The position numbers and the translations under genes were made by a program. From contig NZ_CP071796.1 in NCBI RefSeq assembly GCF_017498525.1, positions 1,488,001 through 1,552,000 on the forward strand: a DNA stretch of 64,000 nucleotides, written 5' to 3'. This document shows positions 1 through 64,000 of this stretch, one piece after another. The notes under the pieces are model-generated. The model did no database searches. It saw nothing but the letters and a program-made list of their open reading frames with translations, and was not told the DNA's origin. Source of the stretch: Ottowia testudinis. GTDB lineage: Bacteria > Pseudomonadota > Gammaproteobacteria > Burkholderiales > Burkholderiaceae_C. The stretch's first letter is position 1, and each line of letters opens with the position of its first letter.

Positions 1-802
1 GCACGGTCTTGGCGCGCGAGCCGCTGACCAGCGTCTGCAAGCGGTTGTTGGCCTTGAACTGCGCCGCGCCGCGCGGCGTGACGCGCGGGAAAGCGTCCAC
101 ATCGCCCGACAGCACGGCCGCCACCTGCGCCGCCGGGTCGCTGATGAAGCGCAGGGTGGCGCGCTTGATCTTGACCACGCCCGGGTTGCGGTAGCTGGGC
201 GAGGCTTTCAGCACCAGCGACGAACCCTTGGCCCAGCTGTCCAGCACGTAGGGGCCAGTGCCCACGGGCTTGGTGTTGTTGTCGGCCGCGCTCTTGGGCT
301 CCACCATGCTGGCCGTGGCCTGGCCCATGTAGAACAGGAAGTCCGGGTCTGGCTCCTTGTTGATGATGACCACGGTGTGATCGCCATCCGGGCGCACGCT
401 TTCCATGGCGGCGAAGGTGCGCTTGTCCTTGTTGGTGCTTTTTTCGCCAGCGGCGCGCTCGAAGGCGTACTTCACCGTCTGCGCGTTGAACGGTTCGCCG
501 TTGCTAAACTTGACGCCTTTGCGCAGATGAAAGGTATAGGTGCGCAGATCGGGCGAGACTTCCCAGCGCTCGGCCAGCAGCGGGGTGACGCTGCCGTCGG
601 CGTGGATCTTGGTCAGCGTCTCGAAGATGTTGTAGTGCGTGACTTCGGCGATCGCTGACGCCGCGCCCGCTGTCGGGTCCATGCCTGGTGGCTCCAGCGT
701 CATGCCCAGCACGACGGCGTCCTTGCGCGATTGCGCGAACGCGGGCAAGTGGCCCAGCGTGGCCAGCGCAGGCAAGGTCAAGGCAAAGTCGCGGCGTTTC
801 AT
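1..802 (-). CDS. ABC transporter substrate-binding protein, family 5 (partial)
   Basis: Periplasmic solute-binding protein of a peptide/nickel-type ABC importer. The C-terminus runs off the left edge. Reading the minus strand from the ATG at 802 gives an N-terminus MKRRDFALTLPALATLG with an RR pair, a hydrophobic stretch and an AFAQ cleavage site, so it is exported (possibly Tat-type). This is followed by features of the SBP_bac_5 family: VVLGMTLEPPGMDP, ETLTKIHADGSVTPLLAERW and YTFHLRKGVKFSNG. It lies 65 bp downstream of the ATPase gene as the last component of the split transporter operon. Substrate is not deducible from this fragment; dipeptide, oligopeptide or glutathione are all possible. 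Confidence 0.9.
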   Translation of the reverse strand, partial: MKRRDFALTLPALATLGHLPAFAQSRKDAVVLGMTLEPPGMDPTAGAASAIAEVTHYNIFETLTKIHADGSVTPLLAERWEVSPDLRTYTFHLRKGVKFSNGEPFNAQTVKYAFERAAGEKSTNKDKRTFAAMESVRPDGDHTVVIINKEPDPDFLFYMGQATASMVEPKSAADNNTKPVGTGPYVLDSWAKGSSLVLKASPSYRNPGVVKIKRATLRFISDPAAQVAAVLSGDVDAFPRVTPRGAAQFKANNRLQTLVSGSRAKTV

Positions 803-867
803 CGTGAAGGTTCTCCCGGGTGAGAAGGATCGGACGCAGCGCATGGTAGCGCAGGGGCCGTAACGCT

Positions 868-1685
<818 letters not shown>

Positions 1686-1686
<1 letters not shown>

Positions 1687-2696
1687 CAAGCGCTACCAGC
1701 TATCAATTCAGGAGTTTTCAGCACCACATCGGCACGCCGGCAGGCGAACCAGTGCGTGGCCGACAGCGGCACCAGGGGCGGCGGTTCGGTGTGGCAGGCG
1801 CCTTCGGTGAAGGCGCAGCGCCCGGAAAACGGACAGCCCGGCGGCAGGCTGAACAGATCGGGCACGCTGCCGGCAAAGGTGGGCAGCCGCTCGCTGCGGT
1901 GCGCCACCAGGCGGTGCTGCAAATTGGGCCGCGCGGCCATCAGCCCGCGTGTGTAGGGGTGCGCGGGGTGGCTGAAGACTTGCGCGGCCGGGCCGCTTTC
2001 GACCACGCTGCCGCCGTACATCACCAGCATGCGCTGCACGTTCTGCGCGATCAGGCCCAGATCGTGCGAGATCAGCACCAGCGCCATGCCGCGCTCATCG
2101 ACCAGCTCGCGGATCAGCGCCAGGATCTGTTTTTGCACCGTCACGTCGAGCGCGGTGGTGGGCTCGTCGGCGATGAGTACATCCGGCCCGCAGGCCAGTG
2201 CCATGGCGATCATGATGCGCTGGCGCTGGCCGCCGCTGAACTGGTGCGGGTAGCTGTCGAAGCGCCGCGCGGGCTCGGGGATGCCTACGCGCTCCAGCAG
2301 GGCCAGCGCGCGCTGCCTGGCCTCGGCGTTGGCGATGCGCTGGTGCAGGCGCAGCGGCTCCATGATCTGCTTGCCAATGGTGTGCACCGGGTTCAGCGCC
2401 GTCATCGGCTCCTGGAAGATCATGGCGATGCGGTCGCCCCGAATGGCGCGCCAGTCGCGGTCGGGCAGGGCCAGCAGCTCCTTGCCGTCCAGCGTCAGGC
2501 TGCCGCTGACGGTGGCGTTGTCGGGCGCCAGGCCCATCAAGGCGAGCGCCGTCATCGACTTGCCGCAGCCCGATTCGCCGATCAGGCCCAGCGTGTCGCC
2601 GTGCTCCAGCGTGAACGACAGGTCACGCACCGCGGGCGCGCTGCCGCGGTGGGTGCGCAGATCGACGCGCAGGTGGCGGGCTTCGAGCAGGGGCAT
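1686..2696 (-). CDS. ABC transporter ATP-binding protein, DppD/OppD type
   Basis: ATPase subunit of the peptide-type importer, 336 aa. Walker A is GESGCGKS near residues 39-46, the signature is [15 protein letters not shown], and Walker B is [13 protein letters not shown]. The C-terminal oligopeptide-transporter extension (about residues 265-325) carries the typical Cys cluster [11 protein letters not shown]...ACH. Its start is only 2 bp from the stop of the upstream ankyrin gene, so it is likely co-transcribed with the yeh-like cassette. The last residues (ELIAGSA) are encoded by a copy of the dispersed AGCTAT repeat at 1688-1708, so the repeat has been absorbed into the C-terminus. Confidence 0.93.
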
Positions 2697-2698
2697 GC

Positions 2699-3121
2699 TT
2701 ATCGAGAGGACGACGGCACAACGTCAAGGCTTTGCAACAGAGCGACGTGATGGTTTTTGCGGTGCAGCCGCGCCACGTCCAAGGGCGTTCGACCGGCGTG
2801 ATCGGTGGCTTTGGTATCAGCACCTGAGGCAATCAGAATTTTCATGCAGGCCACATTGCCGTGGCTGGCAGCCCAATGCAGTGCGGTGTAACCGTGTTGT
2901 TCTTGGTAATCCGCTCGCGCGCCCAAGTCGATCAGAAGCTGAACCGCATCGGTCTGGCCCCATGCTGCGGCGCCGAACAAGGCGGCTTCGCCGTACGCAT
3001 CCATCGCGTTCACATCAGCCCCTTGCTGGATAAGGCGCCGGATCGCCGCCAAGTCACCCGCCCATGCTGCCATATGGAGTGGCGGCGCGTGATAGTCGGT
3101 ATCGGAGGGTGCGGTGGTCAT
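2699..3121 (-). CDS. Ankyrin-repeat protein
   Basis: Small soluble protein of about 140 aa made almost entirely of ankyrin repeats. Visible units are PPLHMAAWAGDLAAIRRLIQQGADVNA, AALFGAAAWGQTDAVQLLIDLGARADY, TALHWAASHGNVACMKILIASGADTKA and a final capping repeat TPLDVARLHRKN. No signal peptide or catalytic domain is seen, so a protein-binding role is likely. I start it at the ATG at 3121 (MTTAPSDTDY) because a longer reading frame would begin inside the upstream SWIM gene. It sits between the SWIM gene and the transporter ATPase as the last gene of the inserted cassette; a functional link to the cassette is inference from position only. Confidence 0.85.
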   Translation of the reverse strand: MTTAPSDTDYHAPPLHMAAWAGDLAAIRRLIQQGADVNAMDAYGEAALFGAAAWGQTDAVQLLIDLGARADYQEQHGYTALHWAASHGNVACMKILIASGADTKATDHAGRTPLDVARLHRKNHHVALLQSLDVVPSSSR

Positions 3122-3161
3122 CGCGGGCAGCAAAGTGGTCTGGGCAGAAGCTCGCGGCAGA

Positions 3162-3869
3162 TTACACCAGCGCATCCGCATGCAATTGCCGCAACCCGAT
3201 GAGGCCAGCAAAGCGCTCGGCTAAGGCAGTGCTGGCGTCGACGGCCAGCCCTTGCGCAGCGACGTCTCGCAGGTCTTGCGCCAGCTGCAAAAACTGGCCC
3301 GCCAGCGCCTGAAATCCCGCGTCGTGCAGGCTGCGTGCGCACTGCCGCGCGTCGGCCAGCCAGTGCGCGGGCAGGGCGCTGGCGCCGTGGTGCAGCGCGG
3401 CGGCGCACAGGCGGTGCTGGTGCAGCAGGTGCTGCTCCAGCGGCGATGCGGCGTGGATGTCGTCGGCGTGGCCCAGCGGCAGCGCGGCCAGCGCGGCGGC
3501 GGCAGGAGGGTGGGCGGGTGCGAAGTCGAGCGACCACAGCCGGTCGGCGGCGCAGCTCCAGGCGTGCAGCACGGGCGTGGGGCCCAGCCAGTCGAGCACG
3601 CCGCCCACGTGCTTCAGCGGGCCGTGCTGCCCCGACAAGGCGAGCGCCAGCGCGGCCAGCGCGTGGGGCGTGTGGGCGGCGTGGGTGCGGCGCACGATGA
3701 CGGCTTCGTCATCGCCATCAATGGCCAGAAACTGCAGCACCTGCTGGTTGGGGTCGTAAAAGGCGTCTTCGATGCGCGCTGGCGAAAACACCACGAAGCG
3801 CCCGGCCGCGTGGCGCGGCGCCACGCTGGGGTGCGGCTGCGCGGCGCGCGCCTGGCGCAGATTGGCCAT
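3162..3869 (-). CDS. C-terminal part of interrupted SWIM-protein gene
   Basis: About 235 codons continuing in the same strand and composition as the SWIM zinc-finger fragment upstream. I read it as the downstream part of the same gene, broken by the foreign-looking stretch at 3873-4077. It begins at an internal-looking MANLRQARAAQPHPSV and contains GRFVVFSPARIEDAFYDPNQQVLQFLAIDGDDEAVIVRRTH, then an Ala/His/Leu-rich helical tail. No catalytic motif is recognised. An independent small gene starting at 3869 is the alternative, but no ribosome-binding site is visible because the upstream bases are the suspected adapter. Confidence 0.6.
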   Translation of the reverse strand: MANLRQARAAQPHPSVAPRHAAGRFVVFSPARIEDAFYDPNQQVLQFLAIDGDDEAVIVRRTHAAHTPHALAALALALSGQHGPLKHVGGVLDWLGPTPVLHAWSCAADRLWSLDFAPAHPPAAAALAALPLGHADDIHAASPLEQHLLHQHRLCAAALHHGASALPAHWLADARQCARSLHDAGFQALAGQFLQLAQDLRDVAAQGLAVDASTALAERFAGLIGLRQLHADALV

Positions 3870-3872
3870 ACG

Positions 3873-4077
3873 CTGTCCCCTATACACATCTTACGCTCCC
3901 GAAGCTACCGACCGGCTACATCATCCTCCGCGCCTGTTCACCGAAGAACATCTCTATCATTCGCGCCCTGCAGCTACGGACACTTTCCTCTACATCCGCC
4001 CCTCCGCTTCCGCGCCCGCTCTCATACGCCTCTACCGACGCACACCTCGCCTTCGATTTCCACACATCGTTCAGCGG
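3873..4077. other. Probable sequencing-adapter/assembly artefact inside the SWIM gene
   Basis: On the plus strand it begins with CTGTCCCCTATACACATCT (3873-3891), matching the Tn5/Nextera mosaic end at 17 of 19 positions. The next bases (TACGCTCCCGAAGC) resemble the start of the Nextera read-1 adapter at 10 of 14 positions. The remaining roughly 180 bases are CT-rich, markedly lower in GC than the flanks, and code for nothing recognisable in any frame. On the minus strand an AATGATA, like the start of the Illumina P5 oligo, occurs upstream of the mosaic end. The mosaic end is a synthetic hybrid of natural Tn5 ends, so a real transposon is unlikely. True genomic sequence is probably missing here. 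Confidence 0.7.
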
Positions 4078-4125
4078 CCCCCGCCGCGCCGCTGGCCGGG
4101 GCGCCGGCCAGCGGCGCGGCGGGGG
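4078..4125. repeat. Perfect 20-bp inverted repeat (GC-only hairpin)
   Basis: The left arm at 4078-4097 and right arm at 4106-4125 are exact reverse complements, separated by the 8-base loop GGGGCGCC. The stem is nearly all G/C. In frame it encodes an Ala/Pro/Gly linker of the SWIM protein (PAPAAPLAGAPASGAAGA). It directly abuts the suspected adapter stretch. Either it is a real hairpin that blocked sequencing, or its distal arm is itself a fold-back artefact. Confidence 0.85.
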
Positions 4126-5305
4126 CGGGCTGCGGCACTTTCCAGTCGTGCAGCAAGGCCATGCGCGAGCCGGTGTCCAGATCGGCCAGCACCAGGCGCG
4201 TGCGGCGTTCGGCGCCGTCGCGCTCGGTGCGCGCGCCCAGGCACATCAGGCGCAGGCGGTCCAGCGGCACCTCGTGCGGCTGGCCGATGCCCAGCACCGC
4301 CTTGGCCTGGCCCGGCTGCGCGCCCAGGTGCAGCCGCAGCACCAGCTCGGTGGCCAGGTCCAGCCCGTCTTCGGCGCTGTAACGGGCGCTGCGCGCGGCA
4401 TAGGCAGCCTGCCATTGCTGTAAATCGGTGAGCGTCTGCACCAGCCATTCGGCACCCGCGCCGCTGGCGTCCGACACAGCCAGGTTGAAGGCCGGCGCGC
4501 ACGGCGCGGGCCCTTGCAGCACGCCGTGGCGCAGCAAGGCGGCCAGCACGGCGAGGTAGGGCGCGGCGGGCAGGCGCACGGCGGCATCGGCGCTGCCCAG
4601 CTGCACCGGCAACATGGGCGCGTGGGGCGCGCGTGCGTCAGCTTCGCGGAACGCCCACACGCCCAGGGCCACGTGTTCGCAGGCCGACTGCTGGACGCAG
4701 TCGCAGCGCGCGGCCTCGACGGCGGCGCCGGCCCAATAACGCACCGTGGCGGCGGGCAGGCGCGCGGTGTCGCACGGCTCGCCCGCGCCCCGGCGGTGGA
4801 TGTGCACCAGCAGCCCCGCCTGGCGTTGCTGCTCGGCGCGCGCCAGCAGCGCGGCGGGCAGCAGGGTGGACAGCGCGGCATCGCTGGCCAGGCCGGGGGA
4901 GGGTGGGTCGGTGGGCGCTGCTGTGGCTGGCGAGTTGGATGCGCCTGCGGGCGGCGCTGCGCTGGCGTCGGTTTTTTGGGTGTTTTCAGCCTCTTGTCCG
5001 CTACCGGAAAGCGCAAGCAGCTCTCGAAATTGTAGCGCCGCAATCAGCCGATGGCGGCAGATGGCGGTGGCCACGCACGAGCACTGCACCTGCGTGATCG
5101 GCTTGCCCTTGGGCCAGCGCGTGGTGATGCCGTCGCTGAAGGCGGCCACCAGCGTGTCGTCGTCCTCCAGCCGCAACTCGGGCACGTAGCCGGCCGCCTG
5201 CTCGCGCAGCGCGCGCTTGACCAGGCCGGCGTTGGCCAGCTGCGTCAGCGCCTCGGGGCTGAGATGTGCAAGGTCGGGGCGTAATTGGGCTTGAATGGTG
5301 ACCAT
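4078..5305 (-). CDS. SWIM zinc-finger protein (YehQ-like), N-terminal part
   Basis: N-terminal roughly 405 residues of a SWIM-domain protein, read from the ATG at 5305 (MVTIQAQLRPDLAHLSPEAL). The SWIM motif CxCx(n)CxH is CSCVATAICRH at about residues 75-85, following GKPITQVQ; SWIM domains bind zinc and usually nucleic acid or protein. A Pro/Ala-rich segment (about 105-145) precedes a second Cys-containing region (RCDCVQQSACEHVALG), which is a second SWIM-like CxC...CxH. The start is 4 bp from the stop of the zinc-ribbon membrane gene, so it belongs to the cassette. The frame runs on into suspected adapter sequence before stopping at 4022, so the real C-terminus lies in the 3162-3869 fragment. 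Confidence 0.82.
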
Positions 5306-5309
5306 GCCG

Positions 5310-5660
5310 TTACGGCTTCAAGAAATAACGCCGACCGTGAAATATTGCAATCAGCAGAAGCAAGTACGCAATCACCGAAATGGCGTACAACAGCCCTTGC
5401 ACATTCCCGAATAAGCCTTGTTTTACGAGGCTGGGTTCAAACTGAGCCCAGATAGCGATGGACGATGCCATGAACAGCGACGCGCTGGCGAAAAACAGCC
5501 CCCGCCGCTCCCATTTGGAGGTGCGCCGTTCAAGCGTGGCAAGACAGTATGGGCATTCGTAAGTGACCGATGTGCGCCAGAGGGTGATCTGTCGCAAGAC
5601 CACCTTGGCGCCTGTAACCGGCAACGGCCTGTTGCACTGAGGGCAGGGCTCTCTCCACAT
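5310..5660 (-). CDS. Small zinc-ribbon membrane protein
   Basis: 116-aa protein with two CxxC knuckles (CPQC at about 6-9 and CPYC at about 37-40), forming a probable zinc ribbon. These are followed by two transmembrane helices (about 55-75, FFASASLFMASSIAIWAQF; about 88-108, LLYAISVIAYLLLLIAIF) and a basic tail. It would place a cytoplasmic metal-bound module at the inner membrane. It is tightly packed between the VWA gene (9 bp gap) and the SWIM gene (4 bp gap), so it is probably an accessory of the cassette. I do not recognise the family; no enzymatic motif is seen. Confidence 0.75.
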   Translation of the reverse strand: MWREPCPQCNRPLPVTGAKVVLRQITLWRTSVTYECPYCLATLERRTSKWERRGLFFASASLFMASSIAIWAQFEPSLVKQGLFGNVQGLLYAISVIAYLLLLIAIFHGRRYFLKP

Positions 5661-5669
5661 TCGTTCACC

Positions 5670-6818
5670 TTATTCCAGCTTTTCCGCCAGCCACCCCGCC
5701 AGCTGCCCCGGCGTCATCGCCCCCACGTGCGCGCCCACCTCCACCAGCTTTCGCGCCAGCTCGCGGTCGTACGCGGGGTTGGCCTGCTCGTCCAGCGCGG
5801 CCAAGCCCAGCACCTGTGTGCCTTGGGCGACCAGGCTGCGCACCTGGTCGATCAGCACGTATTCGCTCATGCCTTCGTAGAAATCGCTGATCACGACCAC
5901 CATGGCGCGCTTGGGCACCTCGATGCGTTCGGCGGCGTACTGCACCGCCTTGCCGATGTAGGTGCCGCCGCCCAGTTGCACCTTCATCAAAGTCTCGACC
6001 GGGTCGTGCGCCTCGCCGGTCAGGTCGACGATCTCGGTGTCGAAGGCGATCAGGTGGGTTTGCACGCCGGGCAGGTGCCACAGGCAGGCGGCGGTGATGG
6101 CGGCGTGGATCACGCTAGGCACCATGCTGCCGCTTTGGTCGACCACCAGCAGGATTTGCCAGCGCTCCAGGTGCTTGCGCTGGTGGGTGTGGAACAGTGG
6201 CCGTTGCACGATCAGGCGGCGGCGCTCGGGGTCGTAAGTTTTAAGATTGCGGCGCAGCGTTTCGCGCGCGGCAAACTGGCTGGCGGCGCCCTGGTAGCTC
6301 AGTTCGGTGCGGCGCCGCGTGCCGCTGAAGGCGCGGCGCAGCTCCTTGGCCAGCTTGTCGATCAGCGCTTGCACCACCTTGGCCACCAGCTGGCGCGCCA
6401 TGGCCAGCACCTCGGGGTTCATCAAGTGCTTGGTGCGCATCACGGCGGCCAGCAGCGCGGGGTTGGGCGTGGCGCGTTGCAGCACCTCCACGTTGGTGAC
6501 CACCTCGTCGATGCCGTAGCGCTCGATCGCGTCGCGCTCCAGCCGCTCGATGGTCTCCTTGGGAAACAGCTCGTGGATCTGGTTGATCCACTCCGGCACG
6601 CTGAGCTGCGAGCCTTCGGTGCCGCCATGGCGGTCGAGCGTATCCGCCCCCTGCGCCGCATCACCGCGTCCATACAACCAGGCCAGCGCACGGTCCATCG
6701 CCATGCCGCTGGCCGAGCCGGCGCCCAAACCGCCTTGCAGGCTGGGCTGCGCCGCCTCACCCAGCAGCAGGCGCCAGCGCTCGGCGGGGGTGAGGTGGGG
6801 CGATGGCGGCGCGGTCAT
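5670..6818 (-). CDS. yehP: VWA-domain (MIDAS) protein, YehP-like
   Basis: 382-aa soluble protein. The C-terminal half is a von Willebrand factor A domain with a complete MIDAS metal site: DQSGSM (about residue 223), the Thr of GGGTYIG, and ISDFYEG. The helical N-terminal part contains WINQIHELFPKETIERLERDAIERYGID. VWA proteins of this type act with MoxR AAA+ ATPases as a chaperone-like pair, and a MoxR gene lies in the same gene train. Order and domain content match E. coli YehP of the yehI-L-M-P-Q cluster. The start at 6818 follows a 95-bp gap holding one copy of the dispersed repeat; 9 bp separate it from the next gene. Confidence 0.9.
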   Translation of the reverse strand: MTAPPSPHLTPAERWRLLLGEAAQPSLQGGLGAGSASGMAMDRALAWLYGRGDAAQGADTLDRHGGTEGSQLSVPEWINQIHELFPKETIERLERDAIERYGIDEVVTNVEVLQRATPNPALLAAVMRTKHLMNPEVLAMARQLVAKVVQALIDKLAKELRRAFSGTRRRTELSYQGAASQFAARETLRRNLKTYDPERRRLIVQRPLFHTHQRKHLERWQILLVVDQSGSMVPSVIHAAITAACLWHLPGVQTHLIAFDTEIVDLTGEAHDPVETLMKVQLGGGTYIGKAVQYAAERIEVPKRAMVVVISDFYEGMSEYVLIDQVRSLVAQGTQVLGLAALDEQANPAYDRELARKLVEVGAHVGAMTPGQLAGWLAEKLE

Positions 6819-6862
6819 GGGACGGTTTTCAGGTGTTTTGGGCCGTTGGTCGTGGTGGAATA

Positions 6863-6889
6863 AGCGCGGGCAGCTACAAAAAATATAGT
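6863..6889. repeat. AGCTAT dispersed repeat copy
   Basis: AAGCGCGGGCAGCTACAAAAAATATAG lies in the 95-bp gap between the DUF4132 gene and the VWA gene. It is the tail half of the recurring stem-loop repeat; the first GCGCTTG arm is not evident here. Confidence 0.7.
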
Positions 6890-6913
6890 GAACACGGGTG
6901 GTTGATGAGCGCC

Positions 6914-9900
6914 TTAAGCGCGCGCTAGCAGGCCCACGGTGCGTACCACCTCGCTGGCCAGGCGCGGGCTGAAATCGCCTTCGAGCCGCAAGGTCCGCAA
7001 GGTCTGTTGCGGGGTTTGCAGCGGGCTCATCATGTCAAAGCCATCGTCAAAATCCAGGTGAACGCGCGCGCCCGGCGCCGGTTGCCACGACAGGCCGAAC
7101 ACATGGGCGCCATCGCCTTCGCGGCGCCAGCCCTGCTGCATCAGGCCCAGCAGCGAGCCGGTGGCGATGGGGCGGCCCGGGGCCAACCCGTGGGCCGCCA
7201 GGCTGGCGGGGTCGCTGCCGACGTGAAACACTTCGCGGGCCAGCTGGGCAAAGGGCGGCACCAGCGCGTAATCGGCCCATACTTGGCCCCAAGCGGTGCG
7301 ATCGGCATCGCTCAGGTCGATGGGGTGCGCCAGCGCCAGGCGCGCGTCGTCTGGCAGCGCCACCGCCTCGTCTGCCGCGCCCACGGGGTGGAATTCTTCA
7401 GACAGTCGAAAAAGTTGGCCCGCGCCACCGCCCGCGGGCACCGTGGTCCACAGCAAGCGCCGGCCCAGTTCGCGCAGCAGCGGGTGGCGGGTGAACAGGC
7501 GGTCGAAGTCGGGCCGTTGCCAGCTGCGGCCCGTGATGAGCGCCTGTTCCAGCCGGCTGATTTGCTCGCTGGCCAGCGCCTTGGCGGCTTTTTTCAGCGC
7601 TTTCCAGCGCGCGGCATCATCGTCGGCGTGGTCGGTGGCGGCGGGTTTGGGCAGGTCCTTCAGGCGCGCGCCTTGCGCATCGCGCACGAACGGGGTCAGC
7701 GCTTCGTCAAAGTGCAGGCTGAAGCGGCGCTGGCCCAGGGTGAAGACGAAGTCTTCGGGCGAAGTGAGTCCCAGATCGGGCACCAGGCGGTCGGCCAGTT
7801 CATCGGGGCTCAGGCCCAGTTGGTTGGCCGCGCGCTGGATTTGCTCGCGCGCGGGGCCGCGCAGCGAGGGTTTGCCTTTTTCGGCGAAGCGGATCAGGGT
7901 GCGCAGGGCTTGTTCGCCGGCGGCATCGGCGCGCGCGCCCATCAGGCCCAGGGCGGCCAAGCCGTACTTGGCCAGGTTGAACTGGCCGGCGCTGGGCCAG
8001 TGGGCAATGTGCTCGCGCAGCATCTCGACCGCCGTCTCGTCGCCCAGATGGGCTTGCGCAAACACGATCCATTTGTGCTCGGGCGAAGCGCCAGCGGCGA
8101 TCCACGCGCGCCACAGCGCGCGACCCAGGCGCGCCAGCGATGCGGGCGTGAAGGCGGGCAGCACCTGCGCCAGGCCGGGCCACGGCGCATCGGGCTTGCC
8201 GAGCATCAGCATGGTGAGCAGGTCAGCCAGAGCGGTGTTTTCGATGCCCGCGTCAGCGCCTGACAGATGGGGCGGCGGCAGTTCGCTGGGCCCCATGAAC
8301 AGCGGCAACTCGGGCAGGCGCGTGGGCACCTTGAGCCAGGGTTGCGCGGCTTTTTCTTGCGCGGTGGGCTTTTTGGCGCGCCGCCAGGGTGGGTCGCGCA
8401 GCAGGGGCGGCAAGGCGGCGGCAATCTCGGCGGTGGCGCTGGGTGCGGCTGTGTCGGCCGCAGGCGCGGGCGCCACGGGTAGGCGGTCGAACCGTTCCAG
8501 CAGCGCGGCCGCTTCGGGGTCGGTGGTGGCGTCTTGCGCCAGGGCAGTGCGCAGCGGTGCGATCCAGTCGGGGTGTGCCGACAGGGCGCTGGCGATCAGG
8601 CGGTCGATGGTGGCGCGTGTGCCGTCGTTGTCGGGCACGTGGCCCCGGCTGCCCCCCGTGGCCGGGGCGTTGTGCGTGGGTTGCCAGGCCAGGGCATGGC
8701 GCAGCGTCAGCAGCGGCCAGCGTTCAAAGGCTTGTTGCCAGGCCTCTTGCACCATGGCTTCGCCGGGCACTTGCAGCAGCAGGTCGAGCAGGTGGGGATG
8801 GTGCAGGCGCTGGGCGACAAACAGGGCAGCCCGCGCTTCGCTGATGTATTGGCGAACCAGCGTGGGGTGGTTGCGGGACCAGGCCATCATGTGGCCTGTC
8901 AGGTTCTTGAGCACCAGTTCGATGGGGCCCGCACGCGCGCCCGCCAAGCGCTTCGCATCCACCTGTTTTGCATCGTTCTTGCTGCGCGCCGCCGTCATGC
9001 GCGCGTATTCTTGCTCGTCAGCCTCTGTCCAATGGAATTGGCCGTCGGGCTGGGCATGCAAATCGGGCAGCGGGGCCGAACCAGTCGTCGGCTGGGCACC
9101 TACCGCTGGCGCGGGCTGCGCAGGCGCGGCGACCGAGGGGGCGCGGGCGGGCAGGTTCTCGACCACACGGGCCAACTGCTTTTGCGCCGCTTCAGGCCAA
9201 TCGGTGCTGGCGGCTTGCAGGGGCGCAACCCAGTCGGCGTGTTCGTGCAGCGCGCGGCGCACCAGGGTCAGCACGGGGCTGTCGGGCAGCAGCTTGGGCA
9301 GGGCCAGGATGCGCGCCATCACCAGCGCCGGCCAGCGGTTCAACAGCTCGGCCAGGTAGGGCAACACCAAGGGGTCGGCGTGCAGCGGCAGCAACGCATC
9401 TACCAGACCGGCATGGTGGTAGTCCATGAACAGGGCCAGCAGCTTTTTGACCTTGGCATGAGATGACTTCGTCAGCAAAGGCGGGCTGTCGTCGAAGCCG
9501 CTGAATGAATTGACCTGATTGTCCAGGCGCTCTTTCAGCGCCGCAAAAGCGCCGTCGCCGCCGTGTTCGATAACGAACAGCAGCACCGGCAGGTCAAACG
9601 GCTCATCTTGTCGACGCGCCAAGCGCTCGGCGGCCAGCACCTCGTCGGGGCTCTGGGCGGCGTGCAGTTTCAACCAGGCAAACCAACTGGCGCCATAGCG
9701 GTCGGGCGGCAAGTAGCCATTGACCCAATCGGCCGCGGCTTGCAACGCGGGGTCAGCCTGGTAGGCCGCATCGTCCAGCGTGGCCAGCGCATGTTGCAGA
9801 GCGATGAGGCGCTGCGCGTGGACATAGGCCGCCCAGGTCACCCGCCCGATGGACGGTGGCGCGGCAGGCGTTTGCACCAAGTCTTGGAGCAATTGCACGG

Positions 9901-11623
9901 CAGCCAGTGGCCCCAGCACGTGCCACGCACTGCGCAACAGCCAACCCAACAACTCATCGCGCACCTGGGACTTGGCCAGGCTGTGCGCCGGGTGGCTGTA
10001 GGTGGCTGCGGCGTCCGCGTTTTCCGTGTCCAGCAGGCCGACCACCATGCGCCGCCACAGCGCGGGGTCGGCGGTCAGTTGATCCACCGCAGTGGCGTTG
10101 AGCACGCCTGATATGGCGATGGCTTGCAGGCACGCGGCGTTGAGGTCCACCAGGGCGGGGTGGTTGAGGTCTGTGATGCGGCTGGGTGCCCAGCTCAGAT
10201 CCACGGGCGGCACCGGGTAGGCGGCGCGGCGCTGGCGGTTGATGAGCGCAGGCAGTTGCTGGCGCAGCTTGGGCGTCCAGCGGAATTGGCCATCGGGCAG
10301 TGCGGCAAAGGCGTCGTTGCTGCCGTTTTGGGCGCTGGGGGGGTTTTCTGCCGGATGGGTGCCACTGGCAACCACGACGGGCGTGGCCGGTGCCGGGCTG
10401 GTCGGGGGCGCTGGTGCCTTGACCTGCGCGGGCACGGCGATGTGCTGCACCAACGGCGCCAACACGGCGTCAAGTCCAGTCGGCAGCGAATCACGCAGCG
10501 GCTGCAACCAGTCTGGATGGGCTTGCAGCGCGCGGGTCACCAGCGCTTGCAGAGCCCAGCGGCCGGCCAACGGATCACCCGGCACCCTGTTCTTCCAGCG
10601 GTTGGTCACCATGCCGTCCTCGGTGTCGTCGTCGGGCCAGGTGTCGATGCCCTGCAGCAACCGCTGCAAGGTGTAGAGCGGCCAGCGCTCAATCAACTGG
10701 CTCAGGTGCTGCTGCATCAGCTCCTCGTGCGCAAATGCCAGCATGAAGTCGATCAGCCGGCCGTCGTGCAGCGGCATCAGCCATTGGCACAGGCGCTTGA
10801 TGGCGGGCAGCTCGCTTTGCTTGATCTGGGTGCCGGTGAAACTGATCTTCTTGTCCACCAGTTGCGTGAACATGGGCAGCGCATCGGCGCCGAAGCGGCG
10901 CATGGCAAACAGCACGGCGGGCTGACCGAGTTCTTCCTTGTGGCCGGGCAGGTCGTGCGCGCAGGCGTGGCAAAACCGGGGCGCGCTGTTGATGGCGTGC
11001 ATGCCGAACCAGCCGGTCAGTGGCTGCTCGCCCATCCAGCGCAGGTGGTGGGCGTTGGCGGCCCACGTGGCGTCGTCGCTGGTCATCAGCGCCTGGTGGG
11101 CGATTTCGAGGCCGTTGGAGAACACGCGGTGCATCTTTCCCACCCAGCCCCAGTCGGGTTCTGCGGCTTGGGTGCGCTCGACCATGTGCTGCAGAACATC
11201 GAGCGTGGTGGGAAGGCCTAGCACCTGAAGCAAGCCATGCACCAGCCACTTGAAGGCGGTGGGGAGTGCGCCCTTGTCGTAAACATAGATGTATTGGTTG
11301 GCATCGACGCTGCCCGCGAACAGATCGCCCAGCGCATCGCGCCAGAACGCGAGGTCGCGCGGCCAGTCCTGCAGAGACTTCGCGCGCCAGATGCCGGCGT
11401 CTTCAAGCATCTGAATAGACCCGGCATGAAAACGCTTGAATTCCGGGTCGCTCGTCACGCCATCGGGCAAGGGCGCAAAAGCCCAGGGCTCGGCAGCGGG
11501 CCAATTACCACGGCCCAGCAACGACGGCACGGCTTTTTCAAGCGCGGGCGTCCAGTGGTAGGTGCCGTCGGGTTGGGCGTGGATGTCGATGGGTGCGGCG
11601 GGGGCGGGCTTCTTGCTGGCCAT
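6914..11623 (-). CDS. Giant DUF4132 protein with triplicated N-terminal module
   Basis: 1569-aa soluble protein. The C-terminal roughly 250 residues are the DUF4132 (MolR-like) signature shared by four genes here: ARLKDLPKP, then WKALKKAAK...EQISRLEQAL and a DFDRLFTRHPLLRELGRRLLW block. The N-terminal 1000 residues are an internal three-fold repeat. Units open with AQPDGTYHWT (about 16), ALPDGQFRWT (about 441) and AQPDGQFHWT (about 857), and close with ERWPLYTLQRLL-type and HPDWLQPLRDSL-type helices. The units are joined by Pro/Ala linkers. No WGR domain and no catalytic motif are seen. A large helical scaffold is the likeliest form. It starts at MASKKPAPAAP (ATG at 11623), 32 bp after its paralogue. 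Confidence 0.88.
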   Translation of the reverse strand: MASKKPAPAAPIDIHAQPDGTYHWTPALEKAVPSLLGRGNWPAAEPWAFAPLPDGVTSDPEFKRFHAGSIQMLEDAGIWRAKSLQDWPRDLAFWRDALGDLFAGSVDANQYIYVYDKGALPTAFKWLVHGLLQVLGLPTTLDVLQHMVERTQAAEPDWGWVGKMHRVFSNGLEIAHQALMTSDDATWAANAHHLRWMGEQPLTGWFGMHAINSAPRFCHACAHDLPGHKEELGQPAVLFAMRRFGADALPMFTQLVDKKISFTGTQIKQSELPAIKRLCQWLMPLHDGRLIDFMLAFAHEELMQQHLSQLIERWPLYTLQRLLQGIDTWPDDDTEDGMVTNRWKNRVPGDPLAGRWALQALVTRALQAHPDWLQPLRDSLPTGLDAVLAPLVQHIAVPAQVKAPAPPTSPAPATPVVVASGTHPAENPPSAQNGSNDAFAALPDGQFRWTPKLRQQLPALINRQRRAAYPVPPVDLSWAPSRITDLNHPALVDLNAACLQAIAISGVLNATAVDQLTADPALWRRMVVGLLDTENADAAATYSHPAHSLAKSQVRDELLGWLLRSAWHVLGPLAAVQLLQDLVQTPAAPPSIGRVTWAAYVHAQRLIALQHALATLDDAAYQADPALQAAADWVNGYLPPDRYGASWFAWLKLHAAQSPDEVLAAERLARRQDEPFDLPVLLFVIEHGGDGAFAALKERLDNQVNSFSGFDDSPPLLTKSSHAKVKKLLALFMDYHHAGLVDALLPLHADPLVLPYLAELLNRWPALVMARILALPKLLPDSPVLTLVRRALHEHADWVAPLQAASTDWPEAAQKQLARVVENLPARAPSVAAPAQPAPAVGAQPTTGSAPLPDLHAQPDGQFHWTEADEQEYARMTAARSKNDAKQVDAKRLAGARAGPIELVLKNLTGHMMAWSRNHPTLVRQYISEARAALFVAQRLHHPHLLDLLLQVPGEAMVQEAWQQAFERWPLLTLRHALAWQPTHNAPATGGSRGHVPDNDGTRATIDRLIASALSAHPDWIAPLRTALAQDATTDPEAAALLERFDRLPVAPAPAADTAAPSATAEIAAALPPLLRDPPWRRAKKPTAQEKAAQPWLKVPTRLPELPLFMGPSELPPPHLSGADAGIENTALADLLTMLMLGKPDAPWPGLAQVLPAFTPASLARLGRALWRAWIAAGASPEHKWIVFAQAHLGDETAVEMLREHIAHWPSAGQFNLAKYGLAALGLMGARADAAGEQALRTLIRFAEKGKPSLRGPAREQIQRAANQLGLSPDELADRLVPDLGLTSPEDFVFTLGQRRFSLHFDEALTPFVRDAQGARLKDLPKPAATDHADDDAARWKALKKAAKALASEQISRLEQALITGRSWQRPDFDRLFTRHPLLRELGRRLLWTTVPAGGGAGQLFRLSEEFHPVGAADEAVALPDDARLALAHPIDLSDADRTAWGQVWADYALVPPFAQLAREVFHVGSDPASLAAHGLAPGRPIATGSLLGLMQQGWRREGDGAHVFGLSWQPAPGARVHLDFDDGFDMMSPLQTPQQTLRTLRLEGDFSPRLASEVVRTVGLLARA

Positions 11624-11655
11624 GGGATGCTTTCAAAGTGGAGGGTGGGTCAGGC

Positions 11656-14600
11656 TCAGTGCGTATGCCACGCCATTTTTTCCAGATCGCGCAGCAGCTC
11701 GCTGATGGCGATGGCGGGCAGGTCGGCCCACTGCGGTGGCGCCTGACCGCTGGCCGGCGCGCCAGCGGCGCGGCTCAAGAAGACGCCGCGCAGTTCATGG
11801 CTTTCGTCACTGGCAGGCGGGGCGCCGGCAATGAACCAGCCTTCGTCCAGCCACAGCTCGGCCAGCAGGCCGTGGCCGAGCGGTTTGACGAAGTGATCAA
11901 GCATGCCGCCGTCGCCAGCCTGGCGCTTCCAGCCGCGCGATTCCAGCCCCAGCAGGCTGCCGGTGCCGACTTTGCGGCTGGCGTAGCGGGGCAGGTCGCC
12001 GCGCGCCAGTTCGTCCGTGGGCAGGGCGTAGGTCGCACGCGTGAGCTGCTCAAACGGCTGTATCAGCTTGTAGTCGGCCAGCACAGCGTGCCATTGTTTT
12101 TGCAGCGCCTCGGGCAGTTCCAGCGGGTGCGGCAGGCCCACCAGAGCATCAGCGGGCAGTTCAAAAGCGGCGTCGTCGGCATCGGCCAGCGTCAGGTCTT
12201 CGCTGACGCGAAAGCTGGCTTGCAGTTGCGCGCCCGCAAACTGCGCCCACACCACGCGCTGCGCCAGCGTGCGCAGCACGGGGTGCTGCACAAAAAAGAG
12301 CATGAAGTCGGCACCCCGCCAGCGCCGCTGGCCGCACATAGTCGATTCCAGCCGCGCCACTTGCGTCTGCGCGACCAGCTTGGCCTGCTTTTTGAGTTCT
12401 TTCCAGTCGCTGCTGGCGGCCTTGGCGGCGGCGCTGTCGTCTTTGGCGCTAGGCTTGGGCAGGTCTTTCAGCCGCGCGCCGTCGGCATCAAACACCTGCG
12501 GCGCCAGGTCGGCGCTGAGGCTGGCGCTGAACTGGCGCGGGCCAAAGTCCAGCAGCATCACGCCGCGCTCGTCCAGCCCCAGCGTGGGCACGGTGCGGTC
12601 AGCCAGCTCGTCCAGCGTCAGGCCGCGTTCCTCGGCGATGCGCGTCAGCGCCTTGGTGGCCCGGTCTTGCAGGTCGGTGTAGCGCTTTTGCTCGGTGAAG
12701 GCGGCCAGCAGCATCAGCGCGGTGTCACTGCCGATTTGCGTCAGCATCTCTAGCCCTTCGTAGCTGCGCACGCGGTCCAGGTGGCTGCGCCAGGCGCGGA
12801 TGTGGGGTGCCAGCAGGCGCGCGGTGGCGTCGTCGCCCAGGCGGCCTTGCAGCTCAAAGATCCAGCGGTCTTTGGCGGGCATGTCGTTTTCAGCCCATTG
12901 CTCGAACAGCCCGCGCAGCAGCCGCGCCAGCGATTCGGGCGTGACGGCGTCTTGCAGTTTGTCCAGCCCCGCATAGGCCATGCCGCCTTTGCTGAGGGCC
13001 AGCGGCATCAGCGCATCGGGCATGTGCGCCAGCGGCACGGCGTGGCCAGATTCGCGCAGCAGCAGGCGCGGCAGGCGTGGCAGGTTGAGCCAGCCGGGCA
13101 GCTTCGGCATTTGCGCGGGCAGCAGCGATTCGGGCGGGGTGGCCAGCAGTTGCTGCACGGCGTTTTCCGCCCCAGCGCCGTAGGCGGTGGCCTCAGCGCG
13201 CAGGGCGTCGTCGTGGCCTTCTTGCGCCAGCGCGTACAGGTGAAAGCGCGCGTGGGCCGATTGTTTGGCGTCGGCGCTGAAGGCAGGCGGAATCAGCGCC
13301 CGGGCGGCAGTGCGTGGGCGCGCCAGAAGCCAGCGGCGGGCGTAAGGGCGCAGCAGCTTGCCGGTGAAGCCTTTGTCGGACAGGTGCAGCGCCAGGGTGT
13401 CGCTATCGATCAGATCCATGATCTGTTGCGCGCCGCTCTGGTGGGCCGGCGACAGCGTGGGCAGGATCAGGTCAAGCTGCTCCGCGCCAAAGCGCTTGAG
13501 CAGCGTCGCCATGGGATCACCGTGGTATGCGCGGTAGAGCGCAGACAGATTCAAATCCAGTGCGCGCAACAGCGGCAGCGCCAGCGCATCGCCCACGTGC
13601 CCCAGGTGGTCGAGCGAATAGGCCCGGGCGCTGGGCGGCTCGCCTACGTCGCCCGGAGTCAGCGCGTCGCCGGCCAGCAGGGCGGTGATGCGCTCAGGTT
13701 TCACACCCAGCAAAAGCAGCGCCTTGCCGGCTTGCTGCCATTCGACATCGGCCTGCGCACGCAGCGCGGCGGCTTGCACTTCGCCTTGTGGCCCGGCGCG
13801 TTGCCACTGCTCGCACAGGTCATCAAAGTCTGCGTCCACGCGGTACGGCGTATAGCCAATGTCGAGGCAGCGCGCGCCCACCGTCCAATGGGCATCGGGT
13901 TGCTGGCGCATCGCGTCGGCGTCGGCTTCACTCAAGCCCGCAGCTGTTTGCAGGAAGCGCAGCAAGGTGTCGAATGCCGCGTCGCCCTGCTTGCGATCAC
14001 CCAGGTAGTACGGCGTGCGGTAGTCGCTGTAGCGGTGGCCTGTCAGCGGCTGTTGCGCCTCGGTGCGCAACGCTTGCAGCAGCGCATCGGAAAGTGTGCC
14101 GTTTGCGGCCACGAAATCGAGCAGCACGCTGGGGTTGGCGTCAAACTTGAATTCGGCCAGGGTGATCCAACGGTTGCTGCGCGCTTGCGGGCGCGGCTCG
14201 ACGGCAGCGCCGGGCCAGCGGGACCAGTCCACGGTGGCGGGCTCGCGCCGCGTCTGAAGTGCCAGCACCGGCAGTTCGGCGCGCCCGGCGCCAGCGCGCC
14301 AGGGCGGCTCGCGCAGGAGCGGGGGCAATTCATCCGCGCTGGCTTCGGTGACCTGCTCGGCCGGCGTGAGCAGGCGCGCCAGCGTCTTGGCCTGCGCGTC
14401 GTCGCCCTCGGCTTGCAGTTGCGTTTGCAGCGGCGCCAGCCAGTCGGGGTGATCGTGCAGCAGGTGTTGCAGCAGGTGCGCGGCGCTTTGGTCGCGGCTG
14501 GGGTTGTGGGCCAGCAGGCGGCGCAGGGTGTCGATGGGCCAGAGCAGCGCGCGCTCTGCCACCGCTTCACGCACCAGGGGCGATCCCAGGTGGGCCAGCA

Positions 14601-14970
14601 GCACATCCTGTGCAGCGTCGGTGTGAAAGGTGCAGACCAGCTTGAGCACGTCTTTTTCAGCCACGTGCGTGCCCATGCTGGCCAGCGCCGCTTCGCCATG
14701 CCATTGCAGCAGGCACTCCCAACCCGCAGCCAATTGGCCCGAGGGCACGACCGGGTAGCCGTGGTTGCGAAGCAGGTAGTCGGCGTTGGCCTGAAGCGTG
14801 TTGGTGCGCCGCAGGCTGAACAGGCCGTTGAATGCGGTGGTGGTCAAGCCCTTTTCCTCAATGGCGGGCACGGCGGCCTGCACCTTGGTGAGCCAGGCCG
14901 ATTTGGCGCGTGTGCCGTCGGGCCTGGCGAGCAGCGGGTCGGTCTTTTGAGCGGGCTTTTTGCTGGCCAT
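11656..14970 (-). CDS. DUF4132 protein without WGR domain
   Basis: 1104-aa paralogue of the next gene in the train, starting MASKKPAQKTDPLLARPDG at the ATG at 14970. Upstream in-frame codons overlap a repeat copy and are discounted. It has one N-terminal helical module (LWPIDTLRRLL...HLLHDHPDWLAPLQTQL), a middle HEAT-like region, and the C-terminal DUF4132 block (ARLKDLPKPSAKDD, WKELKKQAKLVAQTQVARLESTM, RRWRGADFMLFFVQHPVLRTLAQRVVW). The shared MASKKPA start, PDG motif and DUF4132 end indicate that it and the 1569-aa protein arose by duplication. Function unknown; E. coli YehI is the nearest named relative by domain. Confidence 0.88.
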   Translation of the reverse strand: MASKKPAQKTDPLLARPDGTRAKSAWLTKVQAAVPAIEEKGLTTTAFNGLFSLRRTNTLQANADYLLRNHGYPVVPSGQLAAGWECLLQWHGEAALASMGTHVAEKDVLKLVCTFHTDAAQDVLLAHLGSPLVREAVAERALLWPIDTLRRLLAHNPSRDQSAAHLLQHLLHDHPDWLAPLQTQLQAEGDDAQAKTLARLLTPAEQVTEASADELPPLLREPPWRAGAGRAELPVLALQTRREPATVDWSRWPGAAVEPRPQARSNRWITLAEFKFDANPSVLLDFVAANGTLSDALLQALRTEAQQPLTGHRYSDYRTPYYLGDRKQGDAAFDTLLRFLQTAAGLSEADADAMRQQPDAHWTVGARCLDIGYTPYRVDADFDDLCEQWQRAGPQGEVQAAALRAQADVEWQQAGKALLLLGVKPERITALLAGDALTPGDVGEPPSARAYSLDHLGHVGDALALPLLRALDLNLSALYRAYHGDPMATLLKRFGAEQLDLILPTLSPAHQSGAQQIMDLIDSDTLALHLSDKGFTGKLLRPYARRWLLARPRTAARALIPPAFSADAKQSAHARFHLYALAQEGHDDALRAEATAYGAGAENAVQQLLATPPESLLPAQMPKLPGWLNLPRLPRLLLRESGHAVPLAHMPDALMPLALSKGGMAYAGLDKLQDAVTPESLARLLRGLFEQWAENDMPAKDRWIFELQGRLGDDATARLLAPHIRAWRSHLDRVRSYEGLEMLTQIGSDTALMLLAAFTEQKRYTDLQDRATKALTRIAEERGLTLDELADRTVPTLGLDERGVMLLDFGPRQFSASLSADLAPQVFDADGARLKDLPKPSAKDDSAAAKAASSDWKELKKQAKLVAQTQVARLESTMCGQRRWRGADFMLFFVQHPVLRTLAQRVVWAQFAGAQLQASFRVSEDLTLADADDAAFELPADALVGLPHPLELPEALQKQWHAVLADYKLIQPFEQLTRATYALPTDELARGDLPRYASRKVGTGSLLGLESRGWKRQAGDGGMLDHFVKPLGHGLLAELWLDEGWFIAGAPPASDESHELRGVFLSRAAGAPASGQAPPQWADLPAIAISELLRDLEKMAWHTH

Positions 14971-15004
14971 GGTCAGGAGGCGGTTTAGAGATGATTTGGG
15001 CCGA

Positions 15005-15045
15005 TTGCGCTTGTCCAGCAAGCGCAAGCAGCTATAAAAAATAGA
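15005..15045. repeat. Stem-loop dispersed repeat, full copy
   Basis: A perfect 9-bp stem, TTGCGCTTG (15005-15013) and CAAGCGCAA (15019-15027), is followed by GCAGCTATAAAAAATAGAGC. It sits in the 79-bp gap between the DUF5682 gene and the DUF4132 gene. This is one of the best-formed copies in the window and defines the consensus. Confidence 0.85.
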
Positions 15046-15049
15046 GCAA

Positions 15050-17512
15050 TCAAGTCAACTGCTCATCGGTGACCGAAGTCAGCAGGCCGCAGTCGCGCGC
15101 CCAGGCCAACGCTTGCGCCTCGGCCGCGCGGGCGCGCAGGTAGTGGTTGTCGCCCTGCGACAGTTGCGTCAGGCGCGTGCGCTCGGGCGCCGTGAGGCCC
15201 AGCAGGGCGCCCACGCGCGCCGCGATGTCGCCGCGCTCGCGCGGGGGGAACCAGGCGAAGGCGCCGCGCAGCGCGGGCAGGGCGACCAGGAAATCGTCGT
15301 GCGACAACTGCGCCAGCGTGGCGTGCACGGCCTCGACCAGGCCCGGCGTGGTCTTGAGCGTGGCGCGGGTGATGGCGAACAGGCCGTACAGGTAGTCGCC
15401 CAGCTGATCGCGCGGCGGCACGGCGCGGGTGAGGGCGATGAGTTCGGTACCCCGCAGCGCCGTGCCGGGCGCGTAGCGGTGCGCTTGCGTCAACGCCAAG
15501 CCGGCGGCGGCGCCGCGCAGTGCCGGTGGGCGGCCCGGTGCGCGCGCCAGGCGCAGCAGGCTGTCGAGCGTGAAGCTGGCTTGCCAGCCGGCGATGGCTT
15601 GCGCCTCGGACAGGCGCAGCAGTCCGGCCAGCGCGCGCACGGCGGCCACGTCAGCGTCGAGCGTGGGGCTGCCGGCGGGCGCTGGCGCGCCTGCGTGGCC
15701 GGGCGTGGGCAGGGCGGCGTCCAGCCCGTCGAGCAGCCACAGCAGCCGGTCACCCATGGCGGACAGCGCGGACAGCATGACGGGGCGCGTGTCTTGCCCC
15801 CAAAAGCCGGCCAGCGCCACGTCCAGCAGCGTGAGCGCGGCCTGGGCCAGCGCACCGTGGTCGTGCACGGTGTGGATGCTGTGCGCGAGCCGGCTGGCCA
15901 GCTCTTCGCCCAAGTCAAAAAACCCTGCGCGCACGGCGTCGGTCAGGCACTGGGCCATGGCGGCGGCGCTGGGGGGCGATGCGGCCGGTGCGGTGGCGAT
16001 GGGGGCATCCAGCCGTGCCAGCAGGCAGGCGCGGGCGGCGTCGATGAGTGTCGCGCCGTGCACCGCGGCTTCGATCAGGCTGGGCAGCCAGCGCGGGTTG
16101 TCGTGCAGGCGCCAGTGCTCTTCAAACAAGAGCGCTTGCGGCAAATGGCGCGCGGACAAGGGGGCGTTGATGCTGGTCAACTCCACGCCTTCGGCACCAA
16201 TCAGGCGCAGCTGCCACAGCGTTTGCGCGGCCAGGGTGTCTTGGGCGCGGCGGCGGTCGAGCGTGTGCGTGGTGGGCGCGCTGGGCAGCGTGAGGCCGCA
16301 GGCCAGCAGGCGCTGCCGCACGTCGGCCACCAAGGGCGGCAGCGGTGTGTCGCCGGCCAGCTCGCCCCGCGCGTCCCCGGTGAGGGCCAGCAGCGCTTCG
16401 CGCAGCGCGGGGTGATCCTGCGTGGACAGCACCTGGTGCCCCGCCCAGGGCGCAGGCGCATCGAGCGCTTCCTTGACAAAGGCGGACTGCGCGGCGTCGA
16501 GGATGTCCACGCGCAGCGGCTCGGCATGGCCGCGCAGCCGCGCCAGCGCCGTGAGCGTGGTGTGAAAGGCCACCACGTCCGCCGTGCTGGCGGGCACCTG
16601 GCGTGCGCGCAGGCGCTGAACGATGGCCTGTGCGGCCTGCGCGCAGGCGGCGCCGGCACCGCCCTCGGCTAGCCACTGGTAGTACTGCGGCGATTGCATG
16701 CCGGCGGCGTAGCCCGACAGTGCTTCGAGCTGTCGATATTCGTAAGGCACCAGGTAGGCGCCGTGCAGGAGCGGGTCAGACGGCGTGGGGCTGGCGAGCT
16801 CCTCGGTGGCGGCCAGCGTGGGCCACAGCGATTCAATGGCCCGCTTGTGCCAGCCGCCGCACACCACCAGCACGTTGCGCCCTGGAAATCGATGCATGGC
16901 CCACGCCACCCAGCGCGCCATGCAGGCTTCGCGCGCGTCGTCCTGCGCGGTGGTGTGCAGGGTGGGGTCGCCCCGCAGGTCGTGAAAGTAGGTGTCCAGG
17001 CGCTCGGCCAGCGCATCAAAGTCGGGCGGCGAGGCGAGCGATTGCGCCTCGAACAAGTGGTCCCACAGCGCGTGGTCGCCATCGCAATGCAGGCGGGCGG
17101 CCAGCGCCTGGGTGACGCGGCGGTAATGGCTGCGCTGCTCGCCGGGCAGGCCGGGCGGCTGATTGGCCGGGGCCATGCGCCGTTCGTGATCGGGCAAGGC
17201 GCGGTATTGCCAGTGCGGTAGATCGATGAAGCGCACCACGGCGCCACTGGTGTGGCCTTGGGTCAGTGCCACCCATTCGGGCGAGTACCCCGTCAGCGGA
17301 AACCAGCAGCGCGCGGCGCCAGCGCCATCGTGCGCGTAGCTGTACAGCGCGATGGGCAGGCGATGCGGCAGCAGCAATTCGGGCAGGCGGGGGTTGAAAT
17401 CGCTTGGGCCTTCAATCAACACCGCCGCGGGCCGGTCTTGCGCGATGGCATGCGCCACCAGCCGGGCGCAGGCCGGGCTGTGGTGGCGGATGCCGATGAT
17501 TCGGGGAATCAC
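15050..17512 (-). CDS. DUF5682 protein (YehM-like)
   Basis: About 820 aa. The N-terminus VIPRIIGIRHHSPACARLV carries the GxRHHSP motif diagnostic of DUF5682, followed by AAVLIEGPSDF (conserved Glu near 34) and, near residue 230, VLVVCGGWHKRA. The arrangement His...Glu...GGxH resembles the TraB/ChaN/EreA superfamily, where these residues bind metal or act in hydrolysis; that link is my inference. The C-terminal half is helical. I choose the GTG at 17512 because GAGAG lies 6 bases upstream; the adjacent TTG at 17515 is the alternative, and no ATG is available. It sits directly after the MoxR gene (75 bp), as yehM follows yehL in E. coli. Confidence 0.85.
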   Translation of the reverse strand: MIPRIIGIRHHSPACARLVAHAIAQDRPAAVLIEGPSDFNPRLPELLLPHRLPIALYSYAHDGAGAARCWFPLTGYSPEWVALTQGHTSGAVVRFIDLPHWQYRALPDHERRMAPANQPPGLPGEQRSHYRRVTQALAARLHCDGDHALWDHLFEAQSLASPPDFDALAERLDTYFHDLRGDPTLHTTAQDDAREACMARWVAWAMHRFPGRNVLVVCGGWHKRAIESLWPTLAATEELASPTPSDPLLHGAYLVPYEYRQLEALSGYAAGMQSPQYYQWLAEGGAGAACAQAAQAIVQRLRARQVPASTADVVAFHTTLTALARLRGHAEPLRVDILDAAQSAFVKEALDAPAPWAGHQVLSTQDHPALREALLALTGDARGELAGDTPLPPLVADVRQRLLACGLTLPSAPTTHTLDRRRAQDTLAAQTLWQLRLIGAEGVELTSINAPLSARHLPQALLFEEHWRLHDNPRWLPSLIEAAVHGATLIDAARACLLARLDAPIATAPAASPPSAAAMAQCLTDAVRAGFFDLGEELASRLAHSIHTVHDHGALAQAALTLLDVALAGFWGQDTRPVMLSALSAMGDRLLWLLDGLDAALPTPGHAGAPAPAGSPTLDADVAAVRALAGLLRLSEAQAIAGWQASFTLDSLLRLARAPGRPPALRGAAAGLALTQAHRYAPGTALRGTELIALTRAVPPRDQLGDYLYGLFAITRATLKTTPGLVEAVHATLAQLSHDDFLVALPALRGAFAWFPPRERGDIAARVGALLGLTAPERTRLTQLSQGDNHYLRARAAEAQALAWARDCGLLTSVTDEQLT

Positions 17513-17587
17513 CAAATGCTCTCAAAAAAAAACCTGACGGCCATTGTGAGACGGGCAAACGAGGGACTTTTCGTCATCACAGCCGCG

Positions 17588-18703
17588 TCATTGCGGCAAC
17601 GCATGCCGCGCCGCGTGGAAAGCGGCCCACGCATCGCCCGGCCGCTTGGCGGCCTTGTGCTCGATGTAGCGGCGCAGTTTCTTCAGATCGTCGGCGTTGT
17701 CCTTGGCGGCAGCGCCGGCCAGTGCCTCCACCAGGTCGGCGGGCGTGCCGGCATCGCCGCGCAGGTAGTAGCCGCGCAGCGCCACGGCGTGCGCCACGCT
17801 CACGGCCTCGGCGGTGCTGAGTACGCTGGACAGCTTGTCGGTGGCGCCGCCTTCGCGGTCAACGCCCTGGCGCAGGTCGCGAAAGGTGGTGACCAGCACT
17901 TCGAGCAGCGGTGCGCTGGGCTGCACCGGCACGCGGTCCTGCGCCAGCAGGCGCGCGACTTCGTTTTGCACCAAAGCCAGCTCTTGCGCGTAATCGGCAA
18001 TCGGCAGCACGGTTTCAAAGGCAAAGCGGCGCTTGAGCGCAGCGGACATTTCGTTCACCCCGCGGTCGCGCGTGTTGGCGGTGGCAATCAGGTTGAAGCC
18101 GTCTTGCGCGAACACGGTGCCGCCTTCGGGCAGCTCGGGCACCATCAGCAGGCGCTCCGACAAAATCGACAGCAGGCTGTCTTGCACTTCCGGCGGGCAG
18201 CGTGTGATTTCCTCAAACCGCACCACTTGCCCCGCCTGCATGGCGCGAAACAGGGGCGAGGGCACCAGCGCGCGCTGGCTGGGGCCGTCGTTCAGCAGCA
18301 GGGCGTAGTTCCAGCCGTATTTGATCTGGTCTTCGGTGGTGGCGGCGCTGCCTTGGATGGTGAGCGTGCTGGCACCGCTGACGGCGGCGGCCAGCAGCTC
18401 CGACAGCAGGCTCTTGGCCGTGCCCGGCTCGCCCACCAGCAGCAGCGCGCGCTGGCTGGCCAGGGTGACCAGGCAGCGCTCGATCAGGCTGGGCGCGCAG
18501 ACGATCTTGCGGCGCAATTCGCGCCCCGCCACCGTGCCGCCCAGAACAAAGTCGCGCACGGCGGGCATCGACAGCCGCCAGCCGGGCGGCTTGGGCGCCT
18601 GGTCGTGCGCGATCAGGTGTGCCAGCTCTTCGGCGTAAAGCAATTCGGCGGGCAAACGCTGGGCGGTGGGCAGCACTGGGGCGGGTTCGGCGCGTTTGAA
18701 CAT
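17588..18703 (-). CDS. yehL: MoxR-family AAA+ ATPase, YehL-like
   Basis: 371-aa cytoplasmic ATPase. Walker A is GEPGTAKS (91-98), Walker B VVRFEEI (about 160-166), sensor 1 LIATANTRDRG (about 205-215), and an arginine-finger region is KRRF (about 224-227). The C-terminal lid helices contain AHAVALRGYYLRG. MoxR ATPases form hexamers that work with VWA proteins in assembling or remodelling target complexes. The start at 18703 is 2 bp after the stop of the WGR-DUF4132 gene, so translation is probably coupled. Gene order with DUF4132 upstream and DUF5682 and VWA downstream matches the YehL branch. Confidence 0.93.
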   Translation of the reverse strand: MFKRAEPAPVLPTAQRLPAELLYAEELAHLIAHDQAPKPPGWRLSMPAVRDFVLGGTVAGRELRRKIVCAPSLIERCLVTLASQRALLLVGEPGTAKSLLSELLAAAVSGASTLTIQGSAATTEDQIKYGWNYALLLNDGPSQRALVPSPLFRAMQAGQVVRFEEITRCPPEVQDSLLSILSERLLMVPELPEGGTVFAQDGFNLIATANTRDRGVNEMSAALKRRFAFETVLPIADYAQELALVQNEVARLLAQDRVPVQPSAPLLEVLVTTFRDLRQGVDREGGATDKLSSVLSTAEAVSVAHAVALRGYYLRGDAGTPADLVEALAGAAAKDNADDLKKLRRYIEHKAAKRPGDAWAAFHAARHALPQ

Positions 18704-18705
18704 GT

Positions 18706-21700
18706 TCAGCTTTCTTGGTAAGGCGCCAGCAGATCCAGATCGCGCAGCATTTCGCTCGCGGCGATGGGGTTAAGTTGCGACAGCGGCTGCGTCTGGCTGT
18801 GGTCCCAAGTGACTTCGCTGCACAGCGTGACGGCCTTGACGTGCTGCTTGGGCTCGTAGCTCAGGTCGCCAATCACCAGCCCCGGCTCCAGCTCGGCCAC
18901 CAGGCACAGGACGTCGCCAGCGGGTTTGATGAACTCGCCCACCCAGCCGCCATCTTGTGCGTCACCGCGCTCCCAACCCCGGTTGATGAGGCCCATCAGG
19001 CTGCCGACTGAAACGGTTTTGCCGGCGAAGCGGGTGACGGCGTTGGCGGCCAGCTCGTGGGGCGTCAGTGCATAGGTCTCGCGTCCCAGTTGGCGAAAGG
19101 GTTGCAGGATTTCGTAGTCGGCCAGGATCTGGCCAAAGTCGGCCTGCTCATCGGCAGACATCTCCAGCACGTGGGCGATGCCGACGCTGGCGTCGGCGGC
19201 CAGCGTGTAGCCAGCGTCGTGCCGGTCGGCCAGCGTGAAGTCTTCCGCCACGCGAAAGGCTTCGGTGAAGATGCCGTCACGGTACACGGCCCACACCAGG
19301 CGTGTGGCCAGAAAGCGCATGACAGGGTGCTGCAAAAAGAAGAGCTTGAAGTCGTTGCTGGACCAGCGGCGTTGGCCCGTCATGGCCAGCTCCAGCCGCG
19401 TGACCTGCATGCTGGCAATGGCCTTGGCGTCTTTCTTCAGTTGCTTGTAGCGCGCGGTGGCGGCGTTGGCTTTCTCCGCGTCGTCGCTTTTGATGGGTTT
19501 GGGCAAATCCTTCAGCCGCGCGCCTTGCGCATCGCGCACGAAGGGTTTCAGGCTTTCGTCAAACGCCACGCTGAACTGGCGCGGGCCAAAGTCCAGCGCC
19601 AGCGCGCCGGATTCGTCCAGCCCCAGATCGGGCACCAGCCGGTCGGCCAATTCGTCGGTGCTCAGGCCGCGCGCGTCGGCAATGGCGGCAATCTTTTCGC
19701 GCGCTCTTTCTTGCAGACCTTTGAATTTGACCTTGTTGGCGATCGCGTTCAGGCTCATCAGCGCCAGGTCGGTGCCGATCAGCGTGAGCAGGTCCAGCCC
19801 CAGCACGGCGCGTGCGTGCGCGGCTTCGCCGGGCCATTCGCGGATCTTGGGCGTGAGGCCGCGCACGGTGTCGTTGTTGCCCAGGTGGCCCAGGGCGTGA
19901 AAGGCCCAGGCTTCCTTGGCTGGCGCGCCTGCGGCCATCCAGGCATCGAACAGGTCCCAGGAAAACCCGGCCAGCGACTCGAGCGTGCACACCTCGCGCA
20001 CGATGTCCAGGCCGGGGTAGGGCGCCTCCAGCTTGCTGATGGCCAGCATGGTGCCGATGTGCTCGGCGGCCGATACGGGCAGCGCGCCGCCGGTCTTGAG
20101 CTGCGGCCGCGTGAAAGTGGCAGGCGAGAAGAACGGCGGCAGCCTGGGCATCTTGGCCGGCAGCACGTTCAGCGGATCGGCGCTCTTGAGCGCGGTCAGC
20201 GCGGCCGGCATGTCAGGACAGGTGCTGGCGCCATATTCGGCGGCGATCTCGTCGATCAGCGCCTCGTGCCCGTGGCGCATCAGCCAGCGCAGGCCAAAGG
20301 CGCCGTTGTCTCGCGCCGCCTTGTCGGTGCCGAAGGCTTCTTGCAGGGCGACGATGGACGTGGTGCGCGGATGGCGGGCGATCCAATCCTGCGCGACAGC
20401 CTTGCTTTTCTTCACGTTGCGAAAGCTGTGCAACGCGATGCTGGCGATGCCGGTGGCATCGATGGCCGTGGCCAGGGGCAGGCCCCATTCGGGCCGGTTT
20501 TTGCAGTACGCCAGCAGGCCGGGCAGGGCGGCCTGGCCGTGCGTGGCCAATATCGATTGAATGATGGCGTCGGAATCGCCGTAATCCGTCCATGACCGCA
20601 CCGGGTACTCGTTCCATACACGCAAAGCCAAGCCGGGCGGCAGGTGGATGAGGTGATCGAAGGGGCGGCTCCACTGTTGCTCCAGCGTCAGGTCACTGGC
20701 CGAAACGGCCCTGCCGGCCAGGATTTCAGTGCGCGCCTGGTCGTTGATGCCCAATTGCCGGAACACCGCCGCTTCCATGTTGCCCAGGTTTTGGGCGAGT
20801 TTTTCCAGCCGATCTTGCAGCCAGCGTTCTGGTTTGGGCATCGGCCGGTAGTGGTCGATTTCGCTGTCCGTCCACTCCACGCGGGGTTCTACTGGCAGCG
20901 GAATCACCTCCAGCGTGGGCAAAGCCTGTGGCCGCAGCTTTTGCAGCCAAGGCGGGTTTTGCAGCAGCGCGGGCAGGGCGTCTACGCCAGCTTCCTTCAC
21001 ATCCAACGCCGCCAGCCTGGCCGTGAACGCCTGTGCCACGGCAGGTTCAAGCGCTGCCAAAGCTTGCGCCAGTGCCTGCGGATGCCGCGCGGCCAGGCGC
21101 AGCGTCCAGCCTTGCAGCATGCTCAGGCGGTGCGTGGCCAGGTGATCGATGGCGGTATACAGCGTGGCGGCCGGATGGCTTTCAGCCACCTTGTCGAGCA
21201 AGGCGCGGGTTTCCTTGGCGCCTTCCATCTGGCGCACCAGGGCGCCGATTTGCGCCGGGCACTGCACGGCCGCGATCCACTCCAGCATGCTTTCGGCGCT
21301 GCTCTTGTCACTGGCGTGCGACAGCAGCAGTTCCAACACCGGCATGGCGCGCACGCCATGCCGTGCCACCTGCAATTGCAGGGTGGGGTACAGGTAATAA
21401 AGGTAATGCTGGCTTTGATGGAGGTAGTCCACCATTTGCTGCGGCGACATGGCGCAGGTCAGCAGCCAGCACTGCTTGTCGCTCTTGGCCTGTGCCAGCG
21501 CCTCGTCCACCCAGGGTTGGTGGTGCGCAAAAAGAAAGGCACAGATAAAACCGGCCTCAGCCCTTGTCTGGCGCACGCGGGCAGCTATCAATAATGCAGC
21601 GTCGTGGTTTTCTTGCGAAGCTGCGGCAATGGCGTGCCGCAGCACTTCCAGCGCCGAGCGCACCTTGTGTTCATGCGGCACGGCTTGCGCCAGCGGCAGC

Positions 21701-22485
21701 AGTGTGTCCAGCATGAAGCCGATGCCGTGCAGCACCACGCCGGTCTTCACGATCCATTCGTGCGCCGCACTGCGCCAGTGCCAGTGGGCCAGGCACTGCG
21801 CGCAGGCTTCGCGCCAATAGGCCGGGTCGGGCTGGCTCAGCCGCTCACGCGTGAGGCAGGCGCGGCCACCCGCTTTGCCCCAGAACCGCCACTGCTGGCC
21901 AAGGGCTTGAGCCATGGCGTCCAGGGTGGGCTGGCTGCGCTGGTAGGTATCGTCTTCCAGCTCGGGAATCTTGTCCAGCAGCGCGGTGCTCGCTTCAAAC
22001 GGCGGCACCTGCTCACCGCGCAACACTGGCGCAATGGCCTTCTTCAAGATGGCATCGTCGATGCGCTCGGGTGGCCAATCCAGCGTGCTGGGATCCACGG
22101 GCGGTTGCGTGCCCGCGCCGGCGACAACCGAAGCCGGAGCGGCCACTGCCGTGGGCGGTGCCGCTGCCGCAGTCGGTTCAGTTGGCTTGACTGCTTCTGT
22201 TTTAGTAGCTGCTTGCGCTGATTCGGCGGGCGCTGAAGCCATTTTTGATGCCACTTTGGCCAGCGCGGCGTTGGCGGCCACGCTCACCTCGGCATAGCCC
22301 TTGCCCGTTTTTTCCTTGATCAGTTTGTCGCGTTCTTTCAGCGCCGCCGCCGCATCGGCAAAGGTCTTGGTCTGCGTCTGGCCGTTGGTGCCGATGCGGC
22401 CAAAGCGTATGGTGAGGTCGGCGCCCTCGGCCTGCACTTCCCAAAACTTGGCGGACTTGCCTTCGATGAGTTCGTAGCGTTGCAT
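18706..22485 (-). CDS. WGR-DUF4132 protein (YehI-like), copy 2
   Basis: 1259 aa. Residues 1-75 are a WGR domain (MQRYELIEGKSAKFWEVQ...IRFGRIGTNGQTQTKTF...KEKTGKGY), a fold that in PARP-type proteins contacts nucleic acid. A Pro/Ala/Thr linker follows (about 85-130), then a long HEAT-like helical body, then the C-terminal DUF4132 block (ARLKDLPKPIKSDD, LELAMTGQRRWSSNDFKLFFLQHPVMRFLATRLVW). It is a tandem duplicate of the upstream gene, with very similar C-terminal halves (for example HIGTMLAIS...LEAPY). The start is 15 bp after the upstream stop. A repeat copy at 21576-21600 encodes ALLIAARV inside the body. Confidence 0.9.
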   Translation of the reverse strand: MQRYELIEGKSAKFWEVQAEGADLTIRFGRIGTNGQTQTKTFADAAAALKERDKLIKEKTGKGYAEVSVAANAALAKVASKMASAPAESAQAATKTEAVKPTEPTAAAAPPTAVAAPASVVAGAGTQPPVDPSTLDWPPERIDDAILKKAIAPVLRGEQVPPFEASTALLDKIPELEDDTYQRSQPTLDAMAQALGQQWRFWGKAGGRACLTRERLSQPDPAYWREACAQCLAHWHWRSAAHEWIVKTGVVLHGIGFMLDTLLPLAQAVPHEHKVRSALEVLRHAIAAASQENHDAALLIAARVRQTRAEAGFICAFLFAHHQPWVDEALAQAKSDKQCWLLTCAMSPQQMVDYLHQSQHYLYYLYPTLQLQVARHGVRAMPVLELLLSHASDKSSAESMLEWIAAVQCPAQIGALVRQMEGAKETRALLDKVAESHPAATLYTAIDHLATHRLSMLQGWTLRLAARHPQALAQALAALEPAVAQAFTARLAALDVKEAGVDALPALLQNPPWLQKLRPQALPTLEVIPLPVEPRVEWTDSEIDHYRPMPKPERWLQDRLEKLAQNLGNMEAAVFRQLGINDQARTEILAGRAVSASDLTLEQQWSRPFDHLIHLPPGLALRVWNEYPVRSWTDYGDSDAIIQSILATHGQAALPGLLAYCKNRPEWGLPLATAIDATGIASIALHSFRNVKKSKAVAQDWIARHPRTTSIVALQEAFGTDKAARDNGAFGLRWLMRHGHEALIDEIAAEYGASTCPDMPAALTALKSADPLNVLPAKMPRLPPFFSPATFTRPQLKTGGALPVSAAEHIGTMLAISKLEAPYPGLDIVREVCTLESLAGFSWDLFDAWMAAGAPAKEAWAFHALGHLGNNDTVRGLTPKIREWPGEAAHARAVLGLDLLTLIGTDLALMSLNAIANKVKFKGLQERAREKIAAIADARGLSTDELADRLVPDLGLDESGALALDFGPRQFSVAFDESLKPFVRDAQGARLKDLPKPIKSDDAEKANAATARYKQLKKDAKAIASMQVTRLELAMTGQRRWSSNDFKLFFLQHPVMRFLATRLVWAVYRDGIFTEAFRVAEDFTLADRHDAGYTLAADASVGIAHVLEMSADEQADFGQILADYEILQPFRQLGRETYALTPHELAANAVTRFAGKTVSVGSLMGLINRGWERGDAQDGGWVGEFIKPAGDVLCLVAELEPGLVIGDLSYEPKQHVKAVTLCSEVTWDHSQTQPLSQLNPIAASEMLRDLDLLAPYQES
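21576..21600. repeat. Dispersed repeat copy inside a coding region
   Basis: GCGGGCAGCTATCAATAATGCAGC, the repeat tail, lies in frame inside the WGR-DUF4132 gene and encodes the peptide AALLIAAR on the minus strand. The paralogue upstream has AALAEAER at the aligned place, so the repeat has reshaped this segment. Confidence 0.6.
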
Positions 22486-22500
22486 GGTGGGTTTGCACTC

Positions 22501-25500
22501 TCAGGTGAAAGGGGCCATCAAATCAAGATCGCGCAGCATTTCGCTGGCGGCCACCGCGTTCAAACGAGTCAGGGGCTGCGGCTGATCACCGTTGCGCGTG
22601 GTCCGCAGCGTGAGCGTGGTCACGGTCTGTTTCGGTTCCGCGCTCAAATCACCCAGCACTAGGCCGGGGTCAAGGCGGGCAACGATCACGCCGTCAGTGC
22701 CCGGCACGAGCTTGACGAATTCGCCCAGCATGCCGCCACCATGCGCCTCGTCGCGCTCCCAGCCGCGGTGGATCAGGCCCATCAGGCTGCCGGCTTTCAC
22801 GGGCCGCTGGGCGAAGCGGGTGACGGCGTTGGCGGCGCGCTCGTCGTCGGTCAGCGCGTAGGTCTGGCGCGCCATCTGCGCAAAGGGCTGCATGATTTCG
22901 TAATCGGCCACGATCTGCGTGAAGGCGGCGCGCGTGTCGGCGGGCATGTCGAGCACGTGGGCGATGCCGACTGTGGCGTCGGGCGCCAGCGTATAAGCGT
23001 CGTCCTGCGCGTCGGCCAGCGTCCAGTCTTCGGCGATGCGAAAACCTTCTGCGAAGGTGCCGTCCTCATACACGCCCCACACCAGCCGCGCGGCCAAAAA
23101 GCGCATCACCGGGTGCTGCACAAAGAAGCGCTGAAAGTCGTTGCCGGACCAGCGGCGCTGGCGTGCCATGGCCAGCTCCAGCCGCGCGATTTGGGTGGAT
23201 GCAATGGCTTCGGCGTCTTTCTTCAGTTGTTTGAAGCGCGCGCTGGCGACAGGAGCGCGCTCGGGGTCGTCGGCCTTGGTCGGGCGCGGCAGGGTTTTCA
23301 GGCGCGCGCCGTCGCGCTCGCGCACATAGGGCAGCAGCGCTTCGTCAAAGGCGACGGTGAACTGGCGCGGGCCAAAGTCCAGCGTTTCGGCGCCGCGTTC
23401 GTTCAGGCCCAAATCGGGCACCAGGCGGTCGGCCAGGGCTTCGGGTGTGAGATCGCGCGCTTCGGCGATGGCGGCGATTTTTTCGCGTGCCCGCTCGCGG
23501 AAGGCGGGAAATTTCGACTTGTCGGCGATGGCGTTCAGGTTCATCAGCGCCAGGTCGGTGCCGATGAGGGCGAGCAAATCCAGCCCGGCTTCAGCGCGCT
23601 TTTTGGTGGCCGACTGGCCTGGCCACACGCGCACCTTGGGCGCCAGGCGGCGCACGGTCTCGTCATCGCCAAACCAGCCCAGCGCGTGAAAGGCCCAGTT
23701 CTGACGCGGCGCGGCACCGGCGGATTCCCAGGCTTCGAACACGTCCCACGCGAAGGCGGCCAGCGATTCGGGCGTGCAGGCCTGTCGCACGTGTTCCAGG
23801 CCCGCATACGGCGCTTCGAGCGTGCTGATGGCCAGCATGGTGCCGATGTGCTCCACCGCCGCCACGGGCAGTGCGCCTTGGCCGTTTTGCAAGATCGGCC
23901 GAGTGAAGGCTTCAGGCACGAAAAACCCCGGCAGCTTGGGCAACTTGGCCGGCAGCACGGCCAGCGGGTCAAGCGTTTTCAGCGCTTGCCAGGCGCCGGG
24001 CATGGGGCCGCCGTATTCAGCGGCAACTTGGTCGATCAGCGCCTCGTGGCAGTTTTTCATCAGCCCGCGCAGAGCGTTGGCACCGGCCTCGCGCGCCTTG
24101 GCGTCGGTGCCGAAGGCGTGGTGCAGGGCGACGGCAGCTGTGGTGCGAGGATGGCGCTGCACCCAGGCCTGCGCGGCGGCGCGCACGGCCTTGGCCTTAC
24201 TCAGCGATTGCAGCGCCAGAGCGGCCACACCGGCATCGTCCACGTCAATGGCAGCCAGCAAGCCTGATTCAGGCAGGACACGGATGTAGTTCAGCAAACC
24301 TGGCAGCGCGTCCACGCCGTAGCGCGCCAGCAGCACACGAACCACATGGGGATCATCGCTTACCCAGTCATCAGCGGGGTATTGGTTCCACAGGCGAATC
24401 GCCAGCGGCGAAGGCAGTGCCAGCAGGTGCCTGATCTGGCGCCACCCATAGCCGGAGGAGTCAATATCGCCTGGTTCCAGCGCCTTGCCGTCGATGATGG
24501 GCTGGCGCGATTCAGCCCGAATGCGCAGATGCTCCAGCACGGTGTGCGCAATGCCCTTGGGGCCTGATGGGTAGGAATAACCGCTTTTTTGCGTCGCGCG
24601 TTGGCGCATCGCTTCAGGCACATCGACGTGGACGGGTACGTTCAACGGGGGCCCACTCAAGGTGGGCAAGCTGACCGCGCGGGGCGGGTTCATCCACGGC
24701 GGCGTGCGCAGCAGATCGGGCAGCGCATCTGACGGCGCCTCGGCGTGCACCCGTTGCTGCAATACGGCGCGCCAGGCATCGGCCTGCGGCGCCGGCAGCG
24801 CGGCGAGCGATTGCGCCAGCGAATCCGCGTGGCGCGCACCCAGGCGCAGCGCCCAGCCCTGCAGGGCGGACGAGCGGGTGCGCAGCGCTTCGCCGATGGC
24901 GCTGTAGAGCGTGGCGGCGGGAAAGTCTTCAGCCACCTTGTCTAGCCGCGCGCGAACTTCCTTGCCATGGTTGAAATGCGCCACCAGCGTGCTGATTTGC
25001 GCCGGGTAGCGCATCGCTTGCACCCAGTCGAGCAGCGGACTGATCCAGCCTGGCTCGGTGCGGGCTATCAGCTCCGACAGCACGGCGAGCGTGCCTTCGC
25101 CATGCAGCCTGGCCATCAGGTACAGGCTGGGCGCTGGCTGGCGCAAGTGCTTCATGTGCCGCACGAAAGCCAGCGCTTGATCGATCGACATGACACAGGC
25201 TTCCAGCGAGTCCATGTCGCTGCGATGCCGGATGTGGGTCATGGCCTCGCTGAACCACGCCGTGTGATGTGGAAACAGGTAGCTGGCGATGATCAAGCTG
25301 GAAGGCGCCAGCAGGCGCTGCCGCTCAGCCTCGGCCAGGGCGGCATCGTGGGCTTGCGGCGAGGCGGCTGCAATCGCGTGGCGCAAGGCCTGCAACGCCA
25401 TGCCCATCGCGCGGTAGGGGTTGTCCACGGCGCGGTGCAGCGTCATGAGTACGTCGACCATGAAGGCGACGCCGCGCCAGTGCACGCCGGCCTGTACGAT

Positions 25501-26205
25501 CCAGCGCGGCGCTCCGCCATAGGTCCAGTTGGGCATCGTGAGGCATTGCGCACAGATTTGCAGCCATGCGGCGCGGTCGGCGGCGCTGAGCTTGTCTGCG
25601 GCCAGATGCTGCGTGAGCGAATCGCCCCAGCGCTGCCATGTTTCACCGCAGGCGGCGGCCATCGCCGCGAGATCCCGATCATCGGCGGGGGAGGGGTTGC
25701 CGACAAACAACGGATGGTCAGACGGCAGATCAGATGTAACTTCGAACGGCGGCACATGAATGCCACGCACCACCGGCATGCCGACATTGAGCGGCAGCAG
25801 GCTTTCATCCAGGCCGCCGCTCGGCCAGGGCAGGTCAGCGGGTGAAAGTGAAGCCGCGACGGGCACGCCAGTCGCTGGGACGATGGCAGAGGGTGGTGTG
25901 AGTAACGTAGGGTGCGGCGGATCAGAGGCGACCACGGCGTCTTGGGCGGGGGCTTGGGCAGGCAAAGACGCGGGCGCGCGGGGCGTTTGCGCGGCAGTAG
26001 CGCACCACTCAACATATCCTTTGCCCGTCTTCTCGCGGATCAACTTCTGCTGCTCCGCCATCGCCGCTTCAGCCGTGGCAAAGGTCTTGGTCTTGACCTG
26101 TCCCTGCGTGCCGATACGGCCAAAGCGCACGGTCAATGCGTTGCCTTCGGTCTGCACCTCCCAGAATTTGGCCGATGTGCCCTCGATCAACTCAAAGCGC
26201 TGCAT
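22501..26205 (-). CDS. WGR-DUF4132 protein (YehI-like), copy 1
   Basis: 1234 aa, first gene of the inserted cassette. It begins with a WGR domain (MQRFELIEGTSAKFWEVQ, VRFGRIGTQGQVKTKTF, REKTGKGYVEW), then a Pro/Ala linker, a long helical body and the C-terminal DUF4132 block (ARLKTLPRPTKADD, LELAMARQRRWSGNDFQRFFVQHPVMRFLAARLVWG). I start it at the ATG at 26205, which has a GGGAGGGG ribosome-binding site 5 bases upstream; an in-frame extension to 26280 would overlap permease C. The start is 28 bp after the permease C stop. E. coli YehI has the same WGR plus DUF4132 plan. Confidence 0.9.
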   Translation of the reverse strand: MQRFELIEGTSAKFWEVQTEGNALTVRFGRIGTQGQVKTKTFATAEAAMAEQQKLIREKTGKGYVEWCATAAQTPRAPASLPAQAPAQDAVVASDPPHPTLLTPPSAIVPATGVPVAASLSPADLPWPSGGLDESLLPLNVGMPVVRGIHVPPFEVTSDLPSDHPLFVGNPSPADDRDLAAMAAACGETWQRWGDSLTQHLAADKLSAADRAAWLQICAQCLTMPNWTYGGAPRWIVQAGVHWRGVAFMVDVLMTLHRAVDNPYRAMGMALQALRHAIAAASPQAHDAALAEAERQRLLAPSSLIIASYLFPHHTAWFSEAMTHIRHRSDMDSLEACVMSIDQALAFVRHMKHLRQPAPSLYLMARLHGEGTLAVLSELIARTEPGWISPLLDWVQAMRYPAQISTLVAHFNHGKEVRARLDKVAEDFPAATLYSAIGEALRTRSSALQGWALRLGARHADSLAQSLAALPAPQADAWRAVLQQRVHAEAPSDALPDLLRTPPWMNPPRAVSLPTLSGPPLNVPVHVDVPEAMRQRATQKSGYSYPSGPKGIAHTVLEHLRIRAESRQPIIDGKALEPGDIDSSGYGWRQIRHLLALPSPLAIRLWNQYPADDWVSDDPHVVRVLLARYGVDALPGLLNYIRVLPESGLLAAIDVDDAGVAALALQSLSKAKAVRAAAQAWVQRHPRTTAAVALHHAFGTDAKAREAGANALRGLMKNCHEALIDQVAAEYGGPMPGAWQALKTLDPLAVLPAKLPKLPGFFVPEAFTRPILQNGQGALPVAAVEHIGTMLAISTLEAPYAGLEHVRQACTPESLAAFAWDVFEAWESAGAAPRQNWAFHALGWFGDDETVRRLAPKVRVWPGQSATKKRAEAGLDLLALIGTDLALMNLNAIADKSKFPAFRERAREKIAAIAEARDLTPEALADRLVPDLGLNERGAETLDFGPRQFTVAFDEALLPYVRERDGARLKTLPRPTKADDPERAPVASARFKQLKKDAEAIASTQIARLELAMARQRRWSGNDFQRFFVQHPVMRFLAARLVWGVYEDGTFAEGFRIAEDWTLADAQDDAYTLAPDATVGIAHVLDMPADTRAAFTQIVADYEIMQPFAQMARQTYALTDDERAANAVTRFAQRPVKAGSLMGLIHRGWERDEAHGGGMLGEFVKLVPGTDGVIVARLDPGLVLGDLSAEPKQTVTTLTLRTTRNGDQPQPLTRLNAVAASEMLRDLDLMAPFT

Positions 26206-26233
26206 GCCCACCCCTCCCTGAGGCAAACCCTTT

Positions 26234-27109
26234 TTATCGTGCACGTGCCAAGCGCGGATCGAGCACATCGCGCAGCCCATCGCCCAGCAGATTCAATCCC
26301 AGCACCGCCAGCGCAATCGCCAGCCCCGGCCACACGGCGAGCAGCGGCGCCTGAAACATCAATGTCTGCGCCTCGGCCAGCATGCGGCCCCAGCTGGGCT
26401 GCGGCGGCTGCGTGCCCAGGCCCAGGTACGACAGGGCCGCTTCGGCCAGGATGGCGATGGCAAAGCGGATGGTGGTCTGCACGATCAGCACCGCCGTGAT
26501 GTTGGGCAGCACGTGCTGCGCCGTGATGGCCCAGGCGCCCTTGCCGCAGGCGCGCGCAGCCAGCACGTATTCGCGCGCCCACACGCTCTTGGCACTCGCG
26601 CGGGCGATGCGGGCAAACAGCGGAATGTTGTAGATGCCAATGGCGATGATGGCGTTGACGATGCCAGCGCCATACACGGCGGTAAGCATGATGGCCGTGA
26701 GGATGGCGGGGAAGGCGAGACCAAAATCCGAGATGCGCATCACGCCTTCTTCGACCCAGCCGCCGCGCGCCGCCGCCAGCAATCCCAATGCGGTGCCGAC
26801 GATGAGGCCAATGCCGACGGCGATCAAGCCGACCTGGATCGAAGCGCGCGCGCCCACCAGCAGCAGCGACACGATGTCGCGCCCGAAGGCATCGGTGCCC
26901 AGCCAGTGCGCGGCGCCGGATGGCAGCAGCTTGGCGTCCATGTTCACGTCGTAGACGGAATACGGTGTCCACAGGTACGACAGCGCAGCCGCGAGCAACA
27001 GCACCAGCGTCAGCACGCCGCCGATGACGAATCCCGGATGGCGGCGCGCGCGCTGCCAGAAGCCGGGTGCCGCCCGGGTGGCGGAAGCGGGCAGGGCGGC
27101 GGTGTTCAT
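26234..27109 (-). CDS. ABC transporter permease, DppC/OppC type
   Basis: 291-aa inner-membrane permease of the peptide-type importer. It has an N-terminal cytoplasmic tail, a first transmembrane helix at about 28-48 (GVLTLVLLLAAALSYLW), then a BPD_transp_1 domain of five helices. The EAA loop is REYVLAARACGKGAWAITAQHVLPN. The start at 27109 follows a 220-bp gap after permease B. The next gene downstream is not the expected ATPase but the WGR-DUF4132 gene, 28 bp away; the ATPases lie 23.5 kb further on. Confidence 0.93.
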   Translation of the reverse strand: MNTAALPASATRAAPGFWQRARRHPGFVIGGVLTLVLLLAAALSYLWTPYSVYDVNMDAKLLPSGAAHWLGTDAFGRDIVSLLLVGARASIQVGLIAVGIGLIVGTALGLLAAARGGWVEEGVMRISDFGLAFPAILTAIMLTAVYGAGIVNAIIAIGIYNIPLFARIARASAKSVWAREYVLAARACGKGAWAITAQHVLPNITAVLIVQTTIRFAIAILAEAALSYLGLGTQPPQPSWGRMLAEAQTLMFQAPLLAVWPGLAIALAVLGLNLLGDGLRDVLDPRLARAR

Positions 27110-27329
27110 GGCGTCGGATCAGAATGCAGTCGACCGCCAGACACCGCCGGGAAAGCGCGGGCAGCTATAAATAGAGCAGCGTCATCGGTGGGTTGAACCT
27201 GACCCTGATCCAACGGACGCAGAGGAGGCCATGCCAGCGAACGCCGTGGCCGGACCTGCGCCGGCCACTGGCGTTGTCCGTCCTCGCGCAGCAGAGAGGG
27301 GAAGGCGCGCAGCGACTCAGGGGGGTGTT
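27110..27329. repeat. Intergenic repeats between permeases B and C
   Basis: This 220-bp gap holds two dispersed elements. One copy of the AGCTAT repeat lies at 27151-27180. From about 27236 to 27334 lies an element of the form CCGTGGCCGG...CCACTGGCGTTGTCC...GGGGAAGGCGC...CGACTCAGGGGGG. A diverged second copy of the latter lies at about 41515-41610. No gene is seen. Confidence 0.65.
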
Positions 27330-28298
27330 TCATATTTCGCTTGCCTTCACCCGCGGATCGATCACCGCATACAGCACGTCGACCACGAAGTTGACGATCA
27401 CCACCATCGCCGCCAGCAGCATCACGCAGTTGCGCACCACGATCAAATCGCGGTTGGCGATGCTCTGAAAAATCAGCCGCCCCAGCCCCGGCAGATAGAA
27501 CACGTTCTCGACCACGATGGTTCCCGCCAGCAGTTCGGCAAATTGCATGCCCATCACCGTGATGACTGGAATCATCGCGTTGCGCAAAACATGGCCCCAC
27601 AGCGTGGCGCGGCGGCTCAGGCCCTTGGCGCGCGCGGTGCGCACGAAGTCCTCGCGCAGTACCTCCAGCACGGCCGATCGGGTAAAGCGCGCCAGGATCG
27701 CTGCCTGCACCACGGCCAGCGCCACGGCGGGCAGGATCAGCGCCTTCGTGCCTTCCCACAGGCCATGCCACACGCCGTCGTCGAACACCCAGCCGTCAAA
27801 ACCGCCGGCCGAAAACCATTGCAGCTTCACCGAAAACAGCAGGATCAGCAGGATGGCGGACCAGAAGTTGGGAATCGCCACGCCGATCTGCGCCAGCGTC
27901 ATGGCGCCCATATCGCCCACGCCGTTGTGTCGCGAGGCCGCATACACGCCCACCGTCAGCGCCAGCACGGTGGTCAGCAGCATGGCCAGCACGGCCAGTG
28001 GGATCGTGAGTTGAAGGCGTTCGGCGATCAATTCGGCCACCGGCGAACCATAGGTGTAGCTGTTGCCCATGTCGCCGCGCAGCAGCCCGGTGATCCAGGC
28101 CAAGTAGCGTTGGATGGCCGGTTGATCCAGCCCCAGCTCGGTGGCCTTGGCAGCCACGGCGCCGGGGTCGGCGTCGGGGCCCATCAACACCTGGGCGGCA
28201 TTGCCGGGCAGAACCTCCAGCACCGCGAATACGATGACGCTGGTGGCCAGCAGGGTGGCCAGCAATGTCAGCACGCGCTTGAACAAAAAGTAGCTCAT
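27330..28298 (-). CDS. ABC transporter permease, DppB/OppB type
   Basis: 322-aa inner-membrane permease, first gene of the transporter operon. The N-terminal helix MSYFLFKRVLTLLATLLATSVIVFAVLEVLPGNAAQVLMG is typical of DppB, followed by TITGL-type loops and the BPD_transp_1 domain. The EAA loop is REDFVRTARAKGLSRRATLWGHVLRNAMIPV. It diverges from the ferredoxin gene over 105 bp; on the minus strand a GATAAT box lies about 12 bases upstream of the ATG, a candidate -10. Its partner permease lies 220 bp downstream. Confidence 0.93.
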   Translation of the reverse strand: MSYFLFKRVLTLLATLLATSVIVFAVLEVLPGNAAQVLMGPDADPGAVAAKATELGLDQPAIQRYLAWITGLLRGDMGNSYTYGSPVAELIAERLQLTIPLAVLAMLLTTVLALTVGVYAASRHNGVGDMGAMTLAQIGVAIPNFWSAILLILLFSVKLQWFSAGGFDGWVFDDGVWHGLWEGTKALILPAVALAVVQAAILARFTRSAVLEVLREDFVRTARAKGLSRRATLWGHVLRNAMIPVITVMGMQFAELLAGTIVVENVFYLPGLGRLIFQSIANRDLIVVRNCVMLLAAMVVIVNFVVDVLYAVIDPRVKASEI

Positions 28299-28376
28299 GG
28301 GTCGGCGGCATTATCAACACAAAGCCTGGCGTCTTTTGCGCCCGCGCAGCGTGCGCGGCGGGCAGCGGCGGGATAA

Positions 28377-28655
<279 letters not shown>

Positions 28656-28755
28656 TCCATCACCACTTCTCGTCGGTTGGCGGGATGGAAAAAATCCCCG
28701 CGTAATGACGGCGCTTGACTGAACCGCAGTGTGGTGTGATCAGATTTGGCGTCTA

Positions 28756-28797
28756 GCGCTTGCCAGACAAGCGCGAGCAGCTATCAATAATATAGCT
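28756..28797. repeat. Stem-loop dispersed repeat, full copy
   Basis: GCGCTTG (28756-28762) and CAAGCGC (28768-28774) form a perfect 7-bp stem, followed by GAGCAGCTATCAATAATATAGC. It lies between the convergent ferredoxin and pth genes, where it could also act as a transcription barrier. Confidence 0.85.
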
Positions 28798-28806
28798 TGC
28801 CGCGTT

Positions 28807-29448
28807 TCATGGCGCGTCGGCCAGTGGCGGCTCGGGCGCGTCGGAAGGCACCTTGCGCGGTGGCTTGGGCCGGGGCGGCTTGGCGGTGTGGATGATTGGC
28901 GTGGCCGCCGCCATATCGCCCGCGGCCAGTTGAGAAAATGCCTTCGCCGCGCGGTCGATGGCCTGCTCAACGCCGATCTGCTCGTCCAGCGGCGGCCTTT
29001 TCAGCACCCAGCCCACCACTTCGGACTTGTTGCCAGGGTGGCCAATGCCCAGGCGCAGGCGCCAATACTCTGACGAACCCAACTGCGCGTGAATGTCGCG
29101 CAAGCCGTTGTGCCCGGCGTGGCCGCCGCCCTGCTTGAGCTTGACCTCGCCGGCGGGCAGATCGAGTTCGTCGTGCGCCACCAGGATTTCTTCCGGCGCG
29201 ATCTTGTAAAAGCGCGCCAGCGTGGCCACCGATTTGCCCGACAAGTTCATGAAGGTCTGTGGCTGCAGCAGCCACACGTTTCTGCCATCTACATTGCCGC
29301 GCGCCACCAGACCATGAAAGCCGCGCTCAGGCACCAGTGGCACGTTCAGCTGGCGGGCGATCTGGTCAATCCACCAAAACCCCGCATTGTGACGCGTGGC
29401 GGCGTACTCGGGACCTGGGTTGCCCAGGCCGACAAACAGCTTGATCAT
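28807..29448 (-). CDS. pth: Peptidyl-tRNA hydrolase
   Basis: 213 aa. Releases tRNA from peptidyl-tRNA that drops off ribosomes. The N-terminus [24 protein letters not shown] contains catalytic His20 and Asn10; the second block is [15 protein letters not shown]; the third is [28 protein letters not shown]. The C-terminus carries a Pro/Lys-rich tail of about 25 residues beyond the usual domain ([19 protein letters not shown]). It follows rplY on the same strand, but with a terminator between them. Confidence 0.97.
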
Positions 29449-29473
29449 GGCGGTCGATTATCGGTAAATCGAA

Positions 29474-29501
29474 ACAAAAACGGCCCGCGCTGGGCGGGCC
29501 G
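29474..29501 (-). terminator. Rho-independent terminator after rplY
   Basis: On the minus strand CGGCCCGC, a 5-base loop CCAGC, GCGGGCCG, then TTTTTG. It is an 8-bp GC stem followed by a U tract, 36 bp downstream of the rplY stop and just before pth. Confidence 0.8.
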
Positions 29502-29536
29502 TGGAGGATGATGCGGCGCCACTCACGGCGCCCGCA

Positions 29537-30166
29537 TCACTTCTTGTCGCCTTCGGGCGCGGGCGCGGCGGCATCGGCTGCCGGCTCCTCGGGCTCTTCG
29601 GCGGCTGGCATCACCACCGACACCAACACGGTGTCTTCGGCCGTGTGGCCGCGCAGCACCGGTTCCACCCCCTTGGGCAGTTCGATGTCCTTCAGCGTCA
29701 GCGTGGTGCCCTTCTCGAGCTTAGAGAGGTCGACCTCGATCGCCTCTGGCAGATCGGCCGGCAGACAGGTCACTTCCAGTTCGGTCAGGATGTGGTTGAC
29801 CAGGCACTTTTCCATCTTGACGGCGTTGGATTCTTCTTCCCCACGATAGCGCAGCGGCACCTTCATGTGAATTTTTTCCTTGGCCGACACGCGCTGGAAA
29901 TCGATGTGCAGAACCTGCTGCTTGAACGGGTGAATCTGCAGATCGCGCAGCAAGACCTTGCTGACCTTGCCGGCCAGCTCCATGTCGAGCACGGACGAGT
30001 GGAAAGCTTCTTTCTTGATGGCTTGCCACAGCGCGTTGTGGTCCAGCTCGATCAGCTGCGGCTGCCCCTCGCCACCGTAGACAATGCCCGGCACCTTGCC
30101 GGCATTGCGCAGACGGCGGCTCGCACCCGTGCCCTGCTTGGCGCGCTCGAAAGCGACGAATTTCAT
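29537..30166 (-). CDS. rplY: 50S ribosomal protein L25/general stress protein Ctc
   Basis: 209 aa, the long Ctc form. An N-terminal L25 domain binds 5S rRNA ([32 protein letters not shown]), followed by a C-terminal beta domain ([51 protein letters not shown]) and an acidic Ala/Glu/Pro tail. A clear AAGGAG lies 8 bases before the ATG at 30166. It lies downstream of prs, the usual arrangement in betaproteobacteria. Confidence 0.97.
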
Positions 30167-30211
30167 AGCAATACTCCTTGACGGGCCGACCGCGACCAGT
30201 GCGACCCAGTT

Positions 30212-30246
30212 TGAAAAAAGACGGCCCGCAGAACGGCGCGGCCGCC
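30212..30246 (-). terminator. Possible terminator after prs
   Basis: On the minus strand a GC-rich imperfect hairpin (GGCCGC...GCGGGCC) is followed by GTCTTTTTTC. It lies between prs and rplY. The stem has a bulge, so it may be a partial attenuator. Confidence 0.5.
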
Positions 30247-30256
30247 TGTGCGTTCA

Positions 30257-31234
30257 CTAGAACAGGTTCTCCTGCTCCTGGAACAGACTCATCACCGAAT
30301 CTCCGCGGGCGATGCGCTGGATCGTCTGGGCGATCAGCGGCGCCACCGACAGCTGGCGAATCTTGCTGCACTGCGATGCGGCGTCGGACAGCGGGATGGT
30401 GTTGGTGACCACGACTTCATCGAGCGCCGAGCCCTGGGCGATGCGTTCGATGGCGGGGCCACTGAAGATGGGGTGCGTGCAATAGGCATACACCTTCTTG
30501 GCGCCGCGCTCCTTCAGCACCTCGGCGGCTTTGACCAGCGTGCCGGCGGTGTCGATCATGTCGTCCATCACCACGCAGTTGCGGCCTTCGATGTCACCGA
30601 TGACGTGCATGACCTCGCTCACGTTGGCCTTGGGCCGGCGCTTGTCGATGATGGCCAGGTCGCACCCCAGCTGCTTGGCCAGCGCGCGCGCGCGAACGAC
30701 ACCGCCGACGTCGGGGCTCACCACCAGCAGATCTTCGTAGTTTTGCTGGCGCAGATCGCCCAGCAGCACTGGCGAGGCGTAGATGTTGTCGACTGGAATG
30801 TCGAAGAAGCCCTGGATCTGGTCGGCGTGCAAGTCCATCGTCAGCACGCTGTTGACGCCCACGGCCTGCAGCATGTTGGCCACGACCTTGGCGCTGATCG
30901 GCACGCGCGTGGAGCGCGGGCGGCGGTCTTGCCGGGCATAACCGAAATAGGGGATGACGGCGCTGATGCGTTCGGCCGACGAGCGCTTGAGCGCGTCGAC
31001 CATGATCAGCAGTTCCATCAAGTTCTCGTTGGTTGGCGCGCAGGTGGATTGCACCACGAACACGTCGCGCGCGCGCACGTTCTGCTTGATCTCGACCGTG
31101 ACCTCGCCATCGGAGAAGCGGCCCACGTCGGCCGCGCCGAGGCCGATGCCAAGGTGACTGGCAATTTCAGCGGCGAGCGCCGGATTGGCATTGCCGGTGA
31201 ACACCAGAAAGTCAGAAGAGTGGGACGGCTGCAT
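30257..31234 (-). CDS. prs: Ribose-phosphate pyrophosphokinase
   Basis: 325 aa. Makes PRPP from ribose-5-phosphate and ATP for nucleotide, His and Trp synthesis. Class I PRPP synthetase motifs are all present: the ATP-binding flexible loop [19 protein letters not shown], the cation-binding [17 protein letters not shown], and the PRPP-binding loop [18 protein letters not shown]. The start is the ATG at 31234 ([18 protein letters not shown]). It lies between tRNA-Gln and rplY in the conserved ispE-tRNA-prs-rplY-pth order. Confidence 0.98.
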
Positions 31235-31299
31235 GCGCTTTCCGGCGGGTCACTGAAGTGCGGCTCAGTGCCGAGCGCGGCGCACCCGGCGAAATGGTT

Positions 31300-31376
31300 T
31301 GGCAGGGGAGGAAGGACTCGAACCCTCGCATGCCGGAATCAAAATCCGGTGCCTTGACCAACTTGGCGACTCCCCT
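31300..31376 (-). tRNA. tRNA-Gln (TTG)
   Basis: 77 nt including an encoded CCA. Acceptor stem AGGGGAG pairs with CTCCCCT, with discriminator G. The anticodon loop within CCGGATTTTGATTCCGG gives anticodon TTG. The T arm is GAGGGTTCGAGTCCTTC. It lies between ispE and prs, its usual place in this group. Confidence 0.97.
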
Positions 31377-31413
31377 ACACAGGTTGTTGGCCTGAACTGC
31401 GGACCAACCACCT

Positions 31414-32286
31414 TCAATCGTCGCATGGAACCCATTCGACAAGCGGATGCTGTTCCAGATTGCTGCACAAGCGTACTTGCCAGTCCGCCGGTACCTTGAG
31501 GGCGGTGGCCAGCGTGGCCCCTTTGTTCAAGGCATCGGCTTGCGGCACCCGCGCGAATACCGCGCTGCCTGAGCCGGTCATCTTGCCTTGAAGACTGAGC
31601 TGTGACAACAGCCCGATCCCCTCGGCAACCTGCGGACAAAGCCGCTGGGCAACCGGCTGCAGGTCGTTATGGCCAAAGCCGTACGGGTCTGCAGCAAAGC
31701 CTGAAATTGTAGCATGACCGCTGTCGCGCTTGAGCGCTGGGTCGCCAAAAATTGCGCCGGTATCGAGTCCGTGCGGCGGTTTCACGACAAGAAAGTGTGC
31801 CGCGGGCAGCTGCAACGGCCCAATTTGTTCGCCGATGCCTTCGACCCAGCCGTGGCCGCCATGCAGGAAGAATGGTACGTCGGCGCCGAGAGCCAGGCCG
31901 ATGTCCATCAGCTGCGCCCGTGTCAACGCCAAGCCCCACAGGCGATTCAGCGCGATCAGCGTGCTTGCGGCGTCCGACGAGCCGCCGCCCATGCCCGCCT
32001 GTGCGGGAATGCGCTTGTGCACGCCAATATGCGCGCCCTGCGTGCAACCGGTGGCTTGCTGCAACGCGCGCGCGGAACGCACGATGAGGTCGTCGGGCGG
32101 CAGCGCGGCGCCCAAGTCTTCGCGTGTGATGGCGCCGCCCGGACGGCGTTCCAGATGCAGCGTGTCGCACCAGTCGATCAGCATGAAGGCCGACTGCAGC
32201 AGGTGATAGCCGTCGGCGCGCTGGCCGGTGATGTGCAAAAACAGGTTGAGCTTGGCCGGCGCCGGCACGTCGTAAAGCGCGCGCAT
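31414..32286 (-). CDS. ispE: 4-diphosphocytidyl-2-C-methyl-D-erythritol kinase
   Basis: 290 aa GHMP kinase of the MEP isoprenoid pathway; phosphorylates CDP-ME. The N-terminus DVPAPAKLNLFLHITGQRADGYHLLQS is the substrate-binding motif, the ATP loop is PAQAGMGGGSSDAASTLIALN (about 92-112), and the third GHMP motif is KMTGSGSAVFAR. The ATG at 32286 starts 1 bp after the lolB stop, so the two are coupled; lolB followed by ispE is conserved in Burkholderiales. Confidence 0.97.
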   Translation of the reverse strand: MRALYDVPAPAKLNLFLHITGQRADGYHLLQSAFMLIDWCDTLHLERRPGGAITREDLGAALPPDDLIVRSARALQQATGCTQGAHIGVHKRIPAQAGMGGGSSDAASTLIALNRLWGLALTRAQLMDIGLALGADVPFFLHGGHGWVEGIGEQIGPLQLPAAHFLVVKPPHGLDTGAIFGDPALKRDSGHATISGFAADPYGFGHNDLQPVAQRLCPQVAEGIGLLSQLSLQGKMTGSGSAVFARVPQADALNKGATLATALKVPADWQVRLCSNLEQHPLVEWVPCDD

Positions 32287-32287
32287 T

Positions 32288-32806
32288 TCAGCGGTCGAGC
32301 ACCACGCGCAATTCAGCGGCCGGCAGCGGCATCAGGCGCCGGGCGTTCAGGCGCCCAGTGGCCAGCTGGCTCAAGTCGGCTTGCCAACCCGGCACGGACT
32401 GCGTCTCGCCTCGCAGCCAGCCAAACAGCGCGCCCACCGGCAGTGGCGTGCCGGTGGCGTATTGCGCCAGCGCGTCGATCGATTCGTAGTGGCGCGCCGT
32501 TTGCTCGCCTTGGCGCAGCACCGCGCGCCCAGGTTGCCATTGCATGACCGCGAGCGTGCTGCCGATGGGCGAGGTGAGCGTCAACTCGCCCGCCTGTGGG
32601 TTGCCGCTGAGGGCGAAGCTGGCGGAAAACGACTGTGGCGGCTCGGATTCGAGCGTCAGGCCAAGGCGGCCGCTCCAGTGATTGGTGTCTGAGCCAAAAC
32701 TGCCGCCAGCGCTTGATTGGTTTGCGCAACCAGCTATGAAAAACATAGTAACCAGTGTGCAGGCCAGTGTGGCGCGGAGCGCGCTCTGGCGGCGTGCGTG
32801 CGTCAA
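32288..32806 (-). CDS. lolB: Outer-membrane lipoprotein LolB
   Basis: 172 aa. Receives lipoproteins from LolA and inserts them in the outer membrane. The N-terminus has a lipoprotein signal ending FFIAGC. Family features include WSGRLGLTLESEPPQSFSASFALSG, GELTLTSPIGSTLAVMQW and PVGALFGWLRG. The start appears to be TTG at 32806, overlapping the TGA of the TPR gene (TTGA); the next ATG at 32746 would leave too short a signal peptide. A repeat-like CAACCAGCTATGAAAAACATAG lies within the signal-peptide codons. Confidence 0.92.
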   Translation of the reverse strand: MTHARRQSALRATLACTLVTMFFIAGCANQSSAGGSFGSDTNHWSGRLGLTLESEPPQSFSASFALSGNPQAGELTLTSPIGSTLAVMQWQPGRAVLRQGEQTARHYESIDALAQYATGTPLPVGALFGWLRGETQSVPGWQADLSQLATGRLNARRLMPLPAAELRVVLDR

Positions 32807-34434
32807 GGCGTCACCCCAAGGCGCTGGAGCGCCTTGACCAGGGCTTCATTGCGTGCGTCCAGGCGCAGGCCCTCTCGCCAGACGCGGCGCGCCCCATCGC
32901 GCTCGCCCAGCGTCCATAGCACCTCGCCCAAGTGGGCGGCGATTTCGGCGTCGGGCCGCTTCTTGTAGGCGTTTTCAAGAATCTTGCGGGCCTGGCGCGC
33001 GTTGCCGAGCCGGAAGTGCACCCAGGCCAGGCTGTCCTGGATGTAGGCATCGTCGGGCGAAAGTTGCACGGCCTTTTCGATCAGCGCGCGGGCTTCGTCC
33101 AGCCGCATGCCCCGATCGGCGAACGAGTAGCCGAGTGCGTTGTAGGCGTGGGCGGCGTCGGGCTTGAGTTCGATCACGCGGCGCAGCAGGCGCTCCATCG
33201 TGTCCAGCTGGTTGGCGCGTTCGGCGGCCATGGCAGCGTCGTAAAGCAGGCCATCGTCGTCAGGGGATTTTTCGAGTTCGTCACTCAGCAGCTGGTAGGC
33301 CTGCGCCGCCTGCTGGTTGTCGCGCAGCATTTGCGCTTCGGCCTGCAATTTCAGGCGCTTGTCGTCGGGCGTGCGCTCGGGCGCGCGGCGGATGGCTTCG
33401 CGCGCTTCTTCAAGCTTGCCCTGGCGCGCCAGCATCTGCGCGCGGCGCGTCTGCACCGACAGTGCCTGCTCGGGCGAATCGACGGCGGCCAGCCATTGTT
33501 CGGCCGCGCCGTAGTCGCCCCGCCGCTCGGCGATGCGGGCCAGCATCATGCGGGCGTGATCAGGCCCCTCGGACCGATCGGGCGCGTTGGCTGGCGCGGT
33601 GCTTTCCAACAGCTTTAGGTAGCGCTGCAAGTCCGCCTCGGCTTGCGCGTCCTTGTTTTCGTCGGCAAAGAGCGCGCCACGCACCAGCCAGCTTTCGGGC
33701 CGGTCGGGCGCACGGCGGATCAAGGTGTCCAGCTGCGCATGGGCGTCGGCCTGGCGACCCTGCTCGATCAGCGCGCGCGCGTAGCCGATGTGCACTTCTG
33801 GCCGGGCGTCGCTGCGGGCCAGATGGCGCTTGATCAGCGCCTCGGCCTTGGGTTCGTTGGCGGCCATCAATTGCAGGGCCAGCAGGGCGGGCCACTCGGA
33901 TTGGGCGCTGGCGTTTTGACCCAGCGTGGCGGCCGCCAGCGCGCCCGCCTTGTCACCGGCTTGGAGGCGCATGCGGCCGATGGAAGTCCAAGCGGCCGGC
34001 GCCAGGCTCGGGTTCTTGAGGGCGTCCGCCAGCGAGCCTTCAACCACGCGGGCCGCCTCGGTCTTGTCTGGCACCCGCTGGTAGAGAGTGGGCAACGCCG
34101 TGATGAAAGCCACTTTGTCGGCTGCGGGCAATGTCGCCAGCAGACGCCGCGCGGGTTCCTCGGTTTCGCCGATGCGGCCCAGCACGATCAGCACCTGCAA
34201 CTCGTACTGGCCGGCTTCGGAGGAACTGGGCAGGGCCTGGCGCCAGGCGCGGGTGGCCTCCAACGCCGTGGGGCCAGAGCGCGACTGGATAGCCATTTCG
34301 GTGGCGCGCTTGAACAGGGATTCGTCACCCAAGCGGCGCGCGGCGTCGAGCACGTAGGCGGTGCCTTTCTGTGCATCGCCTTCACGAAACAGCAGCTCGC
34401 CGACCAACAGCTCGTACATCAGTCGCGCTGTCAT
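32803..34434 (-). CDS. TPR-repeat protein (5' end probably frameshifted)
   Basis: 543 aa from the ATG at 34434, built of tetratricopeptide repeats. The clearest are near the C-terminus ([68 protein letters not shown]). Relatives upstream of lolB in Comamonadaceae are exported. Here the matching signal peptide is encoded just upstream in another frame (34431-34565) and stops in an ATGA overlapping this start. Either a frameshift (natural or sequencing) or true translational coupling explains this. The role is unknown, likely envelope protein interaction. Confidence 0.88.
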
Positions 34435-34565
34435 GCGAGAGGGGCGGGGGCCGGCGCGGCGGCTGTTGGCGCGCTGGCAGGGGAGGGAGGCAGGGGTTGC
34501 GCCAGCGCGACGGTTGCTGCGGCGGCGAGCGCCAGACCGCCCAAGGCGCGGTGAAATTTCATCAT
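34431..34565 (-). CDS. Signal-peptide leader ORF, probable displaced 5' end of TPR gene
   Basis: 44 codons, [24 protein letters not shown] followed by an Ala/Pro tail, ending at TGA 34431-34433. It is a textbook Sec signal peptide (basic N-region, Ala/Leu core, ALA-Q cleavage) with no mature domain. The stop overlaps the ATG of the TPR frame by three bases, a one-base shift. The GC homopolymers just before the junction (GGGGCGGGGG on the plus strand, 34441-34450) are a likely site for the indel. Confidence 0.6.
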
Positions 34566-34603
34566 CGACTCATAATAATCCATGCCCATCGTCGTGTTGC
34601 CCC

Positions 34604-35419
34604 ATGCCGGAGCTGCCTGAAGTCGAAGTCACCCGGCGCAGTTTTGCCCACCGCATCCTGGGCGCGCGGATCGTGGCGTCAGAGCCGGGTTTGCCGCTGC
34701 GCTGGCCGCTCGGGCGCGCTGCCGATGAACTGGTCGGTCAGACCGTGCGCGCTGTGGATCGGCGCGGTAAATATTTGCTGCTCATGTTGGACGAAGGCGT
34801 GCTGCTGGTGCATTTGGGCATGTCGGGTAGCCTAGCTTTCAGGCCCGACCTGCCGCCGCCGGGCAAGCACGACCACTTCGACCTGGTCACGACGCAGGGC
34901 ACCCTGCGGCTGCACGACCCACGCCGTTTTGGCGCCGTGGTGTGGTCGCCGGCGCTGGACGCCGATCCAGCGCGAAAGCTGCTGTCCACGCTCGGCATGG
35001 AGCCGCTGGGCGAGCAGTTCGATCCGGCTGCCTTTTACGCCGGCTTGCGGCGCCGCCGCGCGCCCATCAAACAGGTGTTGCTGGCGGGCGACGTGGTGGT
35101 GGGCGTGGGCAACATCTATGCGTCCGAGGCGTTGTTCACCGCCGGCATCCGTCCCACCACGCGCGCCGACCGCCTGTCGCGCGCGCGGTCGGACAGGCTG
35201 CACGCGGCCGTGCGGCAGGTGCTGGCGCGAGCGGTCGAGCGTGGGGGCAGCACGCTGCGCGACTTCTCCAGCGCGGTGGGCGAAAGCGGCCATTTCCAGC
35301 TCGAAGCCGCCGTGTATGGCCGCGGTGGGCAGCCCTGTGTGGTGTGCGCTACACCTCTGCGGCAAATTCGGCAGGGGCAGCGTTCTACCTTCTTCTGCCC
35401 GGTCTGCCAAAGGGCATAA
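34604..35419 (+). CDS. mutM: Formamidopyrimidine-DNA glycosylase
   Basis: 271 aa. Removes 8-oxoguanine and formamidopyrimidines and nicks the abasic site. The N-terminus [12 protein letters not shown] gives catalytic Pro and Glu; the helix-two-turn-helix is [22 protein letters not shown]; the C-terminal zinc finger is CVVC...CPVC. The ATG at 34604 is fixed by the required MPELPE start. It forms the GO repair system with MutY, encoded 2 kb downstream. It diverges from the TPR gene over 38 bp. Confidence 0.98.
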
Positions 35420-35461
35420 CGGCCATTCGATCACGCCGCCAGCGCCGGGCGCGCCGGCGCC

Positions 35462-37489
35462 ATGAATGCGCGAAGGGAGTCGCGGTGTAATATGCAGACA
35501 ACTCCGGGAGTGGCTCAGGTGGCGGTTGCAGGTTTCAACGAGCAGTTTGACAAGCATGGTGCGTGGCGCCGTGAGGTGGGCCTGCGCCTGAAGGTGCTGG
35601 CCGATTGGCTGCGCGAGCAACAGCTGCTGGACGATGGCGCGGACGAAAGCTTGCAGCGCTTGATCGAGCAGCTGCGCTCGGACAAAGTCATGGTGGCCTT
35701 CGTGGCCGAGTTTTCGCGCGGTAAGTCCGAGCTCATCAACGCCGTCTTTTTTGCCGGCTATGGCCGCCGCATCATGCCCGCCAGCGCCGGACGCACCACC
35801 ATGTGCCCGACCGAGTTGGGCTACGACGCCGACTTGCCACCTTGCCTGCGCCTGTTGCCGATCGAGACGCGCCTGCAGCCGCAGGCCCTGCTGGAATGGC
35901 GCATGGTGCCCGAGCAGTGGACCCGCGTGGACCTGGACGTGAACGACCCCGAACAGCTGGCCGGTGCAATGGAGAAAGTCTCCGAAGTGCTGCACGTCAC
36001 GCGCGATGAGGCGCGCGCGCTTGGTTTTTGGCACGACGACCGGCCCGAGGACAACCCGCCCGTCAACGCCGCTGGTGCCGTCGAGGTGCCGCGCTGGCGC
36101 CATGCCCTCATCAACATGGCGCACCCGCTGCTGCGCCAGGGCCTGGTGGTGCTTGACACGCCAGGCCTGAATGCCATCGGTGCCGAGCCGGAACTCACCG
36201 TGAACCTGATCCCGCAGGCGCAGGCGGTGGTTTTCATCCTGGGCGCCGACACCGGCGTGACCAAGTCCGACCTGACCATCTGGCGCGAGCACCTGGCCAC
36301 CATGGAGGACAGTGCTGGCACGCGCTTTGTGGTGCTCAACAAGATCGACACGCTATGGGACGAGTTGAGCACGCCCGCGCAGATCGAGGCGCAGATGACC
36401 CGCCAGTGCGCCGAAACCGCTCAAACGCTGGCGCTTGATGGCGACCAGGTGCTGGCGTTGTCGGCACAAAAGGGCCTGCTGGCCAAGGTGCGCGGCGATG
36501 CGGCGCTGCTGGCGCAAAGCCGTTTGCCGAATTTCGAGTATCTGCTCGGCCAGCAGGTGCTGGGCGCGCGGCAATCGACGCTGGAGAGTGCCATTCGTGC
36601 TGGCGTGGCCCGTGTGCGGTCTGACGCCAACCGCACCATCGGTGTGCGCCGGCGCGAGCTGTCCGAGCAGATGCTGGAGCTCAAGGGCCTGCGCGGCAAG
36701 AACCACCAGGTCATCCGCCAGATGCGCGCGCGCGTCGAGCAGGAAAAAGCCGATTTCGACCGCAGCGCCGCCAGCGTGCTGGCCGTGCGCTCGGTGCACC
36801 TGAAGCTGCTGCGCGACGTGTTCAAGCTGCTCGGCAGCTCCTCCATCAAGCGCGAGCTGGCGGTACTCAGCACCGCGCTGCGCGAGCCGGGGCTGAAGCT
36901 CGGTATCAAGAAGTCCTACACCAAGGGTTTCGACAACTTGCGCGGCGTGATTCGCCAGGTGCAGCTGCTTGAGCGCGATATTCATTCCATGCTCAACACA
37001 TCGTTTCGCCAGCTCAACACCGAATACGGCTTTTCCTTGCAGGCGGCCGAGCCACCGTCGATGGAGCGCTTCGAAAAAGATTTGGACGCCGTGGAGCGCA
37101 GCCACTTGCAATACCTGGGTGTGGGCAACATGGTGCAACTGGCGCGGCCTGAGTTCGCCGAAAAGCTGGTGCGCGCGCTGCTGGCGCGCGTGCGGTCCAT
37201 CTTTGAGACGGCACTGGGCGAGATCGAGCTGTGGAACAAATCCACTTCCAGCCAGCTCGACGCGCAGCTGCGCGAGCGCCGCCGTGCCTACGGCCGTCGC
37301 ATCGAGGCCATTCAGCGCATTCAGGACGCCGCAGGCGGGCTGGATTTGCGTCTTGGCGAAATCTCCGATCAGGAAGCCGCACTCGATGCCGTCGCGGAGC
37401 GTCTGCAAACCATGAGCCACGAGCTGATGGGCACTCGGGCCGGCGCTGGTTTGCGCGCCGAACGCGCCGACGAGATCCTGGTGGCGTGA
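35462..37489 (+). CDS. Dynamin-like GTPase
   Basis: 675 aa from the ATG at 35462 (an ATG at 35492 is equally possible; neither has a strong ribosome-binding site). The dynamin-family G domain has G1 AEFSRGKS (82-89), G2 Thr in AGRTTMCPTE, G3 DTPGLN and G4 NKID. The C-terminal half is helical and rich in charged heptads (LKGLRGKNHQVIRQMRARVEQEKADFD). Bacterial dynamin-like proteins act on membranes, but the substrate is unknown here. It sits between mutM and mutY; its stop overlaps the GTG start of mutY. Confidence 0.9.
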   Translation: MNARRESRCNMQTTPGVAQVAVAGFNEQFDKHGAWRREVGLRLKVLADWLREQQLLDDGADESLQRLIEQLRSDKVMVAFVAEFSRGKSELINAVFFAGYGRRIMPASAGRTTMCPTELGYDADLPPCLRLLPIETRLQPQALLEWRMVPEQWTRVDLDVNDPEQLAGAMEKVSEVLHVTRDEARALGFWHDDRPEDNPPVNAAGAVEVPRWRHALINMAHPLLRQGLVVLDTPGLNAIGAEPELTVNLIPQAQAVVFILGADTGVTKSDLTIWREHLATMEDSAGTRFVVLNKIDTLWDELSTPAQIEAQMTRQCAETAQTLALDGDQVLALSAQKGLLAKVRGDAALLAQSRLPNFEYLLGQQVLGARQSTLESAIRAGVARVRSDANRTIGVRRRELSEQMLELKGLRGKNHQVIRQMRARVEQEKADFDRSAASVLAVRSVHLKLLRDVFKLLGSSSIKRELAVLSTALREPGLKLGIKKSYTKGFDNLRGVIRQVQLLERDIHSMLNTSFRQLNTEYGFSLQAAEPPSMERFEKDLDAVERSHLQYLGVGNMVQLARPEFAEKLVRALLARVRSIFETALGEIELWNKSTSSQLDAQLRERRRAYGRRIEAIQRIQDAAGGLDLRLGEISDQEAALDAVAERLQTMSHELMGTRAGAGLRAERADEILVA

Positions 37490-38532
37490 ATCGCGCTGGC
37501 GGCGAGTTCGCCGCGCGCATCATCGCCTGGCAACAACGCCACGGGCGGCACGATCTGCCCTGGCAGCGCACGCGGGATCCGTATCGCGTGTGGCTGTCGG
37601 AAATCATGCTGCAACAGACGCAGGTGGCCAGCGTGCTGGCGTATTACCCGCGCTTTCTGGCGCGCTTTCCTGACGTTACCAGCTTGGCTGAGGCCGAAGA
37701 GGACGAAGTGCTGGGCCTCTGGAGCGGCCTGGGCTACTACTCACGCGCGCGCAATCTGCACCGCTGCGCACGCGAGGTGATGGCGCGTTTCGGCGGCGCC
37801 TTTCCGCGCACCGCGGCTGAGCTGGTCACGCTGCCCGGCATTGGTCGTTCGACGGCGGCGGCCATCGCGGCGTTCTGCTTTGGCGAGCGCGCGGCGATTC
37901 TGGACGGCAACGTCAAGCGCGTGCTGACCCGCCGTTTCGGCATCGCCGACGACTTGAGCGAAGCCCGCCACGAGCGCGCGTTGTGGCAGCGCGCCGAAGG
38001 TTTACTGCCCACCACGGATCTGGCGCGCCAGATGCCTATCTACACGCAGGGCCTGATGGATCTGGGGGCTGGCATCTGCAGCCAACGGCGGCCGGCTTGC
38101 GCCATCTGCCCGCTGGTCGATGTCTGCGTGGCGGCGCGCGGCGGCGAGCCCCAGCGCTACCCGGTCAAGACACGGCGCCCCGCGCGCCGCCAGCTGACGC
38201 TGTGGCTGCTGCATGCGCGGGACGAGCGGGGCCGGGTTTGGCTGGTGCAGCGGCCGGGCACCGGCATCTGGGCGCGGCTGTTCTGTCTGCCGCTGCACGA
38301 AGGCGAAGCGGCGTTGCGCGTCAGCTTGCCGGCGGCCGCGCAGGCCAGTGCCGTGGCGTGGCCGGCTTTTCGGCACGTGCTGACGCATCGCGATCTCGAC
38401 ATTCACATCGTCAGCGCCCGTGTGCAGGCCGCCGATATGAGCGGAGCGGTCGGGCGCTGGTTTGCCGCCGACGAGTGGCCGGCCCTGGGGCTGCCGGCGC
38501 CCATTCGCGCGTTCTTGCAGCAGGCTTGTTGA
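37486..38532 (+). CDS. mutY: A/G-specific adenine glycosylase
   Basis: 348 aa from a GTG at 37486 that overlaps the stop of the GTPase gene (GTGA); no ATG is suitable. Removes adenine opposite 8-oxoguanine. Catalytic Glu39 lies in SEIMLQQTQV, the helix-hairpin-helix is LPGIGRSTAAAIAAF with Asp in ILDGNVKRV, the 4Fe-4S cluster is C-x6-C-x2-C-x5-C (CSQRRPACAICPLVDVC), and the C-terminal NUDIX-like domain recognises 8-oxoG (RHVLTHRDLDIH). Confidence 0.97.
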   Translation: MNRAGGEFAARIIAWQQRHGRHDLPWQRTRDPYRVWLSEIMLQQTQVASVLAYYPRFLARFPDVTSLAEAEEDEVLGLWSGLGYYSRARNLHRCAREVMARFGGAFPRTAAELVTLPGIGRSTAAAIAAFCFGERAAILDGNVKRVLTRRFGIADDLSEARHERALWQRAEGLLPTTDLARQMPIYTQGLMDLGAGICSQRRPACAICPLVDVCVAARGGEPQRYPVKTRRPARRQLTLWLLHARDERGRVWLVQRPGTGIWARLFCLPLHEGEAALRVSLPAAAQASAVAWPAFRHVLTHRDLDIHIVSARVQAADMSGAVGRWFAADEWPALGLPAPIRAFLQQAC

Positions 38533-38876
38533 TGCTACAAATTGAATAGCTTCTCGCGCTGATGGGGAAAGCGCTAGGGCTTGAAAAGACCATTGAACCT
38601 GGAAGCGGCCCCCGAGGGGCGAGGCCCATGCGTCGCGCGGTGCGTCATTCCGATTTCGAACCCAAACGTCGACATCCGTCATTCCCGCGCCGGAGGGAGT
38701 CCAGCCACGCAGAGGTCTCAGCACCGGATTCTCGCTTGCGCGGTAATGGCGGCATCCATCGGGTCGTGCAGCGGAAATGAAATCAGGCGACATCCGCATC
38801 GGCGATCTCTTGACGTTTTGACCACCAGCGCCCGTCCAAATTGCGCGATCAGCTGCTCTATTTGTAGCAAAATCGT
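38533..38876. repeat. Intergenic region with dispersed repeats
   Basis: 344 bp without a gene between convergent mutY and rapZ. It begins with a reversed AGCTAT repeat remnant (CTACAAATTGAATAGC, about 38535-38550). From about 38645 to 38785 it carries a diverged copy of the GTCATTCCCGCGC...GTCCAGCCACGC...TCTCAGCACCGGATTC element that also lies at 62265-62405. A second AT-rich remnant (CTATTTGTAGCAAAATCG) ends the gap just before rapZ. Confidence 0.7.
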
Positions 38877-39740
38877 CTACAGCCCATCCAGCTCGCGGTG
38901 CCGCCTGAGCGTCTGCCACTCTTGCCCGAACAGCGCTGCAAGCTGCTCTACCAGGTAAACGGAGCGGTGCTGGCCTCCGGTGCAGCCGATGGCCACCGTG
39001 ACATAGCTGCGATGGTCCTTGGCCAGCGCCGGCAGCCAGGTGCGCAAAAAGGTGGCGATCTGCTCTTGCATCAACCGGACATGCGGCTGGCGCGCCAAAA
39101 ATTCGATCACCGGCTGATCGCGCCCGGTCAGCGGCTTCAGCTCGGGCTCGTAATGCGGGTTGGGCAGCATGCGGACATCGAACACGTAGTCGGCGTCAAG
39201 CGTGATGCCGCGCTTGAATGCGAAGGATTCGAACACGAGCGTCAGGTGCGCCGCCGGCGCCGCGATCAGATCCTTGACCATCGCCAGCAACTGCGAAGGG
39301 CGCAGAAAACTGGTGTCGATGACATGCGAGCGCTCGCGAAGGTCAGCCAGCAGTTCGCGTTCACGGGTGATGGTTTGCAGCAGCGTTTGCTGCGCATCGC
39401 GTTCACCGGGTTGCGACAGGGGATGGCGTCGCCGGGTCTCGGAAAACCGTCGCACCAGCGTGTGGTCGTTGGCGTCCAAAAAAATCTGGCGCAACTGCAG
39501 CCCCTTGACGCGCAGGCCGTGCAGCAGCAACGGCAGCTGCGGCAGTGATTCGCCGCTGCGCACGTCCATGGCGATCGCGACTTTGCGCGCACGTCTCTCA
39601 TCCTCGAGCGCCAGAAACGGCTCCAGCAATTCGGGCGGCAGGTTGTCGACGCAATAGTAGCCAGCGTCTTCCAGCGCGCCGAGCGCAATGGACTTGCCGG
39701 AACCCGACATACCAGTGATGACGACCAGTTCAATGCTCAC
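38877..39740 (-). CDS. rapZ: RNase adapter protein RapZ
   Basis: 287 aa nucleotide-binding regulator; in enterobacteria it directs RNase E to the GlmZ sRNA. The P-loop is GMSGSGKS (10-17), the second motif is [10 protein letters not shown], and the conserved C-terminus is [25 protein letters not shown]. The start is a GTG at 39740 overlapping the recN stop by four bases (GTGA). Whether its sRNA target exists in this organism is unknown. Confidence 0.96.
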
Positions 39741-41461
39741 GGCGACCGGGCCTTTCGCGCGCCGCGGGGCGCTGGCGCGGGCTCATTGGCCTGCGGCGCA
39801 TGCAGCATTTCAAGCGCATGCGCCAAGGTGGCTTCAGAGATGCGTTCGCCGCCCAGCATGCGGGCGATTTCGCGCGTGCGCACCTCGCCGGCGATGGGCG
39901 CGACCTGGCTGACGGGTGCGCCATCGGCACCGGACAACTTGCTGACCAGCAGATGCGCGTCGGCACACGCGGCCACTTGTGGCAGGTGCGTGACGCACAG
40001 CACCTGCCGGTCGCGCCCCAGGCGCTGCAGCAGCCGGCCCACCGTGGCGGCTACCGCGCCGCCCACACCCGAATCCACCTCGTCGAACACCAGTGTGCCG
40101 ACGCTGCCCAGCGCGCTGGTGGTGACGGCGATGGCCAGCGCCAAGCGCGACAACTCACCGCCGGATGCTACTCTATCAATAGCGCGTGGCGCTGAACCCG
40201 CATGCGCTGCGACCTGAAATAGCACATTTTCAAGGCCGTGTTGAGCGGGGTCGGTCAGCGTTTGCAATGCGACTTCGAAGCGGCCGCCTTGCATGCCCAA
40301 GTCCTGCATGGCCGCGCTGACCGCCGCGGACAGCCGCGGCGCGGCCTGCTGACGCTGGCGCGACACGGCTTGCGCAGCCTGCCGCCAGGCTTGGCGCGCG
40401 GCCTGCGCGGTAGCCTCCAGCTGTGCCAGGTCGGTGGCGGACTCCAGCTGCGTCAAGTCGGCACGCCATTGCGCCAGAACCGCGGGCAGCTCTTCCGGCG
40501 GCCGGCGGAACCGGCGTGCCAGTCCCAGCCATTGCCCCATGCGCTCGTCGAGCGCGGCAAGCTGCTCGGGGTCCAGGTCGGCGCGGCGCAGGTAGCCGTG
40601 CAGGCTGTGCGCGGCGTCACGCGCCTGCGCGACACATGCGTCGAGCACGTCCGCCAGCACGGCGAAATCGGGTTCGATGGCGCGCTGGTTCGCAAGCGTG
40701 GCCAAGGCGTTTTCGAGAGAGGGCAGGGCGCCGCCTTCCCCATCTTCGCCTTCCAGCGCGACGGCGGCGGCCTGCGCGGCGTCAATCAGCGCTTGCGCGT
40801 GCGACAGGCGGGCGTGGCGCTGGTTCAGCTCGTCCCACTCGCCATCGCCGGGCGCCAGCTTGTCGAGTTCGCCGATCTGCCACAGCAGCCGCTCGCGCTC
40901 CTGCGCCAGGCTGTCCTGCGCCGCGCGGGCGGCTTGCAGCGCGGCTTCGGCCTGGCGCCAGGTCTGCCAGGCGGCGGTCATGGGGCGTGCGTCCACTCCA
41001 GCGTAGGCGTCCAGCAGCTCGCGCACGGCGGCGGGGCGCGTCAGGCTTTGCCAGGCGTGCTGGCCGTGGATGTCGACCAGCCAGTCGCCCAGCGCGCGCA
41101 ACTGCGCCAGCGTGGCGGGCGAGCCGTTGATCCAGGCGCGGCTCTTGCCGGCGGCGTCGATGGTGCGGCGCAGCAGCAGGGTGCCGGCGTCGGTCGCCGA
41201 TTCGTCGTCGAAGCCCTGCTCGGCCAGCCATGCGCGCGCGGCGTCGGGCAGATCGAATTCGGCGGCAATCTCGCAGCGTGGCTGGCCCTCGCGCACCCAC
41301 AGCGCATCGCCCCGGCCGCCCAGCACCAGTTGCAGCGCGTCGATCAGGATCGACTTGCCGGCGCCTGTCTCGCCCGTAAGGGCCGTGAAGCCGCCGCCCA
41401 GCGCCAAGTCGAGTGCCGGCACGATGACGAAATCGCGCAGATTCAGATGTCGCAATGCCAT
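39737..41461 (-). CDS. recN: DNA repair protein RecN
   Basis: 574 aa SMC-like ATPase acting in double-strand-break repair. Walker A is GETGAGKS (30-37), followed by a coiled-coil middle ([29 protein letters not shown]), a C-terminal signature [16 protein letters not shown], Walker [14 protein letters not shown] and [12 protein letters not shown]. The ATG at 41461 ([11 protein letters not shown]) is chosen over a further-upstream frame start. Just before the signature, [10 protein letters not shown] is encoded by repeat-like sequence (CTATCAATAGCGCG, about 40174-40187). Confidence 0.97.
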
Positions 41462-41614
41462 GTCAGTGTTCAGTGCGCAGCGCACCCCAAAAACAGAAGG
41501 CCGTGGAGCAGGCCACGCGAGAGCGCCGTGGCCGGGGTCCCCCCGACCACCAGTGTTGTCCCCTTGGGGGAAGGCGCCGCAGGCGACTCATGAGGGAGAA
41601 TTTTTTGGGGGATG
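41462..41614. repeat. Intergenic dispersed repeat (nadK-recN gap)
   Basis: The 153-bp gap carries, at about 41515-41610, GCCGTGGCCGGGG...GACCACCAGTGTTGTCC...GGGGGAAGGCGCCGCAGGCGACTCATGAGG, related to the element at 27236-27334. No promoter or gene is evident. Confidence 0.6.
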
Positions 41615-42511
41615 TCATACCCCGCCCTCGTTCCAGTGCAGCTTGGCACGCAGCGTGTTGAAGTAGCTCCAGCCCTTGGGGTGCAGAAAGCGCACGCGGT
41701 AGTCCGAACGCCGCACCACGATGCGGTCGCCATGGTGCAGCGACGCGATAGACTGCATGTCGAAGCTGGCGCTGGCGTCGCGGCCGCCGACGATCTCAAT
41801 GACGATCTCGACCGGATCGGCCAGCACGATCGGCCGGTTCGACAAGGTGTGGGGTGCAATCGGCACCAGCACCCAGCCCGGCACCAGCGGGTGCAGCAGT
41901 GGGCCGCCCGCGGACAACGCATACGCCGTGGAGCCGGTCGGCGTGGCGACGATGATGCCGTCGGCGCGGTGGTTGGCGACGAAATGGCCGTCCACCTCGA
42001 CCCGCAGCTCCACCATGCTGGCCACCGCGCCGCGGTTGACCACCACGTCGTTCATCGCATAGGCCTCGAACACGCATTCGCCCTCGCGCATCACCTTGCC
42101 TAGCATCAGGCTGCGGTGGTCTTCTTCATATTCGCCATGCAGCATGGGCGGCAGCGCCTGGCGGTAGCCGCCCAGCGGCAGATCGGTGATGAAGCCCAGG
42201 CGGCCCTGGTTGATGCCAACCAGCGGCGTGCCATAGCGCGCCAGCTGACGGCCGATGCCCAGCATGGTGCCGTCTCCCCCCACCACCACCGCCAGATCGC
42301 ATTCGGTGCCGATGCCGGCCACGTCGCGCGCGGGGTAATCGCGCAAACCGGTGGCCTCGGCCGTGCGTTCAGCCAACACCACTTCGCAGCCCTGATCCTT
42401 CAGGAAACCGGCGACGTCGGCGATGACCTCGCGGGTCGAATCAGCCACCAGGCCCGATGTGGAATCCTGATATTTGCCGACCAGCGCGACACGATGAAAC
42501 TGAAGGCTCAT
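41615..42511 (-). CDS. nadK: NAD kinase
   Basis: 298 aa. Phosphorylates NAD to NADP. The catalytic GGDGTM lies at residues 78-83, [11 protein letters not shown] follows, and the nucleotide-binding [19 protein letters not shown] block is intact. I take the ATG at 42511 ([14 protein letters not shown]) rather than the TTG two codons upstream. Only 26 bp separate it from the divergent hrcA start codon. Confidence 0.97.
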
Positions 42512-42537
42512 CGGCAAATTACATCATAATGATTTGA

Positions 42538-43545
42538 ATGCTTGACGACCGCTCCCGCCTGCTGTTGAAGACGTTGATCGAGCGCTACATCGCCGACGGC
42601 CAGCCCGTCGGCTCGCGGACGCTGTCGCGTGCGCCGGGCCTCGAACTCTCGCCCGCCACCATCCGCAACGTGATGTCGGACTTGGAGGACATGGGCCTCA
42701 TCGTCAGCCCGCACACCTCGGCCGGGCGCATCCCCACCTCGCGCGGCTACCGCCTGTTTGTCGACACCATGCTGACCGCGCAGCAGCCCGAGCTGACGGC
42801 GCCAGCGCTGCCCGCCGATCAGCCGCAGAGGGTGATCGCCAACGCCGCGCAACTGCTGTCCAATCTGTCGCAATTCGTCGGCGTGGTGATGGCGCCGCGC
42901 CGCTCCTCATCGTTTCGGCACATCGAGTTCTTGCGCTTGTCCGAGCGGCGCCTGCTCCTCATTCTGGTAGCGCCCGATGGCGATGTGCAGAACCGCGTGC
43001 TGTTCACCGATGTCGACTACACGGCAGGTGAGCTGCAGCAAGCGTCCAATTACCTCAACGCGCATTTTTCTGGCATGGACATCGAGCATGTGCGCCTGCG
43101 CTTGCGTCAAGAGGTGGATACGCTGCGTGGCGAGATCGCCACGCTGATGCGCGCCGCCGTGCAACTGGGCAGCGAGGCCATGAGTCAGGCGCAGGACGAG
43201 GTGGTCATCTCGGGCGAGCGCAACCTGCTGGCGGTGAGCGACTTCTCCAGCGACATGAACCAGCTGCGCCGCGCGTTCGACCTGTTCGAGCAGAAGGCGC
43301 AGCTCATCCGCCTGCTCGATGTGTCGAGCGAGGCCGAGGGCGTGCGCATCTTCATCGGCGGCGAAAGCCAGACGGTGCCGGTGGAAGACCTGTCGGTGGT
43401 CAGCGCGTCGTACGAGGTCGATGGGCAGGTGGTCGGCACGTTGGGCGTGATCGGCCCCACGCGCATGCCGTACGACCGCATGATCCAGATCGTGGACATC
43501 ACCTCGCGCCTGGTCAGCAACGCGCTGAGTGCGGGCAAGCCCTAG
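42538..43545 (+). CDS. hrcA: Heat-inducible transcription repressor HrcA
   Basis: 335 aa repressor that binds CIRCE operators of groE/dnaK-type genes. The N-terminal winged helix ([47 protein letters not shown]) is complete, followed by the HrcA core including [16 protein letters not shown] and the C-terminal [19 protein letters not shown]. The ATG at 42538 fits the family N-terminus. No clear CIRCE inverted repeat is seen in the 26-bp upstream gap, so autoregulation through a nearby CIRCE is not supported here. Confidence 0.97.
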
Positions 43546-43562
43546 AATCGTCGGTTTCGCGC

Positions 43563-43639
43563 GGGGCGTTAGCTCAGTTGGTCAGAGCAGGGGACTCATA
43601 ATCCCTTGGTCGCAGGTTCGAGCCCTGCACGCCCTACCA
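43563..43639 (+). tRNA. tRNA with CAT anticodon (elongator Met or Ile2)
   Basis: 77 nt with encoded CCA. Acceptor GGGGCGT pairs with ACGCCCT, with a G-T first pair; discriminator A. The anticodon loop CTCATAA gives CAT. The stem GGGGACTCATAATCCC and variable region TTGGTCGC resemble tRNA-Ile2, whose C34 becomes lysidine, as much as elongator tRNA-Met. The amino acid cannot be settled by eye. The 5' end of the gene lies 17 bp after the hrcA stop. Confidence 0.9.
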
Positions 43640-43669
43640 GTTTTTGTGTGTTAGAATTGCGGGCTTCGC

Positions 43670-43746
43670 GCGGCTGTAGCTCAGTTGGATAGAGTACTTG
43701 GCTACGAACCAAGGGGTCGTGGGTTCGAATCCTGCCAGCCGCGCCA
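43670..43746 (+). tRNA. tRNA-Arg (ACG)
   Basis: 77 nt with encoded CCA. Acceptor GCGGCTG pairs perfectly with CAGCCGC, discriminator G. The anticodon arm TTGGCTACGAACCAA gives ACG, which becomes ICG after deamination and reads CGU, CGC and CGA. The T arm is GTGGGTTCGAATCCTGC. It is 30 bp downstream of the CAT tRNA and followed by a terminator. Confidence 0.97.
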
Positions 43747-43760
43747 ATTTCTTCAGACGA

Positions 43761-43794
43761 AACCCCGCAAGTCCTTGATTTGCGGGGTTTTTTC
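43761..43794 (+). terminator. Rho-independent terminator after tRNA-Arg, overlapping the ribE leader
   Basis: AACCCCGCAA (43761-43770), a 9-base loop, TTGCGGGGTT (43780-43789) and a run of T up to 43793. It is a perfect 10-bp stem and U tract. The 3' arm holds GGGG, the only ribosome-binding-like sequence before the ribE ATG at 43795, so the hairpin could mask ribE translation. Confidence 0.85.
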
Positions 43795-44439
43795 ATGTTC
43801 ACCGGCATCATCACCGCCATCGGCCGCATCGTCGAAGTGCGCGACCTGGGCGCGAGCAGCGCGCATGGCAAGCAACTGGTCATCGAAACGCCTGCGGGCT
43901 ACCTGGGCGACGTGGGTCTGGGTGACAGCATCGCCATCAACGGCGCCTGCATGACGGCCACGCAGATCGACGTGGCGGCGGGGCGTTTTGCCATCGACAT
44001 TTCGGCCGAATCGCTGGCGCGCACGGCGGGGCTGGATCAACCTGGCCCGGTCAATCTTGAAAAAGCGCTGCGTGCGCACGACCGGCTGGGCGGGCACATC
44101 GTGTCGGGGCATGTCGACGGCATCGGCCGCGTGACGCACTTCGCGCCGGTGGGCGAGAGCGTCGAGCTGCGCGTGCTGGCGCCGCGCGAGCTGGCCAAAT
44201 ACCTGGCCTACAAGGGCTCGATCACGGTCAACGGCGTGAGCCTGACGGTCAACACCGTGGCCGATCAGGGCGCGGGTTGCGAGTTCAGCATCAACCTGAT
44301 TCCGCACACGGTGCAGAACACGGCGCTGCATGCGCTGGTGCCTGGTGCCGCGGTCAATCTGGAGATCGACCTGATCGCGCGTTATGTGGAAAGAATGCTC
44401 TCGGCGCCCGCCCTTCAAGCGGCGCCAGCTATCAAATAA
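43795..44439 (+). CDS. ribE: Riboflavin synthase, alpha chain
   Basis: 214 aa. Converts two lumazines to riboflavin and pyrimidine. The N-terminus MFTGIITAIGRI is the family start; two lumazine-binding repeats carry GDSIAINGACMTAT, GGHIVSGHVDGIG, GSITVNGVSLTVN and FSINLIPHTVQNT. The ATG at 43795 lies right after a terminator U tract with no independent ribosome-binding site except GGGG in the hairpin. The last residues (APALQAAPAIK) are encoded by a copy of the dispersed repeat (44409-44445), which supplies the stop codon. Confidence 0.95.
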   Translation: MFTGIITAIGRIVEVRDLGASSAHGKQLVIETPAGYLGDVGLGDSIAINGACMTATQIDVAAGRFAIDISAESLARTAGLDQPGPVNLEKALRAHDRLGGHIVSGHVDGIGRVTHFAPVGESVELRVLAPRELAKYLAYKGSITVNGVSLTVNTVADQGAGCEFSINLIPHTVQNTALHALVPGAAVNLEIDLIARYVERMLSAPALQAAPAIK

Positions 44440-44445
44440 AGAGCA
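44409..44445. repeat. Dispersed repeat copy forming the end of ribE
   Basis: GCCCTTCAAGCGGCGCCAGCTATCAAATAAAGAGC spans the ribE stop codon and the short gap to the convergent DMT gene. The repeat tail AGCTATCAAATAA contributes the ribE C-terminus and stop. Confidence 0.65.
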
Positions 44446-44449
44446 ACCG

Positions 44450-45337
44450 TCAACGGTCGAACGGCAGCCTGACCAGCCCCGTGGCCAGCGCCGTGCCGCA
44501 CAGCACGATGGCGCCGCAGAACACCATCCAGGCGGTGACCGTCTCGCCCAGCAGCGTGACGCCGTAGAACACCGCGAACACCGGCACGGTGAAGGTGACG
44601 GTGATGGCGCGCGCCGGGCCCAGCCGCTCGATGAGGCGGAAGAACAGCACGTAGGCCACGGCGGTGCACAACACGCCCAGCGCCAGCAGCGCGCCCCAGG
44701 CTTTCAAACTGGGCGCCTGCGCGGGCCACAGCAACAGCGAGGGCACGGCCAGCCCCAGCGCGGCGCCGATCTGGCTGCCGGTGGCGGTCATCAACGGGTT
44801 CAGGCCCGACAGGTAGCGGCGCGTGAAGCTGGCCGCCACGGCGTAGCTGCTGGTGGCCAGCAGGCAGGCCAGGATGCCCCAGGCCGTGACGGCGCCCGAC
44901 GCATCGGGCTTGAAGCTGGCCTTGCCGCTGGCCAACAGCGCCACGCCGACGAAGCCGATCACCAACCCCACGGTGCGCGAGGTGCCGGGCCTGTCGCCCA
45001 GCCAAACCCAAGCCACCAGCGCGCCGAACAGCGGCACCGTGGCGTTCAGGATCGACGACAGCCCGGTGCTGATCGACAGCAGCGCAAAGCTGAACAGCGC
45101 GAACGGGATGGCCGAGTTGATCAGGCCGCAGACCATCACCGGCCGCCAGTGCTGGCGCAGCTGCGGCCACAGCCCGCGCGAGAGCATCACCGGCAGCAGC
45201 GCCAGCGCGGCGATGGTCACGCGCACGCCGGCCGTGGGCAGTGGGCCGAACTCCAGCGTGCCCAGGCGCATGAACAGGAACGAGGCGCCCCAGAGGGCGG
45301 CCAGCAGCAGGAATTCAGCGGCGACGGCAGCGGACAT
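44450..45337 (-). CDS. EamA/DMT-family transporter
   Basis: 295-aa inner-membrane protein with ten transmembrane helices in two EamA repeats. The first begins AAEFLLLAALWGASFLFMRLG and contains INSAIPFALFSFALLSISTGLSSILNATVPLFGALVAW; the second begins AWGILACLLATSSYAVAASF and ends MVFCGAIVLCGTALATGLV. Members export amino acids or other small metabolites; the substrate cannot be told. It is convergent with ribE, 10 bp between stops. Confidence 0.92.
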   Translation of the reverse strand: MSAAVAAEFLLLAALWGASFLFMRLGTLEFGPLPTAGVRVTIAALALLPVMLSRGLWPQLRQHWRPVMVCGLINSAIPFALFSFALLSISTGLSSILNATVPLFGALVAWVWLGDRPGTSRTVGLVIGFVGVALLASGKASFKPDASGAVTAWGILACLLATSSYAVAASFTRRYLSGLNPLMTATGSQIGAALGLAVPSLLLWPAQAPSLKAWGALLALGVLCTAVAYVLFFRLIERLGPARAITVTFTVPVFAVFYGVTLLGETVTAWMVFCGAIVLCGTALATGLVRLPFDR

Positions 45338-45409
45338 GGGCGTGGAGTATGGGGCCGCGTGGGCGGCGGTGTGATGCGCAATGGCCGATGGATTGATGCG
45401 CGCCCGGCA

Positions 45410-45976
45410 TCAGTGCCGCACGGCCACGCGCTGCGGGCGCAGCGTGGGTGCGGGTGGCGTGCCATCGGCCGGCGCATCGACCGACCAGCCCTCGCGCCGC
45501 AGCAGCGCCACCTTGCGGCTCAAGCCCCCGCCATAACCGGCCAGCGTGCCCCGGCTGCCCAGCACGCGGTGGCAGGGCACGATCACACTGACGGGGTTGG
45601 CGCCCACGGCCGTGCCCACGGCGCGCACGGCGGCGGGATGGCCGATGCGCGCGGCCACCTGGCTGTAGCTTCGCGAATCGCCGGCGTCAATATCGAGCAG
45701 CGCGCGCCACACGCTTTGCTGAAACGCGGTGCCGCCAGACAGATCCAGCGGCACGTCGAAGCGCTGGCGCTGGCCCGCGAAGTACTCGGCCATCTCGCGC
45801 GCGGCCTGGCCCAGCAGCGGTTGGCCGTGCGTGGGCGCGCCCCAGCTTGGCCAGTCGGGCACGCCGCGTTGGCCTTCGGTGAACCAGGCGCCAGACAGGC
45901 CCTGCGGCGTGGCGGCCAGCAGCAGATCGCCCAGGGGCGTGGCGGTGAGGGTGTGGAAGGTGTGCGGATGCTTCAT
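45410..45976 (-). CDS. ogt: Methylated-DNA-protein cysteine methyltransferase
   Basis: 188 aa. Directly removes alkyl groups from O6-alkylguanine. The active site PCHRVLG lies in NPVSVIVPCHRVLGSRGTLAGYGGGLSRKVALLRREG, preceded by the recognition helix region SYSQVAARIGHPAAVRAVGTAVG. The ATG at 45976 (MKHPHTFHTLTATPLG) is chosen. It lies just downstream of the Ada/AlkA fusion gene, which lacks this domain, so the two together supply the functions of Ada and AlkA. Confidence 0.94.
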   Translation of the reverse strand: MKHPHTFHTLTATPLGDLLLAATPQGLSGAWFTEGQRGVPDWPSWGAPTHGQPLLGQAAREMAEYFAGQRQRFDVPLDLSGGTAFQQSVWRALLDIDAGDSRSYSQVAARIGHPAAVRAVGTAVGANPVSVIVPCHRVLGSRGTLAGYGGGLSRKVALLRREGWSVDAPADGTPPAPTLRPQRVAVRH

Positions 45977-46002
45977 GATCAAATACCTTGTTTGCGTTTA
46001 TT

Positions 46003-46036
46003 TGGCTTGCGCGAGCAGCTATGAATTTGATAGTTT
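46003..46036. repeat. Dispersed repeat copy
   Basis: GGCTTGCGCGAGCAGCTATGAATTTGATAG lies in the 42-bp gap between the Ada/AlkA and ogt genes and just enters the 3' end of the fusion gene, whose last residues (LKLSNS) it encodes. Confidence 0.7.
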
Positions 46037-47518
46037 CAAGGTGGACGGCTGCCAGGCGCGCAGCACGCCGTAGGCCCGCCAGGGCCGCCAGCGCTCGGCG
46101 CGGGCTTGGGCGGCGCGGGCGGTCAGGCGCTGGCCATTGGGCGACAGCGCCTTTTGCAGCGCCACATCGCCCGCCGGAAAGGCATCCGGCCAACGCAGCG
46201 CGCGCAGGGCGATGTACTCCGCCGTCCACTCGCCGATGCCGGGCAGGGCCGTCAGCGCGGCCATCGCCTGCGCCACGTCGGCGCCCGCGTGCAGGCTCAA
46301 CTGCCCGCTGTCGACCGCGCGCGCCAGCGCTTGAATCGCCGCCTGCCGCTGGCGCACCAGGCCGAGCTGGCCCAGCGCGTCACCGCTGGCGGCGGCCAGC
46401 ACGGCGGGGGTGGGAAACATCTGCGTCAGCCCGTCGATGGGCGTGGCCAGCGGCACGCCAAAGCGCTCGACCAGCCGCGTCGTCAGCGTGCGCGCCGCCG
46501 CTACCGTCACCTGCTGGCCGATGACGGCGCGCACCGCCAGCTCAAAGCCGTCCAGCGTGCCCGGCACGCGCAACCCGGCGGAGTCGGGGAAGTCCGCGCC
46601 CAGCACGGCGTGGATGGCGGCGGGGTCGGCGTCCAGATCGAGCCAGGCGCGCACGCGGGCGATCACGCGCGGCAGCTGCGGCGCCAGCGCCTCGGCCACG
46701 CGCACCTGCACGCGATGCGCAGCGGGCTCGAAGCGGCAGGCGAGCCAGCCGCAGGTGTCGTCCAGCCTCAGCGTGCGCGCCACGGTGGCGGCGTCCACAT
46801 CGACGTGTTCGACGCCGGCAATGCCGCGCTGCTTCAAAAATTGCAGCATGGCGCGCACGTCGTACGGGGGCCGGAAGCTCAAAGTGACTGAAATGCCGTC
46901 AGTGGAAGCAGGCGCGCCGCCATCGCGCCGCAGCGCCGTTGGGCTCATGCGGTACTGCGCGACAAACGCGGCGTTGAAGCGCCGCAGGCTGGCAAAACCC
47001 GCCGCCAGCGCCACCTGCGCGATGGGCAGCCGCGTGTCGGCCAGCAACTGCTTGGCGGCCAGCAGTCGGCGCGTTTGCAGCCAGGCCAGGGGCGACACGC
47101 CCAGCTCGGCCTCGAACACGCGGCGCAGGTGGCGGTCGCTCACGCCCAGGCGCTGCGCCAGGCCCGCCACGCTGGGCGCGCCGTCGCCCCAGGCGTCGGG
47201 CGAATCGAGCAGCCGCGCCGCGTGCTGGGCCAGCAGCGCCGATGCGTCTTGCGCCGACCAGGCTTGGCGTTGCGGCGCCAGCTCGGGCCGGCAGCGCAGG
47301 CAGGGGCGAAAGCCGGCGCCCTCGGCCTGCGAGGCGTGGGTGAAAAAGCGGCAGTTCTCGCGCCGCGGCGTCTTCACGCGGCACACCGGGCGGCAGTAGA
47401 TGCCGGTGGAGGTCACGCCGATGAAAAAGGCGCCATCAAACCGCGCATCGTGCGCCGCCACGGCGCGGTAGCAGGCGTCGGCGTCGAGCGGGGCGGCGGG
47501 CGAAAGCATGGCGGCCAT
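46019..47518 (-). CDS. Ada-type regulator fused to AlkA 3-methyladenine glycosylase
   Basis: About 499 aa with three parts. First, an Ada zinc/methyl-acceptor domain with four Cys (GIYCRPVCRVKTPRRENCRFF...FRPCLRCRPE). Second, an AraC-type helix-turn-helix (LAQRLGVSDRHLRRVFEAELGVSPLAWLQTRRLLAAKQLL and IAQVALAAGFASLRRFNAAFVAQY). Third, an AlkA glycosylase with helix-hairpin-helix LPGIGEWTAEYIALRAL and catalytic Asp in DAFPAGDVAL. It combines sensing of methylphosphotriesters with removal of alkylated bases. ATGs at 47530, 47518 and 47509 are possible starts; none has a clear ribosome-binding site. Confidence 0.93.
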   Translation of the reverse strand: MAAMLSPAAPLDADACYRAVAAHDARFDGAFFIGVTSTGIYCRPVCRVKTPRRENCRFFTHASQAEGAGFRPCLRCRPELAPQRQAWSAQDASALLAQHAARLLDSPDAWGDGAPSVAGLAQRLGVSDRHLRRVFEAELGVSPLAWLQTRRLLAAKQLLADTRLPIAQVALAAGFASLRRFNAAFVAQYRMSPTALRRDGGAPASTDGISVTLSFRPPYDVRAMLQFLKQRGIAGVEHVDVDAATVARTLRLDDTCGWLACRFEPAAHRVQVRVAEALAPQLPRVIARVRAWLDLDADPAAIHAVLGADFPDSAGLRVPGTLDGFELAVRAVIGQQVTVAAARTLTTRLVERFGVPLATPIDGLTQMFPTPAVLAAASGDALGQLGLVRQRQAAIQALARAVDSGQLSLHAGADVAQAMAALTALPGIGEWTAEYIALRALRWPDAFPAGDVALQKALSPNGQRLTARAAQARAERWRPWRAYGVLRAWQPSTLKLSNS

Positions 47519-47745
47519 GATAGGCCGCATGCGACTGAAAACTCGCCGTTTTCGGACATGGTGGTGGCGCGTGCCGGCCACGCCCCGTGGGCGAAGGCGC
47601 GGAACAAGAGCGCATCGCCCGCGCCGCTGGTTACTATGAAAACAGGAGCTGATCTCGCAGCATCCACGAGGACAAACGTCCGATTTGAGGCTTCTTCAAC
47701 ACGCTCGCCGATGCGTGGCCGAACTGACCGCGCCCGGCTGCCAAA

Positions 47746-49464
47746 TCATCCGCGGTAGCTGACCGGCGCGCTGGTCGACGTGGTGTACTGGCGTGCCTTC
47801 ACCGTGCTGACGTAGCGCCACTGGCCGCTGGCCTCGGTGGGCGTGAAGCGCATCAGCAGAAAGCCGCGGCTGGCGGTTTCGGCGTATTTCAGGTCGTCGA
47901 CCACGCCCATGAAGATCTGCTGCGTCTGCGCGGGTTTCAGCGCGGCCAGGTAATCCTCCATGCCGGGCGAGCTGATGCTGGTGGTGCCGTATTCGTACCC
48001 CACCACGCGGCCGTCCATCAGCGTGAGCTGGCTGGCCCAGGCGTTGTGCGTGTCGCCGGCCAGCACGACCAGTTTTTTCTTCAGCTGCGCGGCGCTGGCC
48101 AGCACCTGCTCGCGCGCGGCGGGGTAGCCGTCCCAGGCGTCCAGGTTGTAGCCCAGCTTGGGGTTTTTCTGCGGGTCGAGCAGGGCGCGCTGCGCGTCGG
48201 TCAGCGCGGCGGGGTTTTGCGCGGCGGTCTGCTTGGCCGTCAGGTAGTCCTGAATCGCCTTCATGCCGGCGGCCTGCGCCTCGGGCGAGGTGTTGGCGGG
48301 GTTGATGGCCGCCAGCACGCTGACCGGGAAGGTCATGCGCCCCATCAGCACCTGCTGGCCCAGCACCTGCCAGGTGGCGGTGGATTGGGCCATCTGCTTT
48401 TGCAGCCAGCCCAGTTGCTCGGCGCCCAGCATCTGCCGCGTGGGCGAGGCCAGCTGCGCCATGGCGGCCTGCGCGGTGGCGGGGTTTTGCAGCGCGCCGA
48501 AAGTGACCTGCTGCTCGCGCCCGATGACGCGCGTCTCCAGCATGTGCAGCGCGGCCAGGCCACCAAAGTCGAAGCTGCGGTAGATCTTGCGCAGGTCGGC
48601 CGCGTCGGGCGTGCGCACCGGCAGCCATTCGTGCCAGGCTTTCAGCGCGGCGTCGCGGCGGGCGGCGAAGGCGCCTTCGGTGGCCTCGGTGTGGTTCTCG
48701 GCGCCGCCGGTCCAGGCGTCGTTGGCGATCTCGTGGTCGTCCCACACGGCGATAAGCGGCATGGCGGCGGCCAGCACTTTGCTGTCGGGGTCGGAGCGGT
48801 ATTGGGCGTAGCGCGCGCGGTAGTCGGCCAGCGTCAGGCATTCCTTGGCCGGCGCCACCACGCGGCCCATGCCGGCGGCGTCGGCGCTGGCGTAGCCGGC
48901 GGGGCCGTATTCATAGATGAAGTCGCCCAGGTGCACCGCGTACTGCGCGTCGCTGCGGGTGACTTCGGCGTAGGCGTGGAAGTAGCCGGCCGGGTAGTTG
49001 GAGCAGCTGAGCACCGCCAGGGCCAGGCTGCTGGCGCCCGCCGCCGGCAGCGTGCGCGTGTGGCCCACGGGCGACAGGCGCGCCGGGTCGTTGCCGGCCA
49101 CGTCGTGGCGAAAGCGGTAGTAATAGCTTTGCCCAGCGGCCAGGCCCGTGGCGTCGGCCTTGGCGGTGTGGCCGGTGGCGGCGCTGGCGCGGGCCTTGCC
49201 GCTGCTCACGATCTGGGTGAAGGCGGCATCGCGCGCCACCTCCCACACCAGCGCGACGTCGTCCGCGCTGTCGGCAAAGCGGGCGTGCGTCCACAGCATC
49301 ACGCGGTCGGCCAGCGGATCGCCGCTGGCCACGCCGTAGCCAAACTGCGGCATCGGCTCGGCGTCGTCGCCACCACCACAGGCGCTGAGCGCCAGGCCGC
49401 TGCCCGATACGGCGGCGAGCGAGGACAAACGGATGATGAAGGCGCGGCGATCAGGGCGGTGCAT
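47746..49464 (-). CDS. PhoD-family alkaline phosphatase
   Basis: 572-aa exported metallophosphatase. The N-terminus MHRPDRRAFIIRLSSLAAVSGSGLALSACGGG combines a twin-arginine motif (RRAFI) with a lipobox (LSAC), suggesting a Tat-exported lipoprotein. PhoD features include the N-terminal PhoD_N region (FGYGVASGDPLADRVMLWTHARF), LAVLSCSNYPAGYFHAYAEV, VHLGDFIYEYG, IAVWDDHEIANDAW and VVLAGDTHNAWASQL. It probably hydrolyses phosphodiesters or monoesters for phosphate supply; no phosphate-box promoter is evident. It diverges from the phosphomannomutase gene over 165 bp. Confidence 0.93.
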   Translation of the reverse strand: MHRPDRRAFIIRLSSLAAVSGSGLALSACGGGDDAEPMPQFGYGVASGDPLADRVMLWTHARFADSADDVALVWEVARDAAFTQIVSSGKARASAATGHTAKADATGLAAGQSYYYRFRHDVAGNDPARLSPVGHTRTLPAAGASSLALAVLSCSNYPAGYFHAYAEVTRSDAQYAVHLGDFIYEYGPAGYASADAAGMGRVVAPAKECLTLADYRARYAQYRSDPDSKVLAAAMPLIAVWDDHEIANDAWTGGAENHTEATEGAFAARRDAALKAWHEWLPVRTPDAADLRKIYRSFDFGGLAALHMLETRVIGREQQVTFGALQNPATAQAAMAQLASPTRQMLGAEQLGWLQKQMAQSTATWQVLGQQVLMGRMTFPVSVLAAINPANTSPEAQAAGMKAIQDYLTAKQTAAQNPAALTDAQRALLDPQKNPKLGYNLDAWDGYPAAREQVLASAAQLKKKLVVLAGDTHNAWASQLTLMDGRVVGYEYGTTSISSPGMEDYLAALKPAQTQQIFMGVVDDLKYAETASRGFLLMRFTPTEASGQWRYVSTVKARQYTTSTSAPVSYRG

Positions 49465-49629
49465 GGCTTGTTCGTGGGGAGTGATGGAGATGGAAAAAAC
49501 CGGCGCGCTGGCGCCGCCGGATGCCGACCGTTATCGCCGATGGCCATGACGCGGCTGTGACTGCGCCGTGGCCCATCTGATTCGGGTGCGGGCGCTTCCC
49601 ATCGCAGGCCATCCCTACAATCTGCGCCC

Positions 49630-51018
49630 ATGCAAGTCACCCCCAGCATCTTCAAGGCCTACGACATCCGCGGCACCACGCCGGCCACGCTGAACGAGCC
49701 GCTGGCCGAGGCGCTGGGCCTGGCCTTTGGCACCACGGCGCTGGGGCTGGGCGAAAAGGCGGTTGCCGTGGGGCGCGACGGGCGCCTGTCCGGGCCGGCC
49801 CTTAGCGCCGCTTTGATCCGCGGCCTGGTGGCGTCGGGCGTGGAGGTAATCGACATTGGCCTGGCTACCACGCCGATGCTGTACTTTGCCGCGCACACGC
49901 TGTGCACCAGCGGCATCCAGGTCACGGGCAGCCACAATCCGCGCGACGACAACGGCTTCAAGATGGTGCTGGCGGGGCGGGCGATCTACGGCGACGACAT
50001 TCAGGCGCTGCGCCAGATGATCGAGCAGGACAGCGGGCAGCGCCGCGAAGGCGGCAGCGTGCGCGCGCACGACGTGCTGCCCGCGTACCGCGAACGCATC
50101 GTGGGCGACATCCAACTGGCGCGGCCGATGAAGATCGTGGTGGATTGCGGCAACGGCGTGGCCGGGGCCAGCGCGCCGGGCATCTTCCGCGCCATCGGTT
50201 GTGAAGTAACCGAACTGTTCAGCGAGGTGGACGGCAACTTCCCCCACCACCACCCGGACCCGAGCAAGCCCGACAACCTGCGCGACGTGATCCGCGCGCT
50301 GCAAACCACCGACGCCGAACTGGGCCTGGCCTTCGACGGCGACGGCGACCGCCTGGGCATCGTCACCAAGGACGGGCAGAACATCTTTCCCGACCGCCAG
50401 ATGATGCTGTTCGCGCAAGACGTGCTGCGTCGCGTGCCCGGCGGCACCATCGTCTACGACGTGAAATGCTCGCAGCGCCTGGCGCCGGCCATTAAGGAAG
50501 CCGGCGGCGTACCGCTGATGTTCAAGACCGGCCATTCGCTGGTCAAGGCGCGCATGAAAGAGGTCGATTCGCCGCTGGGCGGCGAGATGAGCGGCCACAT
50601 CTTCTTCAAGGAGCGCTGGTATGGCTTTGACGACGGCACCTACGCCGGCTGCCGCCTACTCGAAATCCTGAGCCGCCACCCCGACCCCAGCGCCGTGCTG
50701 AACGCCCTGCCCACCAGCCACAGCACGCCCGAGCTGAACGTGGCCTGCGCCGAGGGCGAGCCGCACCGGCTGGCGGCCGAGTTGCAGGCGCTGGCGGCGG
50801 ACGCCTTCAAGTCGCCCGCGCAGGTATCGACGATCGACGGCCTGCGCGTCGATTGGCCCGACGGCTTCGGCCTGATCCGCGCCAGCAACACCACGCCGGT
50901 GCTGGTGCTGCGCTTCGAGGGGCAGACCGGCGCGGCGTTGGAGCGCATCGAAGCCGACATGCTGGCGCTGCTGCGGCGCGTCAAGCCCGATGCGCGGCTG
51001 GGTGCGTCGGCGCACTGA
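49630..51018 (+). CDS. Phosphomannomutase/phosphoglucomutase
   Basis: 462 aa, alpha-D-phosphohexomutase of the AlgC/ManB type. The phosphoserine loop is TGSHNPRDDNGFKMVL (about 97-112), the metal-binding loop is FDGDGDRLGIV, the sugar-binding loop is GGEMSGHIFFKERWYGFDDG and the phosphate-binding loop is RASNTTPVLVLRFEG. It interconverts hexose 6- and 1-phosphates for LPS core or polysaccharide precursors, fitting its position before waaA. The start is ATG 49630 (MQVTPSIFKAYDIRG). Confidence 0.95.
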   Translation: MQVTPSIFKAYDIRGTTPATLNEPLAEALGLAFGTTALGLGEKAVAVGRDGRLSGPALSAALIRGLVASGVEVIDIGLATTPMLYFAAHTLCTSGIQVTGSHNPRDDNGFKMVLAGRAIYGDDIQALRQMIEQDSGQRREGGSVRAHDVLPAYRERIVGDIQLARPMKIVVDCGNGVAGASAPGIFRAIGCEVTELFSEVDGNFPHHHPDPSKPDNLRDVIRALQTTDAELGLAFDGDGDRLGIVTKDGQNIFPDRQMMLFAQDVLRRVPGGTIVYDVKCSQRLAPAIKEAGGVPLMFKTGHSLVKARMKEVDSPLGGEMSGHIFFKERWYGFDDGTYAGCRLLEILSRHPDPSAVLNALPTSHSTPELNVACAEGEPHRLAAELQALAADAFKSPAQVSTIDGLRVDWPDGFGLIRASNTTPVLVLRFEGQTGAALERIEADMLALLRRVKPDARLGASAH

Positions 51019-51030
51019 TTGCCAAAAGAG

Positions 51031-51076
51031 GCGCCAGCGCTTATGCATCAAGCGCAAGCAGCTATTGTTTTTGATG
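51031..51076. repeat. Stem-loop dispersed repeat, full copy
   Basis: GCGCCAGCGCTTATGCATCAAGCGCAAGCAGCTATTG lies between the mutase and waaA; AGCGCTT and AAGCGC(A) arms flank ATGCATC. It ends about 20 bp before the waaA ribosome-binding site. Confidence 0.8.
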
Positions 51077-51104
51077 ATGTTCCGCATCGATGCATGAGGG
51101 CGCG

Positions 51105-52433
51105 ATGATCCGCGCGCTCTACAGTTTGGTCACCTGGTTCGCCCAGCCTCTGCTGTTGACCAAGCTGCGCCGGCGCGGCGCGGCCGAGCCAGGATATCTG
51201 CACGCGGTGGACGAGCGTTTTGGCCGCTACACCACCGCGCGGCCTGCAGGCGACGGGCCGCTGATCTGGATCCACGCGGTCTCGCTGGGCGAAACGCGCG
51301 CCGCCGCCATTCTGCTGGCCGCGCTGCGCGAGCGCTGGCCCGGCATGCGCCTGCTGCTCACGCACGGCACCGCCACCGGCCGCGCCGAAGGGGCGAAGCT
51401 GCTGCGTGCGGGCGACGTACAGGTGTGGCAGCCGTGGGATTCGCGCGGCGCGGTGCGGCGCTTTCTGGCGCATTTCCGGCCCGACGTCGGCGTGCTGATG
51501 GAAACCGAGGTCTGGCCCAACCTGATCCACGAAGCCGCCGCGTGCGGGGTGCCCATGGTGCTGGTCAACGCGCGCCTGTCCGGCAAATCGCTGCGCGGCG
51601 CCCAGCGCGCGGGTGGGCTGTTGCGCCCCGCTTACCGCGCCCTCACGGCCGCTTGGGCGCAGACCGAAGCCGACGCGGCGCGTCTCGCGGCCATTGGCGT
51701 GCGCCACGTCGGCGTGCTGGGCAATCTGAAGTTCGACGCCCGGCCCGATGCGGCGCAGCAGGCTCGGGCCGAGCGCTGGCGCGCCGCGCTCGGCGGCCGG
51801 CCGGTGGTCATGCTGGCCAGCTCGCGCGAGGGCGAAGAGGTCGAGTTTATTAAGTGTTTCAAGGCGCCAGCGCTTGAGGGTCAAGCGCCAGAAGCTATTG
51901 AAAAAAGAGCAAAATTGCGGCCGCTTTGGCTCATCGTGCCGCGCCATCCGCAGCGCTTTGTGGACGTGGCCGCCACGGCGCGCGCAGCGGGGTTGGCGGT
52001 GGTACAGCGCAGCCAGTGGTCCGAAAGCCCCCCACCCGAAGCCGTGACCGCCGACGTCTGGATCGGCGACACCCTGGGCGAGATGACGCTGTACTACAGC
52101 CTGGCCGAAGCCGCTCTGCTGGGCGGCAGTTTCGCGCCGCTGGGTGGGCAGAACCTGATCGAGGCCGCCGCCTGCGGCTGCCCGATCGTGATGGGGCCGC
52201 ACACTTTCAACTTCGCGCAGGCGGCCGAGCTGGCCGAAGCCGCCGGCGCCGCGCGTCGCGTGGTGGACCTGAAGCAGGGCGTGGCTTGCGCGCACGGGCT
52301 GCTGGCGGACGCCGGCGCTCGCCGCCGCATGTCACGTGCCGGCTTGGCCTTCGCGCTTGAACACCAGGGTGCTGCCGAGCGCTCGGCCGACGCGTTGGCG
52401 GCTTTATTGGAGCCTGCCAATAGCGCGGTCTGA
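51105..52433 (+). CDS. waaA: 3-deoxy-D-manno-octulosonic acid transferase
   Basis: 442 aa. Transfers Kdo from CMP-Kdo to lipid IVA at the inner membrane. Features: an N-terminal membrane anchor (MIRALYSLVTWFAQPLLL), IWIHAVSLGETRAA, THGTATGRAEGAKLL, LMETEVWPNLIHEA, VNARLSGKSLRG and the C-terminal LLGGSFAPLGGQNLIEAAACGCPIVMGPHTFNF. The start is the ATG at 51105 with GAGGG upstream. A complete copy of the dispersed repeat (51864-51912) sits in frame between the two domains and encodes about 18 extra residues (KAPALEGQAPEAIEKRAK). Confidence 0.96.
   Translation: MIRALYSLVTWFAQPLLLTKLRRRGAAEPGYLHAVDERFGRYTTARPAGDGPLIWIHAVSLGETRAAAILLAALRERWPGMRLLLTHGTATGRAEGAKLLRAGDVQVWQPWDSRGAVRRFLAHFRPDVGVLMETEVWPNLIHEAAACGVPMVLVNARLSGKSLRGAQRAGGLLRPAYRALTAAWAQTEADAARLAAIGVRHVGVLGNLKFDARPDAAQQARAERWRAALGGRPVVMLASSREGEEVEFIKCFKAPALEGQAPEAIEKRAKLRPLWLIVPRHPQRFVDVAATARAAGLAVVQRSQWSESPPPEAVTADVWIGDTLGEMTLYYSLAEAALLGGSFAPLGGQNLIEAAACGCPIVMGPHTFNFAQAAELAEAAGAARRVVDLKQGVACAHGLLADAGARRRMSRAGLAFALEHQGAAERSADALAALLEPANSAV
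51864..51912. repeat. Full dispersed repeat inserted in frame in waaA
   Basis: GCGCTTG (51870-51876) and CAAGCGC (51882-51888) form the stem with loop AGGGT, followed by GAAGCTATTGAAAAAAGAGC. The reading frame is open through the repeat, giving an extra loop in WaaA. Confidence 0.85.
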
Positions 52434-52477
52434 AACATTCAGGTACAGGAGCCTGATAAAGTCACACAGACTTTTGC

Positions 52478-53002
52478 TTGCTCCGCTCAACGCCCGTGTT
52501 CCGCTTTTTTGCCATTTTTATCGTCATCCAGGCCGTGTTGTTCGGCGTCGAGATGCTCAACCCGGTGCAAGAGGCCGTGGTGCACCCGTGGACGGCGTTC
52601 GTGGCCAAGGTCAGCGCGCTGATCGTGCACTTTTTCGATCCATCGGTCATCGCCTATGGCCGCGTGCTGCAAAGTGCCAAAACCGGCTTTGGCGTGTCGA
52701 TTGAGCCGGGCTGCAACGGCATCGAGGCGGCCGTGGTGCTGATCGCGGCCATGTTGGCGTTTCCCTCCAGCTGGAGGATGAAGTTCTGGGGCATTGGTGT
52801 GGGCTTCATCGCGGTACAGGCGGTGAATTTGCTGCGGGTGGTGAGCCTGTTCTTTCTGGGCCAGTGGAACTTCAAGGTGTTCGAGTTCGCGCACTTGTAC
52901 ATGTGGCAGGCGTTGATCATGCTGGACGTGCTGGTGGTGTGGCTGCTGTGGATGCGTTTCGTGGCCCGGCACGATGTCTCGGCGCGGCCGAAACCGGCAT
53001 GA
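52478..53002 (+). CDS. Exosortase H (XrtH-type)
   Basis: About 174 aa from a TTG at 52478, or 168 aa from a GTG at 52496; no ATG is suitable. Integral membrane transpeptidase of the exosortase/archaeosortase family. The catalytic triad is visible: Cys in IEPGCNGIEA, Arg in VNLLRVVSLFFLG, His in FAHLYMWQ. Short length and this triad context match the exosortase H branch, which processes proteins with an IPTLxxWG-CTERM tail. No such target is encoded in this window. It follows waaA by 44 bp and precedes its likely partner membrane protein. Confidence 0.85.
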   Translation: MLRSTPVFRFFAIFIVIQAVLFGVEMLNPVQEAVVHPWTAFVAKVSALIVHFFDPSVIAYGRVLQSAKTGFGVSIEPGCNGIEAAVVLIAAMLAFPSSWRMKFWGIGVGFIAVQAVNLLRVVSLFFLGQWNFKVFEFAHLYMWQALIMLDVLVVWLLWMRFVARHDVSARPKPA

Positions 53003-53018
53003 CGAGGGCCAAATCGGC

Positions 53019-53669
53019 ATGAACCCGATGCGCGGCACGTTGATCGGGCGCTTTCTGCTGCTCACCATCGCGGCCTTGATCGTGCTGCTGCCACTGTGGT
53101 ACTGGGCGGCGCCATGGCTGGCGCGGCCGCCGGTATGGATCGCGGGCAGCGCGATGCAGGCACTCTTTGGCTGGGTCAAAAGCTTCGACATCCAGGAAAT
53201 ACATGCCATCTTGTTCACCCTGGTGCAGACGCGCATGCGCGGCCCGGCGGGCGACGTGCTGGTTCAGTTGGCTTCCAGGGTCGACTACCGCGTATTTGGT
53301 TATGGGTTGCCGCTGTTGTGGGCCATGCTGCTGGCGTCGCGGCCGCGGCTGTGGTGGCTCAAGGGTGCGGCGGGCAGCCTGATGCTGTTCGTGGCTCAGG
53401 CATTGGGCATCGCGTCGCAGTGGATGATGGATGTGGTGGTGACGTCCGGGCCCACGGGTTCGGCGTACCTCGCGTATCCGCGCTGGGTGGCCAACGCCAT
53501 CCTTTACAGCCGCCAGTTCAACCTGCTGATGTTGACGCCGATGCTGCCGGTCTTGCTGTGGCTGCTGTTCAACAAGCCCTTTGTGGCGGCGCTGTGGTTG
53601 GAGGCGGCGCTGGACGAATCGCCAGAGGGGCGTGCCCGAGCCCCCACAATTGACGCCGGAAACTCCTGA
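53019..53669 (+). CDS. Exosortase H-associated membrane protein
   Basis: 216-aa membrane protein from the ATG at 53019 (MNPMRGTLIGRFLLLTIAALIVLLPLWYW). It has an N-terminal helix, a periplasmic loop (IHAILFTLVQTRM), then helices around GYGLPLLWAMLLAS, AAGSLMLFVAQALGIASQW and FNLLMLTPMLPVLLWLLF. It starts 16 bp after the exosortase gene, the arrangement known for XrtH pairs. It probably supports substrate handling; no catalytic residues are recognised. Confidence 0.8.
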   Translation: MNPMRGTLIGRFLLLTIAALIVLLPLWYWAAPWLARPPVWIAGSAMQALFGWVKSFDIQEIHAILFTLVQTRMRGPAGDVLVQLASRVDYRVFGYGLPLLWAMLLASRPRLWWLKGAAGSLMLFVAQALGIASQWMMDVVVTSGPTGSAYLAYPRWVANAILYSRQFNLLMLTPMLPVLLWLLFNKPFVAALWLEAALDESPEGRARAPTIDAGNS

Positions 53670-53746
53670 ATCGATAGCTGTTCGCGCTGACTGGATATGC
53701 GCTGGCGGCGTTTTTTTGCGTTGCCCCGCGTGCGCGGCGAACCGTT

Positions 53747-55243
53747 TCAGCGCCGATCGGCGCGGCCGGGGCGGCGCGACGATGGCGTGGGCTTGCCGCT
53801 CGCGGCGCTGCGCGGCGCGCTGGCGGGCGCGGCGCTGGGTGCCGCCGGTGTGTCAGCCGGCGGCCTGGGGCTTGCCACCGCCGGCGCGGAGACGCCCTCG
53901 GCCAGCAGCATCTGGTTGATCGGCTGCAGATCGGCCGGCGTCAGCGTCCCGCTGGCTTGCTTCAGGCGCAGCAGGCCCAGCAGCACGTCATAGCGCGCAC
54001 GCGCCAGGTCGCGCCGCGTTTGGTAGAGCTGGTTTTGCGCGTTCAGCACGTCGATGTTGATGCGCACGCCCACCTGGTAGCCCAGCTGGTTGGCCTCCAG
54101 CGCCGTCAGGCTGGAGCGCTCGGCCGCTTCCAGCGCCGCCACTTGGCCATGTCCCGATTGCACGCCGAAGAATGCGGCGCGCGTGGCTTGCGCCACCGTG
54201 CGCTGGATGTTGTCGAGATCGGCGCGGGCCTTGTCTTCGAGCGACAGCGTCTCGCGCACACGGTTTTCGACCGCGAAGCCGGCAAACAGCGGCCAGTTCA
54301 GCACCACGCCGATGCCCGCGTTGGTGCTGCGGTAGCGCGCATTGGGCGCGGCGCTGACCGAGGGGTTGCCGTCCGGGTAGCGGTTTTGCCCCACGCTGGC
54401 CTGCAAATCGACGGTGGGCAGGTGGCCGGTCTTGGCCTTGGCCGTCTCAAGCCGGGCGATGTCGAGGGCCATGCGCGACTGCACCACCGCCGGGTGCTGG
54501 TGGGTGGCCCATTCAACCCACGTGCTCACGTCCGCCGGCTGCGGCTGCGGCAGCACGATGGGCTGTGCCAACGGGCGCGGCTGCACGCCCGCCAGGCCGA
54601 CCAGTTGGTCGAGCGCCAGCCGCTTGACGCGCCGATCGTTCTCGGCGGCGATTTCCTGGGCCGTGGCCAGGTCAAAGCGCGCCTGCGCCTCGCGGCTGTC
54701 GGTGATGGTGGCGTTGCCGACCTCGAAGTTGCGCTTGGCCGATTCGAGCTGCTCGGTCACCGCGGCTTTCAGGGCACGCACGACGTTGAGCGAATCCTCG
54801 GCCGCCAGCACGTCGAAGTAGGCCTGCGACAGGCGCACGATCAGGTCTTGCTCGGTGCCCGACAGCTGCACCCGCGCGGCCTCGGCGGCGCGCTTGCCTT
54901 GGTCCCAGCTGATGCGGTTGGCCGGCCGGTACAGCGGCTGCGAGCCGACGATCGAACCGTTCAGCACATTGAAGGCGCGGCTGCCGGTGTTGGCCGCCAC
55001 GCTGGTCTCGGCCCAGTTGCGCTGCGCGCCCATCTGCAGGCCGACCTGCGGCAACAAGCCGGCGCGCGCCTGGTCGGCCCGCGCCTGCGTGGCCTGGGCG
55101 TTGGCCAGTGCCGACTGGTAGGGCGCGTCGTAGCCGTGCGCGGCTTCGTACAACTGCAACAGGGACTGCGCCTGCACGGGCGCGGCCGCCAGGGCCAGGA
55201 CGGCAGCCAGATGGGCAAGAGGACGGCGCGTGGGCATGGTCAT
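53747..55243 (-). CDS. tolC: TolC-family outer-membrane efflux protein
   Basis: About 498 aa. Trimeric outer-membrane channel for type I secretion and drug efflux. Signal peptide MTMPTRRPLAHLAAVLALAAAPVQAQS, then two outer-membrane efflux repeats: SLLQLYEAAHGYDAPYQSALANAQATQARADQARAGLLPQVGL and a second half with VGVRINIDVLNAQNQLYQTRRDLARARYDVLLGLLRLKQASGTL. The C-terminal tail is Ala/Pro/Arg-rich. The frame is open further upstream, but that overlaps the rhodanese gene, so I start at 55243 (55237 is also possible). Confidence 0.94.
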   Translation of the reverse strand: MTMPTRRPLAHLAAVLALAAAPVQAQSLLQLYEAAHGYDAPYQSALANAQATQARADQARAGLLPQVGLQMGAQRNWAETSVAANTGSRAFNVLNGSIVGSQPLYRPANRISWDQGKRAAEAARVQLSGTEQDLIVRLSQAYFDVLAAEDSLNVVRALKAAVTEQLESAKRNFEVGNATITDSREAQARFDLATAQEIAAENDRRVKRLALDQLVGLAGVQPRPLAQPIVLPQPQPADVSTWVEWATHQHPAVVQSRMALDIARLETAKAKTGHLPTVDLQASVGQNRYPDGNPSVSAAPNARYRSTNAGIGVVLNWPLFAGFAVENRVRETLSLEDKARADLDNIQRTVAQATRAAFFGVQSGHGQVAALEAAERSSLTALEANQLGYQVGVRINIDVLNAQNQLYQTRRDLARARYDVLLGLLRLKQASGTLTPADLQPINQMLLAEGVSAPAVASPRPPADTPAAPSAAPASAPRSAASGKPTPSSRRPGRADRR

Positions 55244-55265
55244 GGGCGGCATTCGCGGCGGGGCT

Positions 55266-55619
55266 TCAATAACGGGGGACGGAGCGGTCGAGCTGCAGCG
55301 ACCAGGCGTCGATGCCGCCGGCCACGTTGGCGACGCGGTCAAAGCCGTGCCGCTGCAGAAACATGGCCACCTGCATGCTGCGCCCGCCGTGGTGACACAG
55401 CACGGCCACGGGCCGGCTCGGGTCCAGCTCGTGCAGGCGCGGCGGGACGCCGTGCATCGGCAGCTGCAGCAGTTCGGCGCCGTCCACACGCACGCTGGCG
55501 GCCTGCCATTCGGCCGGTTCGCGCACATCCAGCAGCAGCGGCAGCGCACCTCCGGCGGCGTGCACCGCTTGCAGCCAGGCGGGCAGCTGTTGCGGGGTGA
55601 CTTGTTCGATCATGGTCAA
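55266..55619 (-). CDS. Rhodanese-like domain protein
   Basis: 117-aa single rhodanese domain. LLLDVREPAEWQAASVRVDGAELLQLPM is the N-terminal CH2A motif, and the active-site loop CHHGGRSMQVAMFL contains the catalytic Cys, indicating sulfurtransferase chemistry on an unknown acceptor. The final VANVAGGIDAW is the family C-terminal motif. It lies between pcm and tolC with short gaps, a conserved trio in this group. Confidence 0.92.
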   Translation of the reverse strand: MTMIEQVTPQQLPAWLQAVHAAGGALPLLLDVREPAEWQAASVRVDGAELLQLPMHGVPPRLHELDPSRPVAVLCHHGGRSMQVAMFLQRHGFDRVANVAGGIDAWSLQLDRSVPRY

Positions 55620-55657
55620 AACAGGCGCTGGCGCTTATCCGGCTTGCGCAAGGTGCT

Positions 55658-56332
55658 TCAAAATTTGAAGCGCGAGGGCTCTGGGAAGTTCAAGAGGCGC
55701 GGCACGCTCTCGTCCCAGGGTTGGATGACGGCACGGCCGGCCGGCGACTGCTGCACCAGCGTGGCGCGCATGATCGGCTCGTCGCCGACGATGCCCAGCA
55801 GGCGGCCGCCCGGCTTGAGCAGCGCCAGCAGAGTGTCGGGCACTTGCGCCACCGAGCCGGACAGCAGGATGGCGTCGAACGGGCCGTCGGCCGACAGATC
55901 GGCGGTGGCGCCATCGGCCACGCGCACTTCCACGTTCATCACGCCGGCGCGCTGCAGGTTGGCCCGGGCGGTGGCGGCCAGGCCGTTGTCGATCTCCAGC
56001 GACAACACGCGCTGAGCGCGGTGGCCCAGCAGGGCCGCCATGAAGCCGCTGCCGGTACCGATCTCCAGTACTTTTTCATGCTTGGCGACCTGCAAGTCCT
56101 GCAGCATGCGCGCCTCGATGCGCGGCTCCAGCATCACCTGGCCGGCGGCCACGGCGGCTTCGCTGTCCTTGAGCGGAATGGCCAGATCGGCAAACGCCAG
56201 CGCGCGGTGCTGCTGCGGCACGAAATCCTCGCGCCGGACCACGGCCAGCAGATCGAGCACGTGCGCGTCGAGCACGTCCCACGGGCGGATCTGCTGCTCG
56301 ATCATGTTGAAACGGGCTTGTTCGACGTTCAT
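55658..56332 (-). CDS. pcm: Protein-L-isoaspartate O-methyltransferase
   Basis: 224 aa. Methylates isoaspartyl residues to start repair of aged proteins. The N-terminus MNVEQARFNMIEQQIRPWDVLD is preceded by AGGAG 8 bases upstream, fixing the ATG at 56332. The AdoMet-binding motif I is VLEIGTGSGFMAALLGH, and later motifs include GPFDAILLSGSVAQVP and LLALLKPGGRLLGIVG. It is the first gene of the pcm-rhodanese-tolC group. Confidence 0.94.
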   Translation of the reverse strand: MNVEQARFNMIEQQIRPWDVLDAHVLDLLAVVRREDFVPQQHRALAFADLAIPLKDSEAAVAAGQVMLEPRIEARMLQDLQVAKHEKVLEIGTGSGFMAALLGHRAQRVLSLEIDNGLAATARANLQRAGVMNVEVRVADGATADLSADGPFDAILLSGSVAQVPDTLLALLKPGGRLLGIVGDEPIMRATLVQQSPAGRAVIQPWDESVPRLLNFPEPSRFKF

Positions 56333-56372
56333 CGGGGGGCTCCTGACGGTGGATTCGGGCAAACCATCAATT

Positions 56373-59300
56373 CTATGAGGCGGGGGTGGCGCGCGCGCCC
56401 TGGCCGAAGCGGCGCTTGAGCCAGCCAGACAGATCGTCCAGATAGCAATAGACCACCGGCACCACCACCAGCGTCAGCAGTGATGAGGTGATGACGCCGC
56501 CGATCACGGCCTGACCCATGGGGCCGCGCTGCTCAGAACCTTCGGTGACGGCAAAGGCCAGCGGCACCATGCCGAACACCATGGCCAGCGTCGTCATCAG
56601 GATGGGGCGCAGCCGCACGCGGGCGGCGGCCAGCAGGGCGGGCTCGCGCGCCAGCGGTTCGCTGTGGCCGGTTTCGCCCGCGCGGCCTTCGCGCGCGCGG
56701 ATGGCAAAGTCGACCAGCAAAATCGCGTTCTTGGTCACCAGCCCCATCAGCATGACGATGCCGATGATGGAAAACATCGACATGCTGCTGCCGAACATGA
56801 GCAGCGACAGCACCACGCCGATCAGCGTGAGCGGCAGCGAGGTCATCAGCGCCAGCGGCTGCAAGAAGCTCTTGAACTGGCTGGCCAGGATCATGTAGAT
56901 GAAGATGATGGCCATGGCCAGCGCCTGCAGGGCGTAGACAAAGCTCTCTTGCATGTCGCGCGTGGCGCCGCCAAAGCTGTAGCGGTAGCCGGGCGGAAAC
57001 GCGATCTGGTCGAGCAGGGCGCGAATGTCGGCCGACACCTCGCCCGTGGTGCGGCCCGCCAGGTTGGCGGTGATCTGGATCTCGCGCAGCATGGCGCGGC
57101 GGTTGATCTGGTTGGTGCCGCTGGCCTCGGTCAGCGTGGCCACCTGGTTCAGCCGCACGGTGCGCGGCGTGCCGTCGGCGTTCATGCCGGCGGTGAGTGG
57201 CAGGCGCTCCAGATCTTGCAGCGTGGTGCGCGCTTGCGGCGCTAGCCGCACGATGACGTCGTAGGTCTGGTCGTCGGGCGCGCGCCAGTTGCCGGCAATG
57301 CTGCCGGCCACCAGGGTGCGCAGCGACGCGGCGATCTGCGCGGTGGGCAGGCCCAGCTCGGATGCGGCCTCGCGCTTGACGCTGAGTTCCACCGTCGGCT
57401 TGTCGGGCTTGCTGCTCGAATCCAGATCGACCAGGCCGGGGATGGTGCGCAGCTGCGCCATCAGCGGGCGCGCCAAGCGCTCCAGCTCGGCCTGGTCAGG
57501 CCCTTGCAGCGAGAACTCGATCTGCTTTTGCCCGCCCACCGGCTCCAGCAGACCGGCCTGCGTCACCGTGATGCCAGGCACGGCGCGCAGGCGCTCGCGA
57601 AAGTCGGCCGCCAGCTGCTGCGCGCTGCGCGTGCGCTGGTGCCGATCGACCAGGCGGATGTAGAGGCTGGCATTGGTCTTGCCCGCGGCCATGCCGCTGT
57701 TGAGGGTGGTGACGGTGTAGCGCACCTCGGGGAAGCCGCGGATGAGGGCGTCCACCTGCCGCGCCTTGGCCTCGGTGGCTTGCAACGACGAGCCTTGCGG
57801 GGTGTAGAAGGCGACGTTGGTTTCAGAAAAGTCCGCCTGCGGCACGAACTCGGTGCCCAGCAGGCGCACCATGGCCACGCTCAGGGCGAAGATGGCGCCG
57901 GCAATCAGCAGCGTCAGCAGCTTGTGCCCCAGCGCCCAGCGCAGCAGGCGCTCGTAACCGGCGGCCAGGCGCTCGGTCGCGCGGTCGAACCAGCCGGTGA
58001 CGCGGCCCAGCGTTTTGTCGTACAGCGTGACGGGCGGCCCTTGCCGGCCGTGTGTGTGGATGCTCGGGTCGTGCCAGACCGACGACAGCATGGGGTCCAG
58101 CGTGAAGGCGACGAACATCGAGATCAGCACCGCCGCCACGATGGTGAGGCCGAATTCGTGGAAGAACTTGCCGATGATGCCCTGCATGAAGCCGATCGGC
58201 AGAAACACCGCCACGATCGACAGCGTGGTGGCCAGCACCGCCAGGCCGATCTCCTGCGTGCCGTCCATGGCGGCGGCAAAGCTGCCCTTGCCCATCTGGG
58301 CGTGGCGCACGATGTTCTCGCGCACCACGATGGCGTCGTCGATCAGCAGGCCCACGCACAGGCTCAGCGCCATCAGCGTGATCATGTTGATGGTGAAGCC
58401 GAACAGCTGCATGAAGAAGAAGGTGCCAACGATCGAGATCGGCAGCGTCAGCCCCGTGATGACGGTGCTGCGCCACGAGTTGAGGAACAGGAACACGATC
58501 AGCACCGTCAGCACCGCGCCCTCGATCAGCGTCTGCCGCACGTTGGTGACGGCCACGCGGATCGGGCGTGAGAGGTCGGTGACGGGTTCGAGCCTGATGC
58601 CCGGCGGCAACTCGGCGCGCAGCGCGGTGATGGCCTGGTTGAGGCCATCGACCACCTGGATCGTGTTTTCGTCCTGCGCTTTCTGCACCGACACGCCCAG
58701 CGTGGGCTGGCCGTTGTAGAGCGCCAGCGACTCCTGCTCTTGCGCGCCGTCGTGCACGGTGGCGACCTGGTTCAGGTAGATCGGCGAGCCGCCGCGCCGG
58801 GCCACGATGATGCGGCCGAAGTCCTCCGGCCGCTGCATGCGGCCTTCGAGCTGCACCGTCAGCTCCTGCGCGCGGGTGCGCACGGGGCCGAGCGGCTGGT
58901 TCTGGTTCTCGCCGCGCACGGCCTGCAAAATTTGCTCGGGCGTCACGCCCAGCGCCTCCATGGCCGGCGGCTGCAGGTAGATGTTGAGTTCGCGTTTGGT
59001 GGCGCCCACCAGGTTGACGGCACCGACGCCGCGCACGTTTTCCAGGCGCTTTTTCAAAACCTGATCCGACCAGTTGGTCAGCTCGATGGGCGAGAGCGTC
59101 TTTGGCCCGGCCTGGGCGTCGGGCAGCACGGCCAGCGACCAGATGGCGCGGCTGGTGGGGTCGAAGCGCAGCACGCGCGGTTCTTTCACCTCGTCGCGCA
59201 GCAGCGGACGCACCTGGCCGATTTTTTCGCGCACGTCGTCGGCGGCCTTGCGGCCGTTGATGTGCAGTTGGAACTCGATGATGACGACCGACATGCCCTC

Positions 59301-59555
59301 GTAGCTGCGCGAGGTGAGGGCGTTGATGCCGGCGATGGAGTTGACGGCTTCCTCAACCTTCTTGGTGACCTCGGCTTCGACGATGGCGGGCGAGGCGCCG
59401 GGGTATTCGGCGGTGACGACAACGACCGGGAAGTCGATGTTGGGGAACTGGTCCACCTGCAGGCGCTGCAGCGAGAACAGGCCGAGCACCACGAAGGCGA
59501 GCATCACCATGGTGGCGAACACCGGGTTGCGCAGGCTGACTTGGGTGAACCACAT
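56373..59555 (-). CDS. RND efflux pump permease (AcrB/MdtC type)
   Basis: 1060-aa inner-membrane proton/drug antiporter. It has 12 transmembrane helices with two large periplasmic loops. The proton-relay pair is in LCVGLLIDDAIVVRENIVRH. Other hallmarks are the N-terminal RNPVFATMVMLAFVVLGLFSLQRLQVDQFPNIDFPVV and GMSVVIIEFQL, and the C-terminal MLMGLVTKNAILLVDFAIRAR and PILMTTLAMVFGMVPLAF. It probably pairs with the adaptor at 60296, from which a 740-bp repeat patch separates it, and may use the nearby TolC protein. Substrates are unknown. Confidence 0.95.
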   Translation of the reverse strand: MWFTQVSLRNPVFATMVMLAFVVLGLFSLQRLQVDQFPNIDFPVVVVTAEYPGASPAIVEAEVTKKVEEAVNSIAGINALTSRSYEGMSVVIIEFQLHINGRKAADDVREKIGQVRPLLRDEVKEPRVLRFDPTSRAIWSLAVLPDAQAGPKTLSPIELTNWSDQVLKKRLENVRGVGAVNLVGATKRELNIYLQPPAMEALGVTPEQILQAVRGENQNQPLGPVRTRAQELTVQLEGRMQRPEDFGRIIVARRGGSPIYLNQVATVHDGAQEQESLALYNGQPTLGVSVQKAQDENTIQVVDGLNQAITALRAELPPGIRLEPVTDLSRPIRVAVTNVRQTLIEGAVLTVLIVFLFLNSWRSTVITGLTLPISIVGTFFFMQLFGFTINMITLMALSLCVGLLIDDAIVVRENIVRHAQMGKGSFAAAMDGTQEIGLAVLATTLSIVAVFLPIGFMQGIIGKFFHEFGLTIVAAVLISMFVAFTLDPMLSSVWHDPSIHTHGRQGPPVTLYDKTLGRVTGWFDRATERLAAGYERLLRWALGHKLLTLLIAGAIFALSVAMVRLLGTEFVPQADFSETNVAFYTPQGSSLQATEAKARQVDALIRGFPEVRYTVTTLNSGMAAGKTNASLYIRLVDRHQRTRSAQQLAADFRERLRAVPGITVTQAGLLEPVGGQKQIEFSLQGPDQAELERLARPLMAQLRTIPGLVDLDSSSKPDKPTVELSVKREAASELGLPTAQIAASLRTLVAGSIAGNWRAPDDQTYDVIVRLAPQARTTLQDLERLPLTAGMNADGTPRTVRLNQVATLTEASGTNQINRRAMLREIQITANLAGRTTGEVSADIRALLDQIAFPPGYRYSFGGATRDMQESFVYALQALAMAIIFIYMILASQFKSFLQPLALMTSLPLTLIGVVLSLLMFGSSMSMFSIIGIVMLMGLVTKNAILLVDFAIRAREGRAGETGHSEPLAREPALLAAARVRLRPILMTTLAMVFGMVPLAFAVTEGSEQRGPMGQAVIGGVITSSLLTLVVVPVVYCYLDDLSGWLKRRFGQGARATPAS

Positions 59556-59589
59556 GGGGTTAATGCGATTTCAATGAAATCGGGTGCTG

Positions 59590-59631
59590 GCGCTTGTGGG
59601 GCAAGCGCGGGCAGCTATTGAAATGATAGTT
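59590..59631. repeat. Stem-loop dispersed repeat, full copy
   Basis: GCGCTTG (59590-59596), loop TGGGG, CAAGCGC (59602-59608), then GGGCAGCTATTGAAATGATAG. It lies 35 bp upstream of the RND permease start. Confidence 0.85.
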
Positions 59632-60066
59632 TTTTGGGGTTGGGGGCGCGGCTGGCCGGGATGTGCGCCCGGCGGCGCAGTCCCTTTCTTTTGCTCCGCC
59701 AAAAGAAAGGAACCAAAGAAAAGGCGGCCCCGCTGGCCGTGTCCCTCCGCTTCGCTGCGGGCAACCTGCGATGCTCGCGCGTGGGGCGGCGCTGCCGAAC
59801 TCACTTCGCGCTGCGCGCTTCGTTCAAACAGCGTCAGCGAGTCAGAGCACGAAGCGCGCATGCTGCGCTGCGCGCCCGCCCCACGCCCTGCGCTTCTCGG
59901 CACGGCCAGAGGGGAGGGGGCGCACATCCGGGCCATCGCTGCGCTCGGCCTTGCATTCTTGAATGCGGCTGCATTCGCCCTCTCTCGCTCTGGGAGAGGG
60001 TGGGAGTTAGGGCAACTTAGTTCACAACTGACAGCTGTTTGCGCCTGTACATCAAGCGCCGCAGAG

Positions 60067-60125
60067 GTAGGGCGGGCACTTGTGCCCGCGTGACCGTCGG
60101 TCGTGGGCACAAGTGCCCGCCCTAC
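60067..60125. repeat. 21-bp perfect inverted repeat
   Basis: The arms 60067-60087 and 60105-60125 are exact reverse complements (starting GTAGGGCGGGCACTTGTG) around a 17-base spacer. Length and perfection suggest a REP- or MITE-like mobile palindrome. Confidence 0.85.
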
Positions 60126-60295
60126 ACCTGCTCGCCCACGCCCCGCCTTGCCCCTTCTCCCGCCCGCGGGAGAGGGTCGGGGTGAGGGCGGGGAGTTCAA
60201 AAACAACAGCTGCTCGCGCTTGACGGATGTGCGCTGCAAGCTGTTTCTTCCAGAGTCCGCCGGGCAGCGCGCGGATGCGGGCTTCAAGCACCGAT

Positions 60296-61462
60296 TCATT
60301 GCCGCCCACCATTCGGGGCCGCGCGGGCCGGCACCACAGGCGCGGCCAGCTTCACCTGCGTGCCTTCGCGCAACACCCCCGCCGCGCCGCGCAGCACGCT
60401 GGCGCCGTCGGCCACGCCTTGCACGACCACCCACAGTTCGCCATCGACTTCGCCGCGCGCGCCCATCTGCACCGTGCGGTGGGCGATGCGGCCATCGGCC
60501 ACCACCTGCACGTAGGGCAGCGGCTTGTCGGTGCGCACGGCGCTCAAGGGCACGGCCAGCGCGCGCTGCTGTTCAGTGGCCAGTTGGCCCTGCGCGAACA
60601 GGCCCTGGCGCAGGCCGGGCTGCTCCGTCACGCTCAGGTAGATCAGCACGCTGCGGCTGCCGGCCTGCGCGCTGGGGTTGATGCGCGCCACGGTGGCGGG
60701 CACGGGCTGCGCCACACCTTCAATCGTCAGCAGCGCCTGCTGGCCCACGCGCACGGCCACCGAATCGGCGGGGGAGAGGGCCGCTTCCAGCTCCAGCCGG
60801 CTCAAGTCGACGATTTCGACGATGCGCGCTTCAAGGCTCACGCGCTCGCCGGGCTGCGCCAGGCGTTGCGAGATCTGGCCGCTGATGGGCGCTTTCAGCA
60901 CCGTGTCGGCCAGCGATTTGCGCACCACTTCGGTGCCGGCCTGCGCGGCGCGGTAGTTGGCCTGGGCGCTGTTCAGGCTGGCCAGGGCGTTGTCGGCCGC
61001 GGTCTTGGAGATGAAGCCCTGGCGCACCAGCGCGGCGTTGTTGTCGACCTGGCGCTGGGCAATGTCAACCTGCGCGCGGGCGGCGTCGGCCTGCTGCTGC
61101 GCCTGGCGCACGCGGTCGGCGTATTCGGTCGATTCCACGCGCGCGATCACTTGGCCGGCGGTCACCGTGTCGCCCTCGCGCACCGTCAGGCCCTGCAACT
61201 CGCCCGGCACGCGGGCCTTGACGATGGCCGAGTTGACGGCCTTCAGCGCGCCGCTGATGGGCAGGCCGCTGGTCAGATCGACCACGTGCGCGGTGGCCAG
61301 GTCGATGGCGCTCAGTTCGATCACCGGGTCTTTGGCCGGGGCCGACTGGGCCTGCTGCGCCGCTTGGCGGCTTTGATAGCCGCGCCAGCCGAACGTTGTC
61401 AGCGCCGCCAGGGAAAGCAGCACCAGGGCGATCTTCAGCCAGCGGCGGGCAGTGGGGTTCAT
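60296..61462 (-). CDS. RND efflux periplasmic adaptor (membrane fusion protein)
   Basis: 388 aa. Links an RND pump to a TolC-type channel. It has an N-terminal membrane anchor (LKIALVLLSLAALTTFGW), a lipoyl half-motif (VKARVPGELQGLTVREGDTVTAGQVIARVES), an alpha-hairpin (YADRVRQAQQQADAARAQVDIAQRQVDNNAALV), the second lipoyl half (LKAPISGQISQRLAQPGERVS) and beta-barrel and membrane-proximal domains. The ATG at 61462 lies 10 bp after the TetR gene stop, so both are in one operon. Confidence 0.94.
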   Translation of the reverse strand: MNPTARRWLKIALVLLSLAALTTFGWRGYQSRQAAQQAQSAPAKDPVIELSAIDLATAHVVDLTSGLPISGALKAVNSAIVKARVPGELQGLTVREGDTVTAGQVIARVESTEYADRVRQAQQQADAARAQVDIAQRQVDNNAALVRQGFISKTAADNALASLNSAQANYRAAQAGTEVVRKSLADTVLKAPISGQISQRLAQPGERVSLEARIVEIVDLSRLELEAALSPADSVAVRVGQQALLTIEGVAQPVPATVARINPSAQAGSRSVLIYLSVTEQPGLRQGLFAQGQLATEQQRALAVPLSAVRTDKPLPYVQVVADGRIAHRTVQMGARGEVDGELWVVVQGVADGASVLRGAAGVLREGTQVKLAAPVVPARAAPNGGRQ

Positions 61463-61472
61463 GGGGTGCGGA

Positions 61473-62126
61473 TTATTCTCGCCGCAGCCCGCGCACCACC
61501 ATGTCGGCGTGCATGGCCAGCAGCGCCAGCGGCTCGGGCAGCAGCCCGGCGGGGCAGCACGGCGCCATCGAAAAGCGCCAGGTGACCAGCTGCACCAGCG
61601 GCGCCACGATCAGGTGCGCGGCCAGGTTCAGGTCAACGTCGCGCAGCTCGCGGCGCTCGATGCCGCGCTGCACGATGCGGCGCACCAGCGCGTGGCTGGG
61701 CTGCACCACCTCGTCCTGGTAATACTGCGCCAGGTCCGGAAAGTTGGCCGCCTCGCTCATGATCAGCTTGGTCAGCCCGGCGGCGGGCGTGCCGCCGTAC
61801 TGCGTCCACCAGCGCTGGATGAATTCGCGCAGCAGCTCGGCGCTGGTGCCGGTGTAGCCGGCCACCTCGCGCATGGCGTCGGCCACGTGGCGGCCAGCGT
61901 TTTCGCGCACCACGGCCTTGAACAGCTCTTCCTTGCTGGGAAAGTACAGAAACAGCGTGCCCTTGGACACCCCGGCGCGCGCGGCCACTTCCTCCACCCG
62001 CGTGGCGGCATAGCCCTTTTCGACGAACAGGGCCAAGGCGGCTTCGAGCAATTCGCCCGGGCGCGCCTGCTTGCGGCGGGCGCGCTTGGCCGGTGCGGCG
62101 GCGGTGAGGGGGGTGACGGCGTCCAT
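61473..62126 (-). CDS. TetR/AcrR-family transcriptional regulator
   Basis: 217 aa. The N-terminal DNA-binding domain reads RKQARPGELLEAALALFVEKGYAATRVEEVAARAGVSKGTLFLYFPSKEELFKAVVREN, a typical TetR helix-turn-helix; the C-terminal ligand domain is variable and contains LLREFIQRWW. It is the first gene of the regulator-adaptor-pump operon and probably represses it. A palindrome overlapping its start codon and the -10 box is a likely autoregulatory operator. The inducing ligand is unknown. Confidence 0.94.
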   Translation of the reverse strand: MDAVTPLTAAAPAKRARRKQARPGELLEAALALFVEKGYAATRVEEVAARAGVSKGTLFLYFPSKEELFKAVVRENAGRHVADAMREVAGYTGTSAELLREFIQRWWTQYGGTPAAGLTKLIMSEAANFPDLAQYYQDEVVQPSHALVRRIVQRGIERRELRDVDLNLAAHLIVAPLVQLVTWRFSMAPCCPAGLLPEPLALLAMHADMVVRGLRRE

Positions 62127-62148
62127 TACTGACTGACTGGTTAGTAAT
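62125..62148. promoter_or_regulatory. Candidate TetR operator palindrome
   Basis: ATTACTGAC...GTTAGTAAT is an imperfect 24-bp palindrome (8 of 12 pairs match) covering the tetR start codon and touching its -10 box. Position and symmetry fit autorepression by the TetR protein. Confidence 0.6.
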
Positions 62149-62175
62149 GTTATGCAGTCGGGAAAGGAGCGTCAA
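62147..62175 (-). promoter_or_regulatory. Candidate promoter of the tetR-RND operon
   Basis: On the minus strand TTGACG (plus positions 62170-62175), a 17-base spacer, then TAACAT (62147-62152). The -35 matches 5 of 6 consensus bases, the -10 matches 4 of 6, and spacing is ideal. The -10 overlaps the palindrome over the start codon. Confidence 0.55.
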
Positions 62176-62184
62176 GCGCGGCCT

Positions 62185-62410
62185 GCTGTGAAGAACTATG
62201 AAAAGTATAGCTAATGGTTAAATATTCACCACGACTCGTCGCCGATTTGGTTTGACATTCTGGCCGGATTTCGATTTCAAACCAAAACGTCCATATCCGT
62301 CATTCCCGCGCAGGCGGGAATCCAGCCACGCCGAGGCCTCAGCACGGGATTCGCGCCTGCGCGGGAACGACGCTATCCCTGTGATCTCGCCATGGAAATG
62401 GAATGAGCCG
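62185..62410. repeat. Intergenic dispersed repeats upstream of tetR
   Basis: This gap contains an AGCTAT-type remnant (CTATGAAAAGTATAGC, about 62197-62212). It then has a 140-bp element: GTCATTCCCGCGCAGGCGGGAATCC (stem ATTCCCGC 62302-62309 with GCGGGAAT 62314-62321), AGCCACGCCGAGGCCTCAGCACGG, and a second, inverted copy ATTCGCGCCTGCGCGGGAAC. A diverged copy lies at 38645-38785. No gene is seen. Confidence 0.7.
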
Positions 62411-62475
62411 GGCGGAGGCTGATCGGGACGGGCGATATCAGAGGGCGCGCGCCGCGCGGCCCGTGGCGGCGGCCC

Positions 62476-63525
62476 TCACGCCACCAGCGGCTGCTCTTCC
62501 ATCGCTTCCAGCTGATCGCGCAGCGTGACCACCTGCCCGCGCCAGTAGTCGGGCGTGCCGAAGTCCGGGAAGCCGGCGGGAAACGCCGGGTCGTCCCAGC
62601 GCCGCGCCACCCAGGCGCTGTAGTGGATCAGCCGCAGCGTGCGCAGCGGCTCGATCAGCGCCAGCTCGCGGCGGTCGAACTCGCGCATCTGCTCGTAGCC
62701 GTCGAGCAGCGCGCCCAACTGGCGCTGGCGCTCGGCGCGCTCGCCGCCCAGCAGCATCCACACATCCTGCACCGCCGGGCCGCTGCGGCAATCGTCCAAA
62801 TCGACGAAGTGCGGCCCGCCGCCGGGCAGATCGGCGGGCGTCCACAGGATGTTGCCGGGGTGGCAGTCGGCATGCAGGCGCAGCGTGGTGATCGCGTGCG
62901 TTTCAGTATCTTTTTGGTCGCGAGTCGTGGTGGATAAAGCGCCTGATGCTATCAAGTCAATAGCGTTCTGGCTCAGATCAGCCCATTCGCGCTCCACCTC
63001 CAGCGGCAGCGCGCCGCTGGCCAGCAGCCAGTCGCGCGGCTCGGTGCCGTAGTGGGCCACGTCCACCGCCGGCCGCTGCGCAAAAGGCCGGCGCGCGCCC
63101 ACGGTGTGCAGGCGGGCCAGAAAGCGGCCGATCCATTCCAGCGTCTGCATGTCACCCGGCTCGGGCATGCGCCCGCCGCGCCGCGGGCTCACACTGAACA
63201 GAAAACCGCCGTGCTCATGCAGCGTGCGCCCGCCGATGACCAGCGGGCCGACCACCGGCACCTCGGCCGCCATCAGCTCGTGCGCAAAGGCGTGTTCCTC
63301 CTCGATTTGCACCGCGCTCCAGCGGCCGGGGCGGTAGAACTTGAGCACCACCGCCGGGTGCGCATCGGCCAGCGGCGTGCCGGGCTCCAGGTGGGCCAGG
63401 TAGACGCGGTTCTCGTAGGAGTTGAGCGCCATCAGCCGGCCATCGCCGACCAGGCCGACGCTGGCCAGCGCGTCCATCACGAAGTCGGGCGTCAGGGTTT
63501 CAAAGGGATGCGGGGATGAGGGCAT
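62476..63525 (-). CDS. srkA: SrkA/YihE-type stress-response protein kinase
   Basis: 349 aa Ser/Thr kinase of the APH fold. An N-terminal SYENRVYLAHLE...AVVLKFYRPGRW holds the nucleotide-binding Lys; the catalytic loop is LRLHADCHPGNILW and the metal-binding motif is FVDLDDCRSGPAVQDVWMLL. In E. coli YihE counters envelope-stress killing. I start at the ATG at 63525 (MPSSPHPFETLTPDFVMDAL; 63534 is possible). A repeat-like segment GCTATCAAGTCAATAGC (62948-62964) codes for AIDLIA in an extra loop. It diverges from the EVE gene. Confidence 0.92.
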   Translation of the reverse strand: MPSSPHPFETLTPDFVMDALASVGLVGDGRLMALNSYENRVYLAHLEPGTPLADAHPAVVLKFYRPGRWSAVQIEEEHAFAHELMAAEVPVVGPLVIGGRTLHEHGGFLFSVSPRRGGRMPEPGDMQTLEWIGRFLARLHTVGARRPFAQRPAVDVAHYGTEPRDWLLASGALPLEVEREWADLSQNAIDLIASGALSTTTRDQKDTETHAITTLRLHADCHPGNILWTPADLPGGGPHFVDLDDCRSGPAVQDVWMLLGGERAERQRQLGALLDGYEQMREFDRRELALIEPLRTLRLIHYSAWVARRWDDPAFPAGFPDFGTPDYWRGQVVTLRDQLEAMEEQPLVA

Positions 63526-63562
63526 GCGCGGCATTGTCGCTGCCCGCGCCACAATGGCCGGC

Positions 63563-64000
63563 ATGACCGCACCCCAATACTGGCTGATGAAATCCGAGCC
63601 CGACGAATGCTCGATCGACGACGCGCTGGCCGCGCCAAACGCCACCGTGCCCTGGACCGGCGTGCGCAACTACCAGGCGCGCAATTTCATGCGCGATGCG
63701 ATGCGGGCGGGCGACGGCGTGTTGTTCTACCACTCCAGCTGTGCCGAGCCGGGTATCGCCGGCATCGCGCGGGTGGCCTCGGGCGCGCGGGTCGATCCGA
63801 CGCAGTTCGATCCCGACTCGCCGTACTACGACCCCAAATCAAAGCCCGACGCACCGCGCTGGCAATTGGTTGACGTGCAGGCGCTGCGCAAGACGCGCGT
63901 GCTGGGGCTGGCGGAAATGCGTGGGGTGCCTGAGCTGGCCGACATGCAGGTGCTGAAGCGGGGGAATCGGTTGTCGATCACGCCGGTGACCCAAAAGGAG
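63563..64000 (+). CDS. EVE-domain protein (partial)
   Basis: The first 146 codons of an EVE-domain protein, cut by the right edge. MTAPQYWLMKSEPDECSIDDAL opens with the WLMKSEP hallmark; VPWTGVRNYQARNFMRDAMRAGDGVLFYHSS is the pocket region. EVE/PUA-like domains bind modified bases. Starts at 63554 (MAGMTAPQ) and 63563 are both in frame; the second fits the family better. It diverges from srkA over 37 bp. Confidence 0.93.
   Translation, partial: MTAPQYWLMKSEPDECSIDDALAAPNATVPWTGVRNYQARNFMRDAMRAGDGVLFYHSSCAEPGIAGIARVASGARVDPTQFDPDSPYYDPKSKPDAPRWQLVDVQALRKTRVLGLAEMRGVPELADMQVLKRGNRLSITPVTQKE

Follow-up and report, generated by a model that had tools for sequence, protein, structure and literature searches.

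A yeh-type MoxR-VWA cluster of Ottowia testudinis with an expanded DUF4132 set and a candidate TIKI/TraB-like hydrolase

Introduction

What task may be carried out by a gene set in which a MoxR ATPase and a VWA protein are accompanied by several giant DUF4132 proteins? The question is raised by a cluster of Ottowia testudinis located in a stretch of 64,000 nucleotides, here called the window. The cluster is the orthologue of E. coli yehH-yehI-yehL-yehM-yehP-yehQ plus extra scaffold genes, and it resides between dppC and dppD. Its kind is already known, uncharacterised, as E. coli yeh; no functional study of yeh, DUF5682 or DUF4132 was found in the accessible portion of the open-access literature, outside which subscription papers mostly fall. 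New here are the expanded DUF4132 set and a hydrolase-like reading of DUF5682.

Gene content and genomic site

The gene content listed in a preliminary description of this DNA, i.e., two WGR-DUF4132 genes, MoxR, DUF5682, two more DUF4132 genes, VWA and SWIM, was recovered. The features are the following:

22501..26205, minus strand: WGR-DUF4132 paralogue a (Pfam WGR and DUF4132; best start ATG 26205)
18706..22485, minus strand: WGR-DUF4132 paralogue b (Pfam; AlphaFold2 model; fold search)
17588..18703, minus strand: YehL-type MoxR AAA+ ATPase (Pfam AAA_5; 59% to YehL; motifs)
15050..17515, minus strand: DUF5682 (YehM) protein (Pfam; model; motifs; profile comparison)
11656..15027, minus strand: DUF4132 paralogue c, without WGR (Pfam; tree)
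6914..11623, minus strand: DUF4132 paralogue d, 1569 aa, without WGR (Pfam; tree)
5670..6818, minus strand: YehP-type VWA (CoxE family) protein (Pfam; 53% to YehP; MIDAS motif)
5310..5660, minus strand: small two-CxxC protein, probable passenger (motifs; 0/80 loci)
3162..5305, minus strand: YehQ-type SWIM gene, broken in the assembly (N part 4022-5305, C part 3162-3887)
3869..4093, no strand: probable sequencing or assembly artefact within the SWIM gene (no match in a relative; adapter-like 19-mer)
2699..3121, minus strand: ankyrin-repeat protein, 140 aa, probable passenger (Pfam; 0/80 loci)

For paralogue a, an in-frame ATG further upstream (26280) would overlap dppC. The E. coli set, yehH(molR)-yehI-yehK-yehL-yehM-yehP-yehQ, comprises the same families in the core order DUF4132-MoxR-DUF5682-VWA-SWIM, with identities of 59, 36, 53 and 32% for MoxR (YehL), DUF5682 (YehM), VWA (YehP) and the N part of SWIM (YehQ), respectively, which bears out the likeness noticed earlier. 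The O. testudinis cluster differs from the E. coli set in that two additional DUF4132 genes separate DUF5682 from VWA, yehK has no counterpart match, and the insertion site is in dpp; a LexA-type box, which in E. coli is found before yehF, does not precede it. A further relative, the SWIM-DUF5691-MoxR-DUF5682-VWA cluster of other Burkholderiales and Deinococcus taeanensis, likewise has MoxR, DUF5682 with the same motifs, VWA and a SWIM protein, but DUF5691 replaces DUF4132 and all eight loci are devoid of DUF4132 nearby.

The cluster is directly preceded on its 5' side by dppB/dppC and followed on its 3' side by dppD/dppF, all on the same strand and with dppC and dppD intact. In congeners without the cluster dppC and dppD are adjacent, the dpp site is common to all three carriers of the genus on at least one side, and in G017 a different 5.8-kb insert is found there. 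The intergenic gaps of 2-95 bp described previously agree with the arithmetic of the ORF list, except around a 225-nt stretch in the SWIM gene, and a single transcription unit is plausible. A hairpin with a T-run is located at 15064-15044, although shuffled sequence contains hairpins of this type at least as often.

The MoxR protein (Pfam AAA_5, E 2e-38) carries GEPGTAKS at 91, FEE at 163-165 and KRRF at 224, i.e., Walker A, Walker B and the arginine finger are present. Its subfamily, which the preliminary description had left to be checked, is YehL-type (59% over 357 aa), and the bpMoxR Pfam model, which marks the MoxR-vWA ternary conflict systems of bpX type, scored 20.6 bits, below its cut-off of 27. 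The VWA protein (Pfam VWA_CoxE, E 3e-50) has the MIDAS motif DQSGSM and scored only 16.6 bits with the ViaA equivalog model of RavA-ViaA, against a cut-off of 500.

Two small genes had been taken as components added to the system. The 5310..5660 product carries a pair of CxxC motifs, and its C-terminal stretches look hydrophobic by eye; that of 2699..3121 has ankyrin repeats (Pfam, E 5e-38). In named genomes, none of the 80 best YehL-type loci yielded a tblastn match (E<=1e-8) to the zinc-ribbon or the ankyrin protein, on which ground their membership was rejected; both are probable passengers.

A candidate hydrolase-like domain in DUF5682

The DUF5682 protein (Pfam DUF5682, E 4e-89) was modelled with pLDDT 87.3. 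The model comprises a putative TIKI/TraB-like N-terminal domain (residues 1-235) and a HEAT-like C-terminal part (about 420-790). A conserved Glu together with a pair of GX2H motifs forms the signature of the TIKI/TraB superfamily. This signature is present in the N-terminal domain: G8-x-x-H11, E35, R195-E196-x-x-M199 and G220-x-x-H223 show little or no variation among 58 sequences, and the motifs are kept across both branches of the family. DUF5682 rows for alignment were picked from 77 candidate stretches. The TraB profile built here has the same motif order (FGTIHV, ALE, RNxxM, VGAxHL). DUF5682 resembles the TIKI/TraB/ChaN/Ere superfamily in its two GX2H motifs, conserved Glu, R..M motif and probably its alpha/beta fold; it differs in its HEAT-like C-terminal half, its constant MoxR-VWA neighbourhood and the lack of the first Glu of 2His/2Glu. 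At the first His, where the Ere/RRSP-type signature has E-x-H, DUF5682 has GIRH or GVRH, and the Glu two residues before is absent.

In a library of viral models, the protein most similar to DUF5682 belongs to the TraB family (E 0.014; probability 1.00; TM 0.51 by target), although no Foldseek hit in PDB or the viral library reached E<=0.001. With VIA, residues 1-235 matched a subunit of Tetrahymena complex IV (Z 10.3, rmsd 4.7, 196 aligned), a Z only moderately above the typical best values of 7-8 quoted by VIA. This complex has been reported to contain a TraB-family protein; as a TraB profile search of PDB sequences missed the matched chain, we only infer that it is the TraB subunit. In profile comparison the P values of DUF5682 were 7.6e-4 with TraB and 3.8e-3 with ChaN, whereas six controls gave 0.16-0.81; the HHalign probabilities were low (10% and 4%). 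The comparison drew on the matches readable in frame (only 18/26 for TraB and 11/16 for ChaN), leaving aside a TraB row below threshold and two incomplete rows of ChaN. Since the VWA protein of the window was the top match of the ChaN profile and decoy ORFs took the first two places with TraB, the signal may partly reflect a generic alpha/beta fold. Judged from motifs and model, the N-terminal domain may be a TIKI/TraB-type hydrolase not recognised before. Both the motifs and the fold lend support to the earlier suggestion that the protein might be a hydrolase, an activity that is predicted.

DUF4132 proteins

DUF4132 was found in all four giants (Pfam, E 4e-39 to 7e-54) and WGR in two of them (E 6e-19 and 2e-19), and the 4.32-Mb genome holds no further DUF4132 match. 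In the AlphaFold2 model of paralogue b (pLDDT 85.6, residues 1-1195), WGR (1-73) is followed by a helical solenoid (about 170-950) and a mixed C-terminal DUF4132 domain (about 960-1190). Fold searches gave many eukaryotic HEAT proteins (VIA Z 7-11); these model-based matches are read only as indicating a helical solenoid, and families other than those listed may match as well. The DUF5691 profile matched neither the DUF4132 solenoid (P 0.075) nor the DUF5682 tail (P 0.67) and was dropped as a homologue of either.

In the DUF4132 tree, paralogues a and b are sisters (support 0.78), paralogue c groups with copies of G008, G022 and L053 that are likewise downstream of DUF5682, and paralogue d joins an L053 copy (1.0) and then YehI (0.90). 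WGR-DUF4132 rows for alignment were picked from 47 candidate stretches. The four-fold expansion claimed earlier stands in that four genes are at the top of the range, but multiple copies per locus are common (at least two ORFs at 38/80 loci, split ORFs included).

DUF4132 was less conserved than MoxR, VWA and DUF5682 in 49/49 pairs of loci and less than SWIM in 41/49, comparing best-matching copies of unproven orthology in pairs that share loci. The 49 complete pairs come from 56 in the identity range among the window pairs and 60 sampled from 122 close pairs; the window's own pair, having no SWIM value, is outside them. In the same pairs the last 300 residues of DUF4132 are more conserved (median 67%) than the remainder (50%). 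L054, from the same record as G008, was omitted from the tree, this comparison and the flank ORF set. Large helical solenoids may also diverge fast without a sensor role.

Distribution

At the 80 best loci DUF5682 was found in 80, DUF4132 in 76 and MoxR, DUF5682, VWA and SWIM together in 72, so that the co-occurrence proposed as a check on the cluster holds. The cluster is patchy, being present in 3/29 genomes of the genus (its own included) and 13/399 of the order; the order survey also gave matches in G186 and G430 outside the loci compared, that of G430 below cut-off. In E. coli, the yeh core is found in about 95% of complete genomes (yehL-yehQ at >=80% coverage in 5162/5426, yehI in 5177/5426), and the whole yehI-yehQ stretch lies together, at 80% coverage, in no more than 3976/5426. 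Matches were found in 1/50,697 phage records and 40/72,556 plasmid records, of which several are as large as chromosomes; two short peptide patterns, which could miss relatives, confirmed no relative in IMG/VR.

No PADLOC family matched the six cluster proteins scanned (DUF4132 b and c, MoxR, DUF5682, VWA and the SWIM N part) at E<=0.01. Among 123 flank ORFs (of 127 listed, drawn from 211 candidates), 17 PADLOC matches to 8 models were obtained with no control set: mad3 (5), GlgB-like (3), mad8 (3), AriA (2) and four single ones. These are taken as generic, for which reason a defence-island signal was dropped, and the flanks look ordinary; transporters, dehydrogenase-type enzymes and malic enzyme are commonest among the 25 Pfam families listed.

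Regulation

In E. coli a LexA-type box begins 25 bp before yehF, molR has been listed as LexA-regulated, and yehF values in an SOS expression table rise from -0.12 to about 1. In the window no such box was found near the cluster start (26205). Over the 80 loci, boxes near DUF4132 starts or cluster genes were by eye, in a rough count, no denser than background, and SOS regulation as a general feature was therefore dropped. WGR and DUF4132 genes of D. radiodurans are reported to be induced upon DdrO depletion; in D. taeanensis, with its DUF5691-type relative, there was no RDRM-like site within three mismatches of the motif. A DNA-damage link would, by analogy, rest on relatives rather than on the Ottowia locus.

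Possible functions

What we propose, with a probability of roughly 0.4, is a TIKI-like hydrolase gated by MoxR-VWA on scaffolds that are variable and sense damage. In this view an ATP-driven remodelling pair, made up of the YehL-type MoxR ring and the VWA protein, would control DUF5682, which would dock via its HEAT-like parts onto the large DUF4132 solenoids. The latter, some of them WGR-tipped, would be the fast-diverging recognition part, the SWIM protein assisting; contact of SWIM and WGR with nucleic acid is suggested by their domain names. The target might be nucleic acid that is damaged or abnormal, or else a complex bound to such nucleic acid. Once a solenoid has met it, MoxR-VWA would change the complex and let the hydrolase act, or reset it, and several DUF4132 genes would provide several recognition subunits for one core. 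Rather more tentatively, the yeh operon and its expanded relative may constitute a further class of MoxR-VWA machines, in which ring and adaptor gate a TIKI/TraB-type DUF5682 on exchangeable HEAT-like sensors of damaged nucleic acid. If the proposal is true, an ATP-gated hydrolase is present in nearly every E. coli strain. Because a core protein looks like a hydrolase, the function of the yeh set becomes testable: a candidate catalytic site (DUF5682) and a candidate sensor (DUF4132) open the core operon to simple tests.

The preliminary description leaned towards a conflict system. MoxR-vWA ternary systems have the MoxR and vWA core in common with the cluster along with further large partners, and parallels with PMC7159879 favour an anti-phage system of that kind, in which DUF4132 would be the diversifying sensor and DUF5682 the effector. 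The patchy occurrence, the shared dpp site with its other insert in G017, the divergence of DUF4132 and the incomplete presence of whole yehI-yehQ in E. coli are consistent with this. Third components in those systems differ, however (VMAP, iSTAND, FtsH, beta-propeller), and Yeh, WGR, SWIM, MolR and DUF4132 were not found in the main text of PMC7159879. The near-universal yeh core of E. coli, the scarcity in phage and plasmid records, the PADLOC result and the ordinary-looking flanks weaken that leaning; such a system is unlikely, and phage defence is disfavoured. Similarly doubtful is a dedicated chaperone for assembly or cofactor insertion, on the model of CoxD-CoxE or NorQ-NorD, whose target enzyme would be encoded elsewhere and which would have DUF4132 and DUF5682 as scaffolds. 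The VWA domain is CoxE-type and MolR reportedly owes its name to a molybdate phenotype. MoxR proteins are also thought to mature specific complexes (PMC3893208). No candidate target recurs, however, among the 25 Pfam families listed for the 123 flank ORFs, the Deinococcus study saw no differential expression of molybdate genes, and a conserved hydrolase-like core component would be unexpected.

An RNA-repair or RNA-surveillance system is suggested by the DUF5691-type locus G147, which lies beside rtcR- and rtcA-looking ORFs (named by eye), and by flank ORFs matching RlaP. These are only 2/123, however, and the homology cluster of the rtcR-like ORF spans 3/8 DUF5691-type loci: it adjoins the locus in G147, lies some 9.5 kb away in G223 and is represented in G314 by an adjacent ORF that does not resemble rtcR. 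This reading is highly improbable. The cluster runs in the direction of the intact dppC and dppD on either side of it, a place shared by the genus carriers on at least one side, which might even suggest that it extends the function of the dpp transporter. Yet dppB/dppC matches occur at 1/80 loci only, the congener record L054 (G008), six others have nothing beyond matches of 27-32% to the dppD/dppF ATPases, and congeners without the cluster simply have dppC adjoining dppD; such an extension is scarcely credible.

The interrupted SWIM gene

Pfam found no SWIM domain in the ORF to which one had been ascribed, but two CxC-x5-CxH motifs and a YehQ match of 32% over 402 aa favour the assignment. 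Positions 4022-5305 and 3162-3887 match a single 713-aa ORF of G022 at 79% and 74%, respectively. The 225 nt between the BLASTN matches (3869-4093) have no match to the 226 nt that they replace in G022, and at 3873-3891 there is a Nextera-type 19-mer with two mismatches, none being expected in shuffles. By these signs, the 225-nt stretch is probably a sequencing or assembly artefact. Close to the 3' end, the gene has a second unmatched stretch (69 nt, without adapter sign). The homologous parts of the YehQ-like SWIM gene are both present, interrupted in the assembly.

Gene content and counterparts in E. coli

The host genome is a single contig of 4.32 Mb, of which the window covers 1,488,001-1,552,000, and the cluster runs on the minus strand of the window from position 26205 to 2699. 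Its genes, all on that strand and read in that direction, are as follows (a-d denote the DUF4132 paralogues):

from 26205 (-), WGR-DUF4132 protein (a)
(-), WGR-DUF4132 protein (b)
(-), MoxR ATPase
(-), DUF5682 protein
(-), DUF4132 protein (c)
(-), DUF4132 protein (d)
(-), CoxE-type VWA protein
(-), small CxxC protein
(-), SWIM protein
to 2699 (-), ankyrin protein

The preliminary description had proposed a yeh-type gene set with four DUF4132 genes. Both the gene content and BLASTP matches to E. coli K-12 agree with this, the closest counterparts being YehL for MoxR (59%), YehP for VWA (53%), YehM for DUF5682 (36%) and YehQ for the N-terminal part of the SWIM protein (32%). The cluster is orthologous to the yeh set, and no DUF4132 gene other than its four is present in the 4.32-Mb genome. 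The first DUF4132 gene of K-12, yehH, is annotated as a pseudogene. The closest published class is that of the ternary MoxR-vWA systems (PMC7159879); a term search of the main text of that paper did not find the yeh-type set.

The SWIM gene is broken. Two window ORFs match a single 713-aa ORF of a congener, covering its residues 1-391 at 79% and 474-712 at 74% identity. Between two BLASTN matches of 82-83% identity lie 225 nt (3869-4093, minus strand) that do not match the 226 nt they replace in the congener; a second unmatched stretch, of 69 nt, is close to the 3' end of the gene. The 225-nt stretch contains AGATGTGTATAGGGGACAG, a 19-mer with two mismatches to the Nextera mosaic end, and shuffled sequences yielded no such match. 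We read this unmatched stretch with its adapter-like 19-mer as likely an assembly artefact in a single-contig genome, not biology.

A hairpin followed by a T-run (15064-15044, minus strand) is located right at the boundary of DUF5682 and DUF4132 c; overall, such hairpins are no commoner than in shuffled sequence. Away from the cluster, 46019-47581 (minus strand) encodes a fusion of Ada Zn-binding, AraC-type HTH and AlkA domains.

Distribution and locus types

DUF5682 is present in three of 29 genomes of the genus, the host itself counted, and in 13 of 399 genomes of the order, 12 of them over the cut-off. DUF4132 was found in 10 of the 399; five of these also have DUF5682, with a DUF4132 gene adjoining the DUF5682 cluster in 5/5, and the other five lack it. 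The loci are of two types, DUF4132-MoxR-DUF5682-VWA-SWIM and SWIM-DUF5691-MoxR-DUF5682-VWA, represented by six (one without a recognised SWIM gene) and eight, respectively, of 14 fetched regions.

A scan of named genomes for YehL-type MoxR gave at least 576 relatives among at least 590 pattern matches, and the best 80 loci were kept. Judging from record titles, these include Pseudomonadota, Actinomycetota and Myxococcota. The co-occurrence of the cluster genes suggested earlier is borne out among them: DUF5682 is present in 80/80, DUF4132 in 76, VWA in 73, SWIM in 72 and WGR in 36, and all four core genes (MoxR, DUF5682, VWA and SWIM) in 72 of the 80. The eight loci short of the full core are read as cut by contig ends or by the 10-kb flank.

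In the congener G022, a SUKH-1-like protein (L025:7610-8113; E 7e-4, under the cut-off) is encoded between VWA and SWIM, the position held by the zinc-ribbon protein in the window, and this interval is possibly a slot for changing small genes. The cluster of another congener, G008 (L027:15319-17832 and L028), is interrupted twice, after MoxR by a 2OG-Fe(II) oxygenase-like ORF and ahead of VWA by approximately 4.9 kb of other ORFs. One DUF5691-type cluster (L029/L030, G147:C23) lies beside ORFs resembling RtcR and RtcA by eye; none of the seven remaining DUF5691-type loci showed an RtcR-like ORF next to the cluster.

Fold and motifs of DUF5682

The structural model of DUF5682 (pLDDT 87.3) predicts an alpha/beta domain at residues 1-235 and a helical part from residue ~420. 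The latter aligns with HEAT proteins, symplekin among them (Z 9.0, 246 residues, rmsd 5.9), a likeness that may reflect only the common helical-repeat arrangement. Across 58 DUF5682 sequences there is no variation at R10, H11, S13, P14, E35, G36, R195, E196, M199, G220, G221 or H223, and almost none at G8. The DUF5691-type branch likewise keeps the GxRH, E-(G/M)-P, RExxM and GxxH motifs. Their order is the same as in the TraB/GumN profile built here.

A TraB family protein ranked first in the viral-model search, with E 0.014, probability 1.00 and TM 0.51 by target. The top three rows of the VIA comparison of residues 1-235 were Tetrahymena complex IV chains (Z 10.1-10.3), and a figure legend places a TraB-family protein among the accessory subunits of that complex (PMC10060162). 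We infer that the matched chain is this subunit; sequence search did not reveal it as a TraB-family protein. Profile-profile comparison of DUF5682 gave P of 7.6e-4 to TraB and 3.8e-3 to ChaN vs 0.16-0.81 for six controls, with low HHalign probabilities for both; the TraB and ChaN profiles do not find each other (0.64). Against 2173 sequences, the DUF5682 profile placed one TraB and then one ChaN protein on top (E 0.011, 0.14), with most remaining TraB proteins past rank 100. The ChaN profile, run against 2210 sequences, had 42 of 66 DUF5682 sequences in its top 100, with the window VWA protein ranking first; the TraB profile was weaker (18/66), with two decoy ORFs on top. The 2His/2Glu site described for VvRRSP includes an E-x-H part (PMC6254334), the Glu of which is not present in DUF5682. 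DUF5682 thus probably has a TIKI/TraB-like fold with a GX2H pair and putative catalysis.

DUF4132 paralogues

DUF4132 ORFs were counted per locus on the same strand within 10 kb, split ORFs included. Among the best 80 YehL-type loci, five have none, 37 one, 23 two, 11 three, two four and two five. With counts running from 0 to 5, the four complete copies in the window, the expansion noted in the preliminary description, are at the top of the range but not unique in kind; several copies per locus are common.

In a tree of 144 DUF4132 C-terminal regions, a and b are sisters (support 0.78). Paralogue c groups with the downstream copies found in G008, in G022 and at another locus, L053 (support 1.0); d joins a further copy from L053 (support 1.0) and YehI (0.90). 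By this phylogeny c and d are therefore older lineages, not products of recent duplication. For b, modelled over residues 1-1195 (pLDDT 85.6), the prediction is a WGR domain that matches 2ra8 (Z 12.9, 72 residues, rmsd 1.6), a helical solenoid and a mixed C-terminal domain.

Across 49 complete close locus pairs, median identities are 88 for MoxR, 81 for VWA, 73 for DUF5682, 63 for SWIM and 55 for DUF4132, the DUF4132 copies compared being best matches, not proven orthologues. DUF4132 falls below MoxR, VWA and DUF5682 in 49/49 pairs and below SWIM in 41/49; its last 300 residues have a median identity of 67% vs 50% for the remainder. The pattern fits a variable recognition scaffold, but large helical repeats may diverge fast even without any recognition role.

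Proposed mechanism and a possible DNA-damage link

MoxR-VWA would act upon DUF5682 and DUF4132, with DUF5682 working as an active hydrolase on the solenoid scaffolds. DUF4132 and WGR could sense nucleic acid or damage, and additional DUF4132 paralogues might broaden recognition.

In E. coli, the LexA-type box CTGGATAAAATTACAG starts 25 bp ahead of yehF, molR is on a list of LexA-regulated genes (PMC11039860), and tabulated SOS expression data put yehF at -0.12 to 1.14 (PMC11002266). In D. radiodurans, WGR and DUF4132 genes are reported as strongly upregulated upon DdrO depletion (PMC8533742). No box like CTGGATAAAATTACAG was found at the window cluster, and a damage link would therefore be borrowed from relatives.

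Mobility and insertion site

The likeness to conflict systems drawn in the preliminary description is weakened by the distribution of the genes. At 80% or more coverage in one place, yehL-yehQ is found in 5162 of 5426 E. coli genomes, yehI in 5177, molR (yehH) in 4058 and the entire yehI-yehQ stretch in 3976. Matches occurred in 40 of 72,556 plasmid records, several of them chromosome-sized, and in one of 50,697 phage records. The latter, an unverified 'Bacteriophage sp.' (MT835988, L196) in which large ORFs of 748 and 436 aa come after a MoxR relative, is possibly a bacterial contig. In IMG/VR, 0 of 146 pattern matches were confirmed, and PADLOC gave no match for six cluster proteins. The Pfam families listed for the flanks are mainly of transport and metabolism, and the few PADLOC matches there are taken as generic. 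The cluster is not a typical mobile defence gene.

Directly upstream of the cluster are dppB and dppC, and directly downstream dppD and dppF. Among 15 congeners without a DUF5682 match (L133-L147), the dppC-dppD gap, measured from BLAST ends, is at most ~200 bp in four, ~0.9 kb in four and 5.85 kb, filled by other ORFs, in one; dppD lies outside the examined stretch in one, and in five the surroundings of pth yielded no dpp genes. Two further congeners carry the cluster: in G008, dppB and dppC are just upstream, with dppD not inside the fetched stretch, and in G022, dppD and dppF are just downstream, with dppC at the end of another contig. As the spacing and content between dppC and dppD differ among congeners, the cluster occupies a junction that is variable within the genus. 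It is possibly a genus-level hotspot of insertion: in G017 (L138, 4200-10000) the junction holds a different insert of 5.8 kb, the ORFs of which appear by eye response regulator-like and membrane sensor-like.
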